A stretch of 64,000 nt of DNA from Arcanobacterium wilhelmae (lineage in GTDB: Bacteria; Actinomycetota; Actinomycetes; Actinomycetales; Actinomycetaceae), in contig NZ_CP121247.1 of assembly GCF_029632765.1 (NCBI RefSeq), forward strand, positions 1,860,001 through 1,924,000. The letters are read 5' to 3'. The position numbers and the translations under genes were made by a program. The notes beneath the pieces were generated by a model that worked only from the letters and a program-made list of their open reading frames with translations, searched no databases and was not told where the DNA came from. This document shows, piece by piece, positions 1 to 64,000 of the stretch (within the stretch, counting starts at the first letter, position 1; each line of letters begins with the position of its first letter).

Positions 1-451
1 TGAGGAACTGCGGCGAAAGCTTCCAGTGCACGCACACCGGGATGTCGTAGGCCCAGATCGGCAGATCGGTGGCCTCGTGCAACGCCTTGAAGTGGCGGTA
101 CACATCCTCCTCGCCCTGCAACACGTAGAAAGGTGCGGTGGCAACGATGCCGTCCACGCCGAACTTCTCGGCCTGCTTGATGTGCTCGATCACGCGCTCG
201 GTCTCGGTGTCGATCACGCCAGCGAGGATCGGCACGCGGCCAGCCACGATACGTGTGGCCTCGCGCAGGATCTCCTCGCGGCGAGCCGACGTCGAGAACG
301 CCACCTCACCCGTGGAGCCCAGCACGAACAGGCCATCGATGCCTGCCTCGATCATGCGATTGATCGAACGCTCGAGCGATGCGACGTCGAGTTCCTTGTT
401 CTTGAGCGGGATTGCCAGCGGCGGCACAACGCCGCTAATCGGCTTAGTCAT
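1..451 (-). CDS. DapA/NanA-family aldolase (probable N-acetylneuraminate lyase), 3' part missing
   Basis: Only the first 150 residues are in the window; the gene runs off the left edge. The protein starts MTKPISGVVPPLAIPL and has the family's GSTGEV loop near residue 45 (the GTTGE motif that binds the pyruvate carboxylate). A YDIP segment near residue 135 matches the Y-N-[VI]-P tyrosine loop of the dihydrodipicolinate synthase/N-acetylneuraminate lyase superfamily. The catalytic lysine lies beyond the edge. A strong AAGGAG ribosome site precedes the ATG. It is the last visible gene of the transporter operon, 12 bases after the ATPase gene. With a FadR-type regulator and a GH33 sialidase-like gene nearby, N-acetylneuraminate lyase is the best guess, but another DapA-family aldolase cannot be excluded. 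Confidence 0.85.
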   Translation of the reverse strand, partial: MTKPISGVVPPLAIPLKNKELDVASLERSINRMIEAGIDGLFVLGSTGEVAFSTSARREEILREATRIVAGRVPILAGVIDTETERVIEHIKQAEKFGVDGIVATAPFYVLQGEEDVYRHFKALHEATDLPIWAYDIPVCVHWKLSPQFL

Positions 452-463
452 TGCTCTTTCTCC

Positions 464-1264
464 TTAAAGAGTGGGGTGAAGTAGAGAGGGGGCTGCGCCA
501 AGAAGCTTCTTGGTGTAGTCGTCCTTGGGGTTGGTGAGGAGCTCATGGGCGGGCCCCTCCTCCACGATCTGGCCGTGGTTCATCACCGCGATGCGATCGG
601 AAATGTACCGGACGGTCTGGATATCGTGCGAGATGAAGACCATCGCGAGGCCCAGTTCCTTCTTGAGGTCCATCAAGAGGTTGAGGATCTGTGCGCGAAC
701 CGAAACGTCGAGCGCCGACGTCGGCTCATCCGCGATGATCGCTTTCGGCTCGAGCGCAAGCGCACGGGCAATCGCCACGCGCTGGCGCTGGCCGCCGGAG
801 AGCTGGCCGGGCAAGGCATCGAGCGCCGACGTCGGCAAACCCACCACGGAGATGAGCTCGCGGACGCGAGCTGCACGCGACGTTTCGTCGCCGATACCGT
901 GCACGCGCAGCGGATCCGCGAGCTGGTCGGCAACCGTCATGCGCGGGTTGAGCGCCGTGGCCGGATCCTGGAAGACGACGGAGACCACGCGGCCAATCTT
1001 GCGGCGATCAGCTGCGCTGCGCTTCGTCACCTCCTCGCCGTTGAAGAACACCTTGCCGGCGGTTGCCGGCTGCAGGCCGATCATCACGTTCGCCATGGTG
1101 GACTTGCCCGAACCGGACTCGCCCACGATGCCAACAGTCTGGCCGGGCATCACCTGGATGTTCACGCCGCGCACCGCGCGCACCTTGTTCGGGCGGAAAA
1201 TCGAGCCCGTGCGGGTACGGAACGTCACTTCGACGTCGCGCAGGTCAATGATCGGAGTGGTCAT
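464..1264 (-). CDS. Oligopeptide-family ABC transporter ATP-binding protein (DppF/OppF-like; putative sialic acid uptake)
   Basis: This 266-residue ABC ATPase has Walker A GESGSGKST near residue 50, signature LSGGQRQR near 155, and Walker B ending ADEPTSALD near 180 followed by the H-loop FISHD. It is the second nucleotide-binding subunit of a DppF/OppF-type importer. Its ATG overlaps the TGA of the upstream permease-ATPase fusion (ATGA), with AAGGAGG ahead, so the two are translationally coupled. It lacks the common OppF C-terminal extension and ends soon after the core domain. The substrate is inferred from the operon. Importers of this family transport sialic acid in some bacteria (SatABCD-type), which fits the downstream aldolase. 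Confidence 0.9.
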   Translation of the reverse strand: MTTPIIDLRDVEVTFRTRTGSIFRPNKVRAVRGVNIQVMPGQTVGIVGESGSGKSTMANVMIGLQPATAGKVFFNGEEVTKRSAADRRKIGRVVSVVFQDPATALNPRMTVADQLADPLRVHGIGDETSRAARVRELISVVGLPTSALDALPGQLSGGQRQRVAIARALALEPKAIIADEPTSALDVSVRAQILNLLMDLKKELGLAMVFISHDIQTVRYISDRIAVMNHGQIVEEGPAHELLTNPKDDYTKKLLGAAPSLLHPTL

Positions 1265-3339
1265 CGTGCGTCCTCCTTCGAGTTGGCCGCCAACGTTGCC
1301 GCGACGGCGGCGTCGGCACTATCCGTAACCCCCGGCTTGGGCGGGATCGCGGCGTACACGTGGTGGTTGCCCACCTTCGTCAGGACCGGACGAATCTCTT
1401 CGCCGTAGCCTGGGTGCGAGGAGCGCGGAGCGAATCGGTCGCCGTCTGGGAAGTCCTTCGGGCTTGGAACCGTGCCGGGCACCTGGTGGAGGCGGCCCGA
1501 GCCAGCCTCGATCGAGAGAACAGCGCCGAGCAGGCCGCGGGTGTACTCGTGGGTCGGGTGGATCAAGAGCTCCGACGTCGGCGCCTGCTCCACAACCTGG
1601 CCCGCGTACATCACCGTGATCTTGTGGGCGACTTCCGCAACCAGCGCGAGATCGTGGGAAACGAACACCATCGCGAAGCCGAGCTTCTCGCGCAGGGAGT
1701 TGAGCAGTTCAACAACCTGCTTCTGCACGGTCACGTCGAGTGCCGTTGTCGGCTCGTCGGCGATGATCAGCTTCGGGTCGCGGGTCAAAGCCATGGCGAT
1801 GAGCACGCGCTGGCGCTGGCCGCCCGAAAGCTCGTGCGGGTAGGACTCGAGGGTGCGCTTCGGATCCAGGCCCACCAGCTCGAGCAGTTCCTCGGCGGAG
1901 CGGGTGCCGCCACGCGAGGTGAGCTGCTTCATCTGAGCCTTGATCAGCATGGCCGGGTTCAGCGAGGACAGCGCGTCCTGGTAGATCATGGCCAGCTCGT
2001 TGCCGAGGAGCTTCTGGCGCTCGTCGGCCTTCATCTTCAAAAGGTCCTTGCCCTGGTAGAGGATCTCGCCTTCGAACTTGGCTCGCGGATCGATCAGGCC
2101 CATGATTGTGAGAGCGGTGATCGACTTTCCACAGCCCGATTCGCCCACGAGGCCCATCGTCTCGTTCGGGGAGACCGAGAACGAGACGTTGTCCACCACC
2201 GCGACGTCGCCGTGGCGCGGGAAGCGGATCGAGAGGTTCTTGACCTCCAGGAGCGGGGTCTTGGTGGGATCGTACTGGAAACGATCGTGGCGTTGCGTTT
2301 CGATTGCGGCGAGCGCGTCCAGGCGCTGCTGGAGCGACTCGGCTTGCGCCTCGTACGCCTTGCGCGGGTCCAGCAGAAGACGGTCAGCTTCGCGGTCCGA
2401 GTTCTTCGACACCAGCTCAACAGCCGCCGACGACGGCGACGCCACCATTGCATCCGTGATACCTTCCGAGAGAATGTTCAGGCACAGCACCGTGATCATG
2501 ATGAGCACGCCCGGGAAGAACGCCGTCCACCAGTAGCCGAGCAGAACCGACAGGTTCGACGATGCCTCGGAAAGCACGTTGCCCCAGGTCGGAACCATCG
2601 TGGCCTGGAGGCCGGAACCGATGAAGGTCAGCGATGCTTCGAGGATGATCGCGTCGGCCACAAGAACCGTGGCGAAAACGAGCACCGGAGCCGCGGTGTT
2701 GCGGGCCACGTGGCGGATCAGGATCCACGGTGCGCGGGCGCCAGCCACCACAACTGCACGAACATAGTCCTCACCGTAGGCGGCCATCACGTTTGCACGA
2801 ACAATACGTGCCAGCTGCGGGGTGTAAACGAACGCGATCGAGCAGATGATCACTGTGACCAGGCCCCACACGTTCTTCGGATCGAAGATGCGCGAGAACA
2901 CGAGCACCGTGACCGCAGCCATTGCGATACCCGGAACAGCCATGATGATGTCCAGGATTCGCATGATCACTTCAGAGATCGACTTGCGAACAACCGCCGC
3001 GATCGAGCCGATGATCGTGCCAAGCACGAGGGCAATGAGCATCGCGAAAATACCGATCGCGAACGAGTAGATTCCGCCATTGAGGATGCGGGAGAACACG
3101 TCACGGCCCGCGTGGTCCGTGCCGAACCAGAACTGACCCGACGGCGGCTGCCACTTCTGCCCCACCGGCGTCGCCGGATCGTACGGAGCAATCGGGAACA
3201 GGTAGGCGATCACGGAAATCGTGGCAACGACTGCCAGCACAACCATCGAGATTCGTGCCCCCACCGACATGTGGGAGATGCGTGAGAAGCGGGCCTTCTT
3301 TGCCGTTACTTTCTCAAGCTTTTCTTTGTTGGTCATCAT
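1261..3339 (-). CDS. Fused ABC permease + ATPase (DppC-DppD fusion)
   Basis: This 692-residue protein joins two subunits. Residues 1-300 form a DppC-type inner-membrane permease with several transmembrane helices and the EAA-like loop around GARAPWILIRH. Residues 350-692 form an ABC ATPase with Walker A GESGCGKS near 400, LSGGQRQR and ADEPTTALD, plus the oligopeptide-type C-terminal region. A linker rich in charged residues (about 300-350) connects them. Such fusions occur in actinobacterial peptide/nickel-type importers. The start lies 6 bases after the upstream permease gene, with two adjacent ATGs (3339 or 3336). The first is chosen, but the second would give better spacing from the upstream GAGG. 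Confidence 0.92.
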   Translation of the reverse strand: MMTNKEKLEKVTAKKARFSRISHMSVGARISMVVLAVVATISVIAYLFPIAPYDPATPVGQKWQPPSGQFWFGTDHAGRDVFSRILNGGIYSFAIGIFAMLIALVLGTIIGSIAAVVRKSISEVIMRILDIIMAVPGIAMAAVTVLVFSRIFDPKNVWGLVTVIICSIAFVYTPQLARIVRANVMAAYGEDYVRAVVVAGARAPWILIRHVARNTAAPVLVFATVLVADAIILEASLTFIGSGLQATMVPTWGNVLSEASSNLSVLLGYWWTAFFPGVLIMITVLCLNILSEGITDAMVASPSSAAVELVSKNSDREADRLLLDPRKAYEAQAESLQQRLDALAAIETQRHDRFQYDPTKTPLLEVKNLSIRFPRHGDVAVVDNVSFSVSPNETMGLVGESGCGKSITALTIMGLIDPRAKFEGEILYQGKDLLKMKADERQKLLGNELAMIYQDALSSLNPAMLIKAQMKQLTSRGGTRSAEELLELVGLDPKRTLESYPHELSGGQRQRVLIAMALTRDPKLIIADEPTTALDVTVQKQVVELLNSLREKLGFAMVFVSHDLALVAEVAHKITVMYAGQVVEQAPTSELLIHPTHEYTRGLLGAVLSIEAGSGRLHQVPGTVPSPKDFPDGDRFAPRSSHPGYGEEIRPVLTKVGNHHVYAAIPPKPGVTDSADAAVAATLAANSKEDAR

Positions 3340-3345
3340 TTTGCC

Positions 3346-4296
3346 TCACACCGACCTAATACGCGGGTTAATGAGCAGGTAAAGCACGTCCACGATCACG
3401 TTCACCACAATGAACGACACCGCCACAACGAGCGCTCCACCCTGGACCAGGCTCACCCAGTTCTGCTGGATGCCCTTAATCAGGAGCTGGCCCATTCCGT
3501 TAATTCCGAAGATGATCTCGATGACCACCGCGCCACCCATGAGGTATCCCACTCGCAGGCCGAGAACCGTGACCGGCGTGATCAGCGCGTTGCGTAGCAC
3601 GTTGCGGGAAATCACCACAGCCTTGGGGATTCCAGCGCCGAGAGCGGTACGCACGTAATCGCGGTCGAGTTCCTCCACCATCGAGGTACGAACAACGCGG
3701 GTCATCTGGCCGATTACCGGAACAGCAAGCGCGACGGCGGGGAGCAGCAGGCGAAGGAACCAGCCGCCGAAATCGACCGTCATTGCGGGTAGCGCGCCCG
3801 AAACAGGGAGTGTACCCACGAAGGCGATCACGAGGAGGGCAGCGAGCCAGAACGACGGCGTACCGATGAAGATTACCGACAGCACGCGGATGAGCTGATC
3901 AGGCCAGCGATCGCGGTAAAGTGCCGCGAGAACGCCAAGCGGGAACGCAAACACGACGGCGATGATCAGACCGAGGAACGTGAGCTGGAGGGTGACGGGG
4001 AGCGCCTGTGCTACCCAGTCCGACACATGGTTAGCGCCGCCAACACCGTACGTGCCGAGATCGCCCTGGACCATTCCCGCGAGGTAGCGGAAGTACTGAA
4101 CAAAGAACGGATCGTTCAAGCCGTTGGCAGCTCGGTATGCTTCGAGAGCATCGGGGGTAGCTGTTTCACCGAGGGCCGAGTAGGCCGGATCGATGGGCGA
4201 GAGCGACATGATGAAGAAAACGAGGAACGACACGCCAATCACCATGATGGGGAAGGCAAGGAGGCGTCGTCCTAAAAGCCTGAGAAGGTTATTCAC
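3346..4296 (-). CDS. Oligopeptide-family ABC permease (DppB-like)
   Basis: This 316-residue integral membrane permease has an N-terminal signal-anchor helix followed by the SPxDPA motif near residue 40, typical of DppB/OppB proteins. Five further hydrophobic segments follow, with an EAA-type loop around VRTALGAGIPKAVV. The start is placed at GTG 4296, not the in-frame ATG 30 bases upstream, because AAGGAG sits 7 bases before this GTG. It partners the DppC-DppD fusion. A perfect GC hairpin separates it from the binding-protein gene, which probably sets transporter subunits below binding protein in amount. Confidence 0.92.
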   Translation of the reverse strand: MNNLLRLLGRRLLAFPIMVIGVSFLVFFIMSLSPIDPAYSALGETATPDALEAYRAANGLNDPFFVQYFRYLAGMVQGDLGTYGVGGANHVSDWVAQALPVTLQLTFLGLIIAVVFAFPLGVLAALYRDRWPDQLIRVLSVIFIGTPSFWLAALLVIAFVGTLPVSGALPAMTVDFGGWFLRLLLPAVALAVPVIGQMTRVVRTSMVEELDRDYVRTALGAGIPKAVVISRNVLRNALITPVTVLGLRVGYLMGGAVVIEIIFGINGMGQLLIKGIQQNWVSLVQGGALVVAVSFIVVNVIVDVLYLLINPRIRSV

Positions 4297-4329
4297 TGAA
4301 ATACTCCTTGACCGCAGGAGGGCCATGTG

Positions 4330-4360
4330 CCGAGGGGCGGGCGGAGCGCCCGCCCCTCGG
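4330..4360 (-). terminator. Intercistronic GC hairpin between binding protein and permease genes
   Basis: Two 14-base arms (4330-4343 and 4347-4360) pair perfectly around a 3-base loop, just after the binding-protein stop codon. There is no T-run on the minus strand. It is more likely a partial attenuator or 3' stabiliser of the binding-protein message than a full terminator. A similar hairpin occupies the same place in the sugar ABC operon at 26930-26958. Confidence 0.8.
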
Positions 4361-4378
4361 GCTTAAATGGTGCGCGGC

Positions 4379-5947
4379 TTACTTGAGGCCGACGCCGATG
4401 GTCTGAAGACCAGTGGATGCAATCGGCTTGAATCCGGTGATCTTGCCTTCGTTCCATGCGGTGAGCATGTTGCGGTGGAAGAGCGGGTAGGTCACAGCCT
4501 GCTCGGAGAGCAGATCCTGAGCCTCACCCCACTTCGCCTTGGCGTCATCACCAGTTGCCTGGTTCGCAGCCTTGATCAGCTCCTGGAGCTTGCCCCACGA
4601 AGCCGGATCCGACTCCTTCCAGTGCGAGCGCTTCTGGGTCCACACGTTGTCGGCGTTCCACCATTCGATGATGATGCCAGGATCGGTGCCGAACACGGAC
4701 GGATCGCCCGGTGCGAGAATGACGTCGTAGGTCGGGTTATCCACGTCTGCAACGTTCGCGTAGACGTCTGCCGATGCCATCGACTTCACGGCAACCTTCA
4801 CGCCAGCAGCCTCAAGATCCTGCTTGATCTGCGGGATGAGGTTGGTGACCCACGGGTGATCCGTAGTGGTCAGCGTGATCGAGAGATCCTTCACGCCGTT
4901 CTTGGCCAGGAGCTCCTTGGCTTTGTTCACGTCGTAATCGAACTGGACCTTCGCCTTCTTGTAGGCCGGGTTAGCCTCCGGAAGGAACGAGGTGGCCGGC
5001 TTTGCCTGGCCGTCCATTGCGGTATCCACGAGCTTCTGGGTGTTGATCGCGTAGTGGAGTGCCTGACGAACCTCAGCCTTGTCGAACGGAGCCTTGGTGG
5101 TGTTGAACATCAGGAACGGGTTGCCGTAGCCCGGAACCGCCTCAACCTTCCAGCCAGCGCCCTCGAGCTGGGCCTTCGCCGACGCCGGAACGGCTTCCAT
5201 CGCATCGATCGTGCCGCCAACAGCAGCGGAGAGGCGTGCTGAATCGTCCTTCAGAGCCTGGTACTTGAGCTCGGCAACGGTGGCCTTCTTATCGCCGTTG
5301 TAGTTCGGGTTCGGAACGAGCTTAACTTCGGTGGGGGTGACCGAATCGTACATGTACGGGCCGGTACCCACGGGCTTTGCCTTCAGCGCTTCTTCATCCG
5401 AGCCATCCGGAACAACCTTCACGGAAACGAAGCGAGCCTTGAGGTTCTCGAAGGGGTACTTGAGCTTGACGGTGACCGTCTTCGGATCCTTCTCCGCAAC
5501 CGAATCCACGAAGCCGAAGAACTGCTTGTAGATCGACTTGTCAGCCGTTGCACGCTTGTAGGAGGACACAACATCCTTCGAAGTGACGTCCTTGCCATCC
5601 GAGAACTTCGCACCATCACGCAAGGTGATTTCGTATTCGGTATCCGAGACCTTTGTCGGATCCCCAGCTGCGAGCGCTGCTCGGGTGGAGTAATCCGACA
5701 TGTCGAACTCGTACAGACCCTCGAGGACCGACCAGTTCACACCCATTGCGAGTGCGGAGGTAGTGATCGGGCCGTAATCGGTGGTCTCATATGCGGCACC
5801 AACCGTGATCGCGCCGGAAGCTGCGCCACCAGAACCTGCGGCTGCGCCGCCGCCGTTCGAGGTAGTGCCGCCGCCACATGCCGACAGAGCGAGCGCGGTT
5901 GCTGCAAGTACTGCGGAAGCCTGAGCCGTACGCTTTGTAATACGCAT
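4379..5947 (-). CDS. Oligopeptide-family solute-binding lipoprotein (putative sialic acid receptor)
   Basis: This 522-residue extracytoplasmic receptor belongs to SBP family 5 (DppA/OppA-like). The mature protein begins at the lipobox LSAC near residue 20, followed by a glycine/serine-rich linker. Typical family segments such as LRDGAKFSDGKDVTS and GTGPYMYDS are visible. The start is the ATG at 5947, giving MRITKRTAQ; a longer in-frame start (5986) would put 13 charged residues before the signal peptide and lie on the regulator's operator side. GGAAAGAG precedes the chosen ATG. It is the first gene of the transporter/aldolase operon and shares its promoter region with the divergent GntR gene. 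The ligand is inferred. Confidence 0.92.
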   Translation of the reverse strand: MRITKRTAQASAVLAATALALSACGGGTTSNGGGAAAGSGGAASGAITVGAAYETTDYGPITTSALAMGVNWSVLEGLYEFDMSDYSTRAALAAGDPTKVSDTEYEITLRDGAKFSDGKDVTSKDVVSSYKRATADKSIYKQFFGFVDSVAEKDPKTVTVKLKYPFENLKARFVSVKVVPDGSDEEALKAKPVGTGPYMYDSVTPTEVKLVPNPNYNGDKKATVAELKYQALKDDSARLSAAVGGTIDAMEAVPASAKAQLEGAGWKVEAVPGYGNPFLMFNTTKAPFDKAEVRQALHYAINTQKLVDTAMDGQAKPATSFLPEANPAYKKAKVQFDYDVNKAKELLAKNGVKDLSITLTTTDHPWVTNLIPQIKQDLEAAGVKVAVKSMASADVYANVADVDNPTYDVILAPGDPSVFGTDPGIIIEWWNADNVWTQKRSHWKESDPASWGKLQELIKAANQATGDDAKAKWGEAQDLLSEQAVTYPLFHRNMLTAWNEGKITGFKPIASTGLQTIGVGLK

Positions 5948-5967
5948 AGGTTTCTCTTTCCTCTCCA

Positions 5968-6023
5968 TTGAGTCTGACGGAGACATCCTCCATCACGTAT
6001 ACTCAGAGTATGTTGTCAGACAA
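5968..6023. promoter_or_regulatory. Divergent promoter/operator between binding-protein operon and GntR regulator
   Basis: The site TTGTCAGACAA (6013-6023) is a perfect palindrome and fits the FadR/GntR operator form TNGTNNNACNA exactly. The related half GTCTGAC lies at 5972, about 43 bases away. A second palindrome, ATACTCAGAGTAT, spans 5999-6011. On the plus strand TATACT (5998-6003) is a good -10 with CTGACG 18 bases upstream, placing the transcript start at the GntR ATG (6010). On the minus strand TTGTCT followed 16 bases later by TATACG is a plausible promoter for the transporter operon. A bound regulator would cover both promoters. Confidence 0.65.
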
Positions 6024-6816
6024 ATCATTGCAAGCCGCAGTCGATGCAATTTCGACCACTTCCAAAGAACGCAGTGAGCAACAGCCCTCTGCACAGAATC
6101 GGTCAACGGAGACCATGGATTCGATCAAGGCCTACATCCTGTCCCACCGTCTCCAGCCGGGTGACCCACTCCCCACCGAAGCAGAGCTGTGCTCCTACCT
6201 CGGCGTCTCACGCTCCTCTGTCCGCGAAGCGCTACGCAAACTCGAAGCGCTCGACATCATCGGCGTGCGCCAAGGCCGCGGAACCTTCGTCGGGAAAATG
6301 TCTCTCCAGCCGCTCGTCAACACGCTCGTGCTCCGAAACGCACTCGAAAACACGGATACAGAACGCGGACGCAACGCCCTGTCCGACGTCGTCGCCACCC
6401 GGCGCGCACTCGACCGCGGAATCGCCTCGGAACTCGTTGCGGCCCTCGCCGGCACCCACAACCCCGAACTCCACGACATCGTCACGCAGATGGAAGAAAA
6501 ATCCGCCCGAGGCGAGCGCTACCTCGAAGAAGATATCGCCTTCCACTCTGCGCTCCTCGAAACTGTCGGAAACGAACTCCTTTCCCAGCTCACGTCCGCG
6601 ATGTGGCTCGTCCACCAGGCGATCATCCCGCACCTGTCGGCGCCCACCAGCCCCGAGCTACTCCACACCGCTCACGCCCACGCGCTCATGCTCGACGCGG
6701 CCGAAGCCGGCGATGTCGAAGCCTACCTCGAGGCACTCGAAGCGCACTACGCGCCACTGGACAAGCTTGTGCACGAGGAGCCGCGGGCCGCCGACGAGCC
6801 AGAAGAGGCGAAGTAG
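6010..6816 (+). CDS. GntR-family regulator, FadR/FCD subfamily (putative sialic acid repressor)
   Basis: This 268-residue protein has a GntR winged helix at about residues 35-100 (PGDPLPTEAELCSYLGVSRS, then REALRKLEALDI) followed by an all-helical FCD ligand domain. The start is set at ATG 6010 because a TATACT -10 lies exactly where a leaderless transcript would begin; no Shine-Dalgarno is visible. An upstream TTG (5968) and an internal ATG (6115) are alternatives. The intergenic region contains a FadR-type palindrome, so autoregulation and control of the divergent transporter operon are likely. The effector is inferred to be a sialic acid or catabolite. Confidence 0.9.
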   Translation: MLSDKSLQAAVDAISTTSKERSEQQPSAQNRSTETMDSIKAYILSHRLQPGDPLPTEAELCSYLGVSRSSVREALRKLEALDIIGVRQGRGTFVGKMSLQPLVNTLVLRNALENTDTERGRNALSDVVATRRALDRGIASELVAALAGTHNPELHDIVTQMEEKSARGERYLEEDIAFHSALLETVGNELLSQLTSAMWLVHQAIIPHLSAPTSPELLHTAHAHALMLDAAEAGDVEAYLEALEAHYAPLDKLVHEEPRAADEPEEAK

Positions 6817-6883
6817 TGGGCCCGTGGCTGGCAGGAACACGGCCGCCGGTTCGGCGGGAACCCGTGAACGTTTGGTGAGTCTG

Positions 6884-8074
6884 CTACTCGGCCAGCACCA
6901 CTGTGACCTGCCACAATGCGGCGTCGCGCTCGAACACCACAAGGAGGTGGCCGCTCGGCAGCCAGGCCGCGTCGCAATAGCCGAACGGGCTATCGCCAAG
7001 ATCAAGGACGCGCTCCGCGCGCCAGCCACCAGCGTTCGAAATCCGCTCAATCGCGCCATTTTCTCGGGATGAGGGCGAGCCGGGGTGAAGGAACAGCTCG
7101 CCAAGTTGCTTGGCGTTACACCCCGGGTCGGGAAGTTCAAGTGGCGCTGGCTCACTGAAGCGAACACCGTCGCGCGAGCGCGCCAGAAAACGCACGCCCG
7201 AACCACGCCCCGCGAAACCCTGCACCCGGAAGTTCGCCCACACCTCATTGCCGACCACAGCGAGGGTCGTTTCGTCGAGCAGGACACCCGGCGCAGTGAT
7301 TGGCTCAGCGATGTGAGCGATGCGCGTGCCATCGAAATGCACAATCACCACGCCTGTTCGCTCGCCCCATCGCGCAACGTACGGAACCAGGACACGGCCG
7401 GCGAACTCGATTGTGGAACCAGAAGTGGCAAAGATCGCGTCCGCGCCGGTTGCCGCATAAAGTTCGGCCGAAATGTTGCGATGCTCGAGGACATCCGGCG
7501 TCGCACCGAATGCAACCCACGGCTCGAGTTGCTCGCCGCCGGCGCGCGATTCGAAGTAGCCCACGGACTCGGTAGAACCGTATGCGAGGAAAATTCCGCG
7601 TGATGTGGCGCAAACGGCGGCGTCCGAGGCGATCGGCGCAGGCATCGAAACTGGCTCCGGATCGGACCACAAACCGGCCGATACTTCACTTCCCTGCAAT
7701 TTCGCCAACTTATTTCGGCCTTTACCTCTATATAGAGGGTGAGAAGCGAAAAAGGTTGGCGAAAAATCATCCACGCTGAGTACACCGCACTCATGGGATG
7801 GGAATTGCGATAACTGCGGAGCCGCTTGATGCGAAATTTCGGCGCTCATGTGGGCGATCCAATTGGGGTTCGGCAGATCTGAGGCGAGCGTAGTGCCGAT
7901 AAAATCTGCGCCCGATCCGCTCGCCGGAGCTGGACGGACGTCGAAAAACAGGTGAGCTCGGCCGCCTACAACCGCGAGCGCGGGGATCCTCAGCTCGCCA
8001 ATCCGTTCCCCCGCTACAGAGCCCTTCCAGGGCGCAACGATCTGCGCCGGCTCGCTCACAATCCGAAACTCCAC
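6884..8074 (-). CDS. GH33-type sialidase-like protein without signal peptide
   Basis: This 396-residue predicted beta-propeller has features of exo-alpha-sialidases: RIPAL at residues 29-33 (first catalytic arginine), D45-x-R47 in the FDVRP segment (acid/base region), E268 in LDETT, R283 in NFR, an Asp-box-like SRDGVRFSE at 300-308, and Y366 in GYCDA matching the nucleophile tyrosine segment YSD. There is no signal peptide, membrane segment or sorting signal, so it should act in the cytoplasm. The start is GTG 8074 because AAAGGGA lies 6 bases upstream. It is convergent with the GntR gene and close to the putative sialic acid transporter. Assignment is by motif; a non-hydrolytic or different glycosidase role is possible. 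Confidence 0.75.
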   Translation of the reverse strand: MEFRIVSEPAQIVAPWKGSVAGERIGELRIPALAVVGGRAHLFFDVRPAPASGSGADFIGTTLASDLPNPNWIAHMSAEISHQAAPQLSQFPSHECGVLSVDDFSPTFFASHPLYRGKGRNKLAKLQGSEVSAGLWSDPEPVSMPAPIASDAAVCATSRGIFLAYGSTESVGYFESRAGGEQLEPWVAFGATPDVLEHRNISAELYAATGADAIFATSGSTIEFAGRVLVPYVARWGERTGVVIVHFDGTRIAHIAEPITAPGVLLDETTLAVVGNEVWANFRVQGFAGRGSGVRFLARSRDGVRFSEPAPLELPDPGCNAKQLGELFLHPGSPSSRENGAIERISNAGGWRAERVLDLGDSPFGYCDAAWLPSGHLLVVFERDAALWQVTVVLAE

Positions 8075-8228
8075 GCCAGTTCCCTTTCTTCGAATACGAT
8101 GTGGCACCACCGGGGTCGGTACCACCCGCCGTACACACTGAGCGACGCTCGGCATACCGACCACTGAATACACACGTCACACCGCTGGTCAGCCTGCGCA
8201 ACTCCCAACCGATGGTCGCGATCCCCGT

Positions 8229-9530
8229 TCATTCCACGGACTTGCGCCGGCTCCACAACCCTGCCAGCGCGTAAGCCCCTCCTGAAGCCACCAGTGCCAG
8301 CGGGATAATCCACAGCGGCGCAGCCGCAAGCTCCCATGCCATCACAGCGCCGAAGATCCATCCGTTTTGAACGATACCCAGCACGGCTGCTCCAAAAATC
8401 AAGGTAATCGGCGCAGCGGGAAGTCCGCACGCGATCGCGATCGCCGCACCCACGGCAGCCCCCACAGCCAACGACGGCGTGAGGACACCGCCATCCGCTC
8501 CGGCACCGAGCACGATGGACGTGGCCACGAGTTTGGCCACTGCGAGCCCAAGGAACAGCCACACGGCTTCCACACCGATGACCGTCCCAGCACCCGGACC
8601 TGGCCCGGCACCAGCACCGGCCACCGCCTCGACTCCCGCAACTACCGCCGAGTAGCCGTCTTGCACGATATCCATACCGTTGCCCGCGATCTGCGGGAAC
8701 GGATATGCCAGCCCCGCGGCCACTACCGACGCCACTGCGATCGCCGCAGGCAGCCGCCAGGACGGCCCCGGCCTGAACTTCTTGCACGCCTGAACACACG
8801 CCTGGAATACCACTGCGATCGCCGCACACACCGGCACCGCCAGCGCCGCGAACAACACATACACCCAGGAAAACTCGACGTCCGGGAAACGGTAGATCGA
8901 CCCCGAACCCACCACTGGCCGAGCCACAAGCATCGACACCACGCACATCGCACCAGCGCCCGCCACCGACTTCACACTCAAGCGATGAAGGAGCAGCTCC
9001 AGCGTGAACACCACGCCGGCGATCGGCACGTTATACACGGCACTCAAACCAGCACCGGCAGCGCAGGCCAACGCAAGTTTCGCGTCGGCATCGGACATGC
9101 CCACCCATCGCGAAATCTGCTCCGTGGCCGCGCTCGACGCCTGCCGGGGTGCCGCCTCGCGCCCGATCGGCGCGCCCGTCGCCACAACGAGAATCTGCGT
9201 GAATGAATCGGCAACCGGACGCCAAAAACCCATCCGCCGCCCCGTCGTCAGGGCGGAGTCCACACTGATCACCGGCCCACGCCGGCGCAACGCCCACCAG
9301 GCCAGGCCCGCCACAATGCCACCCACCACTGGGACGGCGAGGCGGCGCCACAATGTCGCCCTGCCAACGTCGCCAGAAATGGTGCCCGTATGTGCACCGA
9401 AGGCCCATCCTTGGACGGCGTGAAGCATAAGTGTCATGGCGGCGGCGAACAGCCCGGCCGCCACGCCACCCACAACAATCACTACCGCCCACCGGGCGGC
9501 ACGGCTCCGCAAAACTAAGGAAAGGCTCAC
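8229..9530 (-). CDS. ClC-type chloride channel/antiporter family protein
   Basis: This is a protein of about 433 residues with ten or more hydrophobic helices. GREAAPRQ matches the ClC GREGP selectivity motif with its gating glutamate, and AGLSAVYNVPIAGVVFTLE matches the following conserved helix. ClC proteins move chloride (channel or proton-coupled exchange) across the inner membrane. The alanine replacing glycine in GREGP is a mild deviation. The start is uncertain: GTG 9530 is used because the first membrane helix follows directly; ATG 9584 is an alternative. It is divergent from the amino-acid permease gene. Confidence 0.85.
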   Translation of the reverse strand: MSLSLVLRSRAARWAVVIVVGGVAAGLFAAAMTLMLHAVQGWAFGAHTGTISGDVGRATLWRRLAVPVVGGIVAGLAWWALRRRGPVISVDSALTTGRRMGFWRPVADSFTQILVVATGAPIGREAAPRQASSAATEQISRWVGMSDADAKLALACAAGAGLSAVYNVPIAGVVFTLELLLHRLSVKSVAGAGAMCVVSMLVARPVVGSGSIYRFPDVEFSWVYVLFAALAVPVCAAIAVVFQACVQACKKFRPGPSWRLPAAIAVASVVAAGLAYPFPQIAGNGMDIVQDGYSAVVAGVEAVAGAGAGPGPGAGTVIGVEAVWLFLGLAVAKLVATSIVLGAGADGGVLTPSLAVGAAVGAAIAIACGLPAAPITLIFGAAVLGIVQNGWIFGAVMAWELAAAPLWIIPLALVASGGAYALAGLWSRRKSVE

Positions 9531-9607
9531 ACGAAAACCATACGTGCCATGCCGCTCGAGCGCGAACAAATAGCGTATGCTCATGCCGACGTAACGGAAG
9601 GAGCGGC

Positions 9608-11101
9608 ATGGCCGACGAATCACACGAGCCGAACGAACTGCCCGAATCGGGCGCTCCAGACGCGGCAGCGGAACCGAACGAGCTCAAACGCGGGCTCGAA
9701 GCGCGCCACCTCAACATGATCGCGATCGGTGGCGCGATCGGCACCGGGTTGCTAGTGGCATCTGGCGCCACGATCTCGCAGGCGGGCCCGGGTGGCGCGC
9801 TCGTGGCCTACGTGGCGATCGGTTTCATGGTGTATCTGCTGATGCAGTCGCTGGGCGAGATGGCCACGTATCTGCCGGTGTCGGGTTCGTTCGGCGAGTA
9901 CGCGAGCCGCTTCGTGTCGCGCTCGTTCGGGTTCGCGAACGGCTGGAATTACTGGTTTAACTGGGCGATCACGCTGGCTGCCGAGCTGGTGGCCGCTGCG
10001 ATCGTGATGCAGTACTGGTTCCCCGACGTGCCTGGCTGGGTGTGGTCGGGCGGTTTCCTCGCGGTGTTGTTCGCGGTGAACGCGGTTTCGGTGCGCGGCT
10101 ACGGCGAGAGCGAGTTCTGGCTGGCCGCGATCAAGGTGACCACGGTGGTGGTTTTCTTGGTGCTCGGGGTGGCGATGATCTTGGGCGTGATGGGCGGCGC
10201 GAGCCCTGGATTTGCGAACTGGACAGCGGGCGAGGCGCCGTTCGCCGGCGGTTTCACCTCGATCCTGGCTGTTTTCATGATCGCGGGCTTTTCCTTCCAG
10301 GGCACGGAGATGCTCGGAATTGCGGCCGGCGAAACGAAAGATCCGGAGAAGAACGTTCCGAAGGCGATCAAGTCCGTGTTCTGGCGCATCCTGCTGTTTT
10401 ACGTGTTTGCGATCGCGGTGATCGGCTTCCTGGTGCCCTACACCGATCCGACGCTTCTGAACCCCGATGGCGACGTGACTCTTTCCCCGTTCACCCTCGT
10501 TTTCGAGCGGGCGGGTATCGCTGCAGCTGCGGCCGTCATGAACGCCGTGATCTTGACGGCCGTGCTGTCGGCCGGCAACTCCGGCCTGTACGTTTCGACC
10601 CGCATGCTCTACGCACTGGCGGAGGCCGGGCAGGCGCCGAAGGTTTTCACGAAGGTGAACGCTCGTGGCGTGCCGATGCCGGCTCTGCTTGCGACGACGG
10701 CGGTGGGCGCGGTTGGTTTTGTGCTCTCACTGATCGGGAACGGGGTGGCGTACACGTGGCTGGTGAACGCTTCGGGCTTGGCCGGGTTTATCACGTGGAT
10801 GGGGATCGCGTGGAGCCATTACAAGTTCCGTCGCGCGTTTGTTGCGCAGGGACATTCGGTGAGCGAGTTGCCGTTCCGTGCGCGCTGGTTCCCGTTCGGG
10901 CCGATCGTGGCATTGGTGATGTGCGCTGTGGTGATCGTGGGCCAGAATGTTGAGGCTCTGACTGGGCATTCGTCTTTCTATGTGCTGTTGTCTTCCTACA
11001 TCGGGCTACCGTTGTTCCTGGCGCTGTGGTGGGGACACAAGTTGGCCACGGGTTCGCCGTCGATCGCGGCGGCCGACGCCGATCTGTCGCGTTCGCACTG
11101 A
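9608..11101 (+). CDS. Amino acid permease, APC superfamily (AAT family)
   Basis: This 497-residue protein has about 12 transmembrane segments. The first begins with MIAIGGAIGTGLLVASGA, the hallmark of amino-acid/proton symporters of the AroP/GabP type. GFSFQGTEMLGIAAGETKDP near residue 240 is the conserved cytoplasmic loop of the family. The start ATG follows GGAAGGAG by 4 bases. A hydrophilic N-terminus rich in Glu and Pro precedes helix 1. A rho-independent terminator follows. The substrate is probably a neutral, basic or aromatic amino acid but cannot be read from sequence. Confidence 0.93.
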   Translation: MADESHEPNELPESGAPDAAAEPNELKRGLEARHLNMIAIGGAIGTGLLVASGATISQAGPGGALVAYVAIGFMVYLLMQSLGEMATYLPVSGSFGEYASRFVSRSFGFANGWNYWFNWAITLAAELVAAAIVMQYWFPDVPGWVWSGGFLAVLFAVNAVSVRGYGESEFWLAAIKVTTVVVFLVLGVAMILGVMGGASPGFANWTAGEAPFAGGFTSILAVFMIAGFSFQGTEMLGIAAGETKDPEKNVPKAIKSVFWRILLFYVFAIAVIGFLVPYTDPTLLNPDGDVTLSPFTLVFERAGIAAAAAVMNAVILTAVLSAGNSGLYVSTRMLYALAEAGQAPKVFTKVNARGVPMPALLATTAVGAVGFVLSLIGNGVAYTWLVNASGLAGFITWMGIAWSHYKFRRAFVAQGHSVSELPFRARWFPFGPIVALVMCAVVIVGQNVEALTGHSSFYVLLSSYIGLPLFLALWWGHKLATGSPSIAAADADLSRSH

Positions 11102-11112
11102 GGCTGTGGGTT

Positions 11113-11151
11113 TCCGGCTGTTCGCGTTTTCGCGGACAGCCGGGATTTTTT
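11113..11151 (+). terminator. Rho-independent terminator after amino-acid permease gene
   Basis: CCGGCTGT and ACAGCCGG form the stem base around a CGCG/CGCG upper stem with a TTTT loop, followed by a run of six T. Confidence 0.9.
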
Positions 11152-11222
11152 ATGCGCGATACAGTGTGTTCTGCGGGGTTGTGCGCGGTGGAGCATTTTT
11201 CATGGGCGTTTGCGGCGGACAG

Positions 11223-11717
11223 CTAGTTGACACGCTCCCAGTCTTCGATCGGCCCGTCGACGACGGCGAACATGGGGTGCGCTGGTATGGCCAGTTGCGT
11301 GGGCAGTGTGCTGTCTGCGCGGCTCGGATCCCATTCATTTCCTGCGGAACCAAGCCTGCGCGCCAGCGACGGTAGCCAGCTAGGGTTGCGCTTTTCTACC
11401 TTGGTGATCAGATGCGTGAGTTCGTAGGCAAGCTGGGAATCCGTGACGGTGATCGTTCCTGTGTAGCGTTCGACAGGGTCGATGCGCGTGGCGTCGAAGT
11501 TGTAGCCGCGGGCGGTGGCTTCGGTCTGGATCGCGTCAAGGAATGCTGCGATTGCTCCGCGGGGATCGGCTGATTTGCGGAACCGGCTGAGCTGCGGATG
11601 GTTCGTGTAACCGCGTGTGCGGCCTGCGAGTACTGCTTGCGCAAGTAGAGCTTCTCTCCAGCCTGCTACTAGGGCAGCGCGGTCAAGTAGGGAAGGGTGA
11701 AGGCTCCATAAACGCAT
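11223..11717 (-). CDS. Pyrimidine dimer DNA glycosylase/endonuclease V family protein
   Basis: This 164-residue protein starts MRLWSLHPSLLD and contains the block WREALLAQAVLAGRTRGYTN followed by HPQLSRF. This is the N-terminal signature of the T4 endonuclease V-like family (pyrimidine dimer excision). Family members cleave the glycosyl bond of UV-induced dimers in base excision repair. The start is ATG 11717 with GAGGAGA 5 bases upstream; an in-frame ATG at 11756 is rejected. It is convergent with the amino-acid permease. Confidence 0.85.
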   Translation of the reverse strand: MRLWSLHPSLLDRAALVAGWREALLAQAVLAGRTRGYTNHPQLSRFRKSADPRGAIAAFLDAIQTEATARGYNFDATRIDPVERYTGTITVTDSQLAYELTHLITKVEKRNPSWLPSLARRLGSAGNEWDPSRADSTLPTQLAIPAHPMFAVVDGPIEDWERVN

Positions 11718-11923
11718 TGGTTCTCCTCGGACATAGCGGCCAGTTCTCACACCCAAACAGCATATTCATCAGACAAAAACACCGATAACTGCGTCTGGAA
11801 ACTCAATTATTACGCCTGAGGTGAAGAAAATGAAATAAAACCCAACCAGGGGTGAAATTGGCGACGCACACGCGTAGCATTGTTCCAGGTAAGCACCCAA
11901 CCTGGGTGTGGAAGGAGAATCTC

Positions 11924-12187
11924 ATGGGAAACATCATCGGAACGATCATTTTCGGCGCAGTCATTGGCGTTCTTGCACGCTTCTTCAAGAAGGGTGACGA
12001 GGGCATTGGCGTTCTGTGGACCGTGCTGCTTGGCATTGTCGGCGTGGTTGTTGGCAACCTGATCCTCGGCGTGTTCGGCTACCCGACCAACACTCCAGGC
12101 ATCGACTGGATCCGCTGGGTCGTGTGCACGATCACCGCGATGGTTGCAATCGGCATCTACCTTGGCGTGACCAACAAGAAGAACTGA
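11924..12187 (+). CDS. GlsB/YeaQ/YmgE-family small membrane protein
   Basis: This 87-residue protein has three hydrophobic segments and the glycine-rich pattern of the transglycosylase-associated (GlsB/YeaQ/YmgE) family. The first segment is GNIIGTIIFGAVIGVLARFF and the second contains LLGIVGVVVGNLILG. Members are small membrane proteins linked to stress; the molecular role is unknown. AAGGAGA lies 6 bases before the ATG. A strong terminator follows, so it is monocistronic. Confidence 0.88.
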   Translation: MGNIIGTIIFGAVIGVLARFFKKGDEGIGVLWTVLLGIVGVVVGNLILGVFGYPTNTPGIDWIRWVVCTITAMVAIGIYLGVTNKKN

Positions 12188-12204
12188 TCTCACAGTTGCT
12201 TGAA

Positions 12205-12250
12205 CTGGGGGCGCTTCCCGATGGGAAGCGCCCCCAGCGTCATTCTTTTC
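12205..12250 (+). terminator. Rho-independent terminator after GlsB-like gene
   Basis: CTGGGGGCGCTTCCC and GGGAAGCGCCCCCAG form a perfect 15-bp stem with a 3-base loop, followed by a T-rich stretch. Confidence 0.93.
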
Positions 12251-12726
12251 GCGTTCGTTCTTATCGCGAGCCTGAAAACCTGGGGGCCTCGAAGTCCGAA
12301 AGCTAATGCCTCAAAGAGCAGTACGAGGTTTAAGAGCAAAACATGGGGGAGCACAACCACAACACTGGGGTTGGGGGCCTAAACTATCGGGCCGAGAAAA
12401 AACAAATTGGCGGAACCCCCGGAAATGCACGGAGGGCCGGGAGCAAAGCTCCCGGCCCTCCAATCGCGATTGCCGAGGTCACTACTCTCAGCAAGAATTG
12501 ATCGGTCGGCCATCCACGCATTTGGCCGCCCGATCCAACGGTAAAGCTACTTAACGGGGCACAACTCCCTTTCACACTTACCGCTATTCACTTGTCCGCT
12601 AGGCGGATCATTCAGGAGGAGAACACTCAACTCCTTCGCGATATCTCCAGTATCGCACACCGAACCTTGGAATAAAACTGTGCAACACTGGGAATTTTCT
12701 GGAAATTTGAACCGCGTTTCCGCAGG
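12251..12726. other. Non-coding interval with strong hairpin and possible structured RNA
   Basis: No credible coding frame with a ribosome site is seen. A 14-bp perfect hairpin (arms GGAGGGCCGGGAGC at 12432-12445 and its complement at 12449-12462) can end minus-strand transcription downstream of the P-type ATPase gene. Between about 12480 and 12690 the minus strand can fold several short stems in series (GCGATA/TATCGC, GGAG/CTCC, TCCGC/GCGGA), which may be a small RNA or just a structured 3' region. No tmRNA, RNase P or SRP hallmark was found. Confidence 0.4.
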
Positions 12727-15123
12727 TCACAGCGAAATCCTCCCATTCTCATCGCGATCAAAAAATGGGGTAGTCTTCCAGAACGTCGGACGGATGCCAA
12801 CCGACCATTTCACGATCCACCACAGAGCCTCAATCAGCCCCGCCCCCAGTAGACCAAACCCTGCGCCAGTGAGCATCATCGAGGCATTCGACGAATCCAG
12901 CGAGAAGAACCACTGCGCCGGCCCCCAGAAAAAGAACACACCATACCCCACGAGCGGCAGAACAATCAGCGTGATCTTCCACCATGTCCACGGCCGTGCC
13001 ACGCACGCGAGCACCCAGGTGGAGGCGATAATCAGCGCCAGCAGCGCCGCCGTCGACTCGCGCATATGCTCCTGCGGAACGTTCCAACCACCCGACGTCA
13101 CCAGATACGTCGTAAACGACACCGCACCCACAATAAAGCCCGCCGGCAACGCAAACCGGATCGTCCTCTTCACGAACCCATCACGCGCCCGCGAATTATT
13201 CGGGGGAAGCGAGAGAATAAACGCGGGAATACCGATCGTAAACCAGCCCGTAATCGACACGTGGATCGGAAGGAACGGATACGGTACCTGCGCGAGCACC
13301 ACAAGGATCGCAAGCATCGCCGAATAGATCGTCTTCGTCAAGAACAGGTTCGCCACACGCTCGATGTTCCCGATCACGCGACGCCCCTCGGCCACCACAT
13401 ACGGCAACGTTGCAAATTTGTCGTCAAGCAACACAATCTTTGCCACCGACCGGGTCGCCGAAGCACCAGAACCCATGGCCACGCCGATATCTGCATCCTT
13501 CAAAGCGAGCACGTCGTTCACGCCGTCGCCCGTCATCGCCACAGTGTGGCCTTCGCCTTGCAAAGCCTTCACCATGGCCTGCTTCTGATCTGGGCGCACA
13601 CGCCCAAACACGCGGTTACCATTGACAACCTCGGCAAACTCGTCGTCGCCAATCTCACGGGCGTCAACTGTGGTACCAGCGTCGTAACCGAGGCGCGAGG
13701 TCACAGCACCAACCGAACGCGCGTTGTCACCGGAAATCACCTTCACCTCGACATCCTGCCGGGCAAAGTAATCGAGCGTATCGCCAGCGTCGGGACGGAT
13801 CTTCTGCACGAACGTGATCAGCCCAACCGGCTCAAGCTGACCCGGCGCGTCTGCAGCCGTCACCGGCACCGATGCGCGGCCCACCAGCAGCACACGTAGC
13901 CCCGTATCCCCCAGCTCGGTAGCACGGCGCTCCACGTCCGTCCCGGATGCCAGCACGTCCGGCGCACCCATCACCCAATGCTCGCCATTTGCAAAGCTCA
14001 CACCAGACCACTTTTTCGCCGACGTGAAGGGCTGGCGCTCCACCACCTCCCACAATCGCTCCGGTGCGCCAAGCTCGTTCGCCACAGCCTTCATCGTCAC
14101 GTTCGGATCCGGATCCGCGGCAGCGAGCTGCGCCAACCCCTCGCGTGCCCGCTCCTCGCCGAGCGCGCCAACCAGCTCAAAATCACCAAACTCGAGCGTA
14201 TTTTCCGTCAGCGTGCCCGTCTTATCTGCACACACCACATCCACACGGGCCAAACCCTCAATCGCCGGCAACTCCTGAACCAGGCACTTGCGCAAGCCGA
14301 GCCGGATCACACCAAGCGCGAACGCCGTCGTCGTGATCAACACCAGCCCCTCCGGAACCATCGGCACCAACGCGCCCGCGATGCGCAGAACCACATCCGA
14401 ATACGTTTGCGTGCCCGGCTGACGCACCTGCGAAACCACAATCAGAATGCCAACCGGGATCAACACCCACGTAATAATCTTCAAAATCTGGTTAATCCCC
14501 GCCTGGAGCTGGGACTTTGCCAGCGAATACTTTGACGCCTCGGCAGTCAGCTTCGCAGCATACGAATCCGCGCCCACTTTCGTCACCTGGTAATCGCCCG
14601 AGCCCGACACCACAAAACTACCGGACATGACCGTATCGCCCGGCGCCTTGTGCACCGGATCCGACTCTCCCGTGAGCATCGACTCGTCAACATCCAGGTA
14701 CTGTGAATCCAGCACTTCGCCGTCCACCACGATCTGCGCGCCGGCGCCGATATGGAGCACGTCATCGAGCACAATCTCGCTTTGCTCGAGCTCCACAAGC
14801 TCGCCGTCGCGCCACGCCTGCGGATGCTCCTCGCCAAGAATCGTGAGCTCAGAGAGCGTCTTGCGGGCACGTAGCTCCTGGATAATACCCACCACCGAGT
14901 TCACCACGATCAGCCCGCCGAACGTAGCCTGGATCCAATGCCCAGTAGTGAGCACCACGGCGAACAGCACACCCAAAATCGCGTTAATCCGCGTAAAAAC
15001 GTTGGTTCGGATGATGTCCCAGGTGGTCTTCCCCGCGCTTGGCGGCAACACGTTGCGACGCCCATCCGTCATGCGCTCAGCCACCTCGGCGCCACTCAGC
15101 CCCAGAATTTCACGAGTCTCCAT
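12727..15123 (-). CDS. Cation-transporting P-type ATPase (CtpE-like)
   Basis: This 798-residue P-type ATPase has the actuator TGES near residue 151, the phosphorylation motif DKTGTLT at 300, a VPEGLV segment in helix 4 near 257, and the hinge TGDGVNDVLALKDADIG. There is no N-terminal metal-binding CxxC domain and no CPC motif, so it is not a heavy-metal P1B pump. The helix 4 PEGL and overall length suit P2-like/CtpE-type cation pumps (calcium is reported for mycobacterial CtpE). The ATG has AAAGGGAG 3 bases upstream. It is divergent from the lipoprotein gene. The ion is not certain. Confidence 0.9.
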   Translation of the reverse strand: METREILGLSGAEVAERMTDGRRNVLPPSAGKTTWDIIRTNVFTRINAILGVLFAVVLTTGHWIQATFGGLIVVNSVVGIIQELRARKTLSELTILGEEHPQAWRDGELVELEQSEIVLDDVLHIGAGAQIVVDGEVLDSQYLDVDESMLTGESDPVHKAPGDTVMSGSFVVSGSGDYQVTKVGADSYAAKLTAEASKYSLAKSQLQAGINQILKIITWVLIPVGILIVVSQVRQPGTQTYSDVVLRIAGALVPMVPEGLVLITTTAFALGVIRLGLRKCLVQELPAIEGLARVDVVCADKTGTLTENTLEFGDFELVGALGEERAREGLAQLAAADPDPNVTMKAVANELGAPERLWEVVERQPFTSAKKWSGVSFANGEHWVMGAPDVLASGTDVERRATELGDTGLRVLLVGRASVPVTAADAPGQLEPVGLITFVQKIRPDAGDTLDYFARQDVEVKVISGDNARSVGAVTSRLGYDAGTTVDAREIGDDEFAEVVNGNRVFGRVRPDQKQAMVKALQGEGHTVAMTGDGVNDVLALKDADIGVAMGSGASATRSVAKIVLLDDKFATLPYVVAEGRRVIGNIERVANLFLTKTIYSAMLAILVVLAQVPYPFLPIHVSITGWFTIGIPAFILSLPPNNSRARDGFVKRTIRFALPAGFIVGAVSFTTYLVTSGGWNVPQEHMRESTAALLALIIASTWVLACVARPWTWWKITLIVLPLVGYGVFFFWGPAQWFFSLDSSNASMMLTGAGFGLLGAGLIEALWWIVKWSVGIRPTFWKTTPFFDRDENGRISL

Positions 15124-15210
15124 GCACTCCCTTTCGTCTGGGAATCAGGTTACCGCGCACCTACGACAGAAAACCTCAGTCACTGGGCGGATTCCGCCAT
15201 CCACAAATGA

Positions 15211-15222
15211 CGACGCCGGTGC
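15211..15222 (+). repeat. Dispersed 12-mer CGACGCCGGTGC (intergenic copy)
   Basis: This is one of at least 16 exact copies in the window, here in the P-type ATPase/lipoprotein intergenic region and not paired into a hairpin. Confidence 0.85.
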
Positions 15223-15342
15223 GCGGACCGCAACGACACAGGTGCGCGAGAAGCGACCGACCGCGCAACGTGCGCACCAACGTCGGGAACAGGCAGGCCC
15301 CACCGCGCCTTGCCGTCGATTACGCCACAAATCCCCAGCTAT

Positions 15343-15373
15343 TTGCGAGTGAAATTCATTGCATCGGTAGAAT
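15343..15373 (+). promoter_or_regulatory. Promoter of small lipoprotein gene
   Basis: TTGCGA (15343-15348) and TAGAAT (15368-15373) are separated by 19 bases and lie 43 bases before the ATG at 15417. Confidence 0.5.
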
Positions 15374-15416
15374 TTTTGCGGCACAAGTCCAACTACTGAA
15401 AAGAAGTGTTCACAAA

Positions 15417-15911
15417 ATGAAGAAGATTTTTGCAGCGGCAGCCGTGTCGCTCCTCGCACTCGCAGGCTGCTCTGCCACCCCGACGTCGTCGTCGAGCTCC
15501 GCAGCCGCCACCGACGAGGCCGTCAAGCTCGACGGCACCTACAACTCGGTCGAAGAGCTCCACAAGGCCGTCGTCGACGCCGGCTACACATGCGACGCCT
15601 ACTCCGACAAGATGAAGAGCAAAGACGAGGCTGGCAAGGAAACCGAAGCCGAGATCGGCTACAACAAGGCCACCTGCAACGGCATGGACATCCTTACTGT
15701 GACCGCGAACCGCGGCGGAAACACCGCCGACATCCACATCGCCGAAGCCGACACCCCCAAGGGCGAGAAGATGTACTTCCTCGTCGGCGACAACTGGAAC
15801 GTCAAGGGCGAGAAGGCCGATCTTGAAAAGATCGCAGAGAAGATGAAGGGCGAAGTCCAGGAAGTGACCGGCACCTCCGTTCCGGATCCGTCGGCCGCAC
15901 CGGCCAAGTGA
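15417..15911 (+). CDS. Small secreted lipoprotein of unknown function
   Basis: This 164-residue protein begins MKKIFAAAAVSLLALAGC, a lipoprotein signal peptide with lipobox LAGC, then a Ser/Ala linker. The mature domain has cysteines in YTCDAYS and ATCNGMD that may form a disulfide. Part of it resembles small actinobacterial lipoproteins of unknown role. The upstream ribosome site is weak (GAAAAGAAG). A promoter (TTGCGA/TAGAAT) and a strong terminator bracket it, so it is a single-gene unit. No function is assigned. Confidence 0.88.
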   Translation: MKKIFAAAAVSLLALAGCSATPTSSSSSAAATDEAVKLDGTYNSVEELHKAVVDAGYTCDAYSDKMKSKDEAGKETEAEIGYNKATCNGMDILTVTANRGGNTADIHIAEADTPKGEKMYFLVGDNWNVKGEKADLEKIAEKMKGEVQEVTGTSVPDPSAAPAK

Positions 15912-15948
15912 TTCTATTCACCGGGTAGCTCACCCGAGTTTGAATACC

Positions 15949-15988
15949 AAGAGGTGGAAGCAGGCATCCTGCTTCCACCTCTTATTCG
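15949..15988 (+). terminator. Rho-independent terminator after lipoprotein gene
   Basis: AAGAGGTGGAAGCAGG and CCTGCTTCCACCTCTT form a perfect 16-bp stem with a CAT loop. Confidence 0.93.
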
Positions 15989-16023
15989 TTGGTACGCGCT
16001 TGGTTAAGCGCGGCCCTAAAAGC

Positions 16024-16066
16024 GATTTCCCCGGTATCCACTTTTTGGCGGAATACCGGGGAAATC
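16024..16066 (-). terminator. Terminator of tRNA-Ser(CGA)
   Basis: Arms 16024-16037 and 16053-16066 (GATTTCCCCGGTAT and complement) form a 14-bp stem. The minus strand continues GCTTTT. Confidence 0.85.
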
Positions 16067-16072
16067 TGGTGG

Positions 16073-16160
16073 CGGTGACGGTGGGATTTGAACCCACGGT
16101 ACGGGGTTACCGTACACAGCATTTCGAGTGCTGCACCTTCGGCCGCTCGGACACGTCACC
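16073..16160 (-). tRNA. tRNA-Ser(CGA)
   Basis: The minus strand folds into a class II tRNA with acceptor GGTGACG/CGTCACC, a long variable arm and T-loop GGGTTCAAATCCC. The anticodon loop CTCGAAA gives anticodon CGA (reads UCG). CCA is encoded (TGG on the plus strand at 16070-16072). A promoter (TTGCCT at 16199-16194, TACTAT at 16176-16171, 17-base spacer) lies just upstream and a terminator just downstream. Confidence 0.95.
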
Positions 16161-16170
16161 TCGGCAACCA

Positions 16171-16199
16171 ATAGTACGTGCATTTGGGTGAACAGGCAA
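16171..16199 (-). promoter_or_regulatory. Promoter of tRNA-Ser(CGA)
   Basis: On the minus strand TTGCCT and TACTAT are separated by 17 bases, with the tRNA 5' end 10 bases further on. Confidence 0.65.
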
Positions 16200-16233
16200 A
16201 ATATGCTCCTGTTACCCACGCCACGTCCAACAA

Positions 16234-16698
16234 CTATCGCAAACGCTCAAACCACTCGCCAAGCTGGCGCGCCGCCGTCTCTTGCTCAAGCCCACCGATC
16301 ACCTCGATGGGAGCACCAAGTCGTGCATCACGCAAGACATCACGCACCGAGCCAGCAGCCCCAGCCTTCTCGTCCCACGCACCAAACACCACGCGCGATA
16401 CCCGTGCATTCACAATCGCACCCGCGCACATCGTGCACGGCTCGAGCGACACCACCAGCGTGCACCCACTCAAGTTCCACCCACCGAGCACGCCAGCCGC
16501 CTCACGCATCGCGTTGATCTCAGCATGACCGGCAGGGTCGGCGTCGCGCTCACGGGTGTTGTAACCGCGGCCCACCACCTCGCCAGAAGGCGAAATAACC
16601 ACAGCACCAACAGGCACATCACCGGCGTCGCCAGCACGCCGCGCCAGCTCGAAAGCCTCGCCCATCCAAACGCGCTCAATCTCATACATATTGCCCAT
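16234..16698 (-). CDS. tadA: tRNA adenosine(34) deaminase TadA
   Basis: This 154-residue zinc deaminase has the signature HAE (proton shuttle glutamate) near residue 58 and PCTMCAGAI near 87, the two zinc-binding elements of the CDA superfamily. VPVGAVVISPSGEVVGRGYN is typical of TadA. It converts A34 to inosine in tRNA-Arg(ACG), and such a tRNA is encoded at 30924-30996. The gene is divergent from upp. An alternative ATG lies at 16689. Confidence 0.93.
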   Translation of the reverse strand: MGNMYEIERVWMGEAFELARRAGDAGDVPVGAVVISPSGEVVGRGYNTRERDADPAGHAEINAMREAAGVLGGWNLSGCTLVVSLEPCTMCAGAIVNARVSRVVFGAWDEKAGAAGSVRDVLRDARLGAPIEVIGGLEQETAARQLGEWFERLR

Positions 16699-16730
16699 CG
16701 TATTGAAGGGCTCTCCCCCTGCGCACGCGG

Positions 16731-16743
16731 TAGATTTAAAGCA
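16731..16743 (+). promoter_or_regulatory. -10 element placing a leaderless start at upp
   Basis: TAGATT (16731-16736) ends 6 bases before the upp ATG and there is no Shine-Dalgarno, so transcription probably begins at the start codon. The best -35 (TTGAAG, 16703) is 22 bases away, longer than usual. Confidence 0.5.
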
Positions 16744-17381
16744 TGGAGATTAACGTCATTGAGCACCCGCTTGTTTCGCACAAGCTCACGGTGTTGCGCG
16801 ATAAGGAAACGCCGTCCCCGATCTTCCGCCAGATCGTGGAAGAGATCATCATGTTGCTGTCGTACGAATCCACTCGCGACGTGCTGGTGGAGCCCGTTGA
16901 GATCGATACCCCGGTTGCTCACATGACCGGCTCTGCTCTCGCGACGCCCGGCCCGATTGTGGTGCCGATCCTGCGTGCGGGTCTGGGCATGCTCGAGGGC
17001 ATGACCCGCCTGATGCCCACGGCCGAGGTTGGCTTCTTGGGGATGAAGCGCGATGAGACCACCTACGAGGCCGTCACGTACGCGAACCGCCTGCCAGATG
17101 ATCTGTCGGGCCGCCAATGCTTCGTGCTCGATCCGATGCTGGCTACCGGCCACACGCTGATCGCGGCGATCGATTATCTGCTCGAGCGCGGCGCTCGCGA
17201 TGTTACGGCGATCTGCATCCTGGCCGCTCCGGAGGGCCTGAAGGCCCTCGAGGAGCACCTGGCCGATCGTGCAGATGTGCGCATCGTGCTTGCCGCTGTG
17301 GACGAGAAGCTCAACGAGCACGGCTACATCGTGCCGGGCCTGGGCGATGCGGGCGACCGCCTGTACGGCGTGGTTGACTGA
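16743..17381 (+). CDS. upp: Uracil phosphoribosyltransferase
   Basis: This 212-residue enzyme (usual family length) makes UMP from uracil and PRPP in pyrimidine salvage. The PRPP-binding motif [11 protein letters not shown] lies near residue 130, and the uracil-binding C-terminal stretch [15 protein letters not shown] is intact. PTPIFR-like [11 protein letters not shown] near residue 28 is also characteristic. No ribosome site precedes the ATG; a -10 lies 6 bases upstream, suggesting leaderless expression. A terminator built from the dispersed GACGCCGGT motif follows. Confidence 0.96.
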
Positions 17382-17397
17382 TCCCTCACTACTTTCC

Positions 17398-17436
17398 CGA
17401 CGCCGGTGCGCATCTCGCGTACCGGCGTCGCTTTGT
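17398..17436 (+). terminator. Terminator after upp made of inverted dispersed-motif copies
   Basis: CGACGCCGGT (17398-17407) and ACCGGCGTCG (17421-17430) pair perfectly and are followed by CTTTGTG. The left arm is part of an exact copy of the dispersed 12-mer. Confidence 0.8.
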
Positions 17437-17455
17437 GTTCACCGCGCAGCGCGTT

Positions 17456-17523
17456 CATTTCGGGGGACCTCACGCGCCACCTCGCCATATATGGCAAGAG
17501 TGACCGAAAACGCCCCCGAAATG
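17456..17523. repeat. Long-range inverted repeat with central palindrome
   Basis: CATTTCGGGGG (17456-17466) and CCCCCGAAATG (17513-17523) are perfect inverted arms. Between them lies the 12-base palindrome GCCATATATGGC (17484-17495). It sits upstream of the DUF5926 gene and could be a cruciform, a regulator site or a decayed element. Confidence 0.6.
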
Positions 17524-17611
17524 ACACTCACCGGATCTCGCCTCGCTCCCATACCGCGCGGGAGCGGCCTTGCGTCCGCACTTTTGCTAGTCTTGGTAAG
17601 CGAAAACTGGC

Positions 17612-17623
17612 GCACCGGCGTCG
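17612..17623 (-). repeat. Dispersed 12-mer (reverse copy, intergenic)
   Basis: GCACCGGCGTCG, the reverse complement of CGACGCCGGTGC, lies in the leader of the DUF5926 gene. Confidence 0.85.
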
Positions 17624-17673
17624 GGAACGAAAAACGTAACGACGGCGGGCTTCCGCCGGCAAAAAGGAGAATC

Positions 17674-18534
17674 ATGGGCAAGAAGAGCCGTCGCGAGCGC
17701 GAGAAGGCGCCGAAGAAGAAGCGCGTACAGTTTGTGGATCGCCCGTTTAAGGGGCTCGATTTCGAGGCGCGCCTTGTGGCGATGCGCGAGATCGTGCCGG
17801 CGGCCACCCTGCGCGTGAAGCTGAATGAGGCGCATGGCGGCGAAGATGCACTGATTGTGTCGGTGCTGCCGGGCATGGCGTCGGCGGCGCGCCGCGAGGA
17901 TGGCGTGGCGATGGCTGCTGCTCAGACGGTGATGAATTCGGGCGACGCCTCGCTCGATATTGCTGATCGCCTGCTGGCCGCTCTCGAGCTGGAGGCTGGC
18001 GAGACCGCCGCCGCTTCCGAGCTTCCGGATGCGGACGGCGAGCGCCTGGCTGACGTTCTGGATCTGAGCTTCGAGCCGGAGTTTACGGCGTACTCGAACT
18101 TCGCTTTCTGGGTTTCGGAGGATGAGCTTGCCAAACCGGACGTGAAGGCTGCTGTTGAAGAGACCGCCGGCCAGATGGTTCCGACCGTTGAGGTTGAGGG
18201 CTTCGAGGGTGCCTTCTGGTGCCGCATGCAGCGCGAGTTTGTGCGTTGGGTGCGCCCTGAGGCGGAGGCCGAGATGCTCGACGCGCTTGCTCGCCTGCAA
18301 GCCAAGCGTGAGCTGAACTTCGACGGCGCCGTATTCAAGGGTGCGTTCCGCACGTCGGGCATGTTGATCCCTGTGTGGGAGTTGGAGGCTGGTACGGAGG
18401 CTGAGGAGCTCGTGGGCCCGCTGGGCGAGTTTGCTCCGAAGCTTGAGGCTGCGCTCGCTGAGGATACGGCGTTGACGCCGGAGGAGCGCCGAGCTCGTAA
18501 CGGTATCGTTTCGCGTCAGCTCACGTTGCGCTGA
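17674..18534 (+). CDS. DUF5926 family protein
   Basis: This 286-residue soluble protein has a very basic N-terminus (MGKKSRREREKAPKKKR) and an acidic C-terminal two-thirds. It matches the actinobacterial DUF5926 family by its opening FVDRPFKGLDFEARLVAMRE and the SNFAFWVSEDEL segment. AAAAGGAGA lies 4 bases before the ATG; long upstream in-frame extension runs through the upp terminator and is rejected. The function is unknown. The lysine-rich tail suggests nucleic acid or ribosome contact, which is only inference. A motif-built terminator follows. Confidence 0.88.
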   Translation: MGKKSRREREKAPKKKRVQFVDRPFKGLDFEARLVAMREIVPAATLRVKLNEAHGGEDALIVSVLPGMASAARREDGVAMAAAQTVMNSGDASLDIADRLLAALELEAGETAAASELPDADGERLADVLDLSFEPEFTAYSNFAFWVSEDELAKPDVKAAVEETAGQMVPTVEVEGFEGAFWCRMQREFVRWVRPEAEAEMLDALARLQAKRELNFDGAVFKGAFRTSGMLIPVWELEAGTEAEELVGPLGEFAPKLEAALAEDTALTPEERRARNGIVSRQLTLR

Positions 18535-18551
18535 TTTTTGGGAGTTTTCCG

Positions 18552-18590
18552 CCGACGCCGGTGCGCTTTTTGCGTGCCGGCGTCGGTTTG
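18552..18590 (+). terminator. Terminator after DUF5926 gene made of inverted dispersed-motif copies
   Basis: CCGACGCCGG (18552-18561) and CCGGCGTCGG (18577-18586) pair perfectly around a T-rich loop and are followed by TTTG. Confidence 0.8.
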
Positions 18591-18707
18591 CATTCTGTAT
18601 AGATTGGCCTATAGATACGCTGAGGGTGGACACGGTTTGCTCCACGAATTGCAAGGCTGCGACGGTGGAGCGGATAGAATGGCCAGGGTGAACGACTGGG
18701 AGGTACC

Positions 18708-19508
18708 GTGAGCGACGTTGAATCTGAGGGGCGCGAGGCCCCGATCCATGTGGCTGTGATTATTCCGGCGAAGGACGAGGCAGAGCGTATCGGCGCAACG
18801 GTTCGTGCGGCTCGCGCGATCCCTGGGGTGGATATGGTGATTGTGGTTGACGACGGCTCGAGCGACGATACTCAGGGTGTGGCTCGCGCGGCTGGCGCCT
18901 CTGCAATCCGGCACAGCGTGAACCGCGGGAAGGCTGCCGCGATGGAGACGGGCGCGTCGGTGGTTGCGATGCGCGACGCCGATGGGCAGGTTCCGCGGGC
19001 GCTTCTGTTTATCGACGCCGATTTGGGTGATTCCGCAATTGAAACAGCCCCGCTGATTGATCCTGTTTTGCACGGTTCGGTGGATTGTACGATCGCCTAT
19101 TTACCTCCGCAGGAGGGTGCGGGTGGCCATGGTTTTGTCACTGGTGCCGGGCGCAAGGCGATCGAGAACGCGACGGGCTGGGTTCCGTTGGCTCCGCTTT
19201 CGGGACAGCGGTGTATTACGCGTGATGCGTTTGAGGCTGTGCGCCCGCTGGCTCACGGTTGGGGCGTTGAGGTTGGCATGACGATCGACCTGCTTGTGGC
19301 CGGTTTTACTGTTCAGGAGGTGCCGTGCAACTTGCGGCATCGGGCAACGGCGAATGATCTTTCGGGGCAGTTGCACCGTGCCTCGCAGTATAAGGATGTG
19401 CTGCGCGCGGTTGCCGCGCGCAAGGCGAAGCGGATGCGTGTGCCGGCTGATGTACGCGGCCCGAAGGGCGAGGATTTGGCGCCGTATAACGCCTTTGGGC
19501 GTTACTGA
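18708..19508 (+). CDS. Family 2 glycosyltransferase
   Basis: This 266-residue GT-A enzyme has VIIPAKDEAERIGATVRAAR near residue 15, the nucleotide-sugar segment VVDDGSSDDT near 45, and a DADLGDS metal-binding motif near 104. The C-terminal half with SGQRCITRDAFE and GWGVEVGMTIDLL resembles prokaryotic GT2 enzymes of the glucosyl-3-phosphoglycerate synthase/dolichol-phosphate sugar synthase group. It has no membrane helices. The start is GTG 18708 with GGGAGG upstream. It converges with and overlaps by 7 bases a membrane protein with a phosphatase-like domain. Donor and acceptor are unknown. Confidence 0.85.
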   Translation: MSDVESEGREAPIHVAVIIPAKDEAERIGATVRAARAIPGVDMVIVVDDGSSDDTQGVARAAGASAIRHSVNRGKAAAMETGASVVAMRDADGQVPRALLFIDADLGDSAIETAPLIDPVLHGSVDCTIAYLPPQEGAGGHGFVTGAGRKAIENATGWVPLAPLSGQRCITRDAFEAVRPLAHGWGVEVGMTIDLLVAGFTVQEVPCNLRHRATANDLSGQLHRASQYKDVLRAVAARKAKRMRVPADVRGPKGEDLAPYNAFGRY

Positions 19509-21805
19509 TTGATACTTACGCAGATGAGCGGAACGCCAACGAAGATCGCGGCCATGGGAAGCACGAGGCCGGAATCGTTGAGCGCGAATCCGACGATCGC
19601 AAGGGCGCAGATCGCGATCGCCGCCTGGCCGAATGGATTCAGGCTGGCGATATCCAGGCGCCAGCCGCTTCGCGCCTGGCGCCACCCAAACCACGCGGCA
19701 CCGAAAACGAGCGCGAGGATCAGCACCCACACGATTACCGGCACGGAGCCGAGTAGGAACCCGAGTTTCCTCACCACGATCTGCCAGGCATCCCCATGTA
19801 CGACGGCGTCAAAGAATTTCCCGAGGTGTGTGCGCGATTGCGCAGGCCGAAGCCAATCGATGAACGCTGCAACGACGGTGACTCCCGTAGCTACCGCCAG
19901 CATAGCGATCACGTTCCGCACGCGCAGCGCCTTGCCCGCAACCATCAGCGCGAAAAGCGAGAATGCCACGACGAGTGCCGGAACTCCGCCAAAATCAGCG
20001 CCGATGTCCGACGAGCCGTCGATCACCACGGAAGCCACACCGAGTGCAACGATTCCACCAACAGCAACGCCACGCCACTTCACTGCAAGTATCACATATG
20101 CCCCCGCTGCTGCGAGCACCAGCATTGATACCGCAAACACGGTGAATGGCGCATTCGACAACCCGTAGAATCGGCCGCCCGACTGTGGCTGATCACCGAG
20201 CACCGACGGCGAATGCAAGGCGGATCCGTAGATTGCGTCCAATCCGATCACACAAGCCGTCACAAACGCAACCACCGCCGCACTGGTAGCTCCGTTCCGG
20301 CTCACTGGGCTGACAGAGCGAACCACCGCCGGCTCAACACCGGCCGGTTCCTGGCTGGCGGCATCTATCAGCCGACCAGAAATCACGCCGACAACCTCCG
20401 CGCCGACGCCGATCACGCCCGCAATTACAACCACACCCACGACGAAGCCCACAACCGGAACAGAGGAGTTCCACCAGGCCACCAAATTGATCAAGAACGA
20501 TGCCACGGGAAGCGATGCGACGCTGAGCAAAACCTGCACGAGCCAGCGTGGCATACGCATGGCCTTCGCGTGTTTCTTCCGCCACCGCCATAACAAAGCA
20601 AACGCTCCAAGCGCGCTGATACCCCATAACGTGTAGAACACACCGACGACCGAGCGAGTCACTGCTCCGTGTTTTTCCGCGTCTTCAAGTCGGGACGCCG
20701 TATTGGGAGATTCCGCCAGCGAGCTCCACACCTCGGAACCGATCTGACGCGCTCCATTCGGCGCCTTGACACCCACAGCACTCAGGATCGTGGGAACAAC
20801 GTCGGTCAGCTGGATCAATCCGTGCTTGCGGGTTGACCACGAGCTCGCATACTCGCCTGAACCCGCAGTTGCAGCCTCGCTGCCACCCCACCTCTTTGCC
20901 AGTTGGGCGACTCCAGCATCCCTCGAGCCGCCTGCCGGATCGGGAAGCACTAAACTTTCCGGCCCATAGGAAAACACGTGGAGCCGCGCCCGCGAACCGG
21001 TATCGCCCAGCGCAATGAGCATCACACGCGCATCCCCAGCGGCTTTAACTAGTTCACCGAATGCGCGGTCGACTGCGCGAAGACGCGCCTGATCAACGCT
21101 CTCGCTCTCACCTCCACCGAACACCACACGAAGCTTCGAAGCGAAACCGCCACTCGAATCCGACGACGGGTACCCGATCGGCCCCAGATCCGCGAACACA
21201 ACATCAGCATGTTCGAGGCCTTCAGCCTCGTACACCTGCGCGGCCGTTCGCCCCGACAATTCATAGTGTGCACCCGCGGGAACGCCATGCTCATCCGCAG
21301 AAGCAATCGCTCCCCCGCGCCCGATTGAGACCACTTTCTTCCCACGAAGCGCCTGTGCCAACACTCCAAATTCCGGCTCAAACGGGTTCGCCACATTCAC
21401 TTCCACCAGGGAGGCCCACTGATCACGACTCAGCCCCTGCTCCCCCGCTTTGCTCGACAATGCCCCCGCTCCGGCTCCGCACGCAGGCGCCTGCGCGATC
21501 GTTCCAGCATTCAATGTGAGCCACCCGGCATCCGGGCACGCTGTTTCTCCACGCGTGACCACACTGAGATTCGCATTCACACCCCAGCGCGTAAAGCTTT
21601 CAATTTCCGGCGTCACCCGATCATCCACTTGATCCCAGCGCAGCCCCGGAATCCCGACCACTAGGAGCTGCCCACGGCCACCAAAATCCCGCCGTTCGGC
21701 GTCGAACGCGGTTTTCCACGCAGGTAAAGCGAAAACGGAAACGAGCACGAAAAGCACGGCCACCGCCACAGCGATCGCCGCGCTTTTACTCGCTCGAACC
21801 CTCAT
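19502..21805 (-). CDS. Large membrane protein with alkaline-phosphatase-like extracellular domain
   Basis: This 767-residue protein has one N-terminal helix and an extracytoplasmic domain (about 35-370). The domain begins LLVVGIPGLRWDQV and includes YELSGRTAAQVYEA, AHVVFADLG-type and LIQLTDVVPTIL segments, the fold pattern of the alkaline phosphatase/phosphoglycerate mutase superfamily. About ten helices follow from residue 390 on. The usual metal-binding DG/threonine nucleophile is not obvious (GLRWDQV in its place), so activity is uncertain. It may act on envelope polymers. It converges with the GT2 gene. No clear ribosome site is visible, and TATAGG lies near the ATG. Confidence 0.75.
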   Translation of the reverse strand: MRVRASKSAAIAVAVAVLFVLVSVFALPAWKTAFDAERRDFGGRGQLLVVGIPGLRWDQVDDRVTPEIESFTRWGVNANLSVVTRGETACPDAGWLTLNAGTIAQAPACGAGAGALSSKAGEQGLSRDQWASLVEVNVANPFEPEFGVLAQALRGKKVVSIGRGGAIASADEHGVPAGAHYELSGRTAAQVYEAEGLEHADVVFADLGPIGYPSSDSSGGFASKLRVVFGGGESESVDQARLRAVDRAFGELVKAAGDARVMLIALGDTGSRARLHVFSYGPESLVLPDPAGGSRDAGVAQLAKRWGGSEAATAGSGEYASSWSTRKHGLIQLTDVVPTILSAVGVKAPNGARQIGSEVWSSLAESPNTASRLEDAEKHGAVTRSVVGVFYTLWGISALGAFALLWRWRKKHAKAMRMPRWLVQVLLSVASLPVASFLINLVAWWNSSVPVVGFVVGVVVIAGVIGVGAEVVGVISGRLIDAASQEPAGVEPAVVRSVSPVSRNGATSAAVVAFVTACVIGLDAIYGSALHSPSVLGDQPQSGGRFYGLSNAPFTVFAVSMLVLAAAGAYVILAVKWRGVAVGGIVALGVASVVIDGSSDIGADFGGVPALVVAFSLFALMVAGKALRVRNVIAMLAVATGVTVVAAFIDWLRPAQSRTHLGKFFDAVVHGDAWQIVVRKLGFLLGSVPVIVWVLILALVFGAAWFGWRQARSGWRLDIASLNPFGQAAIAICALAIVGFALNDSGLVLPMAAIFVGVPLICVSINQ

Positions 21806-21895
21806 GCCACCAACCTATACCCCGCCTACGACAAAATTTCGCGATCACTTTTCGCGCCCGCAGAATTCTCCCGACGTCGGGCCCCGAAAACGGAC

Positions 21896-23059
21896 TCAGT
21901 TCCCTACGCGAACCCGCAACACAGCCGGGTCGATCCGAGCACACACGCTACGAGCGTAGCCGTAAGCATCGCCGTCGGCCTGGATCTGCTGGAACGTGCG
22001 CGTCTCAACGGAAACTTCGCGAATGCGATGCATGTCCATCGAGCCGATCTGCCCAGACAAACTCTTGTTCTTCGGCGCACGCATACCCGTGCCCAGTTTG
22101 CTCGCCAGCGCAGCCCAGCCGAAAATACCGCCGCGAGTATCAAGGACGGCGAGTTCAAGCCAGCCGTCGTCGGGCTTCGCATCCGGATCGAGCACAAGCC
22201 CGCCCGTAATCTCGCCGCAGTTCAGGAACATCACGGAACGCGCATCGGTTTCTACCACTGCGGTCTCGTCGGCCGCGCCAGAACCCACACGCAACGTCAG
22301 GTGCATGCGCTTCGCGAACGCCGCAGGGATCGCCGCACGCACGTACGCCAACCAGCCAATCTGCTCCTTGAGCTGGGAAGACGTACCGCCCATAATCTCC
22401 GCATCGAAGCCCACACCCGCGATCACGAGGAACGGGTAATCGCCCGGCTTGGCCAGCTCCGCACTCGTATGGTCGCGCTTCAACGCCGCCGCGAGCTCCG
22501 CTGCGTCCGCATCCTGCTCCGGCACGATCATATGCCCCAGATCGAGTGCGCGATCGCGGCCCGTCAATGCGATCACAGCCATATCGCGCTCCGAATCGAG
22601 CGGAAGATTCAAGTTACGAGCCAGCAGATTTCCGGTACCAACCGGAAGCAGCCCCATCGGCACGCCACTGCCCGCGAGAGCCGCACCCACTTCGGTGACC
22701 GTACCGTCTCCGCCGGCAGCGATCACCACGGAGGCACCCATCTCGATTGCCTGCTTCGTCTGGCCCGTGCCAGTATCCTCCGCCGTCGTCGCGAGCCACA
22801 CCGGCTCAGGTAGCGACGCATCCGCCGCGACCCGCGAAAGAGTCTGCTTCAGGTAGTCAAAATCCGCCTTTTTCGTGGGGTTATAGACCACGACGGGAGG
22901 GCCGTCGTTCTCCGCGGCGGCGCGCGCCGCCGGCGTGTGTTGCCCGCGCGAAAGCCGCTTCTTGTATGCGGCCAGCGCGGCCTGATTTTTCCACGCGGTG
23001 AGAAGCGCGAACACTGCAACTCCCAGCGCAATAAGCGCCACTAACATGCTCCAGGTCAT
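21896..23059 (-). CDS. Diacylglycerol/lipid kinase family protein (DagK/YegS-like)
   Basis: This 387-residue protein has an N-terminal membrane anchor (about 5-22) and a lipid kinase catalytic domain. The nucleotide-binding motif GGDGTVTEVGAAL lies near residue 135 and LLPVGTGNLLARNL near 158. VVVYNPTKKADFDYL near 55 is the usual domain opening. Members phosphorylate diacylglycerol or related lipids at the inner face of the membrane. The start lies 1 base after GGAGGT, so an ATG 12 bases inside may be the real one. It is divergent from serS. Confidence 0.88.
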   Translation of the reverse strand: MTWSMLVALIALGVAVFALLTAWKNQAALAAYKKRLSRGQHTPAARAAAENDGPPVVVYNPTKKADFDYLKQTLSRVAADASLPEPVWLATTAEDTGTGQTKQAIEMGASVVIAAGGDGTVTEVGAALAGSGVPMGLLPVGTGNLLARNLNLPLDSERDMAVIALTGRDRALDLGHMIVPEQDADAAELAAALKRDHTSAELAKPGDYPFLVIAGVGFDAEIMGGTSSQLKEQIGWLAYVRAAIPAAFAKRMHLTLRVGSGAADETAVVETDARSVMFLNCGEITGGLVLDPDAKPDDGWLELAVLDTRGGIFGWAALASKLGTGMRAPKNKSLSGQIGSMDMHRIREVSVETRTFQQIQADGDAYGYARSVCARIDPAVLRVRVGN

Positions 23060-23124
23060 ACCTCCAAGGGTACCGCCGCACGCGGCAAACGGTCACGTTC
23101 TGCGGTAGTACCTGCCCGCGCCGC

Positions 23125-23136
23125 CGACGCCGGTGC
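23125..23136 (+). repeat. Dispersed 12-mer (intergenic copy before serS)
   Basis: This is an exact CGACGCCGGTGC in the DagK/serS divergent intergenic region. Confidence 0.85.
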
Positions 23137-23203
23137 TCGAGCAAATCCACGGGTGCAACTTTCCGCCCCTCGGCGCGGGTAGGCGAACGCTCCACAAAGC
23201 GCC

Positions 23204-23217
23204 TATTCTTATACCTA
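23204..23217 (+). promoter_or_regulatory. -10 element placing a leaderless start at serS
   Basis: TATTCT (23204-23209) ends 7 bases before the serS ATG and no Shine-Dalgarno is present. No T-box structure was recognised. Confidence 0.5.
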
Positions 23218-24494
23218 TGATCGACATTCGAATCCTGCGCGAAAATCCTGAAATCGTCCGCGAGTCCCAGCGTCGCCGCCAGGCGAGCGAAGAAGTTGTG
23301 GACGCGGCTATTGCGGCCGATGAGGCCCGCCGCTCTGCCCTCGCCTCGTTTGAGGAGGCACGCGCGGAGCAAAAGCTCGTCTCGAAGTCGGTGGGTAAGG
23401 CGTCGCCGGAGGAGCGCCCCGCGATCCTCGCCCAGGCGAAGGAGCTTTCCGCAAAGGTGAAGGAACTCGAGGCGGCGGCTAACCAGGCCGACGCCGATTT
23501 CTCCGCCGCAATGTACGCCATCCCGAACCTCGTTGAGGCGAACGTGCCCGAGGGTGGGGAAGACGATTATGAAGTGGTCAAGCACGTAGGCGAGATCCGC
23601 GATTTCGCGGCCGAAGGTTTTGAGCCGAAGGATCACCTGGACGTTGCCGAGGGTATCGATGCCCTCGATATGGAGCGCGGCACGAAGGTCGGCGGCTCGC
23701 GTTTCTACTACCTCAAGGGCATGGGTGCCCGCCTCGAGTTGGCGTTGCTGACCATGGCTGCCGATCAGGCACAGGCCGCCGGATTCACGATGCTCACCAC
23801 CCCCACGCTGGTCAAGCCCGAGATCATGGCCGGCACCGGGTTCCTTGGTGCGCACTCTGACGAGATTTACTACCTGCCCGCAGATGATCTGTACCTCACG
23901 GGCACCTCGGAGGTGGCACTCGCTGGCTATCACAAGGACGAGATTATCGATCTGTCCGGCGGCCCGTTGCGCTACATCGGCTGGTCGTCGTGCTACCGCC
24001 GCGAGGCTGGCTCGTATGGGCGCGATACGCGCGGAATCATCCGCGTTCACCAGTTCAACAAGGTGGAGATGTTCTCGTTCATCGATCCGGCTGATGCGGC
24101 CCAGGAGCACGAGCGTTTCCTGGGTTGGGAAGAGGAGATGCTGGCGAAGGTGGAACTCCCGTACCGCGTGATCAACACGGCGGCGGGCGATCTGGGCTCC
24201 TCCGCTGCGAAGAAGTTCGACTGCGAGGCGTGGCTACCCACCCAGAATCGTTTCATGGAGGTCACCTCAACCTCGAACTGCACCACATTCCAGGCGCGCC
24301 GCCTGAACATCCGCCAGAAGGTGGAAGGCAAGAACGCGCCGGTGGCAACGCTCAACGGCACGCTTGCTACCACGCGTTGGCTTGTGGCCTTGTTTGAGAA
24401 TCATCAGCAGGCTGATGGCACGTTCGTGATCCCGAAGGCGCTGCGCCCGTACATGGGCGGCCGCGAGGTGATCGAGCCGGTCGGGCGCGCTTAG
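23217..24494 (+). CDS. serS: Serine--tRNA ligase
   Basis: This 425-residue class II aminoacyl-tRNA synthetase has usual length. Residues 1-110 form the N-terminal helical hairpin that holds the long variable arm of tRNA-Ser ([20 protein letters not shown]). The catalytic core shows the TSE loop (GTSEVALAG), motif 2 ([20 protein letters not shown]) and motif 3 ([18 protein letters not shown]). The ATG is chosen by homology to the MIDI start and a -10 element just upstream. The HAD gene overlaps its stop by one base. Three tRNA-Ser genes lie within about 7 kb on either side. Confidence 0.97.
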
Positions 24495-25435
24495 TGGGCG
24501 GCCGCCGGGAACCGGTGGGGCCGCTCCCCACCACGCCGTGGCGCGAGGCGCTGGAGGCGGCGGGGCTGCCGAAGGCAGGCCCGCCGCTGATGGTTGCGCT
24601 CGATATTGATGGCACGATCATCCACCACGACACCACGCTCTCACCGCGCGTTGCTCAGGCGATCCGCGCGCATCTGGACGCCGGCACCCACATTATGGTG
24701 GCCACCGGCCGTTCGATTGGTGCTGCAGACATCGTGATGGAGCCGCTCGGCATGGACCGCGGGTTTGCGGTGCTTTCCAACGGTTCTGTGGTGACGGCGG
24801 TGGGCGACGACGCCGGTGCACTGGGCGGGCTGGACGTCTCGGGCCTCGAGCCGGTTCCGGCGCAGTACCGCCTGGCGAGCACGCCGATGCATTTTTGGCG
24901 CACTCACACGTTTGATGCGTCGAAGGAGATGCGTCTGATTTCCCAGAACGTGCCGGGCGCGATCATCGCGTTAGAAACTGTGGGCGGCCCGATCCGCCTC
25001 ACGGAAGAGTTCCCCGACGGCGAGCTTGCGGGGGTCACGCAGGTTACGTCAATCGAGGATCTGCTTGCGAATCCGATCACGAGCCGGCTCACGGTGCGCG
25101 TTCCGCAGATGAGCGCGGGCGAGTTGCTCGATCGCGTTGAAAAGCTGGGGATTTCCGGCGTTGAGTATGCGGTGGGCTGGTCGGCGTGGATGGACATTAC
25201 GCCTGCGGGGGTCTCGAAGGCCTCCGGCTTGGAGGACGTACGCAAGGCGCTTGGCATTCCGCGTGCTCACACGCTCACGATGGGCGATTCGGGCAACGAC
25301 TGCGAGATGCTCGAGTGGGGTGGCCTCGGCGTCGCGATGGGGAATTCCTCGGATTACGTGCGTTCGCATGCGAACACTGTGGGCGAGTCGGTTGACGACG
25401 ACGGCGTCGCTCTGGTTCTCGAGCAGCTCCTGTAG
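24494..25435 (+). CDS. HAD-superfamily hydrolase (Cof/SupH type)
   Basis: This 313-residue phosphatase has motif I DIDGT at residue 37 (nucleophile and acid aspartates), motif II ATGRS near 74, and motif IV GDSGNDCEML near 260, with a Cof-type IIB cap between. Such enzymes dephosphorylate sugar phosphates, flavin or pyridoxal phosphates. Its GTG start overlaps the serS TAG by one base, so it is translationally coupled to serS. The substrate is unknown. Confidence 0.9.
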   Translation: MGGRREPVGPLPTTPWREALEAAGLPKAGPPLMVALDIDGTIIHHDTTLSPRVAQAIRAHLDAGTHIMVATGRSIGAADIVMEPLGMDRGFAVLSNGSVVTAVGDDAGALGGLDVSGLEPVPAQYRLASTPMHFWRTHTFDASKEMRLISQNVPGAIIALETVGGPIRLTEEFPDGELAGVTQVTSIEDLLANPITSRLTVRVPQMSAGELLDRVEKLGISGVEYAVGWSAWMDITPAGVSKASGLEDVRKALGIPRAHTLTMGDSGNDCEMLEWGGLGVAMGNSSDYVRSHANTVGESVDDDGVALVLEQLL

Positions 25436-25445
25436 CCTTCGGCGC

Positions 25446-25464
25446 AACTCGCGCCCCGACGTCG
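25446..25464 (+). repeat. 19-base dispersed repeat, solitary copy
   Basis: AACTCGCGCCCCGACGTCG here is identical to the direct repeats at 58729-58747 and 61887-61905 that flank the restriction-modification cassette. No inverted repeat or cassette is attached at this copy. Confidence 0.8.
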
Positions 25465-25552
25465 GACCCGATCTTTCGCTGTGGGACAAACGTCCCCCAT
25501 GGGCGAGTGTTGTGTGTTACATTCCAAGGGAGTCTACAAGGAGGTAGCCCTA

Positions 25553-26881
25553 ATGAAACGAGCAACATCGCTCGCCGCCCTCGTGGCGACAACTGCACTT
25601 CTCGCCGCATGTGGCGGAACCGCTCCGAACACCACGTCGTCAAGCGCGAGTGGAGCACCGGCAACCGAGGTGAAGGGTGACTACCCGGATCTGACGGGTG
25701 AAACGATTTCGGTGGCGTCGGATTGGTCGGGCGCGGAGCAGGAGAACTTCCAGAAAGTTCTCGACGGCTTCGCGAAGGCCACGGGCGCGAAGGTCACCTA
25801 CACGTCGCTAGGCAACAACGTTGCCACGGCGCTCGGCACACAGATCGAGGGCGGGAAGCCGCCGAGCGTGGCGCTAATTCCGCAGCCGGGCCTGCTCAAG
25901 CAGCTCGCGGCGAAGGGCTCGATCAAGCCTCTGTCCGCGGAGGTTAGCGACGCCGTCGCAAAGAATTACGCCCAGACTTGGGCGGATCTGTCCACGGTGG
26001 ACGGCAAGAACTACGGCGTGTGGTTCAAGGCCGCGAACAAGTCCACGATCTGGTACAACACGAAGCTTTACGAGGAGGCCGGCGCTACCGCGCCCGCCAC
26101 CTGGGAAGACTTCACAAAGACGCTCAAGACCCTCTCCGATTCGGGCTACGCCGGCATTTCGATCGGCGCCGACGTCGGCTGGCCGCTAACGGACTGGTTC
26201 GAGAACGTCTACCTGCGCACCGCTGGCCCTGAGAAGTACGACCAGCTCACCGAGCATAAGATCCCGTGGACGGACCCGTCGGTGAAGGAGGCACTGGATG
26301 TGCTCTCGAAGCTGTGGGGCGATTCGGCGCTCATCCAGCCCGGTGGTGCTCAGCGCACGTTCCCGGATTCGGTGACGGCGGTGTTCGGTGAGAAGCCGGC
26401 AGCTGCCACCGTGTACGAGGGCGATTTCGTGGCGGGCAACATTACCTCACAGACGAAGTCGAAGGTGGGCACGGACGCGAAGCTGTACCCGTGGCCGTCG
26501 ATCAACGGCTCGAAGCCGTCGGTGATGGGCGCTGGCAACGTGGCCGTGGCATTCGACGAGAACAAGGGCACGCAGGCACTCATGAAGTACCTCGCATCGC
26601 CGGAGGCCGCGAACACGTGGATCGCGCTGGGCGGCTTCACTTCGCCGAACAAGAATGCTGATATGAACCTGTACCCGGATGAGATCTCCCGTCAGATCGC
26701 CGACGAGCTGGTGAACGCGGAAGTGTTCAAGTTCGACATGTCCGATCTGGTTCCGTCCGCGTTTGGCGGTACTGAGGGCCAGGGCATGTGGCAGATCTTC
26801 ATCGATTTCTACCAGAAGCCGGCTGATGTTGAGGGCACGATGGCTGCTCTTGAGAAGGCAGCCACGGAAGCATACAAGTAA
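25553..26881 (+). CDS. Carbohydrate ABC transporter solute-binding lipoprotein
   Basis: This 442-residue SBP family 1 protein has a lipoprotein signal (lipobox LAAC near residue 22) and a Ser/Thr linker. The mature domain has GETISVASDWSGAEQENFQ and family segments such as WYNTKLYEEAGATAPATWED near 200 and the hinge TDWFENVYLR. The features resemble alpha-glucoside/oligosaccharide receptors (AglE-like). AAGGAGG lies 8 bases before the ATG. It heads a three-gene operon with two permeases. A strong hairpin follows the gene. Confidence 0.92.
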   Translation: MKRATSLAALVATTALLAACGGTAPNTTSSSASGAPATEVKGDYPDLTGETISVASDWSGAEQENFQKVLDGFAKATGAKVTYTSLGNNVATALGTQIEGGKPPSVALIPQPGLLKQLAAKGSIKPLSAEVSDAVAKNYAQTWADLSTVDGKNYGVWFKAANKSTIWYNTKLYEEAGATAPATWEDFTKTLKTLSDSGYAGISIGADVGWPLTDWFENVYLRTAGPEKYDQLTEHKIPWTDPSVKEALDVLSKLWGDSALIQPGGAQRTFPDSVTAVFGEKPAAATVYEGDFVAGNITSQTKSKVGTDAKLYPWPSINGSKPSVMGAGNVAVAFDENKGTQALMKYLASPEAANTWIALGGFTSPNKNADMNLYPDEISRQIADELVNAEVFKFDMSDLVPSAFGGTEGQGMWQIFIDFYQKPADVEGTMAALEKAATEAYK

Positions 26882-26929
26882 CGCCTGAGCGTGGGCGGCC
26901 TTCGTGGCCGTCCCGCCACCAACTCGAAC

Positions 26930-26958
26930 GCGGGGAGGGGCCACTCGCCCCTCCCCGC
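26930..26958 (+). terminator. Intercistronic hairpin between binding protein and first permease
   Basis: An 11-bp GC stem (arms 26930-26940 and 26948-26958) is followed by CCATTTTC. It probably attenuates read-through into the permeases and protects the receptor message. Confidence 0.75.
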
Positions 26959-26989
26959 CCATTTTCATATTTCACAAGGAAGTGACAAC

Positions 26990-28348
26990 ATGACAGCCCA
27001 CACCCAGGGCGAAACTCACTCACCGGCGTCGGCAGCTGGGGCGACGCTGGCGCCGCAACGGCGCAATGCGCGCAGCGGCGACTCCTCAATCCCGGCCAAT
27101 ATCGCGAGGTTCCTGCTCCCAGCAGCCCTCCTGCTGGTGGTGCTCGTGATCTATCCGGCCGTGTATTCGGTGTTCCGCTCGCTGTTTGACGATTCAGGAA
27201 ACTTCGTTGGCCTGGCAAACTATGCCACGATGTTTTCGGCGTCGGCCACGCAGCGCGCGATCCAAAACAACCTGATTTGGGTGCTGGCCGCGCCGCTGAT
27301 CACCACGGTTCTCGGCCTGATTTTCGCGGTGCTGATGGACAAGATCCGCTGGAAAACGGCATTCCGCCTGATCATTTTCATGCCGATGGCGATCTCGATG
27401 CTCGCGGCCGGCATTATTTTCCGTTCGATCTTCCAGCAGAACCCCGAGATTGGCACGGCGAACGCAACGATCGTCGCGGTGCAGTCGATTTTCGGGGATT
27501 CGTCGCACTATCCGGGCGCCCGCCCGCGCGATCCGGAGGCGATTTCCGTGGCCGACGACGGCGCGATGACCACCAGCACGGTGCGTGCCGGCGAGCCTGT
27601 GCTCATCCCACTTGTGGGCGTTAAGCCGGCAGACCAGCCGAAAGATGCCCCGCCCGCCGCCCAGCCCGCCACCGACGCCGGCGCGATCACCGGAACCGTG
27701 TGGCTGGATTTCGCCCGCGGAGGCGGCGGCGAATCCGGCGTGATTGATGCGAATGAAATCGGCTTGGGCGGCATGGAAGTGAGCCTTGTGTCCGCAGACG
27801 GCCAGGTTGCAGCCTCCACCGCCACCGCCGACGACGGCACGTTCACGATCACTCCGCCCGCAAGCGGCGAATACCGCATCACGCTGCCAGCAACGAATTT
27901 CGCGAAGGGGCCAACCGGCTTCAATTGGCTCGGAACGTCGCTGATCACGCCCGTGATGATCATCGCGTTCGTGTGGATTTGGGCCGGTTTTGCGATGGTG
28001 ATGATCGGCGCGGGCCTGTCTGCCACCGACCGCTCGCTCCAGGAAGCTGCCCGTGTTGACGGCGCGAACGAGTGGCAAGTGTTCCGGCACGTCACGGTGC
28101 CGCAGCTCATGCCAACGGTCACGGTTGTGCTCGTGACCCTCACAATCAACGTTCTCAAAATCTTCGACCTTGTCTACGTGATCCCGCCCGGCCAATCCAA
28201 GGAAGCCGGCACCGTGGTGGCGGTGGAAATGTGGAAGCACTTCGGCAACTACTCTTACGGGCTCGGCTCGGCGCTCGCCGTGCTCCTGCTGCTCATGGTG
28301 TTGCCGTTCATGCTGTGGCAGGTGCGCAACTTCAGGAAGGGGAACTGA
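26990..28348 (+). CDS. Sugar ABC permease (MalF/AglF type) with inserted extracytoplasmic beta domain
   Basis: This 452-residue permease has membrane segments at about residues 35-60, 100-120 and 130-150. A hydrophilic insert (about 160-305) follows, then the remaining helices with the EAA loop EAARVDGANEWQVFRHVTVP near 350. The insert contains GTVWLDFARGGGGESGVIDA and ends TFTITPPASGEYRITLP, the pattern of SdrD_B/CnaB-like prealbumin domains, preceded by a Pro/Ala-rich stretch. It sits where E. coli MalF carries its P2 domain, so it may contact the receptor. The start is ATG 26990 with AAGGAAG upstream. The next permease starts one base after the stop. Confidence 0.9.
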   Translation: MTAHTQGETHSPASAAGATLAPQRRNARSGDSSIPANIARFLLPAALLLVVLVIYPAVYSVFRSLFDDSGNFVGLANYATMFSASATQRAIQNNLIWVLAAPLITTVLGLIFAVLMDKIRWKTAFRLIIFMPMAISMLAAGIIFRSIFQQNPEIGTANATIVAVQSIFGDSSHYPGARPRDPEAISVADDGAMTTSTVRAGEPVLIPLVGVKPADQPKDAPPAAQPATDAGAITGTVWLDFARGGGGESGVIDANEIGLGGMEVSLVSADGQVAASTATADDGTFTITPPASGEYRITLPATNFAKGPTGFNWLGTSLITPVMIIAFVWIWAGFAMVMIGAGLSATDRSLQEAARVDGANEWQVFRHVTVPQLMPTVTVVLVTLTINVLKIFDLVYVIPPGQSKEAGTVVAVEMWKHFGNYSYGLGSALAVLLLLMVLPFMLWQVRNFRKGN

Positions 28349-28349
28349 G

Positions 28350-29312
28350 ATGGGGAACGAAACGTACGCACCGGCGTCGGGAAAGCACTTGGCGCCACCA
28401 GCCCAGCCCACGGCGTCGCCCGCGCAGCCGACGCCGACCGCGCCAGCCCAGCCCGCGAAAAAGCCGTCGCTCGGGTACCGGATCCAGCGGGCGCTATCGC
28501 ACTCGGTGGTAAACGTGATTTTGCTGCTCGTGGGCGCGATGTGGCTACTGCCTACGGTTGGCCTGTTCTTCCAGTCCGTGCGCTCGCCGCAGGATAACGC
28601 GCAAACAGGCTGGTGGAACATTTTCGCCAAGCCTGCGCAGTTCACGTGGGAGAACTATCAGTCGATCCTTGGCTCGCAGTCGATGGTGCAGTCGCTGATC
28701 AACACGGTTCTGATCGTGGTGCCGTCCACTCTGCTCGTGGTGTTGCTCGGCGCGATGGCCGGATACGCGCTGGCGTGGATCGAGTTCCCGGGCCGCACGG
28801 CCGTGCTCGTGATGATCGTGGCGCTGATGGCGGTGCCGTTGCAGGTGGCGTTCATTCCGCTCGCGCAACTGTTCGGCGCGATCGGGATTTTCGGCACGCG
28901 CCTGGCGGTGATCTTGTTCCATACGGCGTTCGGGTTGCCGTTCGCGATCTTCCTGATGCGCAACTATTTCCGGGCGATTTCCGAGGAGACGTTCGAGGCG
29001 GCACGGCTCGACGGCGCCTCCGAGTGGCGTATTTTCTTCCAGATCGCGTTGCCGCTGGGTATGCCGGCGTTGGCGTCGCTGACGATCTTCCAGTTCCTGT
29101 GGTCCTGGAACGATATGCTCGTGGCGCTGATTTTTGCTGGTCCGAACGACAAGCCGATCACCGTGGCGCTCGCCGAGCAGTTGCGCCTATTCTCGGCGAA
29201 TATTGATCTGCTCGCAGCAGGCGCATTCATCTCGATGGTGATCCCGCTTGTGGTCTTTTTCGCGGGCCAGAAGTACTTCGTTTCGGCTCTCCTGCAGGGC
29301 TCGACGAAGTAG
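28350..29312 (+). CDS. Sugar ABC permease (MalG/AglG type)
   Basis: This 320-residue permease has a Pro/Ala-rich cytoplasmic N-terminus (about 1-45) and six helices. The EAA loop EAARLDGASEWRIFFQIALP near 215 is typical of MalG-family subunits. It begins one base after the first permease. No ATPase gene follows; a shared MsiK/MalK-type ATPase encoded elsewhere must energise the importer. Confidence 0.92.
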   Translation: MGNETYAPASGKHLAPPAQPTASPAQPTPTAPAQPAKKPSLGYRIQRALSHSVVNVILLLVGAMWLLPTVGLFFQSVRSPQDNAQTGWWNIFAKPAQFTWENYQSILGSQSMVQSLINTVLIVVPSTLLVVLLGAMAGYALAWIEFPGRTAVLVMIVALMAVPLQVAFIPLAQLFGAIGIFGTRLAVILFHTAFGLPFAIFLMRNYFRAISEETFEAARLDGASEWRIFFQIALPLGMPALASLTIFQFLWSWNDMLVALIFAGPNDKPITVALAEQLRLFSANIDLLAAGAFISMVIPLVVFFAGQKYFVSALLQGSTK

Positions 29313-29396
29313 TTTCCTCCCGACGTCGGTGTGCTGGCTACGTACCCGGGCCAGTTTTCCTCTACACTGGGGAAGTCGGTGTTGGGCGCGTGGTGC

Positions 29397-29408
29397 GCAC
29401 CGGCGTCG
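29397..29408 (-). repeat. Dispersed 12-mer (reverse copy) before tRNA-Ser(TGA)
   Basis: An exact GCACCGGCGTCG ends 6 bases before the tRNA 5' end. Confidence 0.85.
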
Positions 29409-29413
29409 GCGAA

Positions 29414-29501
29414 GGAGAGTTGTCAGAGCGGCCGAATGAGACGGTCTTGAAAACCGTTATGTAGTGATCCTGCATCGGGGGTTCGAATCCCCCACTCTCC
29501 G
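29414..29501 (+). tRNA. tRNA-Ser(TGA)
   Basis: It has acceptor GGAGAGT/ACTCTCC, a long variable arm and T-loop GGGGTTCGAATCCCC. The anticodon loop CTTGAAA gives TGA (reads UCA and wobble codons). CCA is not encoded. A terminator follows. Confidence 0.95.
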
Positions 29502-29506
29502 CGGAT

Positions 29507-29545
29507 AATCCCGCTGGCATGTGACGCCAGCGGGATTCGCTTTCT
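29507..29545 (+). terminator. Terminator of tRNA-Ser(TGA)
   Basis: AATCCCGCTGGC and GCCAGCGGGATT form a perfect 12-bp stem, followed by CGCTTTC. Confidence 0.88.
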
Positions 29546-29669
29546 GCTACCGGCGTCGCACTCGACTTCGAGTAAAAATTCGACAAAAACGGTCACATAG
29601 CGGTACCACCAATTTTTCTCGCATTTCATGGAGCCTTGCAACGACGTCGTCCACTCAACGAGTTTTCGT

Positions 29670-29699
29670 TTGGCGCTTTGGGACGAATGCCGGTATTCT
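29670..29699 (+). promoter_or_regulatory. Promoter of tRNA-Ser(GCT)
   Basis: TTGGCG (29670-29675) and TATTCT (29694-29699) are 18 bases apart, with the tRNA 5' end 11 bases downstream. Confidence 0.6.
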
Positions 29700-29709
29700 G
29701 GGTGGGTCT

Positions 29710-29798
29710 GGAGATGTGGCAGAGTGGTCGATCGCGCACCCCTGCTAAGGGTGTAAGGGTCTTAAAGCCCTTCGAGGGTTCAAATCCCTCCATCTCCG
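29710..29798 (+). tRNA. tRNA-Ser(GCT)
   Basis: It has acceptor GGAGATG/CATCTCC and a long variable arm. The anticodon loop CTGCTAA gives GCT (reads AGC/AGU). CCA is not encoded. Confidence 0.95.
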
Positions 29799-29801
29799 CT
29801 C

Positions 29802-29844
29802 GGTAAGAACCCCGCTAAATCAACGATTTAGCGGGGTTCTTACC
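29802..29844. terminator. Bidirectional terminator between tRNA-Ser(GCT) and DUF1684 gene
   Basis: Arms of 19 bases (29802-29820 and 29826-29844) pair perfectly around CAACG. It serves the tRNA on the plus strand and the DUF1684 gene on the minus strand. Confidence 0.93.
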
Positions 29845-29871
29845 ATATTCAGATTCTCTCGAAGGCTATGC

Positions 29872-30765
29872 TCACGCCTTTTCGCGCTTCGCGCGATCCT
29901 GCATTCGGCGCCACGTCATCTGCTCGACGCGCAACTCACCCGCGCGCACCGGCAGTGGCCACTCGTTGCCCGGCAGTGGCATCGGGCAGGTACCCCACGG
30001 CGTGAATGCTGCCGGGAAGTTCATCGAATAGTTGAAATCCACCTCAACCTCGGCTGTGCGCTCCGAAAGCGGCTTCTTGCCTGCGATCCACGGGGATTCC
30101 ACCGGCACGAAACGCCAATCCGCGCTCTCCTCACCGTTCGTCGGATCATGGAACGTGAAGTGGAACCCGCCCTCCGGCGAGCCCTCCAACTGGAAATGCC
30201 GAACCTCGCCGTCGACCTCCACCGCGAGATCAGCAGTCACCTCGTACGGGCTATGCACATCCTTGCGGGCGGTTGCGCGCTCGCCGCGCACCGGCTCGTC
30301 CAGCAGCGTGATCGTGGCCGGGTAAACCTCGCGGGCCGTGTACGTCCAGCTGGGAACGCCCTCGAAACGGGTCCGCACCGGCGAATCCGAGCGGCGCACG
30401 CGGATCGCGTAACGGTTCGAGCGGCGAATCACCTCGGCACGCCACAACGTGGTGTGCAGGCTCATGTCCGACTCCTCGTTCTCGAGACGGAAATCGACCT
30501 CGCCAACCACCGGTTCGCCGTCGCGGAAAACTGAATCCTTCTCGGTGAGCATTGCACGCAGGAAATCGCCGCTCTCATCCGACATCACCTGGTACATGCC
30601 CGGGAAATCGCGGATCGGCGTGGGAACCCAATCAATCCACTCGTAAGAAATCAGCGTGAGCCACCCGAACTCCTCGGCAAGCTCCTCATTGCGCTTATCG
30701 TGCCAGTTCTGCCATTTTTCGGCTCGAGGATCGCGAAGCGTTTCCTCCACATTCATCTCAGTCAT
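29872..30765 (-). CDS. DUF1684 family protein
   Basis: This 297-residue soluble protein belongs to the DUF1684 family. The opening WQNWHDKRNEELAEEFGWLT and the C-terminal block DFNYSMNFPAAFTPWGTCP followed by PLPVRAGE are family hallmarks. The function of the family is unknown. The start is ATG 30765, with AGGGGA just ahead at unusually short spacing and TAAGAT 7 bases upstream, so a leaderless start is possible. ATG 30756 is an alternative. Confidence 0.85.
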   Translation of the reverse strand: MTEMNVEETLRDPRAEKWQNWHDKRNEELAEEFGWLTLISYEWIDWVPTPIRDFPGMYQVMSDESGDFLRAMLTEKDSVFRDGEPVVGEVDFRLENEESDMSLHTTLWRAEVIRRSNRYAIRVRRSDSPVRTRFEGVPSWTYTAREVYPATITLLDEPVRGERATARKDVHSPYEVTADLAVEVDGEVRHFQLEGSPEGGFHFTFHDPTNGEESADWRFVPVESPWIAGKKPLSERTAEVEVDFNYSMNFPAAFTPWGTCPMPLPGNEWPLPVRAGELRVEQMTWRRMQDRAKREKA

Positions 30766-30923
30766 GTCCCCTATCTTATCCGCCCACGCGTCCGCATCGC
30801 CATGCGCTCCCACATATCACCAAACGGATAAATGAGCGCTACGCCACGTTCTGCGAGTTTGGATTTTCACCGCGACGGACGTAAGCTTTTATCTGTTCGC
30901 AGAACGGATCGTTTTGAGAACAT

Positions 30924-30996
<73 letters not shown>

Positions 30997-31000
30997 CATT

Positions 31001-31036
31001 TGGCTCGGTGGTTGAATTTTCCCGCCGAGCCATTTT
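31001..31036 (+). terminator. Terminator of tRNA-Arg(ACG)
   Basis: TGGCTCGG (31001-31008) pairs with CCGAGCCA (31024-31031) and is followed by TTTTT. Confidence 0.85.
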
Positions 31037-31178
31037 TCATGCCCGGCAACTTTCAGTACCTAAAGAACCCAAGGGCATGTCGGCTTAAATGCCAAAAGCG
31101 TGTCTGAGCCAGGCATGTCACTGGTTAGTCCTGACGACACGCCCGGCCCAGAATTTTTGGTGCTTAAGCTACAATTCG

Positions 31179-31784
31179 TCACTTCTTATCAGCCATTTTC
31201 TGACGTAGACTTTCAATGAACACAAAATTCTCTGCGACCGAAGGCGCAGCCGATGAAAATCTATCAAGATCGTCTTGCGTAACTGCACTCGTACCACGCG
31301 ACGCAAGATCACGGATAGCCGAGCGAAAAACGTCTGCTTTCTCAGTACCTTCGATCAAGGTTAATGCGTCGAGCAACTTTGCAAATCCCGCACTCTCCTC
31401 AGCCGTAATCTGGTGTCCGCCAACAACATCCGCCGTAACAAGCGGTGTCACCCGTGAGATATAGGCCGACACGTTGTCTACAGAAAGTTCACCAAGATCC
31501 GTTAGCTCTTGCGCACGGGAAATTTCTTTCTCCAACCTACCTACGACATCATGGACGCCCTCGGCAACATCCTTAAAGTAAGTGGGGCCCTGCAACCTGA
31601 AGGATTCCCCCTCCAAAGACACAACATAGTCCTCTGTCGCAACCTCTCCCCCGAAGTCAGATTGCGCGTGAGTAACCGATTCCTTATTAATACTTAATTG
31701 CTGTTTACTAGAGACGAACAACCATATACTCAGCGCTGCCAAAATAGCAACAATGACAAATAGGGAAACATAATACTTTTTCAT
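31179..31784 (-). CDS. Membrane-anchored protein related to the N-terminal region of the adjacent amidase
   Basis: This 201-residue protein has a signal anchor (residues 5-25) and an extracytoplasmic domain. No known family was recognised, but residues 99-197 align without large gaps to residues 107-206 of the amidase encoded upstream. Shared elements are LV/FVTAD, the SSxAPxxAEN block and a leading EL[GS][IV].N. Weaker similarity extends back to about residue 52. The catalytic domain is absent. The ATG overlaps the amidase TGA (ATGA), so both are made from one message. The base composition is AT-rich compared with the flanks. A role as immunity/inhibitor, chaperone or regulator of the amidase is inferred. 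Confidence 0.8.
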   Translation of the reverse strand: MKKYYVSLFVIVAILAALSIWLFVSSKQQLSINKESVTHAQSDFGGEVATEDYVVSLEGESFRLQGPTYFKDVAEGVHDVVGRLEKEISRAQELTDLGELSVDNVSAYISRVTPLVTADVVGGHQITAEESAGFAKLLDALTLIEGTEKADVFRSAIRDLASRGTSAVTQDDLDRFSSAAPSVAENFVFIESLRQKMADKK

Positions 31785-32917
31785 GGCGTTACCCATTTCT
31801 CCACATTCAACCAATTTCGAGCGTGATTTTGCTTTGCATTCTTCAGCCATCCCACATAATTTCCCGAGTGTTGAGCAATTTTCAAATCAGTGATCGACCT
31901 CCCTTGATGGTAATACCGACCACCTTTCGCGACAACAAACCCGACATGCTTTACTGTGGTTCCAGATTTGAAACCAACCGGCCACCCCTTGGCTGCGTAT
32001 TTGGTAAAATCCGCCGCGTTGCTCCAAGTCCTTGTAATGCCAAACCGATTGGCAAAATCGTTTGCGACAGACCAAGAACGAGTGGGGCGACCATTTCCGG
32101 AACGCCATTGATCATTCTCAGTAAAACCCCCTGCTTTCATGATTTGCGAAACAAAGTTCGCACAGTCATTACCAGCAAAATAACGATATGTTGGGTTGGG
32201 GTTTGTCGCATGCCTTTCCGCGTAGCTAATCGCCTTTGTGATCGAATAACCTCCTGCGCTACCGCCATCAATACGGTGAATAATTCCATAAGGGTCAGAT
32301 TGTGCAAGGACTCGCCTCACAAAATACGAATTTTCAGCAGCCAACGCCGGTGCAGTACTGGAGAAATTATGAATCGCTTCACGAACGCCAGGCTGTCCCA
32401 CGCGTTTGCGGTCCATCTGTTTCAGAATACTTTTAAATGTCGAAGGCGCATAACTCTCTTCCAATGCTCCGACAAACTCCAGCACTGTCGAAGCATCACG
32501 CGACTCCCACGCCTCAACACGGGAGCCACGAAAGGAATCCGCAGTAACGAAAGGAATCAAGGCCTGTTCATAAACGTCGGCATTATGTATCCCCAATTCA
32601 GGTAACTCTAAGCGCTTCTGCAAATGTGATAGAACTGCCGAGTTCTCCTGAGAGAACCGTTGAAGAGCCTTCTCTGGCTCGACGTAACGAAACTCGCTAG
32701 CTACATCGAATTTATTTTTCTCAAAAACCACGGAACCTTTATTCCGCACCATTTCCAATCCAATTCGATCTTTCAAATATTCATCTTTAACACCAATCAC
32801 ACTAATCAGTGACTTTCCCCTTGAAGGTACCTGTGACTCAGTAAGGATCGGAGACATCGATAAGCTACTTCCACTAATCAACGCCAGCACTCCTACGGCC
32901 ATTAGTTTGCGTATCAT
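31781..32917 (-). CDS. Secreted amidase-domain protein (Amidase_6-like)
   Basis: This 378-residue protein has a signal peptide (about 1-21, MIRKLMAVGVLALISGSSLS). An N-terminal region (about 40-206) is shared with the next gene, and the C-terminal domain has GNDCANFVSQIMKAGGF at 249-265. This is the Cys-Ala-Asn signature of the putative amidase domain family (NlpC/P60-like fold). C252 and H324 (VKHVGFVV) are the likely catalytic pair. GAAAGGAG lies 7 bases before the ATG. It is the first gene of an AT-rich two-gene operon, probably acquired. Peptidoglycan or peptide amide bonds are the likely target. Confidence 0.82.
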   Translation of the reverse strand: MIRKLMAVGVLALISGSSLSMSPILTESQVPSRGKSLISVIGVKDEYLKDRIGLEMVRNKGSVVFEKNKFDVASEFRYVEPEKALQRFSQENSAVLSHLQKRLELPELGIHNADVYEQALIPFVTADSFRGSRVEAWESRDASTVLEFVGALEESYAPSTFKSILKQMDRKRVGQPGVREAIHNFSSTAPALAAENSYFVRRVLAQSDPYGIIHRIDGGSAGGYSITKAISYAERHATNPNPTYRYFAGNDCANFVSQIMKAGGFTENDQWRSGNGRPTRSWSVANDFANRFGITRTWSNAADFTKYAAKGWPVGFKSGTTVKHVGFVVAKGGRYYHQGRSITDLKIAQHSGNYVGWLKNAKQNHARNWLNVEKWVTP

Positions 32918-33148
32918 CTTGGTACTCCTTTCGACTTCGTTGTCAATAAAATTGAAACAGAAAACTTAATCACAAAAAAACTCCAATTGTTTCGGCAAAA
33001 CATACTCCGCGCCCTTTTAAGACCATTTATCCAGGTCATCTAGTTTTCGAAATCGCGCCGGCGTCTCACCTTTTGGACACCGTTAGTCCGCCGCCCCCAA
33101 ATCCCGCTAGTTTTGCTTTCACCTTTTAACAAACAAGGAGGCACAACA

Positions 33149-34809
33149 ATGGCGAAGGACCACACGGAGGCGTCTACCTCGTCCACGTCGGCCCCACACC
33201 GCGAACAGTGGACCGGTCAATTCGGATTCATCATGGCGGCAGTCGGCTCGGCGATCGGCCTGGGCAACATTTGGCGTTTCCCGGGCGTAGCATTTACCAA
33301 CGGCGGCGGAGCGTTCATGATTCCGTACATCGTGGCACTACTGACCGCCGGCTTCCCATGCTCCTTCTCGACTACGCGATCGGCCAGCGCTACCAAGGTT
33401 CCGCACCGGCAGTATTCCGCCGTATCCGCGCCAGCTTCGAGTTCATCGGCTGGGCCAAAGTGCTCGTCTCCTTCGTCATCACCGCCTATTACGCGGTGAT
33501 TCTCGCGTGGGCACTGCGCTACGTGTTCTTCTCCGTGAACCTCGCGTGGGGCAAGGACCCCACGGGCTTCTTCGTGAAAGACTTCCTGCACTTGTCCGAT
33601 CCCGGAGCGCCGACGTCGGTGGTTCCGGGGATCTTCTGGCCGCTAATCGCGATCTGGGCCGTCGTCGCCATCATCATGGCAATGGGCGTTGCTGGTGGCA
33701 TTGAGCGCGCCAACAAGTTCTTCATCCCCGTGCTCGTCGTGATCTTCGTAGCGCTCGTGGTGCGCGCACTCACGCTACCCGGCGCCGCGGAGGGCCTGAA
33801 CGCGCTCTTCACCCCGAACTGGGCAGCGCTCGCTAACCCGCAAGTGTGGCTGGCCGCTTACACGCAGATCTTCTTCTCGCTCTCAGTGGGCTTTGGCATC
33901 ATGCTCACCTACGCAAGCTACCTCAAGCGCAAGTCCAACATCACGCCCACCGCACTGGTCACCGGTTTCGCGAACTCCTCCTTCGAAGTGCTCGCAGGCA
34001 TCGGCGTTTTCGCCACCCTCGGCTTCATGGCACACCAGCAGGGCGTGGGCGTGGACAAGCTCGAAGGCCTCACCGGCGTGGGCCTGTCGTTCATGACCTT
34101 CCCGAACATCATCTCCCAAATGCCCGGCGGCCCTCTGTTCGGCGTGATCTTCTTCGTCTCGCTCGTGGTTGCTGGCCTGACCTCGATCCTTTCCCTCACG
34201 CAGGTGATCTCCGCAGCGATCCAGGAGAAGTTCAACGTTGGTCGCCGCACGGCGTCGCTTCTGGTGGTTCTCCTTGACGGCCTGATCTCCGTGTCGGTGT
34301 TCTCGACCACCGGAGGCCTCAACGCCCTGGATGTGGTGGACAAGTACATCAATGAGATCGGCATCGTCACATGCGCGATCCTCACGTGCGTGCTCCTCGC
34401 CTACGTTCTGCGCCGCCTGCCGCTGCTGCGCACTCACCTGAACTTCAACTCGCGCCTCAAGCTCGGCACATGGTGGGACGCCGCAATCTACGTGGTGATC
34501 CCGATCGTGCTCGGCGTCGTCATGGTGCTCACCCTGTACTCGCTGCTCGTGGACGGGTACGGCGGTTACCCCGAATCGTTCCTCTACCAGTACGGTTGGA
34601 CGTTGATCTTCGCCGTCGCGATCGGCTCGTTTGTACTCGCTTCGATTCCGTGGCGCACGCCGGTGGACGATTTCGACCCGGTGGCCTACCACGGCCTGGA
34701 AGCCTCCGGAGGCATCGTGGACACCCCGCAAGGGGCTCACGGCAAGTACACCGCGGAGAACTTCCGCAACGGCAGTATCACCAACTTCAACCCCGCAAAG
34801 GAGATGTGA
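33149..34809 (+). pseudogene. metP: Sodium:neurotransmitter symporter family transporter (MetP-like), frameshifted
   Basis: The reading frame starts at ATG 33149 with AAGGAGG and encodes [20 protein letters not shown], the first helix of NSS transporters. At 33351-33360 (GGCTTCCCATG) the frame is lost by one base; the continuation [20 protein letters not shown] is in another frame and runs intact to 34809. Inserting one base after TTCCC restores the expected [12 protein letters not shown]. About 550 residues would result with 11-12 helices. The intact metS gene follows by one base, so this is the methionine/alanine importer MetP. Genuine inactivation and a sequencing error are both possible. 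Confidence 0.85.
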
Positions 34810-34810
34810 C

Positions 34811-34921
34811 ATGGGCGCTTCTGCAGTTGCACTGCTCGTCGTGTCGATCGGCGTGATCTGGGGCGGCCTGGTTGCCGCGTCGGTGTACCTCTACACCCAC
34901 CCGATGTCCGACGAGGACTAA
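34811..34921 (+). CDS. metS: MetS family NSS transporter small subunit
   Basis: This 36-residue single-helix protein (MGASAVALLVVSIGVIWGGL then VAASVYLYTHP) matches the MetS family, whose members are needed for MetP-type methionine/alanine import. It begins one base after the transporter stop; AAAGGAG lies within the end of metP. It ends with an acidic tail SDED. A motif-built bidirectional terminator follows. Confidence 0.88.
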   Translation: MGASAVALLVVSIGVIWGGLVAASVYLYTHPMSDED

Positions 34922-34926
34922 GTATT

Positions 34927-34981
34927 CCCGACGCCGGGGCCCGCCTTGCACTCGAACGCAAGGCGGGCCCCGACGTCGGCG
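34927..34981. terminator. Bidirectional terminator between metS and Fic gene, built from the dispersed motif
   Basis: Arms 34929-34949 and 34958-34978 pair over about 21 bases; both ends carry CGACGYCGG. Confidence 0.88.
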
Positions 34982-35812
34982 TTAATCTGACGGCTCTTCC
35001 CCGTAACCGATATGCAACTCTCGGTTCCGCAGCGGATGCTCCCCTCCGAGCAGCAGATTTTCAAGAAATAGCTCCACAAACTTAGTGGTGGCATACACGC
35101 CGTTTTTTAGATCGTTGTAATTTGCCCGCACCAAAGCGTTGCGGAAATACCATGCGTGGTGAGCAAAAATATCGTTCGTCACGTCGAACCCGAGGGTGCG
35201 CAAATACTTGATGACGAAAACCGCGGTGGTCCGCGTATTCCCCTCACTGAACACGTGGATCTGCCACAAACTCGAGATAAACTGGGCAAGATGCGCGATC
35301 ACTTCGTTGATCGTCATCCCTGTGTAAGAGAATTTTTTCTCTTCTGAAAGGTCGTACTCCAACGTGGCCGCTAGCTCTGAAGCGCTACCATACAGCACTG
35401 TTGCACCACCGAGAACCCACTCTTTTTTCGCGATGTTGTAATCCCGAAAGCTCCCAGCATCCGGATAAATCCCTGCAAATAGCTTGCGGTGAATGGAAAC
35501 ATACTCGTTCGGGGTGAAGCTAAAAGCCCCCTCGGCCAAGAGCGCGGCGATCCTCACTGATACTTTGTCGGCTTCTTCAGTGCGATCTCCAGCCTCGCTA
35601 GAAGGATTTTCCTCGTAGTAGCTGTGGAGCAAGGCGGCGGCTTCGTCGAAAGTAATCTCACCCTCAACGCTACGCACGGCCGTTTCCCTCAAATATTCGG
35701 ACGTCGTGAGCCCATCAACGGCTTGCAAGCCAATCGCCGTCTGCCACGCGTAGCCTTTGCGTCGCTTGCCAGGCTCATCGCGTAAATACTCGCGAAACGG
35801 ATCTTCGTTCAT
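34982..35812 (-). CDS. Fic/DOC family protein with VbhA-like N-terminal domain
   Basis: This 276-residue protein has the Fic motif HVFSEGNTR at 186-194 (catalytic His186, anion-binding GNTR), so AMP transfer or a related nucleotidyl transfer is expected. Residues 18-66 (AIGLQAVDGLTTSEYLRETA, then GEITFDEAAALLHSYY) resemble the antitoxin VbhA fold. The inhibitory [ST]xxxE[GN] motif appears as LQAVDG, lacking the Ser and with Asp for Glu, so autoinhibition may be weak. It may be a self-contained toxin-antitoxin fusion. It is followed closely downstream only by the shared terminator, and no separate antitoxin gene is seen. Confidence 0.87.
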   Translation of the reverse strand: MNEDPFREYLRDEPGKRRKGYAWQTAIGLQAVDGLTTSEYLRETAVRSVEGEITFDEAAALLHSYYEENPSSEAGDRTEEADKVSVRIAALLAEGAFSFTPNEYVSIHRKLFAGIYPDAGSFRDYNIAKKEWVLGGATVLYGSASELAATLEYDLSEEKKFSYTGMTINEVIAHLAQFISSLWQIHVFSEGNTRTTAVFVIKYLRTLGFDVTNDIFAHHAWYFRNALVRANYNDLKNGVYATTKFVELFLENLLLGGEHPLRNRELHIGYGEEPSD

Positions 35813-35830
35813 TCCGCACCTCCCACTGCT

Positions 35831-37165
35831 CTACACCACGCGCTCGAGGAGCACGATCGTTTCAAAATGCGGGGTGTGCGGGAACATGTCCAGCACCTGC
35901 GCTTTCGCCACGCGGTACGACGGCATCGCAGCCAGATCCTTCGCAAGAGTATCGACATTGCAGCTCGAATACAGCACGCGCCCCACGCCCGAACCCTCGA
36001 GCCAGTTCGCGAGCTCGCCGATTCCGCGGCGCGGCGGGTTCACCACCACGGCTTCCGGCAGCGACGTCGGAGTTCCCGACGACGCCGACGCGCGATTTTC
36101 GTTGTTTCCACGGCTGCGTGCTGTGGGCGCGTTGGGCTCAGACTTCTCAGCGTTGGCCCTGCTCGCGGCACTAACCTCACGAACCCACGCACCGGCGTCG
36201 GCGGTAACGAAACGCACCGACTCGCTCATGCCGAGGGCGGCGGCGCCAGCCGCGCCGGACGCGACGGCTTCCTCGGAGGTCTCTACCCCAATGCCGTTAA
36301 ACGGCGTGCCCGCGCGCTTCGCGGCCGCCGCGAGAGCGAGCAAAAATCCGCCCACGCCGCAGTACAGATCCCAGGCGCTCTCCACGCCGCTGAGCCATTG
36401 CACGGCGCGAGTATAGAGCGCTTCAGCGATGTCGGTGTTCGTTTGGAAGAAGGACCGCGGACGAAGTGCCAGCTCAACAGGGTGTTCGGCCCATTGCTCA
36501 CCCACCCACAACCGCATCGGCAGTGTGCCGTTTTCGGAGATGAGGATTTCTTCGGCGCCTTCGATGATCGCTTTGCGCTCGGGTTGCACGTTGAGCGAGA
36601 GCACGGTCATGTTCGGCAGGGCGGCTTCGAGCTCGGCGCGGAGCTTGAACAGGATGCCTTGCACTCCGCGGCGGCGCGCCACGAAACGCACCATGAGCTC
36701 TCCGGTGGGCGCCTCTTCGAGGATCACGTATTTGAGGGCGCCCGTGTCCGACGCCGGCGAATACGGTTCCAGCCCGGCGCGCGTAATGAACGCGCGGATC
36801 GGCTCGATCGCGGTGCGGATCCCCGCCGATGGTAGCGGGCAATCCGCGAGGTCAACACCAGTGCCGTCCGGCCCGAGGATGCCGAGCTTCGGCAAGCGGG
36901 CCGAACCCGTCACCACAAGTTTGACCTTGTTTCGGAACGCTTCCTTGGCGCTCGCCACTGGTTCGAGCCATTCGGCGGCGTCGATGAGCGTGCGGGCGCG
37001 CGCATCCTTCGCTTGGAGTTGCGCGCCGAGCGGCTGTTCGATCCACGAACACGAGCGACACAGGCCGTCGCGATAGTAGGCGCAATCCAGGAGCTGAAGG
37101 CGAGTAAGCTCGTCGGTTGGCACGGCCGCGCGGCGGATCGGCCCGCGGGTCAGATCAGTTCGCAC
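35831..37165 (-). CDS. rlmC: 23S rRNA (uracil-5-)-methyltransferase RlmC-like
   Basis: This protein of about 444 residues is of the RumA/RumB (COG2265) family. Iron-sulfur cysteines are C28, C36 and C39 in LDCAYYRDGLCRSCSWI, with a fourth near 109 (DLADC). The SAM-binding DLYCGVGGFLLALA, the catalytic VVNPPRRGIG and the nucleophile YSSCNVDTLAKDL are all visible. The short N-terminus before the Fe-S motif fits RlmC, which methylates U747 of 23S rRNA. A Ser/Asn/Arg-rich insertion lies before VVNPP. The start is GTG 37165, with GAAGG 8 bases upstream, overlapping the HAD gene end by 11 bases. A copy of the dispersed 12-mer covers this start. Confidence 0.9.
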   Translation of the reverse strand: MRTDLTRGPIRRAAVPTDELTRLQLLDCAYYRDGLCRSCSWIEQPLGAQLQAKDARARTLIDAAEWLEPVASAKEAFRNKVKLVVTGSARLPKLGILGPDGTGVDLADCPLPSAGIRTAIEPIRAFITRAGLEPYSPASDTGALKYVILEEAPTGELMVRFVARRRGVQGILFKLRAELEAALPNMTVLSLNVQPERKAIIEGAEEILISENGTLPMRLWVGEQWAEHPVELALRPRSFFQTNTDIAEALYTRAVQWLSGVESAWDLYCGVGGFLLALAAAAKRAGTPFNGIGVETSEEAVASGAAGAAALGMSESVRFVTADAGAWVREVSAASRANAEKSEPNAPTARSRGNNENRASASSGTPTSLPEAVVVNPPRRGIGELANWLEGSGVGRVLYSSCNVDTLAKDLAAMPSYRVAKAQVLDMFPHTPHFETIVLLERVV

Positions 37166-37802
37166 CGGCGTCGCCTTCAGGCAACGAGCCGTCTGCAAGG
37201 AACGCCTCGAGCACTGGCTTTGCGTCCTCGATACCCACGAAGTGGTGCGCGTTGAAGCCGGCCGCGCGGGCCGCCTCGACGTTCTCCACAGTGTCGTCGA
37301 AGAAGAGCACGTTGCTCGGCTCCTCGCCCAGCAGCTCGGCCGCGATCGCGAACGCCTCCTTGCGCGGCTTGGCCGCACCGATCACCGCGGAGAAAATGCG
37401 CGGACGGAACTTCAGCAGCCACGGCTGATCCTCCCACAGCATGTTCAGCGTTGCCATCGGCACGTTCGACAGCAGGCCAACCTCCAGCCCGCGCTCCGTG
37501 AGCTCATCCAGCCACGCAACCATTTCCGGATCCGGGCGGTTCCACGTCTCGTAATCGGCGCGCGTAAAGCCATCAATATCCGGGAACGCCATCCCCAGAT
37601 CCGTGCCCATCACCTCGAGATACTCGGGGAAACCCCACTTGTTCGCGTCGAGCGGCTCGCGAAGCTCGCGGTACTTCGCGCGGAACTGCTCCGGCGTAAC
37701 CCCGTACTTCTCGATCTCCACGTACTCCTCGAGGGCAACCTTCTGCTCCTCCGACTGCACCTGCATGAACAGGCCCCACAGGTCAAACAAAATCTTTCGC
37801 AT
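37155..37802 (-). CDS. HAD-superfamily hydrolase (YihX-like)
   Basis: This 215-residue protein has motif I FDLWGLF at the start (single aspartate visible, Trp where the second Asp usually lies), motif II LLSNVPMATL near 112, a lysine in GAAKPRKEAF and motif IV FFDDTVENVEAA near 170. Replacement of the second motif I Asp is common in the FDLGGV-type group. It overlaps rlmC and is likely co-transcribed. The substrate is unknown. Confidence 0.87.
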   Translation of the reverse strand: MRKILFDLWGLFMQVQSEEQKVALEEYVEIEKYGVTPEQFRAKYRELREPLDANKWGFPEYLEVMGTDLGMAFPDIDGFTRADYETWNRPDPEMVAWLDELTERGLEVGLLSNVPMATLNMLWEDQPWLLKFRPRIFSAVIGAAKPRKEAFAIAAELLGEEPSNVLFFDDTVENVEAARAAGFNAHHFVGIEDAKPVLEAFLADGSLPEGDAGAN

Positions 37803-37839
37803 GAGGAAAGTCTACCGGCTGGGCGGGCGCGAGCCGACA

Positions 37840-37951
37840 CCGTTCCGCTCGCCGGGGAAGGCTGGCCGCACGGCGGGCAGGAGCCGGAGGAAGGTGGCGG
37901 CGGAAAGCCGGGCGACGTCGGGGCGCGGCTGACGCACCGGCGTCGGCGTTA
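37840..37951 (+). repeat. Left copy of GC-rich repeat flanking toxin-antitoxin remnant
   Basis: Exact blocks at 37854-37867 (14 bases) and 37902-37924 (23 bases), and the block ending with the 12-mer at 37934-37945, recur in the same order and orientation at 38663-38676, 38717-38739 and 38783-38794. The spacing differs, so the copies have diverged by indels. Confidence 0.75.
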
Positions 37952-38289
37952 CTTTCGCCATTCCCCTCTCTCACTGTCCAACAAGCTGCGCAGATCTCGG
38001 CCCATATAGATGAAACGACGAACCTCCATCACACCCTCAAGGAGCACCTACAACACCGCGTAATCCCCACTACGATGGCATAGTAGGGAAACGGCCGATC
38101 ATCGTTCGTCGGTAACGGCTGGTGTGAGGCAGGCGCTTGCACTCGTTTCAGGATCGCATTCTCAACGCTCACCACCAAGCGGCGGGCCGCCTGCGGGCTC
38201 GAAAGGTTCTCACTGATGTAATCGAGCACGCCATTCAGATCCTCTTGAAACAGAGGAAGATAGGTGAGGCGATAGTGATTATTGAGCAT
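37949..38289 (-). pseudogene. ParE/RelE-family toxin, decayed
   Basis: The frame opens with MLNNHYRLTYLPLFQEDLNG and continues RPFPYYAIVVG, a ParE-type toxin. Near 38077 the frame is lost by one base and reads ITRCCRCSLRV then stops. The adjacent frame continues DYAVL-stop-VLLEGVMEVRRFIYM then GRDLRSLLDSERG, the expected C-terminus, interrupted by a TAG where TAC/TAT (Tyr) would be expected. Two lesions imply real inactivation. The ATG overlaps the antitoxin end by 11 bases. Confidence 0.75.
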
Positions 38290-38548
38290 CCGTCGGGATC
38301 CGAGCCTTCGCGGCAGCGAATACCTCCTCGTGTGAGAGGCGCACAGTGGTGCGGCCCGCCTGGCGATCCGCTTCATCGAGCTTCGACTCCAGAGGCTCCG
38401 TGAGCTGCGCATACTGCTCCAGACTCATCAGCACCATTGACCCGTAGCCATTCTTCGTGAGAAACACGGGCTGGCCAGTTTCGTGAACAATACGCTCAAT
38501 TTCCGGGTAGCGATTCCGTAAATCCGAGACGGGTTTTATCGTCAGCAT
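38279..38548 (-). CDS. YefM/Phd-family antitoxin
   Basis: This 89-residue antitoxin begins MLTIKPVSDLRNRYPEIERI, the DNA-binding N-terminus of the Phd/YefM family, and has GQPVFLTKNGYGSMVLMS. The C-terminal toxin-neutralising part is present. Two adjacent ATGs (38551, 38548) follow AGGAG; the second has better spacing. It precedes the decayed ParE toxin. A 14-base palindrome in its promoter is a likely autoregulatory operator. Confidence 0.88.
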   Translation of the reverse strand: MLTIKPVSDLRNRYPEIERIVHETGQPVFLTKNGYGSMVLMSLEQYAQLTEPLESKLDEADRQAGRTTVRLSHEEVFAAAKARIPTDAQ

Positions 38549-38559
38549 CATTCTCTCCT

Positions 38560-38596
38560 GATAACACGTTATCAAAGTACTATCACACTATTATCA
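38560..38596 (-). promoter_or_regulatory. Antitoxin promoter and palindromic operator
   Basis: GATAACACGTTATC (38560-38573) is an inverted repeat. On the minus strand TTGATA followed 17 bases later by TGATAA forms a promoter whose -10 lies inside it. Confidence 0.6.
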
Positions 38597-38649
38597 ACCG
38601 AAAGCGAAAAGTCAGCAAATCTGGCGGCAGCGCCGCAGATAGCCGATGC

Positions 38650-38801
38650 GATTCCGTTCGCAGGGGAAGGCTGGCCAGGCGGCGGGGGCAACGGGCGACG
38701 TCGGCACGGCAAGGCTGGAAAGCCGGGCGACGTCGGGGCACGGCTGGCGCCTCGCACAACCGGACAGGGAACGCGGGCCGGCGCACCGGCGTCGGCGCTA
38801 C
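38650..38801 (+). repeat. Right copy of GC-rich repeat flanking toxin-antitoxin remnant
   Basis: This copy is longer than the left one; it contains an extra duplicated GGGCGACGTCGG block near 38692 and the 12-mer at 38783-38794. Confidence 0.75.
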
Positions 38802-39205
38802 TTGCGCCAGAAAGATGTTATCCCCGCCTTTTGAGCGATCTGGAACTCGATCACATCCCGGAGCAGATCCCAGGGAACGGGCGCGTCCCAACGCATACGA
38901 GCCAACCGCGATCCATGGGTGAGCCCCGCCTGGGCGAATGCTGATGCGAAGTGCTCAATCCCTTCCTTCTCGGGCGCGAACGCGAGGTGTTCGCGTGCCG
39001 GAGAGAAGCCAATAATGAACGTGCCATGGTCGGTAAACATCGGCTGGCGCCACGCGAACCGGAAGCCGAGCTGGGGAAACTCGGCGCGCACCCACTCGAG
39101 GATGCGCGCGGCGCGCTCACGGTTTTCGGGCACGGGGATGGTAGCGAGCCAGTCGGCGAAGAATTCCCTAACCGGCTCGTGGCCATCGGCGATCACGGTA
39201 GCCAT
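38798..39205 (-). CDS. DUF1801/YdhG-like protein
   Basis: This 135-residue soluble protein has the YdhG/DUF1801 pattern: WRQPMFTDHGTFIIGFSPAR and HLAFAPEKEGIEHF, then a C-terminal LLRDVIEFQIAQK. The family has a frataxin-like fold described as iron chaperone-like in some members; the function here is unknown. The start is ATG 39205 with AAAGGAG 5 bases upstream. Confidence 0.85.
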   Translation of the reverse strand: MATVIADGHEPVREFFADWLATIPVPENRERAARILEWVRAEFPQLGFRFAWRQPMFTDHGTFIIGFSPAREHLAFAPEKEGIEHFASAFAQAGLTHGSRLARMRWDAPVPWDLLRDVIEFQIAQKAGITSFWRK

Positions 39206-39279
39206 CGGCGCTCCTTTCGATTGTGGGGCGCCCAGCGCGGCGCGCCCTGTTTCGCGCAAGCGTACCGGATTGCGTGCAC

Positions 39280-39316
39280 GAAAAAGTGGGTGGCTCGCTG
39301 TCGCGAGCCACCCACT
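39280..39316 (-). terminator. Terminator after GDSL esterase gene
   Basis: AGTGGGTGGCTCGC (39285-39298) and its complement (39303-39316) form a perfect 14-bp stem. On the minus strand a run of five T follows. Confidence 0.9.
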
Positions 39317-39515
39317 GGTGAGTTGCGCGGGGAGGGTAGTGACCTCCGTTGTGGCGCACCGGCCGACGTCGGACGCACAACCGACGTCGACGGCTACGTG
39401 AGCCGTCAGCTCAGCGAGCCAGGCGATCAACACGTCCCAGTGCTACCTTTGGCAGATCGTTAGCGGCGGTTCGCACACTCACCACACGCCAACAGTGACG
39501 ATTCGTTGCTAGCGC
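39317..39515. other. Non-coding 3' region with two copies of the CGACGTCGG variant
   Basis: No gene is seen between the esterase stop and its terminator. CCGACGTCGG at about 39362 and CCGACGTCG at about 39380 are dispersed-motif variants. Confidence 0.5.
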
Positions 39516-40765
39516 TCAGTACTCGAGGCGGTTGTAGGCAGCCTTGAGCGCGTCCCAGTTGGTGCGCTCGCCGCGGACTGCGTCGACAGCTTCCATTGCC
39601 TTCACGGAATTGTCCGCGGCCTGCTTCAGGTACACCGAGTATTCATCCGGGTTTCCGAGTACCCGCTTCGACGGCACCTGGTAATCCTTGAGCTTTCCAG
39701 CCTTCGCGGCCTTCGACCAGTGTGCGAAGTGCTTCGCAATATTCTTCGCGATCTGGAAGTGGCCCTCGCGGTTCGGGTGGTACCACTCGTTGAGATCCAG
39801 GGTGAAATCGGAATCGATGTACGCCTTGTTCACTTCACCTGCTGAGAATCGGCGGCCGTTCATCTCCGAGAACTCGTTGATCCAACGGTTGGGGTTATCC
39901 GCGTCGAACTCCGGGTTCGGCTCGTGGCCGGCGAACACCTTCGCGGTGTCATCCACGTACTTCACGGTAAGGTTTGACTTCGGGTGGTTCTTTGCCCACT
40001 TCGCCACTTCCTCAGCCTGCGCCTTGTTCGCGAGGTTGCCGAGGTTGCGCACGTGCCAGGCGGCATTGTAGGAGCCGAGGTTGTACTGAACGTCGGTGGA
40101 AAGCTGCGGGTACGACACCAGCACGAGCTGGGCCTTGCGACCCTTGAGACGATCGGCCACCTTTTCAAAAATCTTGGTGGTGTTTGCGCGTACTTCCGAG
40201 ATCTTCGATTGGGCGTCGCTGATCTGGCTCGAGCAGCCCGTTGCGCTCTGGATCCCTGGCACGAAGCAGTTCATGACGATCTTTTTGAAGTTGGTGTCGT
40301 TGCCGCCGATCGTCATCATGACGAGGTCGGTGTCGGTGGGGATGTTCGGCACCTGGTATTCGAGCACTTCCTTCGTGGTGTCGCCCGAGTGAGCGAGGTT
40401 AGTGATGACCGTATCCACGTTGATCTCGTTCTTGAGGATGCGCGCGAACTCGTGGCCCCAGTTGCGGCCGGAGCGGTAGGCCGAGGCCTGGTAGTATTCG
40501 CCCGCGCCGTTACCTGCGGTATAGGAATCGCCGAGGAGCGTGAGGTTCATGTGTGTGTGTGGAGGTACATGTCGCGCTGTTCCTTGGACAGCTCGCGCCA
40601 CGTGCGGGGAGTGAACTTTGCCAGCTCTTGCGCTGTGAAGTAGTTGCCCTTGTCGCGGGGAGCAGCATTGGCGGCGGTTGCGCCGACAGCGGTGAGGCCG
40701 GTGGCGAGGAAACCCGCGGCGAGCACTGCCGAGGCGACCTTGCGAATCATCGTGCGTCGAGTCAT
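39516..40765 (-). pseudogene. Secreted SGNH/GDSL esterase, out of frame at a (CA)6 tract (possibly phase variable)
   Basis: The 5' frame starts at ATG 40765 (GGAGA upstream) and encodes a twin-arginine-like signal peptide (MTRRTMIRKVASAVLAAGFL) ending ANAAPRDKG, then stops just after HTHT. The rest, beginning HMNLTLLGDSYTAGNGAG, is in another frame and runs to 39516. It has the SGNH blocks GDSYTAGNGAG (nucleophile Ser), TIGGNDTNF (Gly and Asn) and the terminal DxxH segment WYHPNREGH. The switch lies in the (CA)6 repeat at 40550-40561. Removing one CA restores one frame of about 415 residues. Translation from the internal ATG (MNLTLL) would give an unexported enzyme. Confidence 0.85.
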
Positions 40766-41031
40766 GGTTGTTCTCCGTGTGTCGTGAAATTTACCTGGCC
40801 GTGCGTGGCCGATGGCATGAGATTAGCGCCCCGCATTTACGCAGGTAAAACCGGATTTTCAGGACAGGGGAGGTGCAGATTTTATCTAGTACTCACAGTA
40901 TTTTCGGAGCTGGCGTCGCGATGTTGGCGACATACTCCCACAGGCGGAGCACAAATTTCCACCCAGGCGCGTACGGGTATGACCGAGCAGGTCACGCCGG
41001 AATGGAGGGCGCGCCAGCACGGGGCGGCCCC
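40766..41031. other. Intergenic region upstream of esterase gene
   Basis: The inverted elements TTTACCTG (about 40789) and CAGGTAAA (about 40832) bracket the likely promoter region of the esterase gene, and TTTACGCAGGTAAA is itself an imperfect palindrome. No gene or known riboswitch was recognised. Confidence 0.4.
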
Positions 41032-43599
41032 CTACTTGCGGGGTTTGGCGCGCCGGGTGGGTTGCGCTTCGAGCGGGTTTTCGGGCCAGGGGTGGCGCGG
41101 GTAGCGCCCGCGCATTTCGGCCCGCACCTGCGCGTATGGCCCGGCCCAGAACGAGGCCAAGTCCGATGTGACGGCGAGCGGCCGTCCCGCCGGCGAGAGC
41201 AGTTCGAGGGTAACGGGAACCGCCGCCTGCCCACCGACTCGCGGCGCGGTGGTCCACCCGAAGGCTTCCTGCAGTTTCATGCGCACGGTAGGGCGGCCGG
41301 TTTCGTACGAAACCCGGGCGCCCCCGAGGGGCGTTGCGATACGTTCGGGCGCGAGCTCGTCAAACTGGGCGGCCTCGGGCCAGGGCAACAGGTTGCGGAG
41401 CCCAGCGGCGACGTCGGGGCGCGCAGCGCCCACATCCAGCCAGTTCTCGAGGCTCGCGGCGAGCGCCTCGTCCGAGACGTCCGGCCATGGTTCCCCGAGC
41501 ACCTCGTGGAGGAAGGCAAGCCGGGCGCGCAGCACACGCGCGTCCCCGCTCCAGGGGAGTTCGCCGACGCCGGTGCGCCGGATGTGGGCCAGCCGCGCCT
41601 CGCGCATGATCTCCGGGGAAGCGGGGACACTGCGACGCTCGAGCTCGATCGTGCCAAGAGATCGCACTTCCCACGCACGCACTTTTCCACCGTCGGTTGC
41701 GGTTTCGAGGCGTGTTTCGATCATGGGCGCGCCAGCAGCCAGCGCAAGTTCCGCACTGATGGGAGCGGCGGAATCGATGATGGCGTCGGCGCGGCCCTGG
41801 CCGCGGCGGAGTGCACCGATCGCCAGCCATTCCTCACCCGCAAGCGGTGAAGGTGTAGGGAGAATGGCTCCAGTTCCGCCAGCGGCCACAAAGCCCGCGC
41901 CGCGAGCGCGCGCAATCCACCGCGGGTTCGCGAGCGCGAGGACTCCGGCGACGCGCTCGTCCGCGTCCGCCCGAGAATCTGAGCCGTACCCGTTGCCGTG
42001 TGACGAACCGGAGACCTGGGCGGGGTGGTACGCCAAATTTTGGCGTAGTGCACCCGCCACAACCCCACCACGTTCGACCATGCGCAGTAGCCGTTCAACT
42101 TCGCGCTCAAATTCGCCTGCATTCACACCTGCGACGCGGGCGCCCTTGCCCGCGCGTCCGAGCGCGGCAAGGGCTGCGGGGAGATCGGCGCCCTCCGGGC
42201 GCACCCCGAGGCTGAGGGCGGCGGCGGTCCGCGCCGCCGCCCTCCCGCCGAACATCGAGGCACCATCGATGAGTGCGCGAGCAATCGCAGGCGAGGCCGG
42301 CACCTGCGCAAACGCGCGGCCACGTTCAGTTGCGTGCCCCTCCTCGTCCACGGCTCCGAGCGCCCGAAGCGTGGCGAGCGCCGCCGCAAGATTCGCCTCC
42401 GGAGGCTGATCCATCAGCGCCAGTCCCTCAAACCCTGGCGCGCCCCAGCATGCGGCCATCAACGCTGCACCCGAAACATCGGCGATCGCGATCTCCGGTT
42501 GGGCGAAACTTTCGGCGGTGGCGAACGGCAGACACCGATATGCCACGCCCGGCCCGAGCCGCCCGGCACGGCCCGCACGCTGAATCATCGCGGCACGATC
42601 CGCATGGACGGTCACGAGCCCACCGATCCCGCTCGCCGCATCGAACCTCGGCTCGCGTGAGAGCCCACTATCGACCACCACACGCACGCCCGGAACAGTG
42701 AGCGCAGACTCCGCGATCGACGTCGCCACGATCACGCATGCCTCGCCACCGGCCAGTACCCGATCCTGTTCGCGTGCATCGAGCCCACCGTGTAGCTCGT
42801 ACACGGGTAGCTCGCCGCTGGGCCCAACCGCAGGTACCGACCGCAGCATCCCCGCGATCTCGGCCACCTCGCGCACCCCTGGCGCAAACACCAGGATCGA
42901 CACTCCTTCGGCGTCGTCATTCGCAAACTCAGCTGCCGCTTCACGAACGACCCCGGCAACGTGTGCCAAAAATTCGCGTTCCACCACGATCGCGCCGCTG
43001 CGCGTGGCGCCGAGCGCCCGCGGCCCCACGCGTTCTTCCATGCGCACCTCGTGCACAGCGCCGGGAACTTCCACGAGTTCACCGCCCACAAGCTCGGCAA
43101 CGCGCTGCGCGTTCAGGGTGGCGGACATGATCACCACGCGCAGATCCTCGCGGAAAACCTCCTGCGAATCCAGCACAAAAGCGCACGCGAGATCAGTATC
43201 GAGATCACGTTCGTGGAATTCGTCGATCACCACTGCCCCCACGCCCTCGAGGGAAGGATCGTCCATGAGGAGGCGCAACATGACGCCCGGGGTCACGAAT
43301 TCAACACGGCTTCCCGCCCGCGTCTCCCCGCGCACGCGAAAGCCGACGCTCTCACCCACGTGTTCCCCCGCGAGCGCAGCCACACGCCGTGCGCTGGCAC
43401 GCGCCACGATCCGGCGCGGGGAAACAACAAGCACCCGCCCGGCAACCATCGCGCTCAGCAGCGGCGGCACCAGCGTGGTTTTACCGGATCCGGGCGGCGC
43501 ACTCACCACGAAGTTGCGCACGGTGGCACGCATCCGCGCCAGCCCCTCCACAACGGGCAGCGACGGCGGGTTGGCAATGAGTTTTTCGAGCGAGTTCAC
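41032..43599 (-). CDS. hrpB: ATP-dependent helicase HrpB
   Basis: This protein of about 855 residues is a DEAH/RHA-type helicase. Motif I is APPGSGKTTLVP near residue 35, motif II DEFHER near 127, motif III SATLNAQ near 159, and motif VI MIQRAGRAGRLGPG near 355. A long C-terminal HrpB domain ends in WPENPLEAQPTRRAKPRK, similar to the usual HrpB terminus. The start is GTG 43599, overlapping the TGA of the TetR gene (GTGA). The biological role of bacterial HrpB is poorly defined; RNA-dependent ATPase activity is expected. Confidence 0.93.
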   Translation of the reverse strand: MNSLEKLIANPPSLPVVEGLARMRATVRNFVVSAPPGSGKTTLVPPLLSAMVAGRVLVVSPRRIVARASARRVAALAGEHVGESVGFRVRGETRAGSRVEFVTPGVMLRLLMDDPSLEGVGAVVIDEFHERDLDTDLACAFVLDSQEVFREDLRVVIMSATLNAQRVAELVGGELVEVPGAVHEVRMEERVGPRALGATRSGAIVVEREFLAHVAGVVREAAAEFANDDAEGVSILVFAPGVREVAEIAGMLRSVPAVGPSGELPVYELHGGLDAREQDRVLAGGEACVIVATSIAESALTVPGVRVVVDSGLSREPRFDAASGIGGLVTVHADRAAMIQRAGRAGRLGPGVAYRCLPFATAESFAQPEIAIADVSGAALMAACWGAPGFEGLALMDQPPEANLAAALATLRALGAVDEEGHATERGRAFAQVPASPAIARALIDGASMFGGRAAARTAAALSLGVRPEGADLPAALAALGRAGKGARVAGVNAGEFEREVERLLRMVERGGVVAGALRQNLAYHPAQVSGSSHGNGYGSDSRADADERVAGVLALANPRWIARARGAGFVAAGGTGAILPTPSPLAGEEWLAIGALRRGQGRADAIIDSAAPISAELALAAGAPMIETRLETATDGGKVRAWEVRSLGTIELERRSVPASPEIMREARLAHIRRTGVGELPWSGDARVLRARLAFLHEVLGEPWPDVSDEALAASLENWLDVGAARPDVAAGLRNLLPWPEAAQFDELAPERIATPLGGARVSYETGRPTVRMKLQEAFGWTTAPRVGGQAAVPVTLELLSPAGRPLAVTSDLASFWAGPYAQVRAEMRGRYPRHPWPENPLEAQPTRRAKPRK

Positions 43600-44294
43600 G
43601 CCGGCTGAATAATCGCCTCGGCCGCGGCGAGCACCGAGTGCGTGACCGCTGAAAGCTCGCATCCTTCATCGAGTTCGCCCATGCCGGCCCGCAGGAGCGC
43701 GGTGAGCAATGGCACCGCTACCGCAGGAGTGACGCCTTCCATCTTCCCCACCGGCTCAGTGATCGAATCGGCGAGCATCTTGTGGAAATCGCGCACCACC
43801 TCCGGACCGTACACAACATCGCGTGGCGAGCCACCCTGGACGCGGTGCTTGCGGCCACCTTCCTTGGCTACCGTCCCCTTCGCACCGGCACCCTTCGCGG
43901 CCGCCTCAGTGCCCTTAGCTTTGGCGTTTTTTCCGCCCTTGTAGCCCATCACGCCGATCAGCCAGCGGTGCCCTGTTTCCTCGGCGAGCTCGAGCGCCAC
44001 ACGCAGGTAGGTGAGCAAGCATTCGCGCGGATCCTCAACGCCTTCGAGTGCCTCGCTCACGGCGCTCTGCCAACGCGGAATGTAACGCGAAATCACGTGT
44101 TCGCGCAGATCATCAACCGATTCGACATACCGATAGATCGAGTTGCGCGCGATCCCGGCGCGCTGGGCTACGGCGCCCGCGGTGAGTTGCGCAACCCCGT
44201 GGTGGCGGAGAACGTCTTCAGCAGCATCGATGAGTTTTTCGAACATGTTGTCGTGGTGCTCTTTGACGGTCGGCGCCGCAATTTTTGGCGACAC
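43596..44294 (-). CDS. TetR-family regulator with low-complexity insertion
   Basis: This 232-residue protein has a TetR helix-turn-helix near residues 18-62 (AQLTAGAVAQRAGIARNSIY then RYVESVDDLREHV). A region at about 122-148, made almost only of Lys, Ala, Gly, Thr and Glu, interrupts the ligand-binding domain. The GTG start is preceded by AAAGGAGG. It is the first gene of a pair with hrpB. The target and ligand are unknown; no obvious palindrome was recognised upstream. Confidence 0.88.
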   Translation of the reverse strand: MSPKIAAPTVKEHHDNMFEKLIDAAEDVLRHHGVAQLTAGAVAQRAGIARNSIYRYVESVDDLREHVISRYIPRWQSAVSEALEGVEDPRECLLTYLRVALELAEETGHRWLIGVMGYKGGKNAKAKGTEAAAKGAGAKGTVAKEGGRKHRVQGGSPRDVVYGPEVVRDFHKMLADSITEPVGKMEGVTPAVAVPLLTALLRAGMGELDEGCELSAVTHSVLAAAEAIIQPA

Positions 44295-44379
44295 AATAGC
44301 CTCCTTTCCAGTTTTCTACACAGCCAGGATATACGAATTTCGGCGCTCCTGCGCGGCTTTCCAGCTACGGACACCCTAA

Positions 44380-44415
44380 CGACGCCGGTGCGTGATTCAC
44401 GCTCGACGCCGGTAC
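44380..44415 (+). repeat. Tandem pair of dispersed 12-mers
   Basis: An exact CGACGCCGGTGC (44380-44391) is followed by a one-mismatch copy, CGACGCCGGTAC (44404-44415), in the same orientation, in the gap between the TetR gene and the envelope operon. Confidence 0.8.
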
Positions 44416-44479
44416 GTAAAGTGGCGCCCGAACACCCTGTCCACGCTCAGCGCACCCCACGCCCGAGAACCGGCGTGCC

Positions 44480-45202
44480 CTAGATCTGCGTGTCAGTGTT
44501 GGCTTCGTATTCTTTGTCGAGCAAGGCAACGTCGTCGGGAACAACGAGCTGGGAGGCGACGGCGTATTCGACGAGCCGGGAACGCCGGTGGGTGGCGTTT
44601 CCGGTGGAATCGCTCTTCAGCCCGCGCACGCCGATGCCGGCGAGTTTGTCACACACGTTATCGAGTTTGCGGTTGAACTTGGTTTGAGTCCAGCCCAGGC
44701 GCGCGGCGGCTGCGGCCGACGTCGGAATGTCGGACGCGCCGGTACCGATGCGGGTGAGCCACGGCTCGGCAAGCGCCACGATCAGGAGTTTCTGCGACGG
44801 CGTGAGCGCCACCTGCCCGACGGTGGTCTGACCGACCTCGTCCTTGCCAGTGTTGGTGGTCTGGTAGACAGATTCGGGGATCGTAAGATCAATTTCGTAG
44901 GTGGTGGGGCCGGCCGTGAACACGAGGGACATGTTCTGCATGACGAGCGGCAGGCGCGTGCCGGGCCCAACCCACGATTGCATTTGCCCGGATGATTCCG
45001 CCACGGTCACTGCGATACGTGAACCAACGTTGGCAACCCACCACAGGCCGTCCTGGTAGGACAGTTCGAGGAAGTGGCGGTGGAGGAACGGATTGTCGTC
45101 GATCGCGAGATCGCCGACACGCCCGATCACGAAGACTTGCCCGGGGGTGACGTGGTAATACTCCCCGGCGAAGTCGATTTCCAGAGATGGACGAGTGTGC
45201 AT
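44480..45202 (-). CDS. FHA-like/winged-helix-like protein at end of envelope operon
   Basis: This 240-residue protein of unknown family has an N-terminal part (10-100) with FVIGRVGDLAIDDNPFLHRH then WWVANVGS, a degenerate FHA-like pattern (GR, the H in place of SRxH, NxGS). Its C-terminal part (about 130-240) has LTPSQKLLIVALAEPWL and a helical segment ending in VVPDDVALLDKEYEA. The C-terminal region could be a DNA- or protein-binding helix bundle. The start is ATG 45202 with AAAGGAG 8 bases upstream. It lies directly after a Ser/Thr kinase gene and is probably a kinase effector. Confidence 0.75.
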   Translation of the reverse strand: MHTRPSLEIDFAGEYYHVTPGQVFVIGRVGDLAIDDNPFLHRHFLELSYQDGLWWVANVGSRIAVTVAESSGQMQSWVGPGTRLPLVMQNMSLVFTAGPTTYEIDLTIPESVYQTTNTGKDEVGQTTVGQVALTPSQKLLIVALAEPWLTRIGTGASDIPTSAAAAARLGWTQTKFNRKLDNVCDKLAGIGVRGLKSDSTGNATHRRSRLVEYAVASQLVVPDDVALLDKEYEANTDTQI

Positions 45203-45216
45203 TCCATCTGCTCCTT

Positions 45217-46653
45217 TCATTTCCCCTCACCGGCGACGCAGAGCGACGCCGGTGAGGATTCTTGCCCGCTGGGCGCGAGCGCTGTCACTTCCACACAGGT
45301 TGCGGCCTGCATAGCTGCGACGGTGGCCGTTTTCTCTTTGACCGTTTGCAGTTTTCCTTCGCCTTGCGGTTTGACGAGGAACGAGTAGCCCGCCTCCGGG
45401 TATTCCCATGTGAAGGTGACGTGCGTTCCATTCAGTTTACCTTGGAGGTTAGCGACGGGCACAACGTGGGTTGCAATTGGGTCTGCCCCTGTTGTGTACG
45501 TTTGGCTCGGCTGGGGTTCTACTGTACCCCCTCCGCGGGTAGAGAAAGCAATACCCGCGACGACCGACACAATGGCGAGCGATCCTGCGACGGCGGCGCT
45601 CACGCGGCGCCTGAGTTTGCGGTCTTTTGCTGTGAGCGGGCGATGCGTGGCCCGCGGCGAGGGGCGCGTGTCATGTTCGCCGGCGCGCGTAGGAACGGGC
45701 ACAGTTTCGGGGCCGAAGTCGATTCGGTGGACGGCGGCGCGAGTGGCGTCGGCGTCGACGTCGGTGCTGCGGTTCGTGGTGACGGCGGACTGCGCGTAGC
45801 TGGGCACCTCGATCGGGGTGGGGACTTCGCCGAGCTTTTCTTGGATCGCGCCGAGCGCGTAGGCAAGTTCGAGCGCGGAGCCGAAGCGCGAGGCAGGGTC
45901 TTTCGCCATCGCGGTGGCAAGCGCGCGGGAAAGCTCGGGTGGGACGTCGCTACCGAGCGACGGTACAGGCGCACTGAGCACGCGCTTCATCGTGGCGACT
46001 TCGGAATTATCTCCACCGACGAGCGTGAACGGCGCATGCCCGACGAGCGCCGTATAGATCGTCGCCGCGAGGGAGTACACATCGCCTGCCACTCCGACGT
46101 CGCCTTCGCCGAGCGCCTGTTCCGGCGGCGCCCACGGCACGGAGAAGCCGACGGCGGGCGTGGCGGGCTCGTCGAGGACGTGGGCGATACCAAAATCGGT
46201 GAGTACAGGCGTGCCGTACGAGGTGAAGAGAATGTTCGCGGGCTTAATGTCGCGATGGACGACGCCGGCGCGGTGCATCGCTTCGACCGCTGCGGCGAGC
46301 TGGATCCCGAGTTCGAGCGCTTTGGCGAGTGAGAGTGGCTTGTCGGCGACGATCTCTGCCAGCGACGGCGGCGGGCAGTATTCCATCATCATGTACAGGC
46401 GCCCGTCGTGGGTTTCGCCAGCCCCGAACACGTTCGCGATATTTGGGTGGCCGGAGACTCGCGCCTGAATATCTGCTTCGCGGCGGAATGCGGCTTTGCG
46501 TTCCGGTTCGAGCCCGCGTTGGGTCACTTTGATGGCGACGCGACGCCGGGGCGTGGTCTGCTCGTAGAGGTAAACGTCGGCGAATCCGCCCGATGCCACG
46601 TACTCGAGGTAGGTTGCGCCTGGAATGATGGGCGCGGTTGCTGGCTTCCTCAT
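45217..46653 (-). CDS. Membrane Ser/Thr protein kinase
   Basis: This 478-residue kinase has the nucleotide loop VASGGFADVYLY near residue 16, catalytic loop VVHRDIKPANILF near 131 and LTDFGIAH near 156. A proline-rich juxtamembrane linker follows, then one helix (about 350-370, VAGSLAIVSVVAGIAF). The extracellular tail of about 100 residues has two cysteines and resembles an Ig/FN3-like domain (TFTWEYPEAGYSFLVKP), not PASTA repeats. It overlaps the upstream FHA gene by 4 bases. It is opposed by the PP2C phosphatase in the same operon. Confidence 0.92.
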   Translation of the reverse strand: MRKPATAPIIPGATYLEYVASGGFADVYLYEQTTPRRRVAIKVTQRGLEPERKAAFRREADIQARVSGHPNIANVFGAGETHDGRLYMMMEYCPPPSLAEIVADKPLSLAKALELGIQLAAAVEAMHRAGVVHRDIKPANILFTSYGTPVLTDFGIAHVLDEPATPAVGFSVPWAPPEQALGEGDVGVAGDVYSLAATIYTALVGHAPFTLVGGDNSEVATMKRVLSAPVPSLGSDVPPELSRALATAMAKDPASRFGSALELAYALGAIQEKLGEVPTPIEVPSYAQSAVTTNRSTDVDADATRAAVHRIDFGPETVPVPTRAGEHDTRPSPRATHRPLTAKDRKLRRRVSAAVAGSLAIVSVVAGIAFSTRGGGTVEPQPSQTYTTGADPIATHVVPVANLQGKLNGTHVTFTWEYPEAGYSFLVKPQGEGKLQTVKEKTATVAAMQAATCVEVTALAPSGQESSPASLCVAGEGK

Positions 46654-47681
46654 TGGATTCTCACCTCGATTCGTACGCCGTCACCGAGGTCGAGGACGTC
46701 GCCGTCAAGCAGGCGCGTAGCGGTTGTGGTGGAAACGCGGGCAGGCTGCTCGCCTGGGCGCAACAGGTAAGTTCCGTTTCCGCTTTCAAGATCGATCACG
46801 CGCATCGCCCAGCCGGTGACGATCACGGCGGCGTGTGTGCGCGAGACCTGCTTATTTGGACTAGTCACGGGCAGGAGCGTGGGATGCTGGCCAGCTTGCC
46901 GCACAGGATCACGCCCGATCACAATGTCACGATAGACGGGTACAGACGTGCCTGTGTTCGTGATGAGCCGCCCAAGCACGGGCGGGTCGATCCACTCAGT
47001 TTCTTCCCCAACGGTCGCGCCACAGATCCGGCAGTAGACGGACGTGGGCGAGTTGGGGTGGCCGAACTCGCAGCGCGCGGCGAGCACCTGCCCTTCGTGG
47101 GCCTTGTGCACCGAGTCTGCTTCCGCCGACGTCGGTGCGCGGCGGGCGCGGACAGGTTCTTCTTTCTTGGCCCGATACTCTTCGAATTCGTCAACAAGTT
47201 CCTCGGCCGCTTCCGGGTCGAGTGTCATCGCGAGGTTATCGGAGGTCGGCACATCGAAATCGACGCGAATCGTAGGAGTAAGCGTGAAATCAATATCGAT
47301 CGCACCGGCCGGCACCACGCCCGAATTCACAGGAAAAGCTCGCTGGGTTGGGGAGCCGAGCGTGAACGAGCCAACTGCCAGGCGATCCTCGGCCCACAAG
47401 GCCACGTGTCGCGAAGCGCGCACCACCTCACCGGCGTGCATCACCGTGATTCCGCCGCGCACTGCCACGCGCACGTCGTTTCCTTCGTGTACGACCAGCG
47501 CAAACGCGGGCATCACGGTGCTCGACCACCGGCGTCGGAGCAGATCCAACACACGGTTGAAACTCGCTCCGCCTGCAAGCGCGTGGTAAAACTCGGTCAC
47601 ATCCACGTCCGTCGCGATCAGCAATGCACCCGCCGGCGCAACCGCCGCCAAGTATCCTCCCTCATACCAGCGCGCCCGCAT
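46650..47681 (-). CDS. FHA-domain protein with zinc-ribbon-like motif
   Basis: This 343-residue protein has an N-terminal part (1-200) of unknown fold, a CEFGHPNSPTSVYCRICGAT segment near 215 that places cysteines as a zinc ribbon, and a C-terminal FHA domain (about 250-340). The FHA domain has VSRTHAAVIV and LESGNGTYLL, the phosphothreonine-binding residues. It should read phosphorylation by the adjacent kinase. It overlaps the PP2C stop by one base and the kinase start by 4 bases. Confidence 0.87.
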   Translation of the reverse strand: MRARWYEGGYLAAVAPAGALLIATDVDVTEFYHALAGGASFNRVLDLLRRRWSSTVMPAFALVVHEGNDVRVAVRGGITVMHAGEVVRASRHVALWAEDRLAVGSFTLGSPTQRAFPVNSGVVPAGAIDIDFTLTPTIRVDFDVPTSDNLAMTLDPEAAEELVDEFEEYRAKKEEPVRARRAPTSAEADSVHKAHEGQVLAARCEFGHPNSPTSVYCRICGATVGEETEWIDPPVLGRLITNTGTSVPVYRDIVIGRDPVRQAGQHPTLLPVTSPNKQVSRTHAAVIVTGWAMRVIDLESGNGTYLLRPGEQPARVSTTTATRLLDGDVLDLGDGVRIEVRIQ

Positions 47682-48415
47682 CAGGCCACCCCCGCCTCGG
47701 ACACCGGGGAAACGCCGACAATGTCCACAACAACCGCCGAGGCATTGTCGAGCGAGCCAGCCGCGAGCGCCGCCGCCACGAGAGCTCGGGCCGCCGCCTC
47801 GGCGTCGGTGCTATTTTCGAGGATCTCTCGGATCTGGTTCGGAGGCAGAGTGCCGCACACGCCGTCAGTACACACCAAGAACCGATCGCCGATCGCCACT
47901 GACACTTCGAAATAGTCCACACGGCGGTCCGGCGAGCCGGCGCCGATCGCGCGGGTAATAATGTTGCGCCGCCCCGAAACGCGGGCCTCGTCGGAACTCA
48001 TCACGCCCTCGTCCACCAGCTCCTGGACGAACGAATGGTCCTTCGTCACCTGCAGGAGCGAGCGGGCGCGCAACAGGTAGGTGCGCGAATCGCCCACGTT
48101 GAAGATGAATGCACGCGCCGGATCCGTATCCGACAGCACGAGGCCGGACGCCGTCGAACCTGGAGCCTTCCCGCGGAAACCCAGGTGTTCCACGGCGAAA
48201 CGTGCCTCGTCGAGGGCATTTTGTACGTCCTCAAGGCGCTCGGCCTGGGCGATCTTTGCAAGGGCGCTCACCACGGCGGACGACGCTTCGGCCCCACCAG
48301 CGTGCCCGCCAACGCCGTCGGCGACGGCGAAAACCGGCCAGTGTGCGAGCACCGAATCTTCGTTCACTTCACGAACGCCACGATCCGATGCCACGCCGTG
48401 GGTGGTGTCGATCAT
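47681..48415 (-). CDS. PP2C-family Ser/Thr protein phosphatase
   Basis: This 244-residue phosphatase has REVNEDS near residue 15, FAVADGVGGHAGG near 30, NVGDSRTYLL near 110 and DNASAVVV near 226, the metal-binding aspartates of the PPM family. It reverses kinase phosphorylation. The ATG overlaps the transglutaminase-like gene stop (ATGA). There is no membrane segment, so it acts in the cytoplasm. Confidence 0.94.
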   Translation of the reverse strand: MIDTTHGVASDRGVREVNEDSVLAHWPVFAVADGVGGHAGGAEASSAVVSALAKIAQAERLEDVQNALDEARFAVEHLGFRGKAPGSTASGLVLSDTDPARAFIFNVGDSRTYLLRARSLLQVTKDHSFVQELVDEGVMSSDEARVSGRRNIITRAIGAGSPDRRVDYFEVSVAIGDRFLVCTDGVCGTLPPNQIREILENSTDAEAAARALVAAALAAGSLDNASAVVVDIVGVSPVSEAGVA

Positions 48416-50619
48416 TTTCGCCTCCTCAAACCTGCTAATGAGATCGCTCGCCGGATCCGACTCCTGCGCGAATTCGCGGCGAGGCGCTCCTTGGCAGCCT
48501 CGTTCAACGTCCAGGCGCCATCCACCTCTGTTTGCGACATGTCGTGACCCGAGAATATTGCGGCGTCGGCCGCACGTGCAAGCGCACGGAACGTCCCAGC
48601 CTCGCCGTCGGGGGTGTATTCCTCGAGTTTCTCGGCGACGTTGGTACGCGTTCCGATGGCGATCGGGAAGCCGGCGTCGCGTGCGAGCGCGAGCGTGTCT
48701 TCCCACGCGCCGACGATACGGCCGCCGACGTCGGGCCGGTAACGCAGCCGTCTGCGCGCAAGCCGCTTTGCCACGCGAATCGCCACAAACGGGGCGAGGA
48801 GCGCGATGAGCACGAACAGCGAGCCGAGGACTGTCCACAGGATCGTGGGCTGGTCGGTGTGCTCGTCGGGGGTTTGCGGATCAGCAACTTCCGGCTGGAA
48901 CTCGGCCGGGTTCTTTTGCGGCGACGGCGGCTGGAGCACTCGCGGCGCCGGGTCCGGATCCGCCATCGGGACGGCGGTGCGCAACACCTGATCGCGGTTC
49001 GGGGCCGGATCAAAAGGCACCCAGCCGGATTCGGCGAACGCGATTTCTACCCACGCGTGGGCGTCCGTTCCGCGGATTTCGAACGTTCCGCCTGGGTTCT
49101 TTTCCGGATAGAAGCCGGCAACGACGCGGGCCGGGTAGCCGAGCGAGCGCGCCATAAGCGCCATGAGGACCGAGTATTGTTCGTCGTCGCCGATCAGTTC
49201 GGGGGCGTTGAGCATGTCGTTGATGCGCGCGGCACGGTGGCCGGGGCGGCCCAGGCGCGGGCTGGTTGGGTCGGAATAGTAGCCCTCTTCGTGGAGATAT
49301 TTTTCGATAGTGCGCGCTGCGGTGATCGCGTCGGGTGCGTCTGCGGCGATCTGGCGGGCAAAGGCTCCAACTTTTTCGGGCACGCCAACCAGCGGCGGCA
49401 TCATAATGTCGGCTACTGGTTCGCCGGCGAGGACCTTATCTGAAGCGGGCGTGGAAACGAGGCTGGTTGTGGTGACACGGTCGCCTTTGGTGAGACCTTC
49501 CATCACCACTGCGGTGTGCGCGGAGGCAGAGTACATGAGGGAGGCGTCGAGTTTCGTGGCGTTCGGGGATTCGAACGCCACGTCAAGGAGCTCGCCGCCA
49601 GGAATCCACACACCACGATAGCTCTCGACGTCAATCGTGATTTTCTCGGTTTCAGCTCCCGACGGCGCGGTGGCAATCGGCTCGTGCGGATGCATGAAGC
49701 CGGTGCCGCCCTTCGGCGAACCGATCGAATAGATGATGCCGTCGTACTGGTCGAGCGCAGCCAGGCGCACGCGTGAGCCGACTTTCAGGCCGGAAACTTT
49801 GAACATCACCTGATCTTTGTTGGTGTCGACGTATGAGCGGAAGTTCGCAAGCGGGGTGGGCACATCGTGGAGGTCGATCTGCGGCTGAATATAGTTGCGG
49901 GCCACGATGCGCGGGCCAGTGAGTGCGGGCGCCGCCACGAGTGCGGCGACGAGAGCGAGCACGACCATCACAGTGCCGCCGGCGAAACCGCGGCGCATGA
50001 GCGCGCTCGGATCACCAACCGACAACTCGCCCGCGATGGTTTTGCGGCGGAAAGAGAGGTAGGCGGCCCAGACCATCGCGATTCCGCCACCGACGGCGCC
50101 GATCACCGGGTGCTCTCCGGCTCGAACGCTGAAGGCCATGCCGACGAGGGCGTGCGCGGCGATCGGCATCAGCGCCCACTCGCTGTGGTGGAAACGCAAC
50201 GTTGCAGAGATCGCAGCGAGCCCAGCACACAGGCCAACAATATAGGGCAACACGGAGGGGCCAACATAGTTGGAGGCGGGCGGGATCAGGGTCAGGAGAT
50301 CCTTCCACGAGGTCACCGCTTGAACCGCCAACGTTTTCAGCGACAGCGGGGTGGGGATCACCGCGTAAATCCCGAGCTGTGGAAGGGCGAGCGCGGTGCC
50401 GAACAGGAAATAGCCTGCGGTGGCCATCATCAGCGTCGGAAAGAAACCTGCGGCGATCAGATAAGAAATCCAGGCCGCCAAGGCGCCCACCGCGGCGCCG
50501 CCGAAGGCGGCGCCGAATCCGGTTGCGCCACCAAAAACATCTTCGTGGAACACCGACGCGAGGGCCAGAAGAACCATCACGACGAGAGCATTTTGTACAT
50601 TACGTGGTTTCGGTTTCAT
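48412..50619 (-). CDS. Transglutaminase-like membrane protein (TgpA/DUF3488 type), catalytic Cys apparently absent
   Basis: This 735-residue protein has about seven N-terminal helices (1-240), an extracytoplasmic transglutaminase-like domain (about 430-560), a further helix near 600 and a cytoplasmic tail. The domain has ALMARSLGYPARVVAGFYP and GTDAHAWVEIAF (the catalytic His) with FDPAPNRDQ. The residue aligned with the nucleophile cysteine in the GDDEQYSVLM helix is not Cys, so the domain may bind and not cleave or cross-link. This degenerate form is seen in other actinobacterial homologues. It overlaps the DUF58 gene by 4 bases. Confidence 0.9.
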   Translation of the reverse strand: MKPKPRNVQNALVVMVLLALASVFHEDVFGGATGFGAAFGGAAVGALAAWISYLIAAGFFPTLMMATAGYFLFGTALALPQLGIYAVIPTPLSLKTLAVQAVTSWKDLLTLIPPASNYVGPSVLPYIVGLCAGLAAISATLRFHHSEWALMPIAAHALVGMAFSVRAGEHPVIGAVGGGIAMVWAAYLSFRRKTIAGELSVGDPSALMRRGFAGGTVMVVLALVAALVAAPALTGPRIVARNYIQPQIDLHDVPTPLANFRSYVDTNKDQVMFKVSGLKVGSRVRLAALDQYDGIIYSIGSPKGGTGFMHPHEPIATAPSGAETEKITIDVESYRGVWIPGGELLDVAFESPNATKLDASLMYSASAHTAVVMEGLTKGDRVTTTSLVSTPASDKVLAGEPVADIMMPPLVGVPEKVGAFARQIAADAPDAITAARTIEKYLHEEGYYSDPTSPRLGRPGHRAARINDMLNAPELIGDDEQYSVLMALMARSLGYPARVVAGFYPEKNPGGTFEIRGTDAHAWVEIAFAESGWVPFDPAPNRDQVLRTAVPMADPDPAPRVLQPPSPQKNPAEFQPEVADPQTPDEHTDQPTILWTVLGSLFVLIALLAPFVAIRVAKRLARRRLRYRPDVGGRIVGAWEDTLALARDAGFPIAIGTRTNVAEKLEEYTPDGEAGTFRALARAADAAIFSGHDMSQTEVDGAWTLNEAAKERLAANSRRSRIRRAISLAGLRRRK

Positions 50620-51752
50620 CGCACCGCCTTCGCTGCAGCAAGCGGAGCGATCTGAAGGTTCTCGATGCCCAACACGGGCACCCCCACAAGATCCGACAAT
50701 TCAGTGTGAGCGCCGGCACGCACCACCACGGCTCTGGCGCCGGCTGGCACCGTCGCCAGAGCCGCACGAACCTCCTCGCGCGCCGTATTCTGGCCCGTCA
50801 CAAGCACAATCACAGATGCGCCCGGAACGTGCGTCACGGCGTCGGAAACGCCAGCGACAAATGTGGTTGCAGGCGTGCGTTCCACCATCGTGAACGAATC
50901 CATCAACCGCATCGGAGTGGGATCTGCGAGCAGTTCGCCAGCAAACGCCACCTGCGCGATACGTTCCTCGTTAATCTCCGTTGCCGCGATCGACGCCGCC
51001 AGCGATACACCAAGCTCGAACTCGTCGTCGCTGGCCCAATTCTGCGGCGCAGAATCCAACACAACCAGCATGTGTGAGCGGCGAGTATCGTCGAACTCGC
51101 GCACCATCAACGTGCCCTTGCGCGCTGACGTCTTCCAATGGATCGCCCTGCGCGGATCGCCGGGAACATATCCGCGAAGCGCACGGAATGACACGTCGGA
51201 ACTGGACAGTTCACGGCTCGCGCGCCCTTCGACGTCCTTCAAAAAGCCGAGCGCACGCAACGCCACCGCGGCACGCTTGGGATGCACAAAAAACTCTTCG
51301 CTCCCCGACAGCGGCTCGCGCGTGTACACCAAACCGATCGGATCGGAACGCACCGAACTCACCGGCCCGATCTGCACCATGCCGCGCCTCGTCGTCGGGA
51401 TCGTGAACACGGCGTCGTGGCTCTCTCCAGGGGCCAGACGCGGGATCGCGAACATGGACGAGCCCTGCCCCACGGGCAACTCGAGCCACACTGCGCGCGA
51501 CTTGCGCGAACCCGTGTTGCGAACCTTCAACTCGCCCACGCCGCTCGCGCCCGCAACCACGCGCACCGTTGCCAACTCGATCTCGGCCGCCAGCGAGCTG
51601 CGCCCCAACGAGGCAACCCAGGCCAACACAAGCAAAACGAGGGTGAAGACTCCCATGCCGATCAACTCGACCCAGCCCAGCGCCCAGCCGGCAACCCAAC
51701 CGAACACTGAAGCCAACGCGACTCCCCACCCCAGCGGGGTCAGTCTTCTCAC
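50616..51752 (-). CDS. DUF58 domain-containing membrane protein
   Basis: This 378-residue protein has two N-terminal helices (about 8-50) followed by an Ig-like segment and the DUF58 core with FRALRGYVPGDPRRAIHWKT near 210, the family signature. A vWA-like region follows (MLVVLDSAP). DUF58 proteins pair with MoxR ATPases. The start is GTG 51752, overlapping the MoxR stop (GTGA). Confidence 0.92.
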   Translation of the reverse strand: MRRLTPLGWGVALASVFGWVAGWALGWVELIGMGVFTLVLLVLAWVASLGRSSLAAEIELATVRVVAGASGVGELKVRNTGSRKSRAVWLELPVGQGSSMFAIPRLAPGESHDAVFTIPTTRRGMVQIGPVSSVRSDPIGLVYTREPLSGSEEFFVHPKRAAVALRALGFLKDVEGRASRELSSSDVSFRALRGYVPGDPRRAIHWKTSARKGTLMVREFDDTRRSHMLVVLDSAPQNWASDDEFELGVSLAASIAATEINEERIAQVAFAGELLADPTPMRLMDSFTMVERTPATTFVAGVSDAVTHVPGASVIVLVTGQNTAREEVRAALATVPAGARAVVVRAGAHTELSDLVGVPVLGIENLQIAPLAAAKAVR

Positions 51753-52699
51753 GGCGCCGGCACCTTCGCGATCGCGCGCTCGAGCACGCCCGCCGCCGTC
51801 GCGCCCGAGAACTGGGCGTCCGGATCGAGCACAATCCTGTGCTCCCACACGTGGGAGACAAGCGCCAAAACGTCGTCAGGGATCACGTAATCGCGCCCCT
51901 CAACGCCGGCCCACACTTTCGCGGCCCGCACCATCGCGAGCGCGCCACGGATCGACACGCCCAGGCGCGCCTCCGGATCCTCACGGGTGGCCTGCGCCAA
52001 TGCCCACACGAATGCGAGCAGCTCATCGGAGGCGTGAACGTTTGCCGCTGCGTCGATCATCGTATTCACAGTATCCGCATCCACCACCGGGGAAAGCTCG
52101 CTCGCACGGTCGGCGATATTTGCGCCCGACAGCACCGCCACGCCCACGCTCGCCGGCGGGAAACCCACCTCGATCTTCATCAGGAAACGATCTAGCTGCG
52201 CTTCGGGCAGCGGGTACGTGCCCGCCTGCTCGATCGGGTTCTGGGTGGCGATCACCATGAACGGGCGCGACGCCGGATAGGCGGTGCCGTCCACGGTGAC
52301 GTGACCTTCTTCCATCACTTCCAGCAGCGCCGACTGTGTTTTCGGCGAGGCGCGGTTAATTTCGTCCGCGAGCACCACCTGGGCGAAGATCGGGCCAGGA
52401 TGGAACTCCCACTTGCCGGCGAGCTGGTCGTACATGGTCACGCCCGTAATATCCGACGGCAGCAAATCCGGGGTGAACTGGATACGCGAGGCGGTGGAAT
52501 CGATCGATGCGGCGATCGCGCGGGCGAGCGCCGTCTTACCGGTTCCTGGCGCGTCCTCGATGAGGAGGTGCCCGCGCGCCATCATCGCGGTGAGCGCCAG
52601 GCGGATCACGTCCTTCTTGCCGAGCACGGCACGCCCCACGTTGGCGGCGATCTCTTCGAAGGTCTGCGCGAACGTTTCTGCGTTCATCTGTTCGTTCAT
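51749..52699 (-). CDS. MoxR-family AAA ATPase
   Basis: This 316-residue AAA+ protein has Walker A EDAPGTGKTALAR near 52, Walker B VVLADEINRASPKTQSALLE near 110 and sensor 1 ATQNPIEQAGTYPLPEAQLD. MoxR ATPases act as chaperones for vWA/DUF58 partners, here the next gene. AAGGA precedes the ATG by 8 bases. Confidence 0.95.
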   Translation of the reverse strand: MNEQMNAETFAQTFEEIAANVGRAVLGKKDVIRLALTAMMARGHLLIEDAPGTGKTALARAIAASIDSTASRIQFTPDLLPSDITGVTMYDQLAGKWEFHPGPIFAQVVLADEINRASPKTQSALLEVMEEGHVTVDGTAYPASRPFMVIATQNPIEQAGTYPLPEAQLDRFLMKIEVGFPPASVGVAVLSGANIADRASELSPVVDADTVNTMIDAAANVHASDELLAFVWALAQATREDPEARLGVSIRGALAMVRAAKVWAGVEGRDYVIPDDVLALVSHVWEHRIVLDPDAQFSGATAAGVLERAIAKVPAP

Positions 52700-52708
52700 C
52701 GTTTTTCC

Positions 52709-55700
52709 TTATTCGATAATCAGCGGGCGCGAAACCGCCGGTGCGGAGGCGCCAATAGCGTTGTACAAAATCACTTGGAACTGGTGGGAGCCCGGGGTTC
52801 GTGCGGGCATGCGGCACACCTGGCCTGGCACGCACTCCACCGAGTCGCCTTGGTTGAGGTCGGTGATCACCGCGGAGGTCAGCGAGGAGCCACCGAGGCC
52901 ACCTGGCGTGAAGCTCACGGTGGCCGTGTTGCCGTTCAGCTGGGCGACCACCTGGCGCGGGGCGTCGGGAACGTCCACGGAATCGACATACACCACGGAG
53001 GAGACGTCGCGGGCGGAATCCCCTGTGGCGTCACGCAGGGTGAACTTCACCTGGAACTGGCCCACCGCGATCGGGGTGATCACAAGGCGGGTGCCGCGCA
53101 CGGACACGCGCACGCCGTTGCCGCCGTTCGCGGCGACGATCGTTGGCGCGGTGGGGAACGGGTTCGACACCAGCGAGTTCACGTCCACCGTGACGGACTG
53201 CCCGCGGCGCACCTGTTCGGAGGCTGTGCCCACGCCAAGGCGCGGCTTTTCTTGCTCGAGGACGGTGACGTTCACGCTTCCCGACGACGTCGACGTGCCG
53301 TCGGAAACGACCACGCGGATCGCGCCGCTGCTGGCACCTTCCGCGGCCGAGATTCGCAACGTCGAACCGTTGAGCTGGGCGTTCACTCCGGCAGGCACGC
53401 CTTCCACGCGGTACGTGAGGTTGTCCGAATCCGGATCGTTCGCCATCGAGGTCAGGTTAAGCGTGACGGGATTTCCGCCGCCCACCACCTGCGCGGTGGC
53501 CGTGCCGACAACCGGTGGCCGGTTCGTTTCTCCCTCAGCTTCCACACGCACGGGGATCGAGATCGTTGCACGCTTGCCAGCAGCGCTGACCACGCCAACG
53601 CTCACTTGCGTTGTTCCCGAGTAGCCGGCGTCGGCACGCACCGTCAGCGACGCCCCGGTGCCCGAGGCCGTGATGCCGTTTCCAGCGCTGACCTGACCGT
53701 CGATCGTCACGTCTGGGTCGATGTAGACGTTGACGTTCGAATCGATGCTCTGGCCTGCACGTAGCACAATCACGGCGCCGTCGACGAGGCGCGGAGTCGC
53801 TTCCTCGTTGACCTGTGGTTTCTCGGCGACCAGGCCTGGTACCCAGACCACGGCCGAGCCGGTGAGGCCGTCGACGTCGGTGACCGTGTAGACCACCGGG
53901 CGCGGCTGAGCCTGGAGGGTGATCACGAGCGAGCTGCCATCCACGCGGGTGCCCTCATCCTTACTCGCCACCGTCAGTTGTGAGGCAGCACCGTCCGGAT
54001 CGAGATCGTTTTCCAACACTTCGACCGTGATTTCGGTGGGCGTGCCAGTGATTTGTGGGAAATCGTCTTGTGGGCGCGGAGCGAGCTTGGGCGCGTTCGC
54101 GCTGACGTTCACGGTGAGCACGCCGGTGGCGCGCCCGCCACGCGCGTCCGCAATCTCGTAACGCACCGGGTAGGAGCCTTCCTCCTTCGGTGCAGTAAAT
54201 GCGAGCCGGCCGCCCGCAATCTCCTTCACCGTGAACCCTGCCTTGCCTGAATTCGCCCCACCATTGACCAGTGCGATCGGATCCAGATCCGGATCGACGT
54301 CGTTGACGAGGACCGGAGCTTCCACGCGCGCACCCGGGCGCACGCTGACCACGTCCGCTCCCGCAACCGGCGCCTGGTTTTCGTCCGACGCCGGCGCCAC
54401 GCCAACTCGCACGTTCGCCGTTGCGCTCTTGCCACGGCGGTCTGTCACCTCGTACCTGAACGTGTCAGTGCCGAAAGCATTACCGTTCGCCGCATACGTG
54501 ATCGTGCCGTCCGCGTTCACTGTTGCCCGACCCTTCGTAGGATTCGAGACGATGCGCGACAGTTGCACCGAATCGCCGTCGGAATCAATACCGGAAAGCG
54601 GAACCCTAATCGCCACCTGGCTACCAGCGCGAGTACGCGCCACCAGATCCACCGGCGTCGGCGCGGCGTTGTCGTTCGCGTCCAGCACCGTCAGCGCAAC
54701 CTTCGCCTTCGCGCGCCGGCCACGCTCGTCCGCCGCCGTGTACGACAACTCGTACTGACCAGCCTTCACGGCCCTCACACGCACGTCGTGCTCACCCGAA
54801 AACAGCTCCCCGGCGTCAGCGGGCAAACCCTCCACTGCCGTGACTTCCAGCGGCAGGCGCGAAATATCGTTCGCTACCACGTTCACAGCGCCGACGTCGC
54901 CGGCGCGAACCGTCAGCGAATCCGGCAACGCGATCGGCGGCTCGTCCGCACGCGGATCGCCCGGAACCACAACGATCATGCCCTTGGCGCTCTGGCGCCC
55001 ATTCGACACCGTGTACTCCACGCGAACCGGACCCGTGAGCGGTTTATCAGAACTCACCCGCACAAACTGCTGGCCCATCATCTGCACGCGTACACCATCG
55101 GGTGCGTTCACGCCCGTCAGCGTGAGAACGCCCGCCGTCGGATCCCAATCGTTCGCCAACGGATCGACCACAATCGAATCCTCAGACAGGACCGCTAGGT
55201 CCATCTCTGGAACCGGGGCACCCGCCTCTTGCGGATCGAGCGCATCCACGCGCACCTTGCCCGTCGCCGACGATTTCCCGTCCGTCATCGAATACGTGAA
55301 ATAGAACGTGCCCGGCCGTTCTGCGCTCACGCGCAACGTTCCGCGCGCCGGATCCAGGTTCGCCACAAGGCCATCCGGGAGCGCCCCCAGCGACACCACA
55401 CGCAACGTATCGCCGTTCGGATCGGCATCGTTCTCCAGCGGCGAGAACGTGGCCGGAACGCCAACCGCAACCTGTACAGCGTCCGCGTTCGCCGTCGGCG
55501 CGTTATCGCCACTCAACATTTCCAGTGCAAGGCTACCCGTGCCTGTCAGCGTGCCGTCAGAAACGCCAAGCGGAATAGAGACAGTGCCGGGGGCGTGTCC
55601 GTCGTCGGCGAGATCCACCGAACCCTCGCGGCTCCACATGATCGTGAGCTTCTCTGCTGGGCCGGCACTCGCCAGGTAGATCGGATCGCCATCCGGATCG

Positions 55701-57241
55701 ATCCAATCGTCGAGCACCGACGCCGAAGCGCGACCACCGGAAGCCATGCGGGTCGCCGTGTTCACCACCTGGCGCGGAGGTAAGTTCTGCTCCGGAGGAT
55801 GAACCGTCAGCGAGACGGTGGCCTGCGCTTTCCCTCCGCGCCCGTCACTGACCTCATACGTGAAGTTCGTTGCACCACTCGCGTCTGCCGGCACCTCCAC
55901 CTGGAAGGCACGGCTGCCACGAATCGGCATCACACGGCCGAAACTCGGCTCCTTCTTCAGTGCCACCGACAGCACATCGCCGTCCGGATCTGAATCGTTG
56001 AGCAACACCGGCAGCGTGGCCACCTGGCCCGCGCGCACTCCGAACGCGTCCGGCTGTGCCTCTGGCGCCCGGTTCTCCTCCTGCTGCTTGGGATTCACGG
56101 CCTCGTTCGACGTCGAATTCGAGCGCTTCTGGGAACTCTCCGAGTTGTCTTTATCGGTTTCGGTGGTGTCCCAATCGTCGACGATCTGCATGTTTTCGTC
56201 TGGGAGCCACACGCGCCCCGTCGTCGTATCGTTGAGTACGATCGCTTCGCGGTTCGTGCGGAACACGGCTGCTTGCGAATCGCGCAGCGATTCCGCCGCC
56301 TTCGCCTGGTCGTCGTCCGCACCCGGGCAGTCGCGAACATACACGCCCGTTGCGCCCCACGCGCCGTACGCGCAGCCCCCGTGGAACACGGGGCGCGTTG
56401 GAACGCCCGGTTTCGCGGGCGTATCGTCCGCCGACGCCGATGTGGCGAGCACCGTTCCCGTGGCCACCTCGACCTTCAGTAGCGCACTATCGGAGGCAAC
56501 CAGCACAGTGTCCGAATCCGGGCCGGGCTGTTGGAGCGTGAGCTTCGAGCCACCAATACGCACCTCGCGCTTCCCGCCGTCCAGGTATACCGAGCCAGTG
56601 GTCTTATCGAGCACCACCGAATGCTCTCCAACAGCGCTCACTTGAAGATCGTGGTTGTAGCGCACTTCGCTGGGTAGCTGGTAGGTTTTCTCGCCTGCCA
56701 CCCACTTGCGGGTGATCGGGGACGCGCCGTGGAGCTCGCCGTCGGCGGTGATCACGACGTCGCCTTTGGGGAGGGCCGTGGCCGCAACTGTCGCCTCGCT
56801 CCCCAAGCTCGCTTGGGCGCCGAACGGCGCCTTCCACACGGTTCCCGACGTCGGGTTGTAGGCCGCGACCTGCCCGCCGCCGAGCATCGACACCGGCGCC
56901 TCGCCCAGCCCGCTCGACGCTTTGAACGTGGCCGACGCCGGATCCACCGCCGCCACCGAATTTGCCGCCAAATCCTGGAACAACACCTGATCGCCCTGCT
57001 GGGCCACGTCGAATGTTCCCGACGGCGTACGTAGCTGTGCGTCCAACGCCATCGACGGATAGTTCACGTGCCCCACCATCTGGTTGCGGGTGTTGGTAAC
57101 CCACACGCCAGAATCCGCCAAATCGACCTGCTGTGCGGGGATACCGCCATGCCAGATCGCGGCCACCGCCCAGGTAGCGAGAACAGCGCCACCCGCAACG
57201 AGTGACGCGATCTTCTTTCCAAGCTGGTTTTTACCAAGCAT
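52709..57241 (-). CDS. Giant membrane-anchored Ig-repeat protein with C-terminal FN3 domain
   Basis: This 1510-residue protein has an N-terminal anchor (about 10-32). Residues 40-360 form a repeat region resembling a beta-propeller. About nine or ten cadherin/Ig-like repeats (about 400-1400) follow, each with a variant of NDxDPDGD and ending FTYxVSDGRG-like. The C-terminus is an FN3-like domain starting VPDAPRQVVAQLNGNTATVS. Homologues head MoxR/DUF58 operons in many actinobacteria. It should span the cell wall. A Ser/Asn/Gln-rich linker lies near 365-395. The start follows a weak ribosome site. It is the first gene of an eight-gene minus-strand operon ending at 44480. Confidence 0.88.
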   Translation of the reverse strand: MLGKNQLGKKIASLVAGGAVLATWAVAAIWHGGIPAQQVDLADSGVWVTNTRNQMVGHVNYPSMALDAQLRTPSGTFDVAQQGDQVLFQDLAANSVAAVDPASATFKASSGLGEAPVSMLGGGQVAAYNPTSGTVWKAPFGAQASLGSEATVAATALPKGDVVITADGELHGASPITRKWVAGEKTYQLPSEVRYNHDLQVSAVGEHSVVLDKTTGSVYLDGGKREVRIGGSKLTLQQPGPDSDTVLVASDSALLKVEVATGTVLATSASADDTPAKPGVPTRPVFHGGCAYGAWGATGVYVRDCPGADDDQAKAAESLRDSQAAVFRTNREAIVLNDTTTGRVWLPDENMQIVDDWDTTETDKDNSESSQKRSNSTSNEAVNPKQQEENRAPEAQPDAFGVRAGQVATLPVLLNDSDPDGDVLSVALKKEPSFGRVMPIRGSRAFQVEVPADASGATNFTYEVSDGRGGKAQATVSLTVHPPEQNLPPRQVVNTATRMASGGRASASVLDDWIDPDGDPIYLASAGPAEKLTIMWSREGSVDLADDGHAPGTVSIPLGVSDGTLTGTGSLALEMLSGDNAPTANADAVQVAVGVPATFSPLENDADPNGDTLRVVSLGALPDGLVANLDPARGTLRVSAERPGTFYFTYSMTDGKSSATGKVRVDALDPQEAGAPVPEMDLAVLSEDSIVVDPLANDWDPTAGVLTLTGVNAPDGVRVQMMGQQFVRVSSDKPLTGPVRVEYTVSNGRQSAKGMIVVVPGDPRADEPPIALPDSLTVRAGDVGAVNVVANDISRLPLEVTAVEGLPADAGELFSGEHDVRVRAVKAGQYELSYTAADERGRRAKAKVALTVLDANDNAAPTPVDLVARTRAGSQVAIRVPLSGIDSDGDSVQLSRIVSNPTKGRATVNADGTITYAANGNAFGTDTFRYEVTDRRGKSATANVRVGVAPASDENQAPVAGADVVSVRPGARVEAPVLVNDVDPDLDPIALVNGGANSGKAGFTVKEIAGGRLAFTAPKEEGSYPVRYEIADARGGRATGVLTVNVSANAPKLAPRPQDDFPQITGTPTEITVEVLENDLDPDGAASQLTVASKDEGTRVDGSSLVITLQAQPRPVVYTVTDVDGLTGSAVVWVPGLVAEKPQVNEEATPRLVDGAVIVLRAGQSIDSNVNVYIDPDVTIDGQVSAGNGITASGTGASLTVRADAGYSGTTQVSVGVVSAAGKRATISIPVRVEAEGETNRPPVVGTATAQVVGGGNPVTLNLTSMANDPDSDNLTYRVEGVPAGVNAQLNGSTLRISAAEGASSGAIRVVVSDGTSTSSGSVNVTVLEQEKPRLGVGTASEQVRRGQSVTVDVNSLVSNPFPTAPTIVAANGGNGVRVSVRGTRLVITPIAVGQFQVKFTLRDATGDSARDVSSVVYVDSVDVPDAPRQVVAQLNGNTATVSFTPGGLGGSSLTSAVITDLNQGDSVECVPGQVCRMPARTPGSHQFQVILYNAIGASAPAVSRPLIIE

Positions 57242-57339
57242 GCGTGAAACCTGGATGAGTGTGCATAAAGTCTAATTTTAGCGGGCGGGTGGCCGAAGTT
57301 GAACTACGTGAGACCTGCTTAACGTGAGACAATAGGCGT

Positions 57340-58725
57340 ATGGATTTCATGGAATGGGCTCACCAGTTCGCGACGATGCACCCTTCCCTCGCCGGGGCGC
57401 TCGTGTCTTCACACGGCGAGTGGCTCGACGTGCTGTTATCGGACGGGCGCACGTTCCGCTTCCGCCCGGGCTCCATGATCAAAGCGGACGCGCCTCTCGA
57501 GGTGCGCCAGGCTCTCCTTTCGCGCCTGATCGATATTGGTATTTCGCAGGCGAAAGAGCCCCAGGTTTCCGAAGATTCTCTCGATCGCGGCGACAATCCC
57601 GACGACGCCGGTGCACCCGGGGCGCGTGGGCCGCACAGTCCTCCTGTGCTCGGCTTTGGCGGTGCACGCAACCATCCGGGGCACCCCGCAAACTTTTCCG
57701 GCGACGAAACAGACGCTTCGGCGTCGGCAGACGAGGACGAAATCACGCCCTCCACGCCGATCGTGCCGATCGTGCGAGCCGCGGACTATTTCATCAACCC
57801 GTCCACGCAAGCCGATCCTCTGGTGCACGTGCCGCTCACCGATTTCGTGGCTGTTGGGCTGGCCTATGATCTGCCGAACTCTATCCACCCCGTCTACTAT
57901 TCGGGTCTGTCGGATGACGATCGCCCCATCGGCGAGATTCTCGCCGAATCCGTGGTGACGCTTCGCCACCTCACCGGCTCGCTGCGCGGCACCGTGGAAA
58001 TCGCGATCACTGAGGTTGCGGGCGCGCAGGTGCTCGCGTTTATGGCGCCCATGAACTACGAAGTGTCGTGGTTTTCGGATTTGGACATGATGCAGGAGGT
58101 CGCCGATCGTCTCGCCTCAGAGCGCCCGGGAGACATCCCGCTCTTCGTGCCCGCTTCGCGCACCAAACTCTACATCGTGTTCGCGGACGATCCGCACCTT
58201 CACGAGTTCTTCCGGCTCTTGTTTGAGCAGCGCGAATCAGGTGACGCCGTCTACCCGCTACCGCACACCGTTGCGGCAGACGGCTGGCGCGAATGGGTGC
58301 CCTTCCCCGGCTCCGACGTCGCCAACGTGCTCGCTGACCTGCGTGGATACTTCCGCTCCCGCATCTATGCCGGCCAGGTGCGCGCGATGCGCGCCTGGGG
58401 TGAGCTCGGCGAACTCGTCGATTTTGACGTGCGCCGGTTGCGCGGCGGCAGCGCCGTGAGCGAAGCCGTGTGGGATGCGGGCACCGGCGTCGGGTCTATC
58501 CCCGAAACGGACTACATCACCTTCGCCCGCGAGCGCGGCCCGATGCCATGGGACGAAACGCCGGCCGTGCGAGTATCAGTGCCCGCGCACGTCGCCCGCG
58601 ACCTGTGGCCCGACGGCTTCCGACGCGTGGAGAACGTGTGGCCCCCACGCTGGGAAAAGATAGGCTTCCCCTCCGACGAGGTCCTCAAGGCGATGGCCGA
58701 AGCCGCCGGAAACAGCCCGTTCTAG
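57340..58725 (+). CDS. Conserved hypothetical protein
   Basis: This 461-residue soluble protein was not recognised. The N-terminal 75 residues (GALVSSHGEWLDVLLSDGRT) are followed by an acidic Asp/Ala/Pro-rich linker (75-145) and a folded C-terminal part with VPLTDFVAVGLAYDLPNSIH, a VEIAITEVAGAQVLAFMAP strand pair and WPPRWEKIGFPSDEVL at the end. No signal peptide or helices are present. The pattern resembles DUF1444-like proteins only weakly. It is divergent from the giant Ig protein. The start at ATG 57340 has no clear ribosome site; TTGAAC and TAACGT upstream may be its promoter. Confidence 0.75.
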   Translation: MDFMEWAHQFATMHPSLAGALVSSHGEWLDVLLSDGRTFRFRPGSMIKADAPLEVRQALLSRLIDIGISQAKEPQVSEDSLDRGDNPDDAGAPGARGPHSPPVLGFGGARNHPGHPANFSGDETDASASADEDEITPSTPIVPIVRAADYFINPSTQADPLVHVPLTDFVAVGLAYDLPNSIHPVYYSGLSDDDRPIGEILAESVVTLRHLTGSLRGTVEIAITEVAGAQVLAFMAPMNYEVSWFSDLDMMQEVADRLASERPGDIPLFVPASRTKLYIVFADDPHLHEFFRLLFEQRESGDAVYPLPHTVAADGWREWVPFPGSDVANVLADLRGYFRSRIYAGQVRAMRAWGELGELVDFDVRRLRGGSAVSEAVWDAGTGVGSIPETDYITFARERGPMPWDETPAVRVSVPAHVARDLWPDGFRRVENVWPPRWEKIGFPSDEVLKAMAEAAGNSPF

Positions 58726-58728
58726 CGA

Positions 58729-58747
58729 AACTCGCGCCCCGACGTCG
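58729..58747 (+). repeat. 19-base direct repeat, left of restriction-modification cassette
   Basis: AACTCGCGCCCCGACGTCG is identical to 61887-61905 and to the solitary copy at 25446-25464. Confidence 0.85.
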
Positions 58748-58751
58748 GGCG

Positions 58752-58861
58752 GGCTCCGCCGGCGCATCTCCGGCGACAAGTGGGGACCCCGCGCTCGAGG
58801 CGCGTGTCTGGCGCCACGCGCTCGCTAACCCCAAGTCGCCTGCGACGCGCCGCCTGCGCCC
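58752..58861 (+). repeat. 110-bp inverted repeat, left arm
   Basis: The sequence matches the reverse complement of 61772-61881 with two mismatches over 110 bases. It starts 4 bases inside the left direct repeat. Confidence 0.93.
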
Positions 58862-58880
58862 GTGACTGCAGGCAACTGCG

Positions 58881-60500
58881 TTACGCAGCTACTGGCTCGA
58901 AAAACTCCTTCACATCGACCATGGTAATTTCTCTGCCGAGACCCCACAGGCGAATCAAGTCGCCATGACTCTTCCCAGAACCGGGATAACCCTGAATCAG
59001 CCTGATCCACGGCATGATTCCGATCCCTGACCCGTGTGCTTCACTTCGCTCGATCACGCTGGCTAAATGCGCTTCAAATGCTGAAGCAAAACCTCCAGAG
59101 ATATACATGAATACATCAAGATCTTCGTAAGCCGGGATGTAGTTGGTAATCATCCGCAACTGATGGTCAGATGCGAGATCGTAGGCCGAATACGCCTTGG
59201 TATCAATAATTCCCGTGAACTTGCCATCACTAAATTCAACATCGGGGACCGTGCCTTGTTGGCCAATATGCCTGGATTTAAAACCGAATACCTTCTCCAT
59301 GATCTCTGAGGTTGCTGCCTCGAATTCAATCGCCTGGTCTGTTCCAGAAAAGGCCATCGAACGATACCTCGACAAGAACTGTGAAAGAGCTTCAGCACGC
59401 GTGGGTAACATCGCATGCAGAATCTTCGATAGCTCAGCCCGTTCAATACCCGTATGCGCATAGACACGATCAATTACTTGATCGTCAACTTCGACAACGT
59501 AGGTTGCGCTGTAAAGCGTCTGCATCGCTGCGGAAACCATCGCAGCTTTCTGGTTCTCCATGCTTTGAGTAATGACATTTTCAATACGTCGGTTGTCTCG
59601 TTTGTGGTTCGGCCCGAGGCCAAAAGTTCTTTGGAATGCGGCACACTCTTCAACTGACGGCCTTTCGGAAATCGTCTGCAAAGGTTTACTTCCCCAAACT
59701 CGGATTACCTCATCGATCGCCTCGATTTCCGCTAACACCAGCTGAGTCACTGTCTTTTGGGAGTCACGACCAACCGATGTTCCGGGGACTGCAGAAACAA
59801 ACCCCGTATACTGCAACCACTTCATTGCCGTGTTTGCGATATCCCCAAGACGTTGACCAGATTTAATAGCTTCTATCGCAGGCTTAGTGGAACCCGTGCG
59901 GCTGTCCAGATCACTCGGCAACTGGCCATCCTGTCGATATTTTTTGATCTTGTCAGCAATCTCCTGGACCTTATTATCTGAATGACTCGTTGCGTAGGGA
60001 ACAACAAAAGCTGCTACTTCCTCGTCGGCTAAGTAATGATTCAGTGTAGGAAGTTTGAGAAGCTTCAATAAAAAGACGAATGGGCGAACCTTAAATTCCG
60101 ACGAAATCTTGATGCTTGTTGAATACGGTGAAGGAAACTGAAACGCCAAGACTTGGCGAGTCAAGATCGGTTGAGCATCTTTTTGATCAACCAAATCTTG
60201 ACCAGCCCACGTCAGATAAGTGAGACCGTCTTTATTTGTGAAATAAAGGCCAAGCGAGGACAACAGAGCCGCATGTGTTCGCCCACCAGAGCCGCCCTTG
60301 CCACGACTGCGCTCAATGTAATCACCATTCAGTTTGAGGCTTGCCTGATCGAGGGCGTCTTCGAAATCCATCTGAAGCGGCCGATTGCCTGACCATTTCT
60401 TACCTAGAGCAACCGACGCGAACCTCGCGAGCGTTAAGGGAACCCGGTATAACTTCCGGTGGGGACGCGGAAACATCCATGTCGAGCTTGGGGCTACCAT
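58881..60500 (-). CDS. Probable type II restriction endonuclease (AlwI-like)
   Basis: This 539-residue protein shows the PD-(D/E)xK nuclease motif as PDVEFSDGKFTGIIDTK near residue 420 (PD, then D-T-K). The N-terminal STWMFPRPHRKLYRVPLTLA followed by KKWSGNR and the length of about 540 residues resemble AlwI-family enzymes, which cut outside a short asymmetric site. AGGAGAG lies 7 bases before the ATG. It follows the cytosine methyltransferase gene by 82 bases on the same strand. It has visibly lower GC than its neighbours and lies inside inverted repeats, so it is probably acquired. The recognition site is unknown. Confidence 0.75.
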   Translation of the reverse strand: MVAPSSTWMFPRPHRKLYRVPLTLARFASVALGKKWSGNRPLQMDFEDALDQASLKLNGDYIERSRGKGGSGGRTHAALLSSLGLYFTNKDGLTYLTWAGQDLVDQKDAQPILTRQVLAFQFPSPYSTSIKISSEFKVRPFVFLLKLLKLPTLNHYLADEEVAAFVVPYATSHSDNKVQEIADKIKKYRQDGQLPSDLDSRTGSTKPAIEAIKSGQRLGDIANTAMKWLQYTGFVSAVPGTSVGRDSQKTVTQLVLAEIEAIDEVIRVWGSKPLQTISERPSVEECAAFQRTFGLGPNHKRDNRRIENVITQSMENQKAAMVSAAMQTLYSATYVVEVDDQVIDRVYAHTGIERAELSKILHAMLPTRAEALSQFLSRYRSMAFSGTDQAIEFEAATSEIMEKVFGFKSRHIGQQGTVPDVEFSDGKFTGIIDTKAYSAYDLASDHQLRMITNYIPAYEDLDVFMYISGGFASAFEAHLASVIERSEAHGSGIGIMPWIRLIQGYPGSGKSHGDLIRLWGLGREITMVDVKEFFEPVAA

Positions 60501-60582
60501 CTGTGTTCTCTCCTGCGGTTGTGCTATTCGTTTTCAGAATAGCCTAAGCTCAGGCAGAGTTTCGACAATTCTCCTGTCCAGG

Positions 60583-61662
60583 TCAGGCTGGTTGCACAAT
60601 TGGGAATGAAGAATCGACCGACGGGTAGTCAATCCCTGCAAACGTATTCAGAATTGCCTCGAAAATAATCTGAGATCCACGGGCCGGAACGGCCATTCCG
60701 ATTTGTTTGCGAACCGATTCTTTACTTCCGGAAAAATCGAAAGTATCAGGGAATGTCTGTAACCGGGCACGCTCACGGTTCGTTAATGCACGAGGCTCAT
60801 CCCAGTGGTAAATGTGGGTACCGCCGCCACCCGACCCCGTAACTGTGTAACTCGGCTTATCAGGGCGAAGCCGGCGGTAAATTTGGCTGATTTTGGTACG
60901 CGTCTTGATCTGAAGTTCTTCGGGCAGATCGGCTGTAAATGCATTCTGACCAGGCTTAATCAGTTTTAACCGCTCAACAACGCGAGCACTCTGCCGAGTC
61001 CTCTCCTGGCCGGTTGCCCATTGCGGAATATCTGAAAGCGCCTTTTTCGCTGTATTATCAATGTTTGCGTACGGCGCAGGACTCGGGACACGATATGTCA
61101 CGTCCAAATCCGAGCGAATCCCGACAATGATGATGCGATGTCGAGCCTGAGGAACTCCGTACTCTTCAAATTTATAGAGGTGTGGAGTCAGCACATAGCC
61201 ACAGGCTGACAAGTCTTCAAGGATTTGCTTAAACGCTTGCCCTTCCTTATTTGAGGAAAGGCCAGACACATTCTCTGCAACGAAGAAGTATGGCTGGAAC
61301 CTTTGCAAGATCGGCAGGCCGTAGGAGTAAAGAGGGCCATACGTACCCTCCATACCTTTCCGCTCTCCGACAGTTGAGAAATCATTACACGGGAATCCGT
61401 ATGCGAATGCATCAATCCCACCAAGTTCCTCGAAGCGCGAAATGTCGAGCTCTCTAATGTCTGCCTGGATTACAGATGCAGAATCATCATCACCAACAAT
61501 ATTGTGGCGATAGGTCGCGACAGTATCAGCATCCCAATCGGTGGCCCATTGGTGGACAACCTTGAAATTTGGGTCGTCGATGCGAGCGCTCATCGCTCCC
61601 TGAGCGAGACCACCTGGACCGGAAAACAGTTCTCCAAGACGAAATGTTGTTGGTCGTTCCAT
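60583..61662 (-). CDS. DNA (cytosine-5-)-methyltransferase
   Basis: This 359-residue C5 methyltransferase has motif I ELFSGPGGLAQGA near residue 12, motif IV GFPCNDFS (catalytic Cys, with Asn where Gln is usual) near 92, motif VI ENVSG near 130, motif VIII QARHRIIIVG near 175 and motif IX/X RLQTFPDTF near 300. The target-recognition region between VIII and IX is short. The start is ATG 61662 with GGAGGAAGG upstream; GTG 61665 is adjacent. It protects host DNA from the neighbouring endonuclease. Confidence 0.93.
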   Translation of the reverse strand: MERPTTFRLGELFSGPGGLAQGAMSARIDDPNFKVVHQWATDWDADTVATYRHNIVGDDDSASVIQADIRELDISRFEELGGIDAFAYGFPCNDFSTVGERKGMEGTYGPLYSYGLPILQRFQPYFFVAENVSGLSSNKEGQAFKQILEDLSACGYVLTPHLYKFEEYGVPQARHRIIIVGIRSDLDVTYRVPSPAPYANIDNTAKKALSDIPQWATGQERTRQSARVVERLKLIKPGQNAFTADLPEELQIKTRTKISQIYRRLRPDKPSYTVTGSGGGGTHIYHWDEPRALTNRERARLQTFPDTFDFSGSKESVRKQIGMAVPARGSQIIFEAILNTFAGIDYPSVDSSFPIVQPA

Positions 61663-61771
61663 CACCCCACACCTTCCTCCGAAGTATCGTACACACGTTC
61701 GAGGAAAAACCGTGCTTCACAGATCACTATTCGCTAAATCCTTATCAAACCCCTCAATGCAACCTACTCTT

Positions 61772-61881
61772 GGGCGGAGGCGGCGCGTCGCAGGCGACTT
61801 GGGGTTAGCGAGCGCGTGGCGTCAGACACGCGCCTCGAGCGCGGGGTCCCCACTTGTCGCCGGAGATGCGCCGGCGGAGCC
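61772..61881 (-). repeat. 110-bp inverted repeat, right arm
   Basis: This is the reverse complement of 58752-58861 with two mismatches. It could allow inversion of the cassette by homologous recombination. Confidence 0.93.
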
Positions 61882-61886
61882 TACGC

Positions 61887-61905
61887 AACTCGCGCCCCGA
61901 CGTCG
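61887..61905 (+). repeat. 19-base direct repeat, right of restriction-modification cassette
   Basis: It is identical and in the same orientation as 58729-58747, lies 5 bases outside the right inverted repeat and abuts the tgt stop codon. Confidence 0.85.
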
Positions 61906-61910
61906 TTGGC

Positions 61911-63122
61911 TCAGTTTCCGTAGAAGCCGGCCAGGAACTGCTCCTTGAAATCCCAGTACGAGCCGTCGGCCATCGATGCGCGGATCTGATCCACGAGGTG
62001 AACCGTGAAGTACTCGTTGTGGATCGTTGTGAGCGTGTTGACCAGCATCTCCTTCGCCTTGAACAGGTGATGGATATAGGCCTTGGAGTAGTGGGTGCAG
62101 GTGTAGCACTCGCAGCCCTCGACGAGCGGGGAGAAATCGCGCTTGAACTGGGCGCGCGTGATGTTGAAACGGCCGGTGGGCGAATAGATCGCGCCGTTGC
62201 GGGCCACGCGCGAAGGATTCACACAATCGAAGGTGTCCGCCCCGGCTTCCACGGCGTTGAAGAAATCGTCCGGCTCCGAGATGCCAAGCAGGTGGCGGGC
62301 CCGATCCTCCGGGAGCTCCTCGCACACCCAGCCCACGATCGTGCCCAAGTTTTCCTTCTCGAGCGCGCCGCCCACACCGAAGCCGTCGAAACGCTGGCCG
62401 TCAACCTCCATTGCGCCCAGATCGCGGGCCGCCTTGCGGCGCAAATCCTCGTATTGCGCGCCCTGGATCACGCCCCACAGCTGCTGGTACGGCTTGCCGG
62501 CGCGCTCCTCGGTGAGCTGCTTGTGAGCAGCAAGGCAACGCTGTGCCCACAGACGCGTGCGCTCCAAGGACTCTTCCTGGTAGGCGCGCGAGTTCATGAG
62601 GGTGGTGAGCTCGTCGAACGCGAAGATAATGTCCGCGCCGAGCTCGTGCTGGATCCGCATCGAAATCTCGGGCGTGAAGCGGTGCAGATCTCCGTTGATA
62701 TGCGAACGGAACCACACACCGTCGTCGTCCACGTTCGCCAGGCGCTCCTTGTTCGGGGCCACGGCGTCGTCGGCGATCTTCTTGCCGGAAAACTCCTCCG
62801 AGAGTACCTTCTTGAAGCCGGATCCCAGGCTCATCACCTGGAAACCGCCCGAATCCGTGTACGTGGGCCCAGGCCAGTTCATGAATTTTCCGAGGCCGCC
62901 GGCTTTGTCCACAATGTCCGAGCCTGGCTGAAGATAGAGGTGGTAGGCGTTAGAGAGCACCGCCTGGCCGCCGACCTGCGCGATCGATTCCGGGAGAACA
63001 GCCTTCACTGTGGCCTTCGTGCCCACCGGGATGAAAGCTGGCGTAGCGATCTCGCCGTGGGGCGTGGAAATCGTGCCAGTGCGGCCAATTGTGCCAGCGA
63101 GCTGGGACTTTACCTCAAACAT
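61911..63122 (-). CDS. tgt: Queuine tRNA-ribosyltransferase
   Basis: This 403-residue tRNA-guanine transglycosylase swaps G34 for a queuosine precursor in tRNAs with GUN anticodons. The acid aspartate is in YTDSGGFQVMSLG near 92, the nucleophile aspartate in FDCVNPSRVARNG near 295, and the zinc ligands in CECYTCTHYSKAYIHHLFKA near 340. FAFDELTTLMNSRAYQEESL is an actinobacterial variant of the usual FDECxP region. The start is ATG 63122 with AGAAAGAAG upstream; longer in-frame extension runs through non-conserved sequence. Confidence 0.95.
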   Translation of the reverse strand: MFEVKSQLAGTIGRTGTISTPHGEIATPAFIPVGTKATVKAVLPESIAQVGGQAVLSNAYHLYLQPGSDIVDKAGGLGKFMNWPGPTYTDSGGFQVMSLGSGFKKVLSEEFSGKKIADDAVAPNKERLANVDDDGVWFRSHINGDLHRFTPEISMRIQHELGADIIFAFDELTTLMNSRAYQEESLERTRLWAQRCLAAHKQLTEERAGKPYQQLWGVIQGAQYEDLRRKAARDLGAMEVDGQRFDGFGVGGALEKENLGTIVGWVCEELPEDRARHLLGISEPDDFFNAVEAGADTFDCVNPSRVARNGAIYSPTGRFNITRAQFKRDFSPLVEGCECYTCTHYSKAYIHHLFKAKEMLVNTLTTIHNEYFTVHLVDQIRASMADGSYWDFKEQFLAGFYGN

Positions 63123-63202
63123 TCGGTTCTTCTTTCTGCGTGGGTTGCGGGACGCCGACGTCGGTGCGCGCTCGCGTCGAACAGGTGGGCTGGGCAGGTG
63201 CG

Positions 63203-64000
63203 CTAGTAAGCGATGCGGATCACCGGATCGCCGGCCGCCGACTGCGCCTGCGTGAGCGCGAGATCCGCACCCGACCAGCCGAGCGTTTGGCCTGGCAGGA
63301 GGAAAGCGCCGCCGGTCACGATATAGTTCGCCACCCCACCAACCAAGGCGAAAAGCTCCTCGGCGGTGTGCGGGGAATCCGCCACCTCCACATCGAGGTG
63401 GCCGAAGATCGGAAGGCCGAGGGTGCGGGCGCGGTGCAGATCCTCGCCCGCCACGCGCACGGACAACCACAGCGGGAGCGGAACCTCGCCCTGCGTGAGC
63501 GATTCGGCGAGCTCGGTCACCATTGGAGCCGGGTGCACCGCGCCGAGCTCCGGGCGGAACACGCCGATCGCGGCTTCCTCGCGCATGAGCGCATCCGCGA
63601 GCTGGGTCATCACAATGTTCGCCGAGACCATGCGCCCGCGACGCTTGAGCTCCGGGAGCTGCTCGGCATCCGCCGATTCGCCCGCGAGCTCACCCTCCGG
63701 CGCCGCATCGAGGGGCGCGTAGAACGTCATCGCCACATGGAAGTTATGCTCCGGGAGCGCACCTTTTTCCACGTCCAGGCCGCCCGAAACCGGCGTGAGC
63801 AACACTTGCACACCTTGGAGTGAGAAATGGAAAATCGCATCCTTGCCGGGGGTGGCAGGCTCGCCGTCGACCCCAACCCATTCTCCACGAGCCTCAATAT
63901 TCCACAGTTCCTTCAAACGTGCCGTCGCCTTCTCGAGGTCAATCGGGGCCGTGAACAGGGCGAACGCCGTGAGCACTTCGGGGGCCGTGGGATGAATTGC
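63203..64000 (-). CDS. DUF4261-like protein, 5' part missing
   Basis: The frame is open to the right edge; at least 265 residues are present. Segments such as AFALFTAPIDLEKATARLKE, HNFHVAMTFYAPL and SHTAEELFALVGG-like HTAEELFALVGGVANYIV resemble DUF4261-containing proteins. It is followed by the tgt gene on the same strand after an 80-base gap that holds a CGACGTCGGTGCG motif. An in-frame GTG (63976) is an alternative start, but the reading frame upstream (AIHPTAPEV) looks coding. Confidence 0.7.
   Translation of the reverse strand, partial: AIHPTAPEVLTAFALFTAPIDLEKATARLKELWNIEARGEWVGVDGEPATPGKDAIFHFSLQGVQVLLTPVSGGLDVEKGALPEHNFHVAMTFYAPLDAAPEGELAGESADAEQLPELKRRGRMVSANIVMTQLADALMREEAAIGVFRPELGAVHPAPMVTELAESLTQGEVPLPLWLSVRVAGEDLHRARTLGLPIFGHLDVEVADSPHTAEELFALVGGVANYIVTGGAFLLPGQTLGWSGADLALTQAQSAAGDPVIRIAY

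What the first reader, a model, noticed from the sequence alone, without database searches (positions are those of the whole stretch)
15211..58492. Highly over-represented dodecamer CGACGCCGGTGC (wider consensus CGACGYCGGKGCG) scattered through genes, spacers and terminators
I located exact copies, both strands, at 15211, 17398, 17612, 18553, 23125, 24808, 28368, 29397, 36189, 37162, 37934, 38783, 41565, 44380, 57603 and 58481. Many one-mismatch or CGACGTCGG variants occur too (for example 715, 21874, 25456, 26168, 29551, 34929, 39362, 47124, 54645, 63151). A random 12-mer of this composition should occur well under once in 64 kb. Copies appear as inverted pairs forming terminators (17398-17430, 18552-18586, 34929-34978), singly in spacers, and inside coding frames. 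This is how DNA uptake sequences behave in Neisseriaceae and Pasteurellaceae. I know of no such system described for this group. Alternatives are a repeat family, a chromosome-organisation site or a methylation target.
Basis: partly seen in the sequence, partly recalled or inferred. Interest (0 to 1): 0.78.

Follow-up and report, generated by a model that had tools for sequence, protein, structure and literature searches.

The report
Possible DNA self-recognition tag in Actinomycetaceae
A short DNA tag is scattered hundreds of times through this bacterium's chromosome, and a related genus carries its own version of it, a pattern so far known from the tags that two groups of Gram-negative bacteria use to pick out their own kind's DNA for uptake.

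Summary
All 16 exact 12-mers lie where stated (0.05 expected); the whole 2.02 Mb chromosome carries 221, the reversed pattern 5. The 12-mer is the core of a longer bipartite element, about YYSC-CGACGYCGGKGC-GC-N3-TT-GCGC, flanks loosely kept. It lies in spacers and in genes, sense and antisense, and is not explained by protein sequence or codon use (30 genic copies sampled, 1.2 expected). 16 of 26 alignable genic sites are in register with a sister species, in weakly conserved protein stretches. The genus is Arcanobacterium. A second genus of the family (g18) has its own dialect, ACGACGNCGCAGC: 194, 162 and 195 copies in 3 of 3 sampled genomes, 3 here. Both share CGACGNCG, the top gapped 7-mer in coding DNA of 16 of 16 family samples ranked, not in E. 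coli or a Rhodococcus plasmid. Best reading: DNA uptake sequences with dialects in a Gram-positive family; only Neisseriaceae and Pasteurellaceae are reported to have them (passage of PMC12616744). Uptake is untested; comEC does not discriminate; exact copies lean to the leading strand (134:87), unexplained.

The parts
15211..15222 (+). exact 12-mer core, intergenic
17398..17430 (+). exact core plus inverted partner, hairpin listed as terminator-like, intergenic
17612..17623 (-). exact core, intergenic
18551..18587 (+). exact core (18553-18564) plus inverted partner, strong hairpin; the core is kept in the sister species G001
23125..23136 (+). exact core, intergenic
24808..24819 (+). exact core inside a gene, sense; aligned without a gap in G001
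25442..25464 (-). full bipartite element (core CGACGTCGGGGC plus GC-N3-TTGCGC), intergenic
   Evidence: extension score 8 of 8
28368..28379 (-). exact core inside a gene, antisense
29397..29408 (-). exact core, intergenic, beside tRNA-Ser; the G001 alignment has gaps here
34928..34979 (.). two variant cores (34929-34940 +, 34967-34978 -) as an inverted pair, very stable hairpin, intergenic
36189..36200 (-). exact core inside a gene, sense; near gaps in the G001 alignment
37162..37173 (-). exact core, scored as inside the 3' end of a gene, sense
37913..37945 (.). variant core (+) and exact core (-), inverted pair, intergenic
38728..38739 (+). variant core CGACGTCGGGGC, intergenic
38783..38794 (-). 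exact core, intergenic
41409..41420 (+). variant core inside the HrpB-type helicase gene, antisense
41565..41576 (+). exact core inside the HrpB-type helicase gene, antisense; one mismatch and no gap in G001
44380..44391 (+). exact core, intergenic, with a variant core starting 24 bases further in the same orientation
45756..45767 (+). variant core CGACGTCGGTGC in a gene, antisense
46541..46552 (+). variant core CGACGCCGGGGC in a gene, antisense
47127..47138 (+). variant core CGACGTCGGTGC in a gene, antisense
57603..57614 (+). exact core in a gene, sense; one gap nearby in G001
58481..58492 (-). exact core in a gene, antisense; aligned without a gap in G001
58725..58747 (-). bipartite element (extension score 7 of 8), intergenic
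61883..61905 (-). bipartite element (extension score 7 of 8), intergenic
63156..63167 (+). variant core CGACGTCGGTGC, intergenic

Best explanation
The motif is a DNA uptake sequence. Inferred mechanism: a cell-surface protein of the competence machinery (a Tad/Flp pilus or pseudopilus part, or ComEA) binds the double-stranded element, about YYSC-CGACGYCGGKGC-GC-N3-TT-GCGC, on DNA released by kin; that DNA is pulled in through ComEA/ComEC; recombination then spreads the preferred sequence through the genome wherever constraint is weak. Shown: the element, its excess at the DNA level, its distribution, and two genus-level dialects around a shared CGACGNCG core. Partly shown: evolution in place. 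Inferred: that a receptor reads it, that it drives uptake, and which protein does so.
For: Genome-wide 221 exact copies against 5 reversed; 475 of CGACGYCGGKGC against 6; 209 of the bipartite 23-mer with up to 2 mismatches against 0. In about 400 kb of called genes, 30 exact copies against 1.2 under gene-wise synonymous shuffles and 2.7 when codon junctions are also kept; reversed control 1 against 1.3. 28 of 58 exact copies in the 464 kb sample are intergenic, where 14% of bases are. 32 of 92 genic cores carry 5 or more of the 8 extension bases, background 4.8%. Sampled spacer cores 30 leading, 30 lagging. 16 of 26 alignable genic sites have no gap within six residues in G001; local protein identity 0.53 against 0.76 at random positions. 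No CGACGYCGG in the one rRNA operon read, two CGACGNCG. A second dialect, seen in 80 kb of G025, was then found genome-wide in 3 of 3 g18 genomes: 194, 162, 195, reversed 10, 10, 11; G000 has 3. CGACGNCG ranks first in 16 of 16 samples from 7 genera and is in excess in most frames on both strands in Arcanobacterium, g18 and g2. A ComEA-like protein, ComEC and three T2SSE ATPases (TadA-type by my reading) are present.
Against: All 221 exact copies lie 134 leading to 87 lagging (P 0.002); gene orientation does not fully explain this, since sampled genic cores are about half antisense. Density falls from origin to terminus (Spearman -0.61, P 0.0006, 28 stretches), not a usual mark as far as I know; G025 shows no unevenness (174 of 194 sites binned, P 0.29). 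10 of 26 genic sites have a gap nearby in G001, against 153 of 2144 control positions, so insertion is not excluded for some. CGACGYCGGKGC also reaches 100-156 copies (reversed 8-25) in nine larger genomes of genera g3, g4, g9, g23 and g55; where I sampled two of them (G010, G016) genic exact copies match expectation, 1 against 1.5 each. Four other genera show little or no core excess in samples of about 20 kb, yet have ComEC. No receptor found; no transformation known to me in this genus.
Confidence: 0.6

Rival explanations
1. A binding site of a chromosome-organising or nucleoid-occlusion protein, dense near the origin and sparse at the terminus.
For: Density falls about three- to fourfold from origin to terminus; one exact copy between 1.0 and 1.1 Mb; exact copies lean to the leading strand, 134:87.
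Against: No unevenness along the G025 chromosome (its origin was not located); spacer cores 30:30; copies inside genes in both orientations; flanks that change from genus to genus around a fixed core. An origin gradient could also follow from gene dosage in donor DNA (inference).
Confidence: 0.15
2. A motif enriched by a DNA-modification or repair process, as has been supposed for the cyanobacterial HIP1 octamer (recalled): the enzyme's target gains copies without any uptake.
For: The shared core CGACGNCG is short, CpG-rich and enriched in coding and spacer DNA of Arcanobacterium.
Against: The full element is bipartite, non-palindromic and over 20 bases, longer than usual methyltransferase targets (recalled); dialects differ by flank; exact copies are denser in spacers and genic ones sit in weakly conserved stretches.
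Confidence: 0.1
3. A dispersed repeat family (REP/MITE-like) or terminator hairpins that spread by copying.
For: Inverted pairs and strong hairpins exist; three tandem 45-base copies; 10 of 26 genic sites lie near alignment gaps.
Against: No strong conservation beyond the element; 16 of 26 genic sites are aligned without gaps; two single elements tested do not fold better than shuffles.
Confidence: 0.08
4. A by-product of codon-pair preference or composition.
For: In four genomes of other families of the order the core shows a weak excess (360 against 285.5), mostly in the GAC-GNC frames, and ranks first in two of the four singly.
Against: Excess survives synonymous and junction-preserving shuffles, appears in most frames and both strands and is larger in spacers of Arcanobacterium, g18 and G009; in the four outsiders it is absent from spacers, 8 against 7.8. 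E. coli (11 against 9.5) and a Rhodococcus plasmid (83 against 82.8) show none.
Confidence: 0.05

Closest known systems
Uptake signal sequence (USS) of Haemophilus influenzae and other Pasteurellaceae
   Same: Short non-palindromic core with weaker flanking parts; genic and intergenic; said to evolve by point mutation, to be under-represented in rRNA genes and constrained coding DNA, and to have lineage variants within the family (PMC7811141, first part of the Introduction read)
   Different: Unrelated sequence; Gram-positive host; fewer copies; uptake and receptor not shown here
DNA uptake sequence (DUS) dialects of Neisseriaceae
   Same: Fixed core with clade-specific flanks; inverted pairs associated with terminators (PMC3630211, abstract and passages)
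   Different: Unrelated sequence; the functional core there is 3 bases (CTG), here a shared CGACGNCG; no receptor such as ComP identified here
Flp/Tad-pilus-dependent natural transformation of Micrococcus luteus
   Same: Actinomycetota; comEA/comEC locus and two tad clusters tied to transformation (PMC4322843, passages); G000 has a ComEA-like protein, ComEC and three T2SSE ATPases
   Different: The term 'uptake sequence' does not occur in the main text held of that paper
HIP1 of cyanobacteria (recalled)
   Same: Highly iterated short motif in genes and spacers
   Different: HIP1 is a palindromic octamer; this element is bipartite, non-palindromic and has dialects

Membership tests
DNA uptake sequences (DUS/USS) | Short motif over-represented across the whole genome | tested here: met
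   221 exact copies against 5 reversed; 475 against 6 for the degenerate core
DNA uptake sequences (DUS/USS) | Excess acts on double-stranded DNA: both strands, genes and spacers, not codon-driven | tested here: met
DNA uptake sequences (DUS/USS) | No orientation relative to replication | tested here: inconclusive
   Sampled spacer cores 30:30; sampled genic cores 52:36 (P 0.11); all 221 exact copies 134:87 (P 0.002); origin and terminus placed by GC skew
DNA uptake sequences (DUS/USS) | Evolves by point mutation, not insertion | tested here: inconclusive
   16 of 26 alignable genic sites without a gap in G001, 10 of 26 near gaps; control 153 of 2144
DNA uptake sequences (DUS/USS) | Rare in rRNA genes and constrained coding DNA | tested here: met
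   0 CGACGYCGG in one rRNA operon; local identity at genic sites 0.53 against 0.76
DNA uptake sequences (DUS/USS) | Rare in newly acquired DNA | not tested
   Only an anecdote: the stretch with a surface-polysaccharide-type cluster (L041) has the lowest CGACGYCGG density after the rRNA stretch; by the 12-base core L046 and L048 are lower
DNA uptake sequences (DUS/USS) | Dialects in related lineages around a shared core | tested here: met
DNA uptake sequences (DUS/USS) | Inverted pairs used as terminators | tested here: inconclusive
   21 '+-' pairs of cores within 80 bases among 128 intergenic cores, overlapping pairs and palindromes counted twice; hairpins strong, T-tracts weak
DNA uptake sequences (DUS/USS) | Competence genes present | tested here: met
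   ComEC, ComEA-like protein, T2SSE ATPases; not discriminating, ComEC in 19 of 19 distinct family genomes. DprA not searched
DNA uptake sequences (DUS/USS) | DNA with the motif is preferentially taken up | not testable with these tools
   needs an uptake experiment
Chi / KOPS-type polar recombination or segregation sites | Strong co-orientation with replication | tested here: not met
   Spacer cores 30:30; all exact copies 61% leading, a weak lean
REP/MITE-type repeats | Conserved boundaries or flanks, inserted copies | tested here: not met
   No strong conservation beyond the element; 16 of 26 genic sites ungapped
HIP1-type iterated palindrome | Palindromic octamer | tested here: not met
   Full element non-palindromic and bipartite; the variant CGACGTCG alone is a palindrome

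The most novel reading that the evidence does not exclude
Much of the family Actinomycetaceae runs an uptake-sequence language: a CGACGNCG core with genus-specific flanks, read by a Tad/Flp-pilus competence machine. It would be the third such family, independent of the two proteobacterial ones, and the first in a Gram-positive bacterium.
Probability: 0.5. Interest if true: 0.92.

Novelty: new variant of a known kind. Interest (0 to 1): 0.8.

Why it matters
Self-specific DNA uptake has been reported in only two families, both Gram-negative (passage of PMC12616744). A third, independent case in Actinomycetota would show that such tags evolve repeatedly, help to predict who exchanges genes with whom in animal- and human-associated actinobacteria, and point to a new receptor, probably in a Tad/Flp pilus. 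The two dialects make a direct cross-preference test possible.

Tried and rejected
Codon bias: rejected by two kinds of synonymous shuffle and by frame counts. Generic Actinomycetota composition: four genomes of other families of the order (20 kb each) give 1.26-fold in all and none in spacers (8 against 7.8), though two of the four singly rank the core first (72 against 43.8, 136 against 90.2); E. coli rank 4300 of 15319 and Rhodococcus plasmid rank 6223 of 12308. Chi-like polarity: not seen in spacers; a weak lean over all exact copies stays unexplained. I first ascribed that lean to gene orientation and withdrew this on checking, because sampled genic cores are about half antisense; confidence lowered from 0.62 to 0.60 for it, and two rivals raised a little. 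Mobile repeat: no strong flank conservation. The 12-mer GTGCACAACTCA looked like a second motif but is part of a separate stem-loop repeat. ComEC as a discriminator: useless, present in all. EM fits on the small spacer samples of most relatives drifted to CRISPR-like repeats (G008) or noise; only G000, G001 and G025 gave usable fits. For the genera sampled I sought no dialect by fit; one 1.2-kb stretch (L181) was not analysed. Literature: the listings of ten searches showed no paper on uptake sequences in this family; the library lacks most subscription papers.

Rows dropped or partial: coding sequences with in-frame stops were dropped from shuffles; one search used every second G000 gene; 5 of 31 genic sites were not alignable, and only 123 of 514 G000 proteins had a hit in the G001 stretches held, some at 42-46% identity; sites near stretch ends were dropped, which also used 30 loci chosen because they hold an exact forward copy; positions of 14 of 221 exact copies were not listed, so the last bins are low by those 14 (the strand totals use all 221); 174 of 194 G025 sites were binned. 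Gene calls are from my own ORF scorer, not a standard annotator.
Full report
Observation. The window lies in a one-contig chromosome of 2,015,622 bases (G000, places 1860001-1924000), which holds 103 forward and 118 reverse copies; the reversed pattern has 5. So the enrichment is neither chance nor confined to the window.

Organism. G003, in the same genus as G000, has a contig of 342,535 bases, the length of an Arcanobacterium phocae contig found through a window protein, so the genus is Arcanobacterium. In sampled stretches G000 is 60.6% GC; five congeners are 50.0-54.5%.

The element. Motif refinement on intergenic sites gave 148 sites and a wider consensus: YYSC before the core, CGACGYCGGKGC, then GC, three free bases, TT and GCGC, the outer parts only loosely kept. 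The 23-mer CGACGYCGGKGCGCNNNTTNCGC with up to two mismatches occurs 209 times in G000, reversed 0; in the eight congeners 14, 6, 4, 3, 2, 1, 0 and 0, reversed 0 to 2. Genic cores carry the extension too: 32 of 92 have 5 or more of 8 extension bases against 4.8% of background positions; intergenic 39 of 64.

Not codon use. In 400 kb of called genes the exact core occurs 30 times, 1.2 expected with gene-wise synonymous shuffles (largest of 60: 4), while the reversed control is 1 against 1.3. Keeping codon junctions as well gives 2.7. In the 464 kb sample 28 of 58 exact copies are intergenic, where 14% of bases are.

Placement. Origin and terminus were placed by GC skew. Sampled intergenic degenerate cores are 30 leading and 30 lagging; genic 52 and 36 (P 0.11); 69% of gene bases are on the leading strand. 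Over all 221 exact copies the split is 134 to 87, P 0.002. Gene orientation cannot fully explain it, because sampled genic cores are about half antisense (43 sense, 49 antisense; exact copies 18 and 12); I leave it unexplained. Density falls from origin to terminus (28 stretches, Spearman -0.61, P 0.0006). The rRNA operon in L143 has no CGACGYCGG and two CGACGNCG. The next sparsest stretch by CGACGYCGG is L041, with glycosyltransferase and surface-polysaccharide-type genes (named by eye); by the 12-base core L046 and L048 are lower. Inverted pairs of cores occur; three in this window fold with z about -7, while two single elements tested do not fold better than shuffles.

Evolution. Against the sister species G001, 26 of 31 genic sites in genes with a hit could be aligned: 16 without a gap within six residues, 10 with one (control 153 of 2144); local protein identity 0.53 against 0.76. 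So a majority look as if they arose in place, in weakly conserved stretches; for the rest insertion cannot be excluded. A separate motif fit on G001 spacers, seeded only with CGACGNCG, came out as gcCGACG.CGgtgcgc, the same dialect in weaker form; genome-wide CGACGYCGGKGC 61 against 2 reversed.

A second dialect. In 80 kb of G025, another genus of the family (g18), spacer hits of CGACGNCG looked like ACGACGNCGCAGC. The pattern was then counted in 81 family genomes: G025 194, G076 162, G099 195, all three g18 genomes in that draw, with reversed 10, 10, 11; elsewhere at most 34; G000 3. The Arcanobacterium pattern in the same three: 9, 7, 11. That pattern also reaches 100-156 copies (reversed 8-25) in nine larger genomes of genera g3, g4, g9, g23 and g55. 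In the coding samples of two of these, G010 and G016, the exact 12-mer is at expectation (1 against 1.5 each), so I read those counts as composition; the others were not tested that way or only on small samples. In 200 kb of G025 the g18 pattern occurs 10 times in genes against 0.4 expected and 12 times in 29 kb of spacer; a control octamer in the same genes is 87 against 102.

The shared core. CGACGNCG is the most over-represented 5+N+2 gapped 7-mer in coding DNA of 16 of 16 family samples ranked, from 7 genera, and is in excess in most frames on both strands in Arcanobacterium, g18 and g2. Spacer excess is 6-9 fold in eight Arcanobacterium species (the ninth, G002: 1 against 0.7 in 6 kb), about 5 in G025 and 9 in G009, but about 2 in G010, G021, G016 and G011. 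Samples of about 20 kb from four other genera, not ranked, showed little or no coding excess (G031 3 against 5, G027 2 against 4, G029 20 against 20, G018 23 against 18). In four genomes from other families of the order the excess is 1.26-fold overall and absent in spacers. E. coli and a Rhodococcus plasmid show none.

Machinery. ComEC is in 19 of 19 distinct family genomes looked at, so it does not discriminate. A protein with SLBB and helix-hairpin-helix domains, as in ComEA, precedes comEC in G000. G000 has three strong T2SSE ATPases, each of the eight congeners two; TadA-type is my reading. The strongest in G000, at 1,985,151, lies in a Tad-like cluster near the origin. Flp-like pilins beside these ATPases were recognised by eye; Pfam gave no match.

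Interpretation. Uptake sequences of Haemophilus and Neisseria are described as genome-wide, mutating in place, sparse in rRNA and constrained genes, often in inverted pairs, and split into dialects (PMC7811141, first part of the Introduction read; PMC3630211, abstract and passages). Several of these marks are met here, some are inconclusive (membership table). [quoted passage not shown] Transformation in an actinobacterium, Micrococcus luteus, depends on two tad clusters and involves comEA/EC (PMC4322843, passages). I therefore take these as uptake sequences read by a Tad-type competence machine, with 0.60 confidence. The uptake step and the receptor are inference.

Noticed in passing
G000 stretches L033, L034, L047, L050 (13 copies in 464 kb): A separate intergenic repeat: GTGCACAACTCA, in most copies followed by ATCA and a GGCGTTGC...GCAACGCC stem-loop, MITE-like; two of the 13 overlap the 12-mer.
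   Followed up: partly
G000:C1:1980001-2000000 (L051, 808-8018): A Tad-like cluster near the origin (CpaB-, CpaE-, TadB-, TadC-like by eye; the ATPase by Pfam T2SSE). Its ATPase had the best T2SSE score of 11 genomes; G000 has three strong matches, each of eight congeners two.
   Followed up: partly
L076 and the comEC hits: ComEC open frames are 476-527 residues in 8 of 9 Arcanobacterium genomes (780 in G002); in ten genomes of other genera 738-1184 in eight and 520-525 in two, which suggests a missing domain in the short ones.
   Followed up: no
G004 (among L056-L059, L101-L103), G008 (among L068-L071, L110-L112), G005 (among L107-L109): One unit repeated many times in spacers (about 43, 60 and 12 copies), CRISPR-like.
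   Followed up: no
L049:619-720 (G000:C1:1700619-1700720): Three exact 12-mers at 45-base spacing in a tandem repeat.
   Followed up: no
L143:11406-16441: 16S-23S-5S rRNA operon about 0.95 Mb from the start of the record, near the terminus.
   Followed up: no
window 52709-57241: 1510-residue protein with eight scored bacterial Ig-like stretches, probably a surface protein.
   Followed up: no
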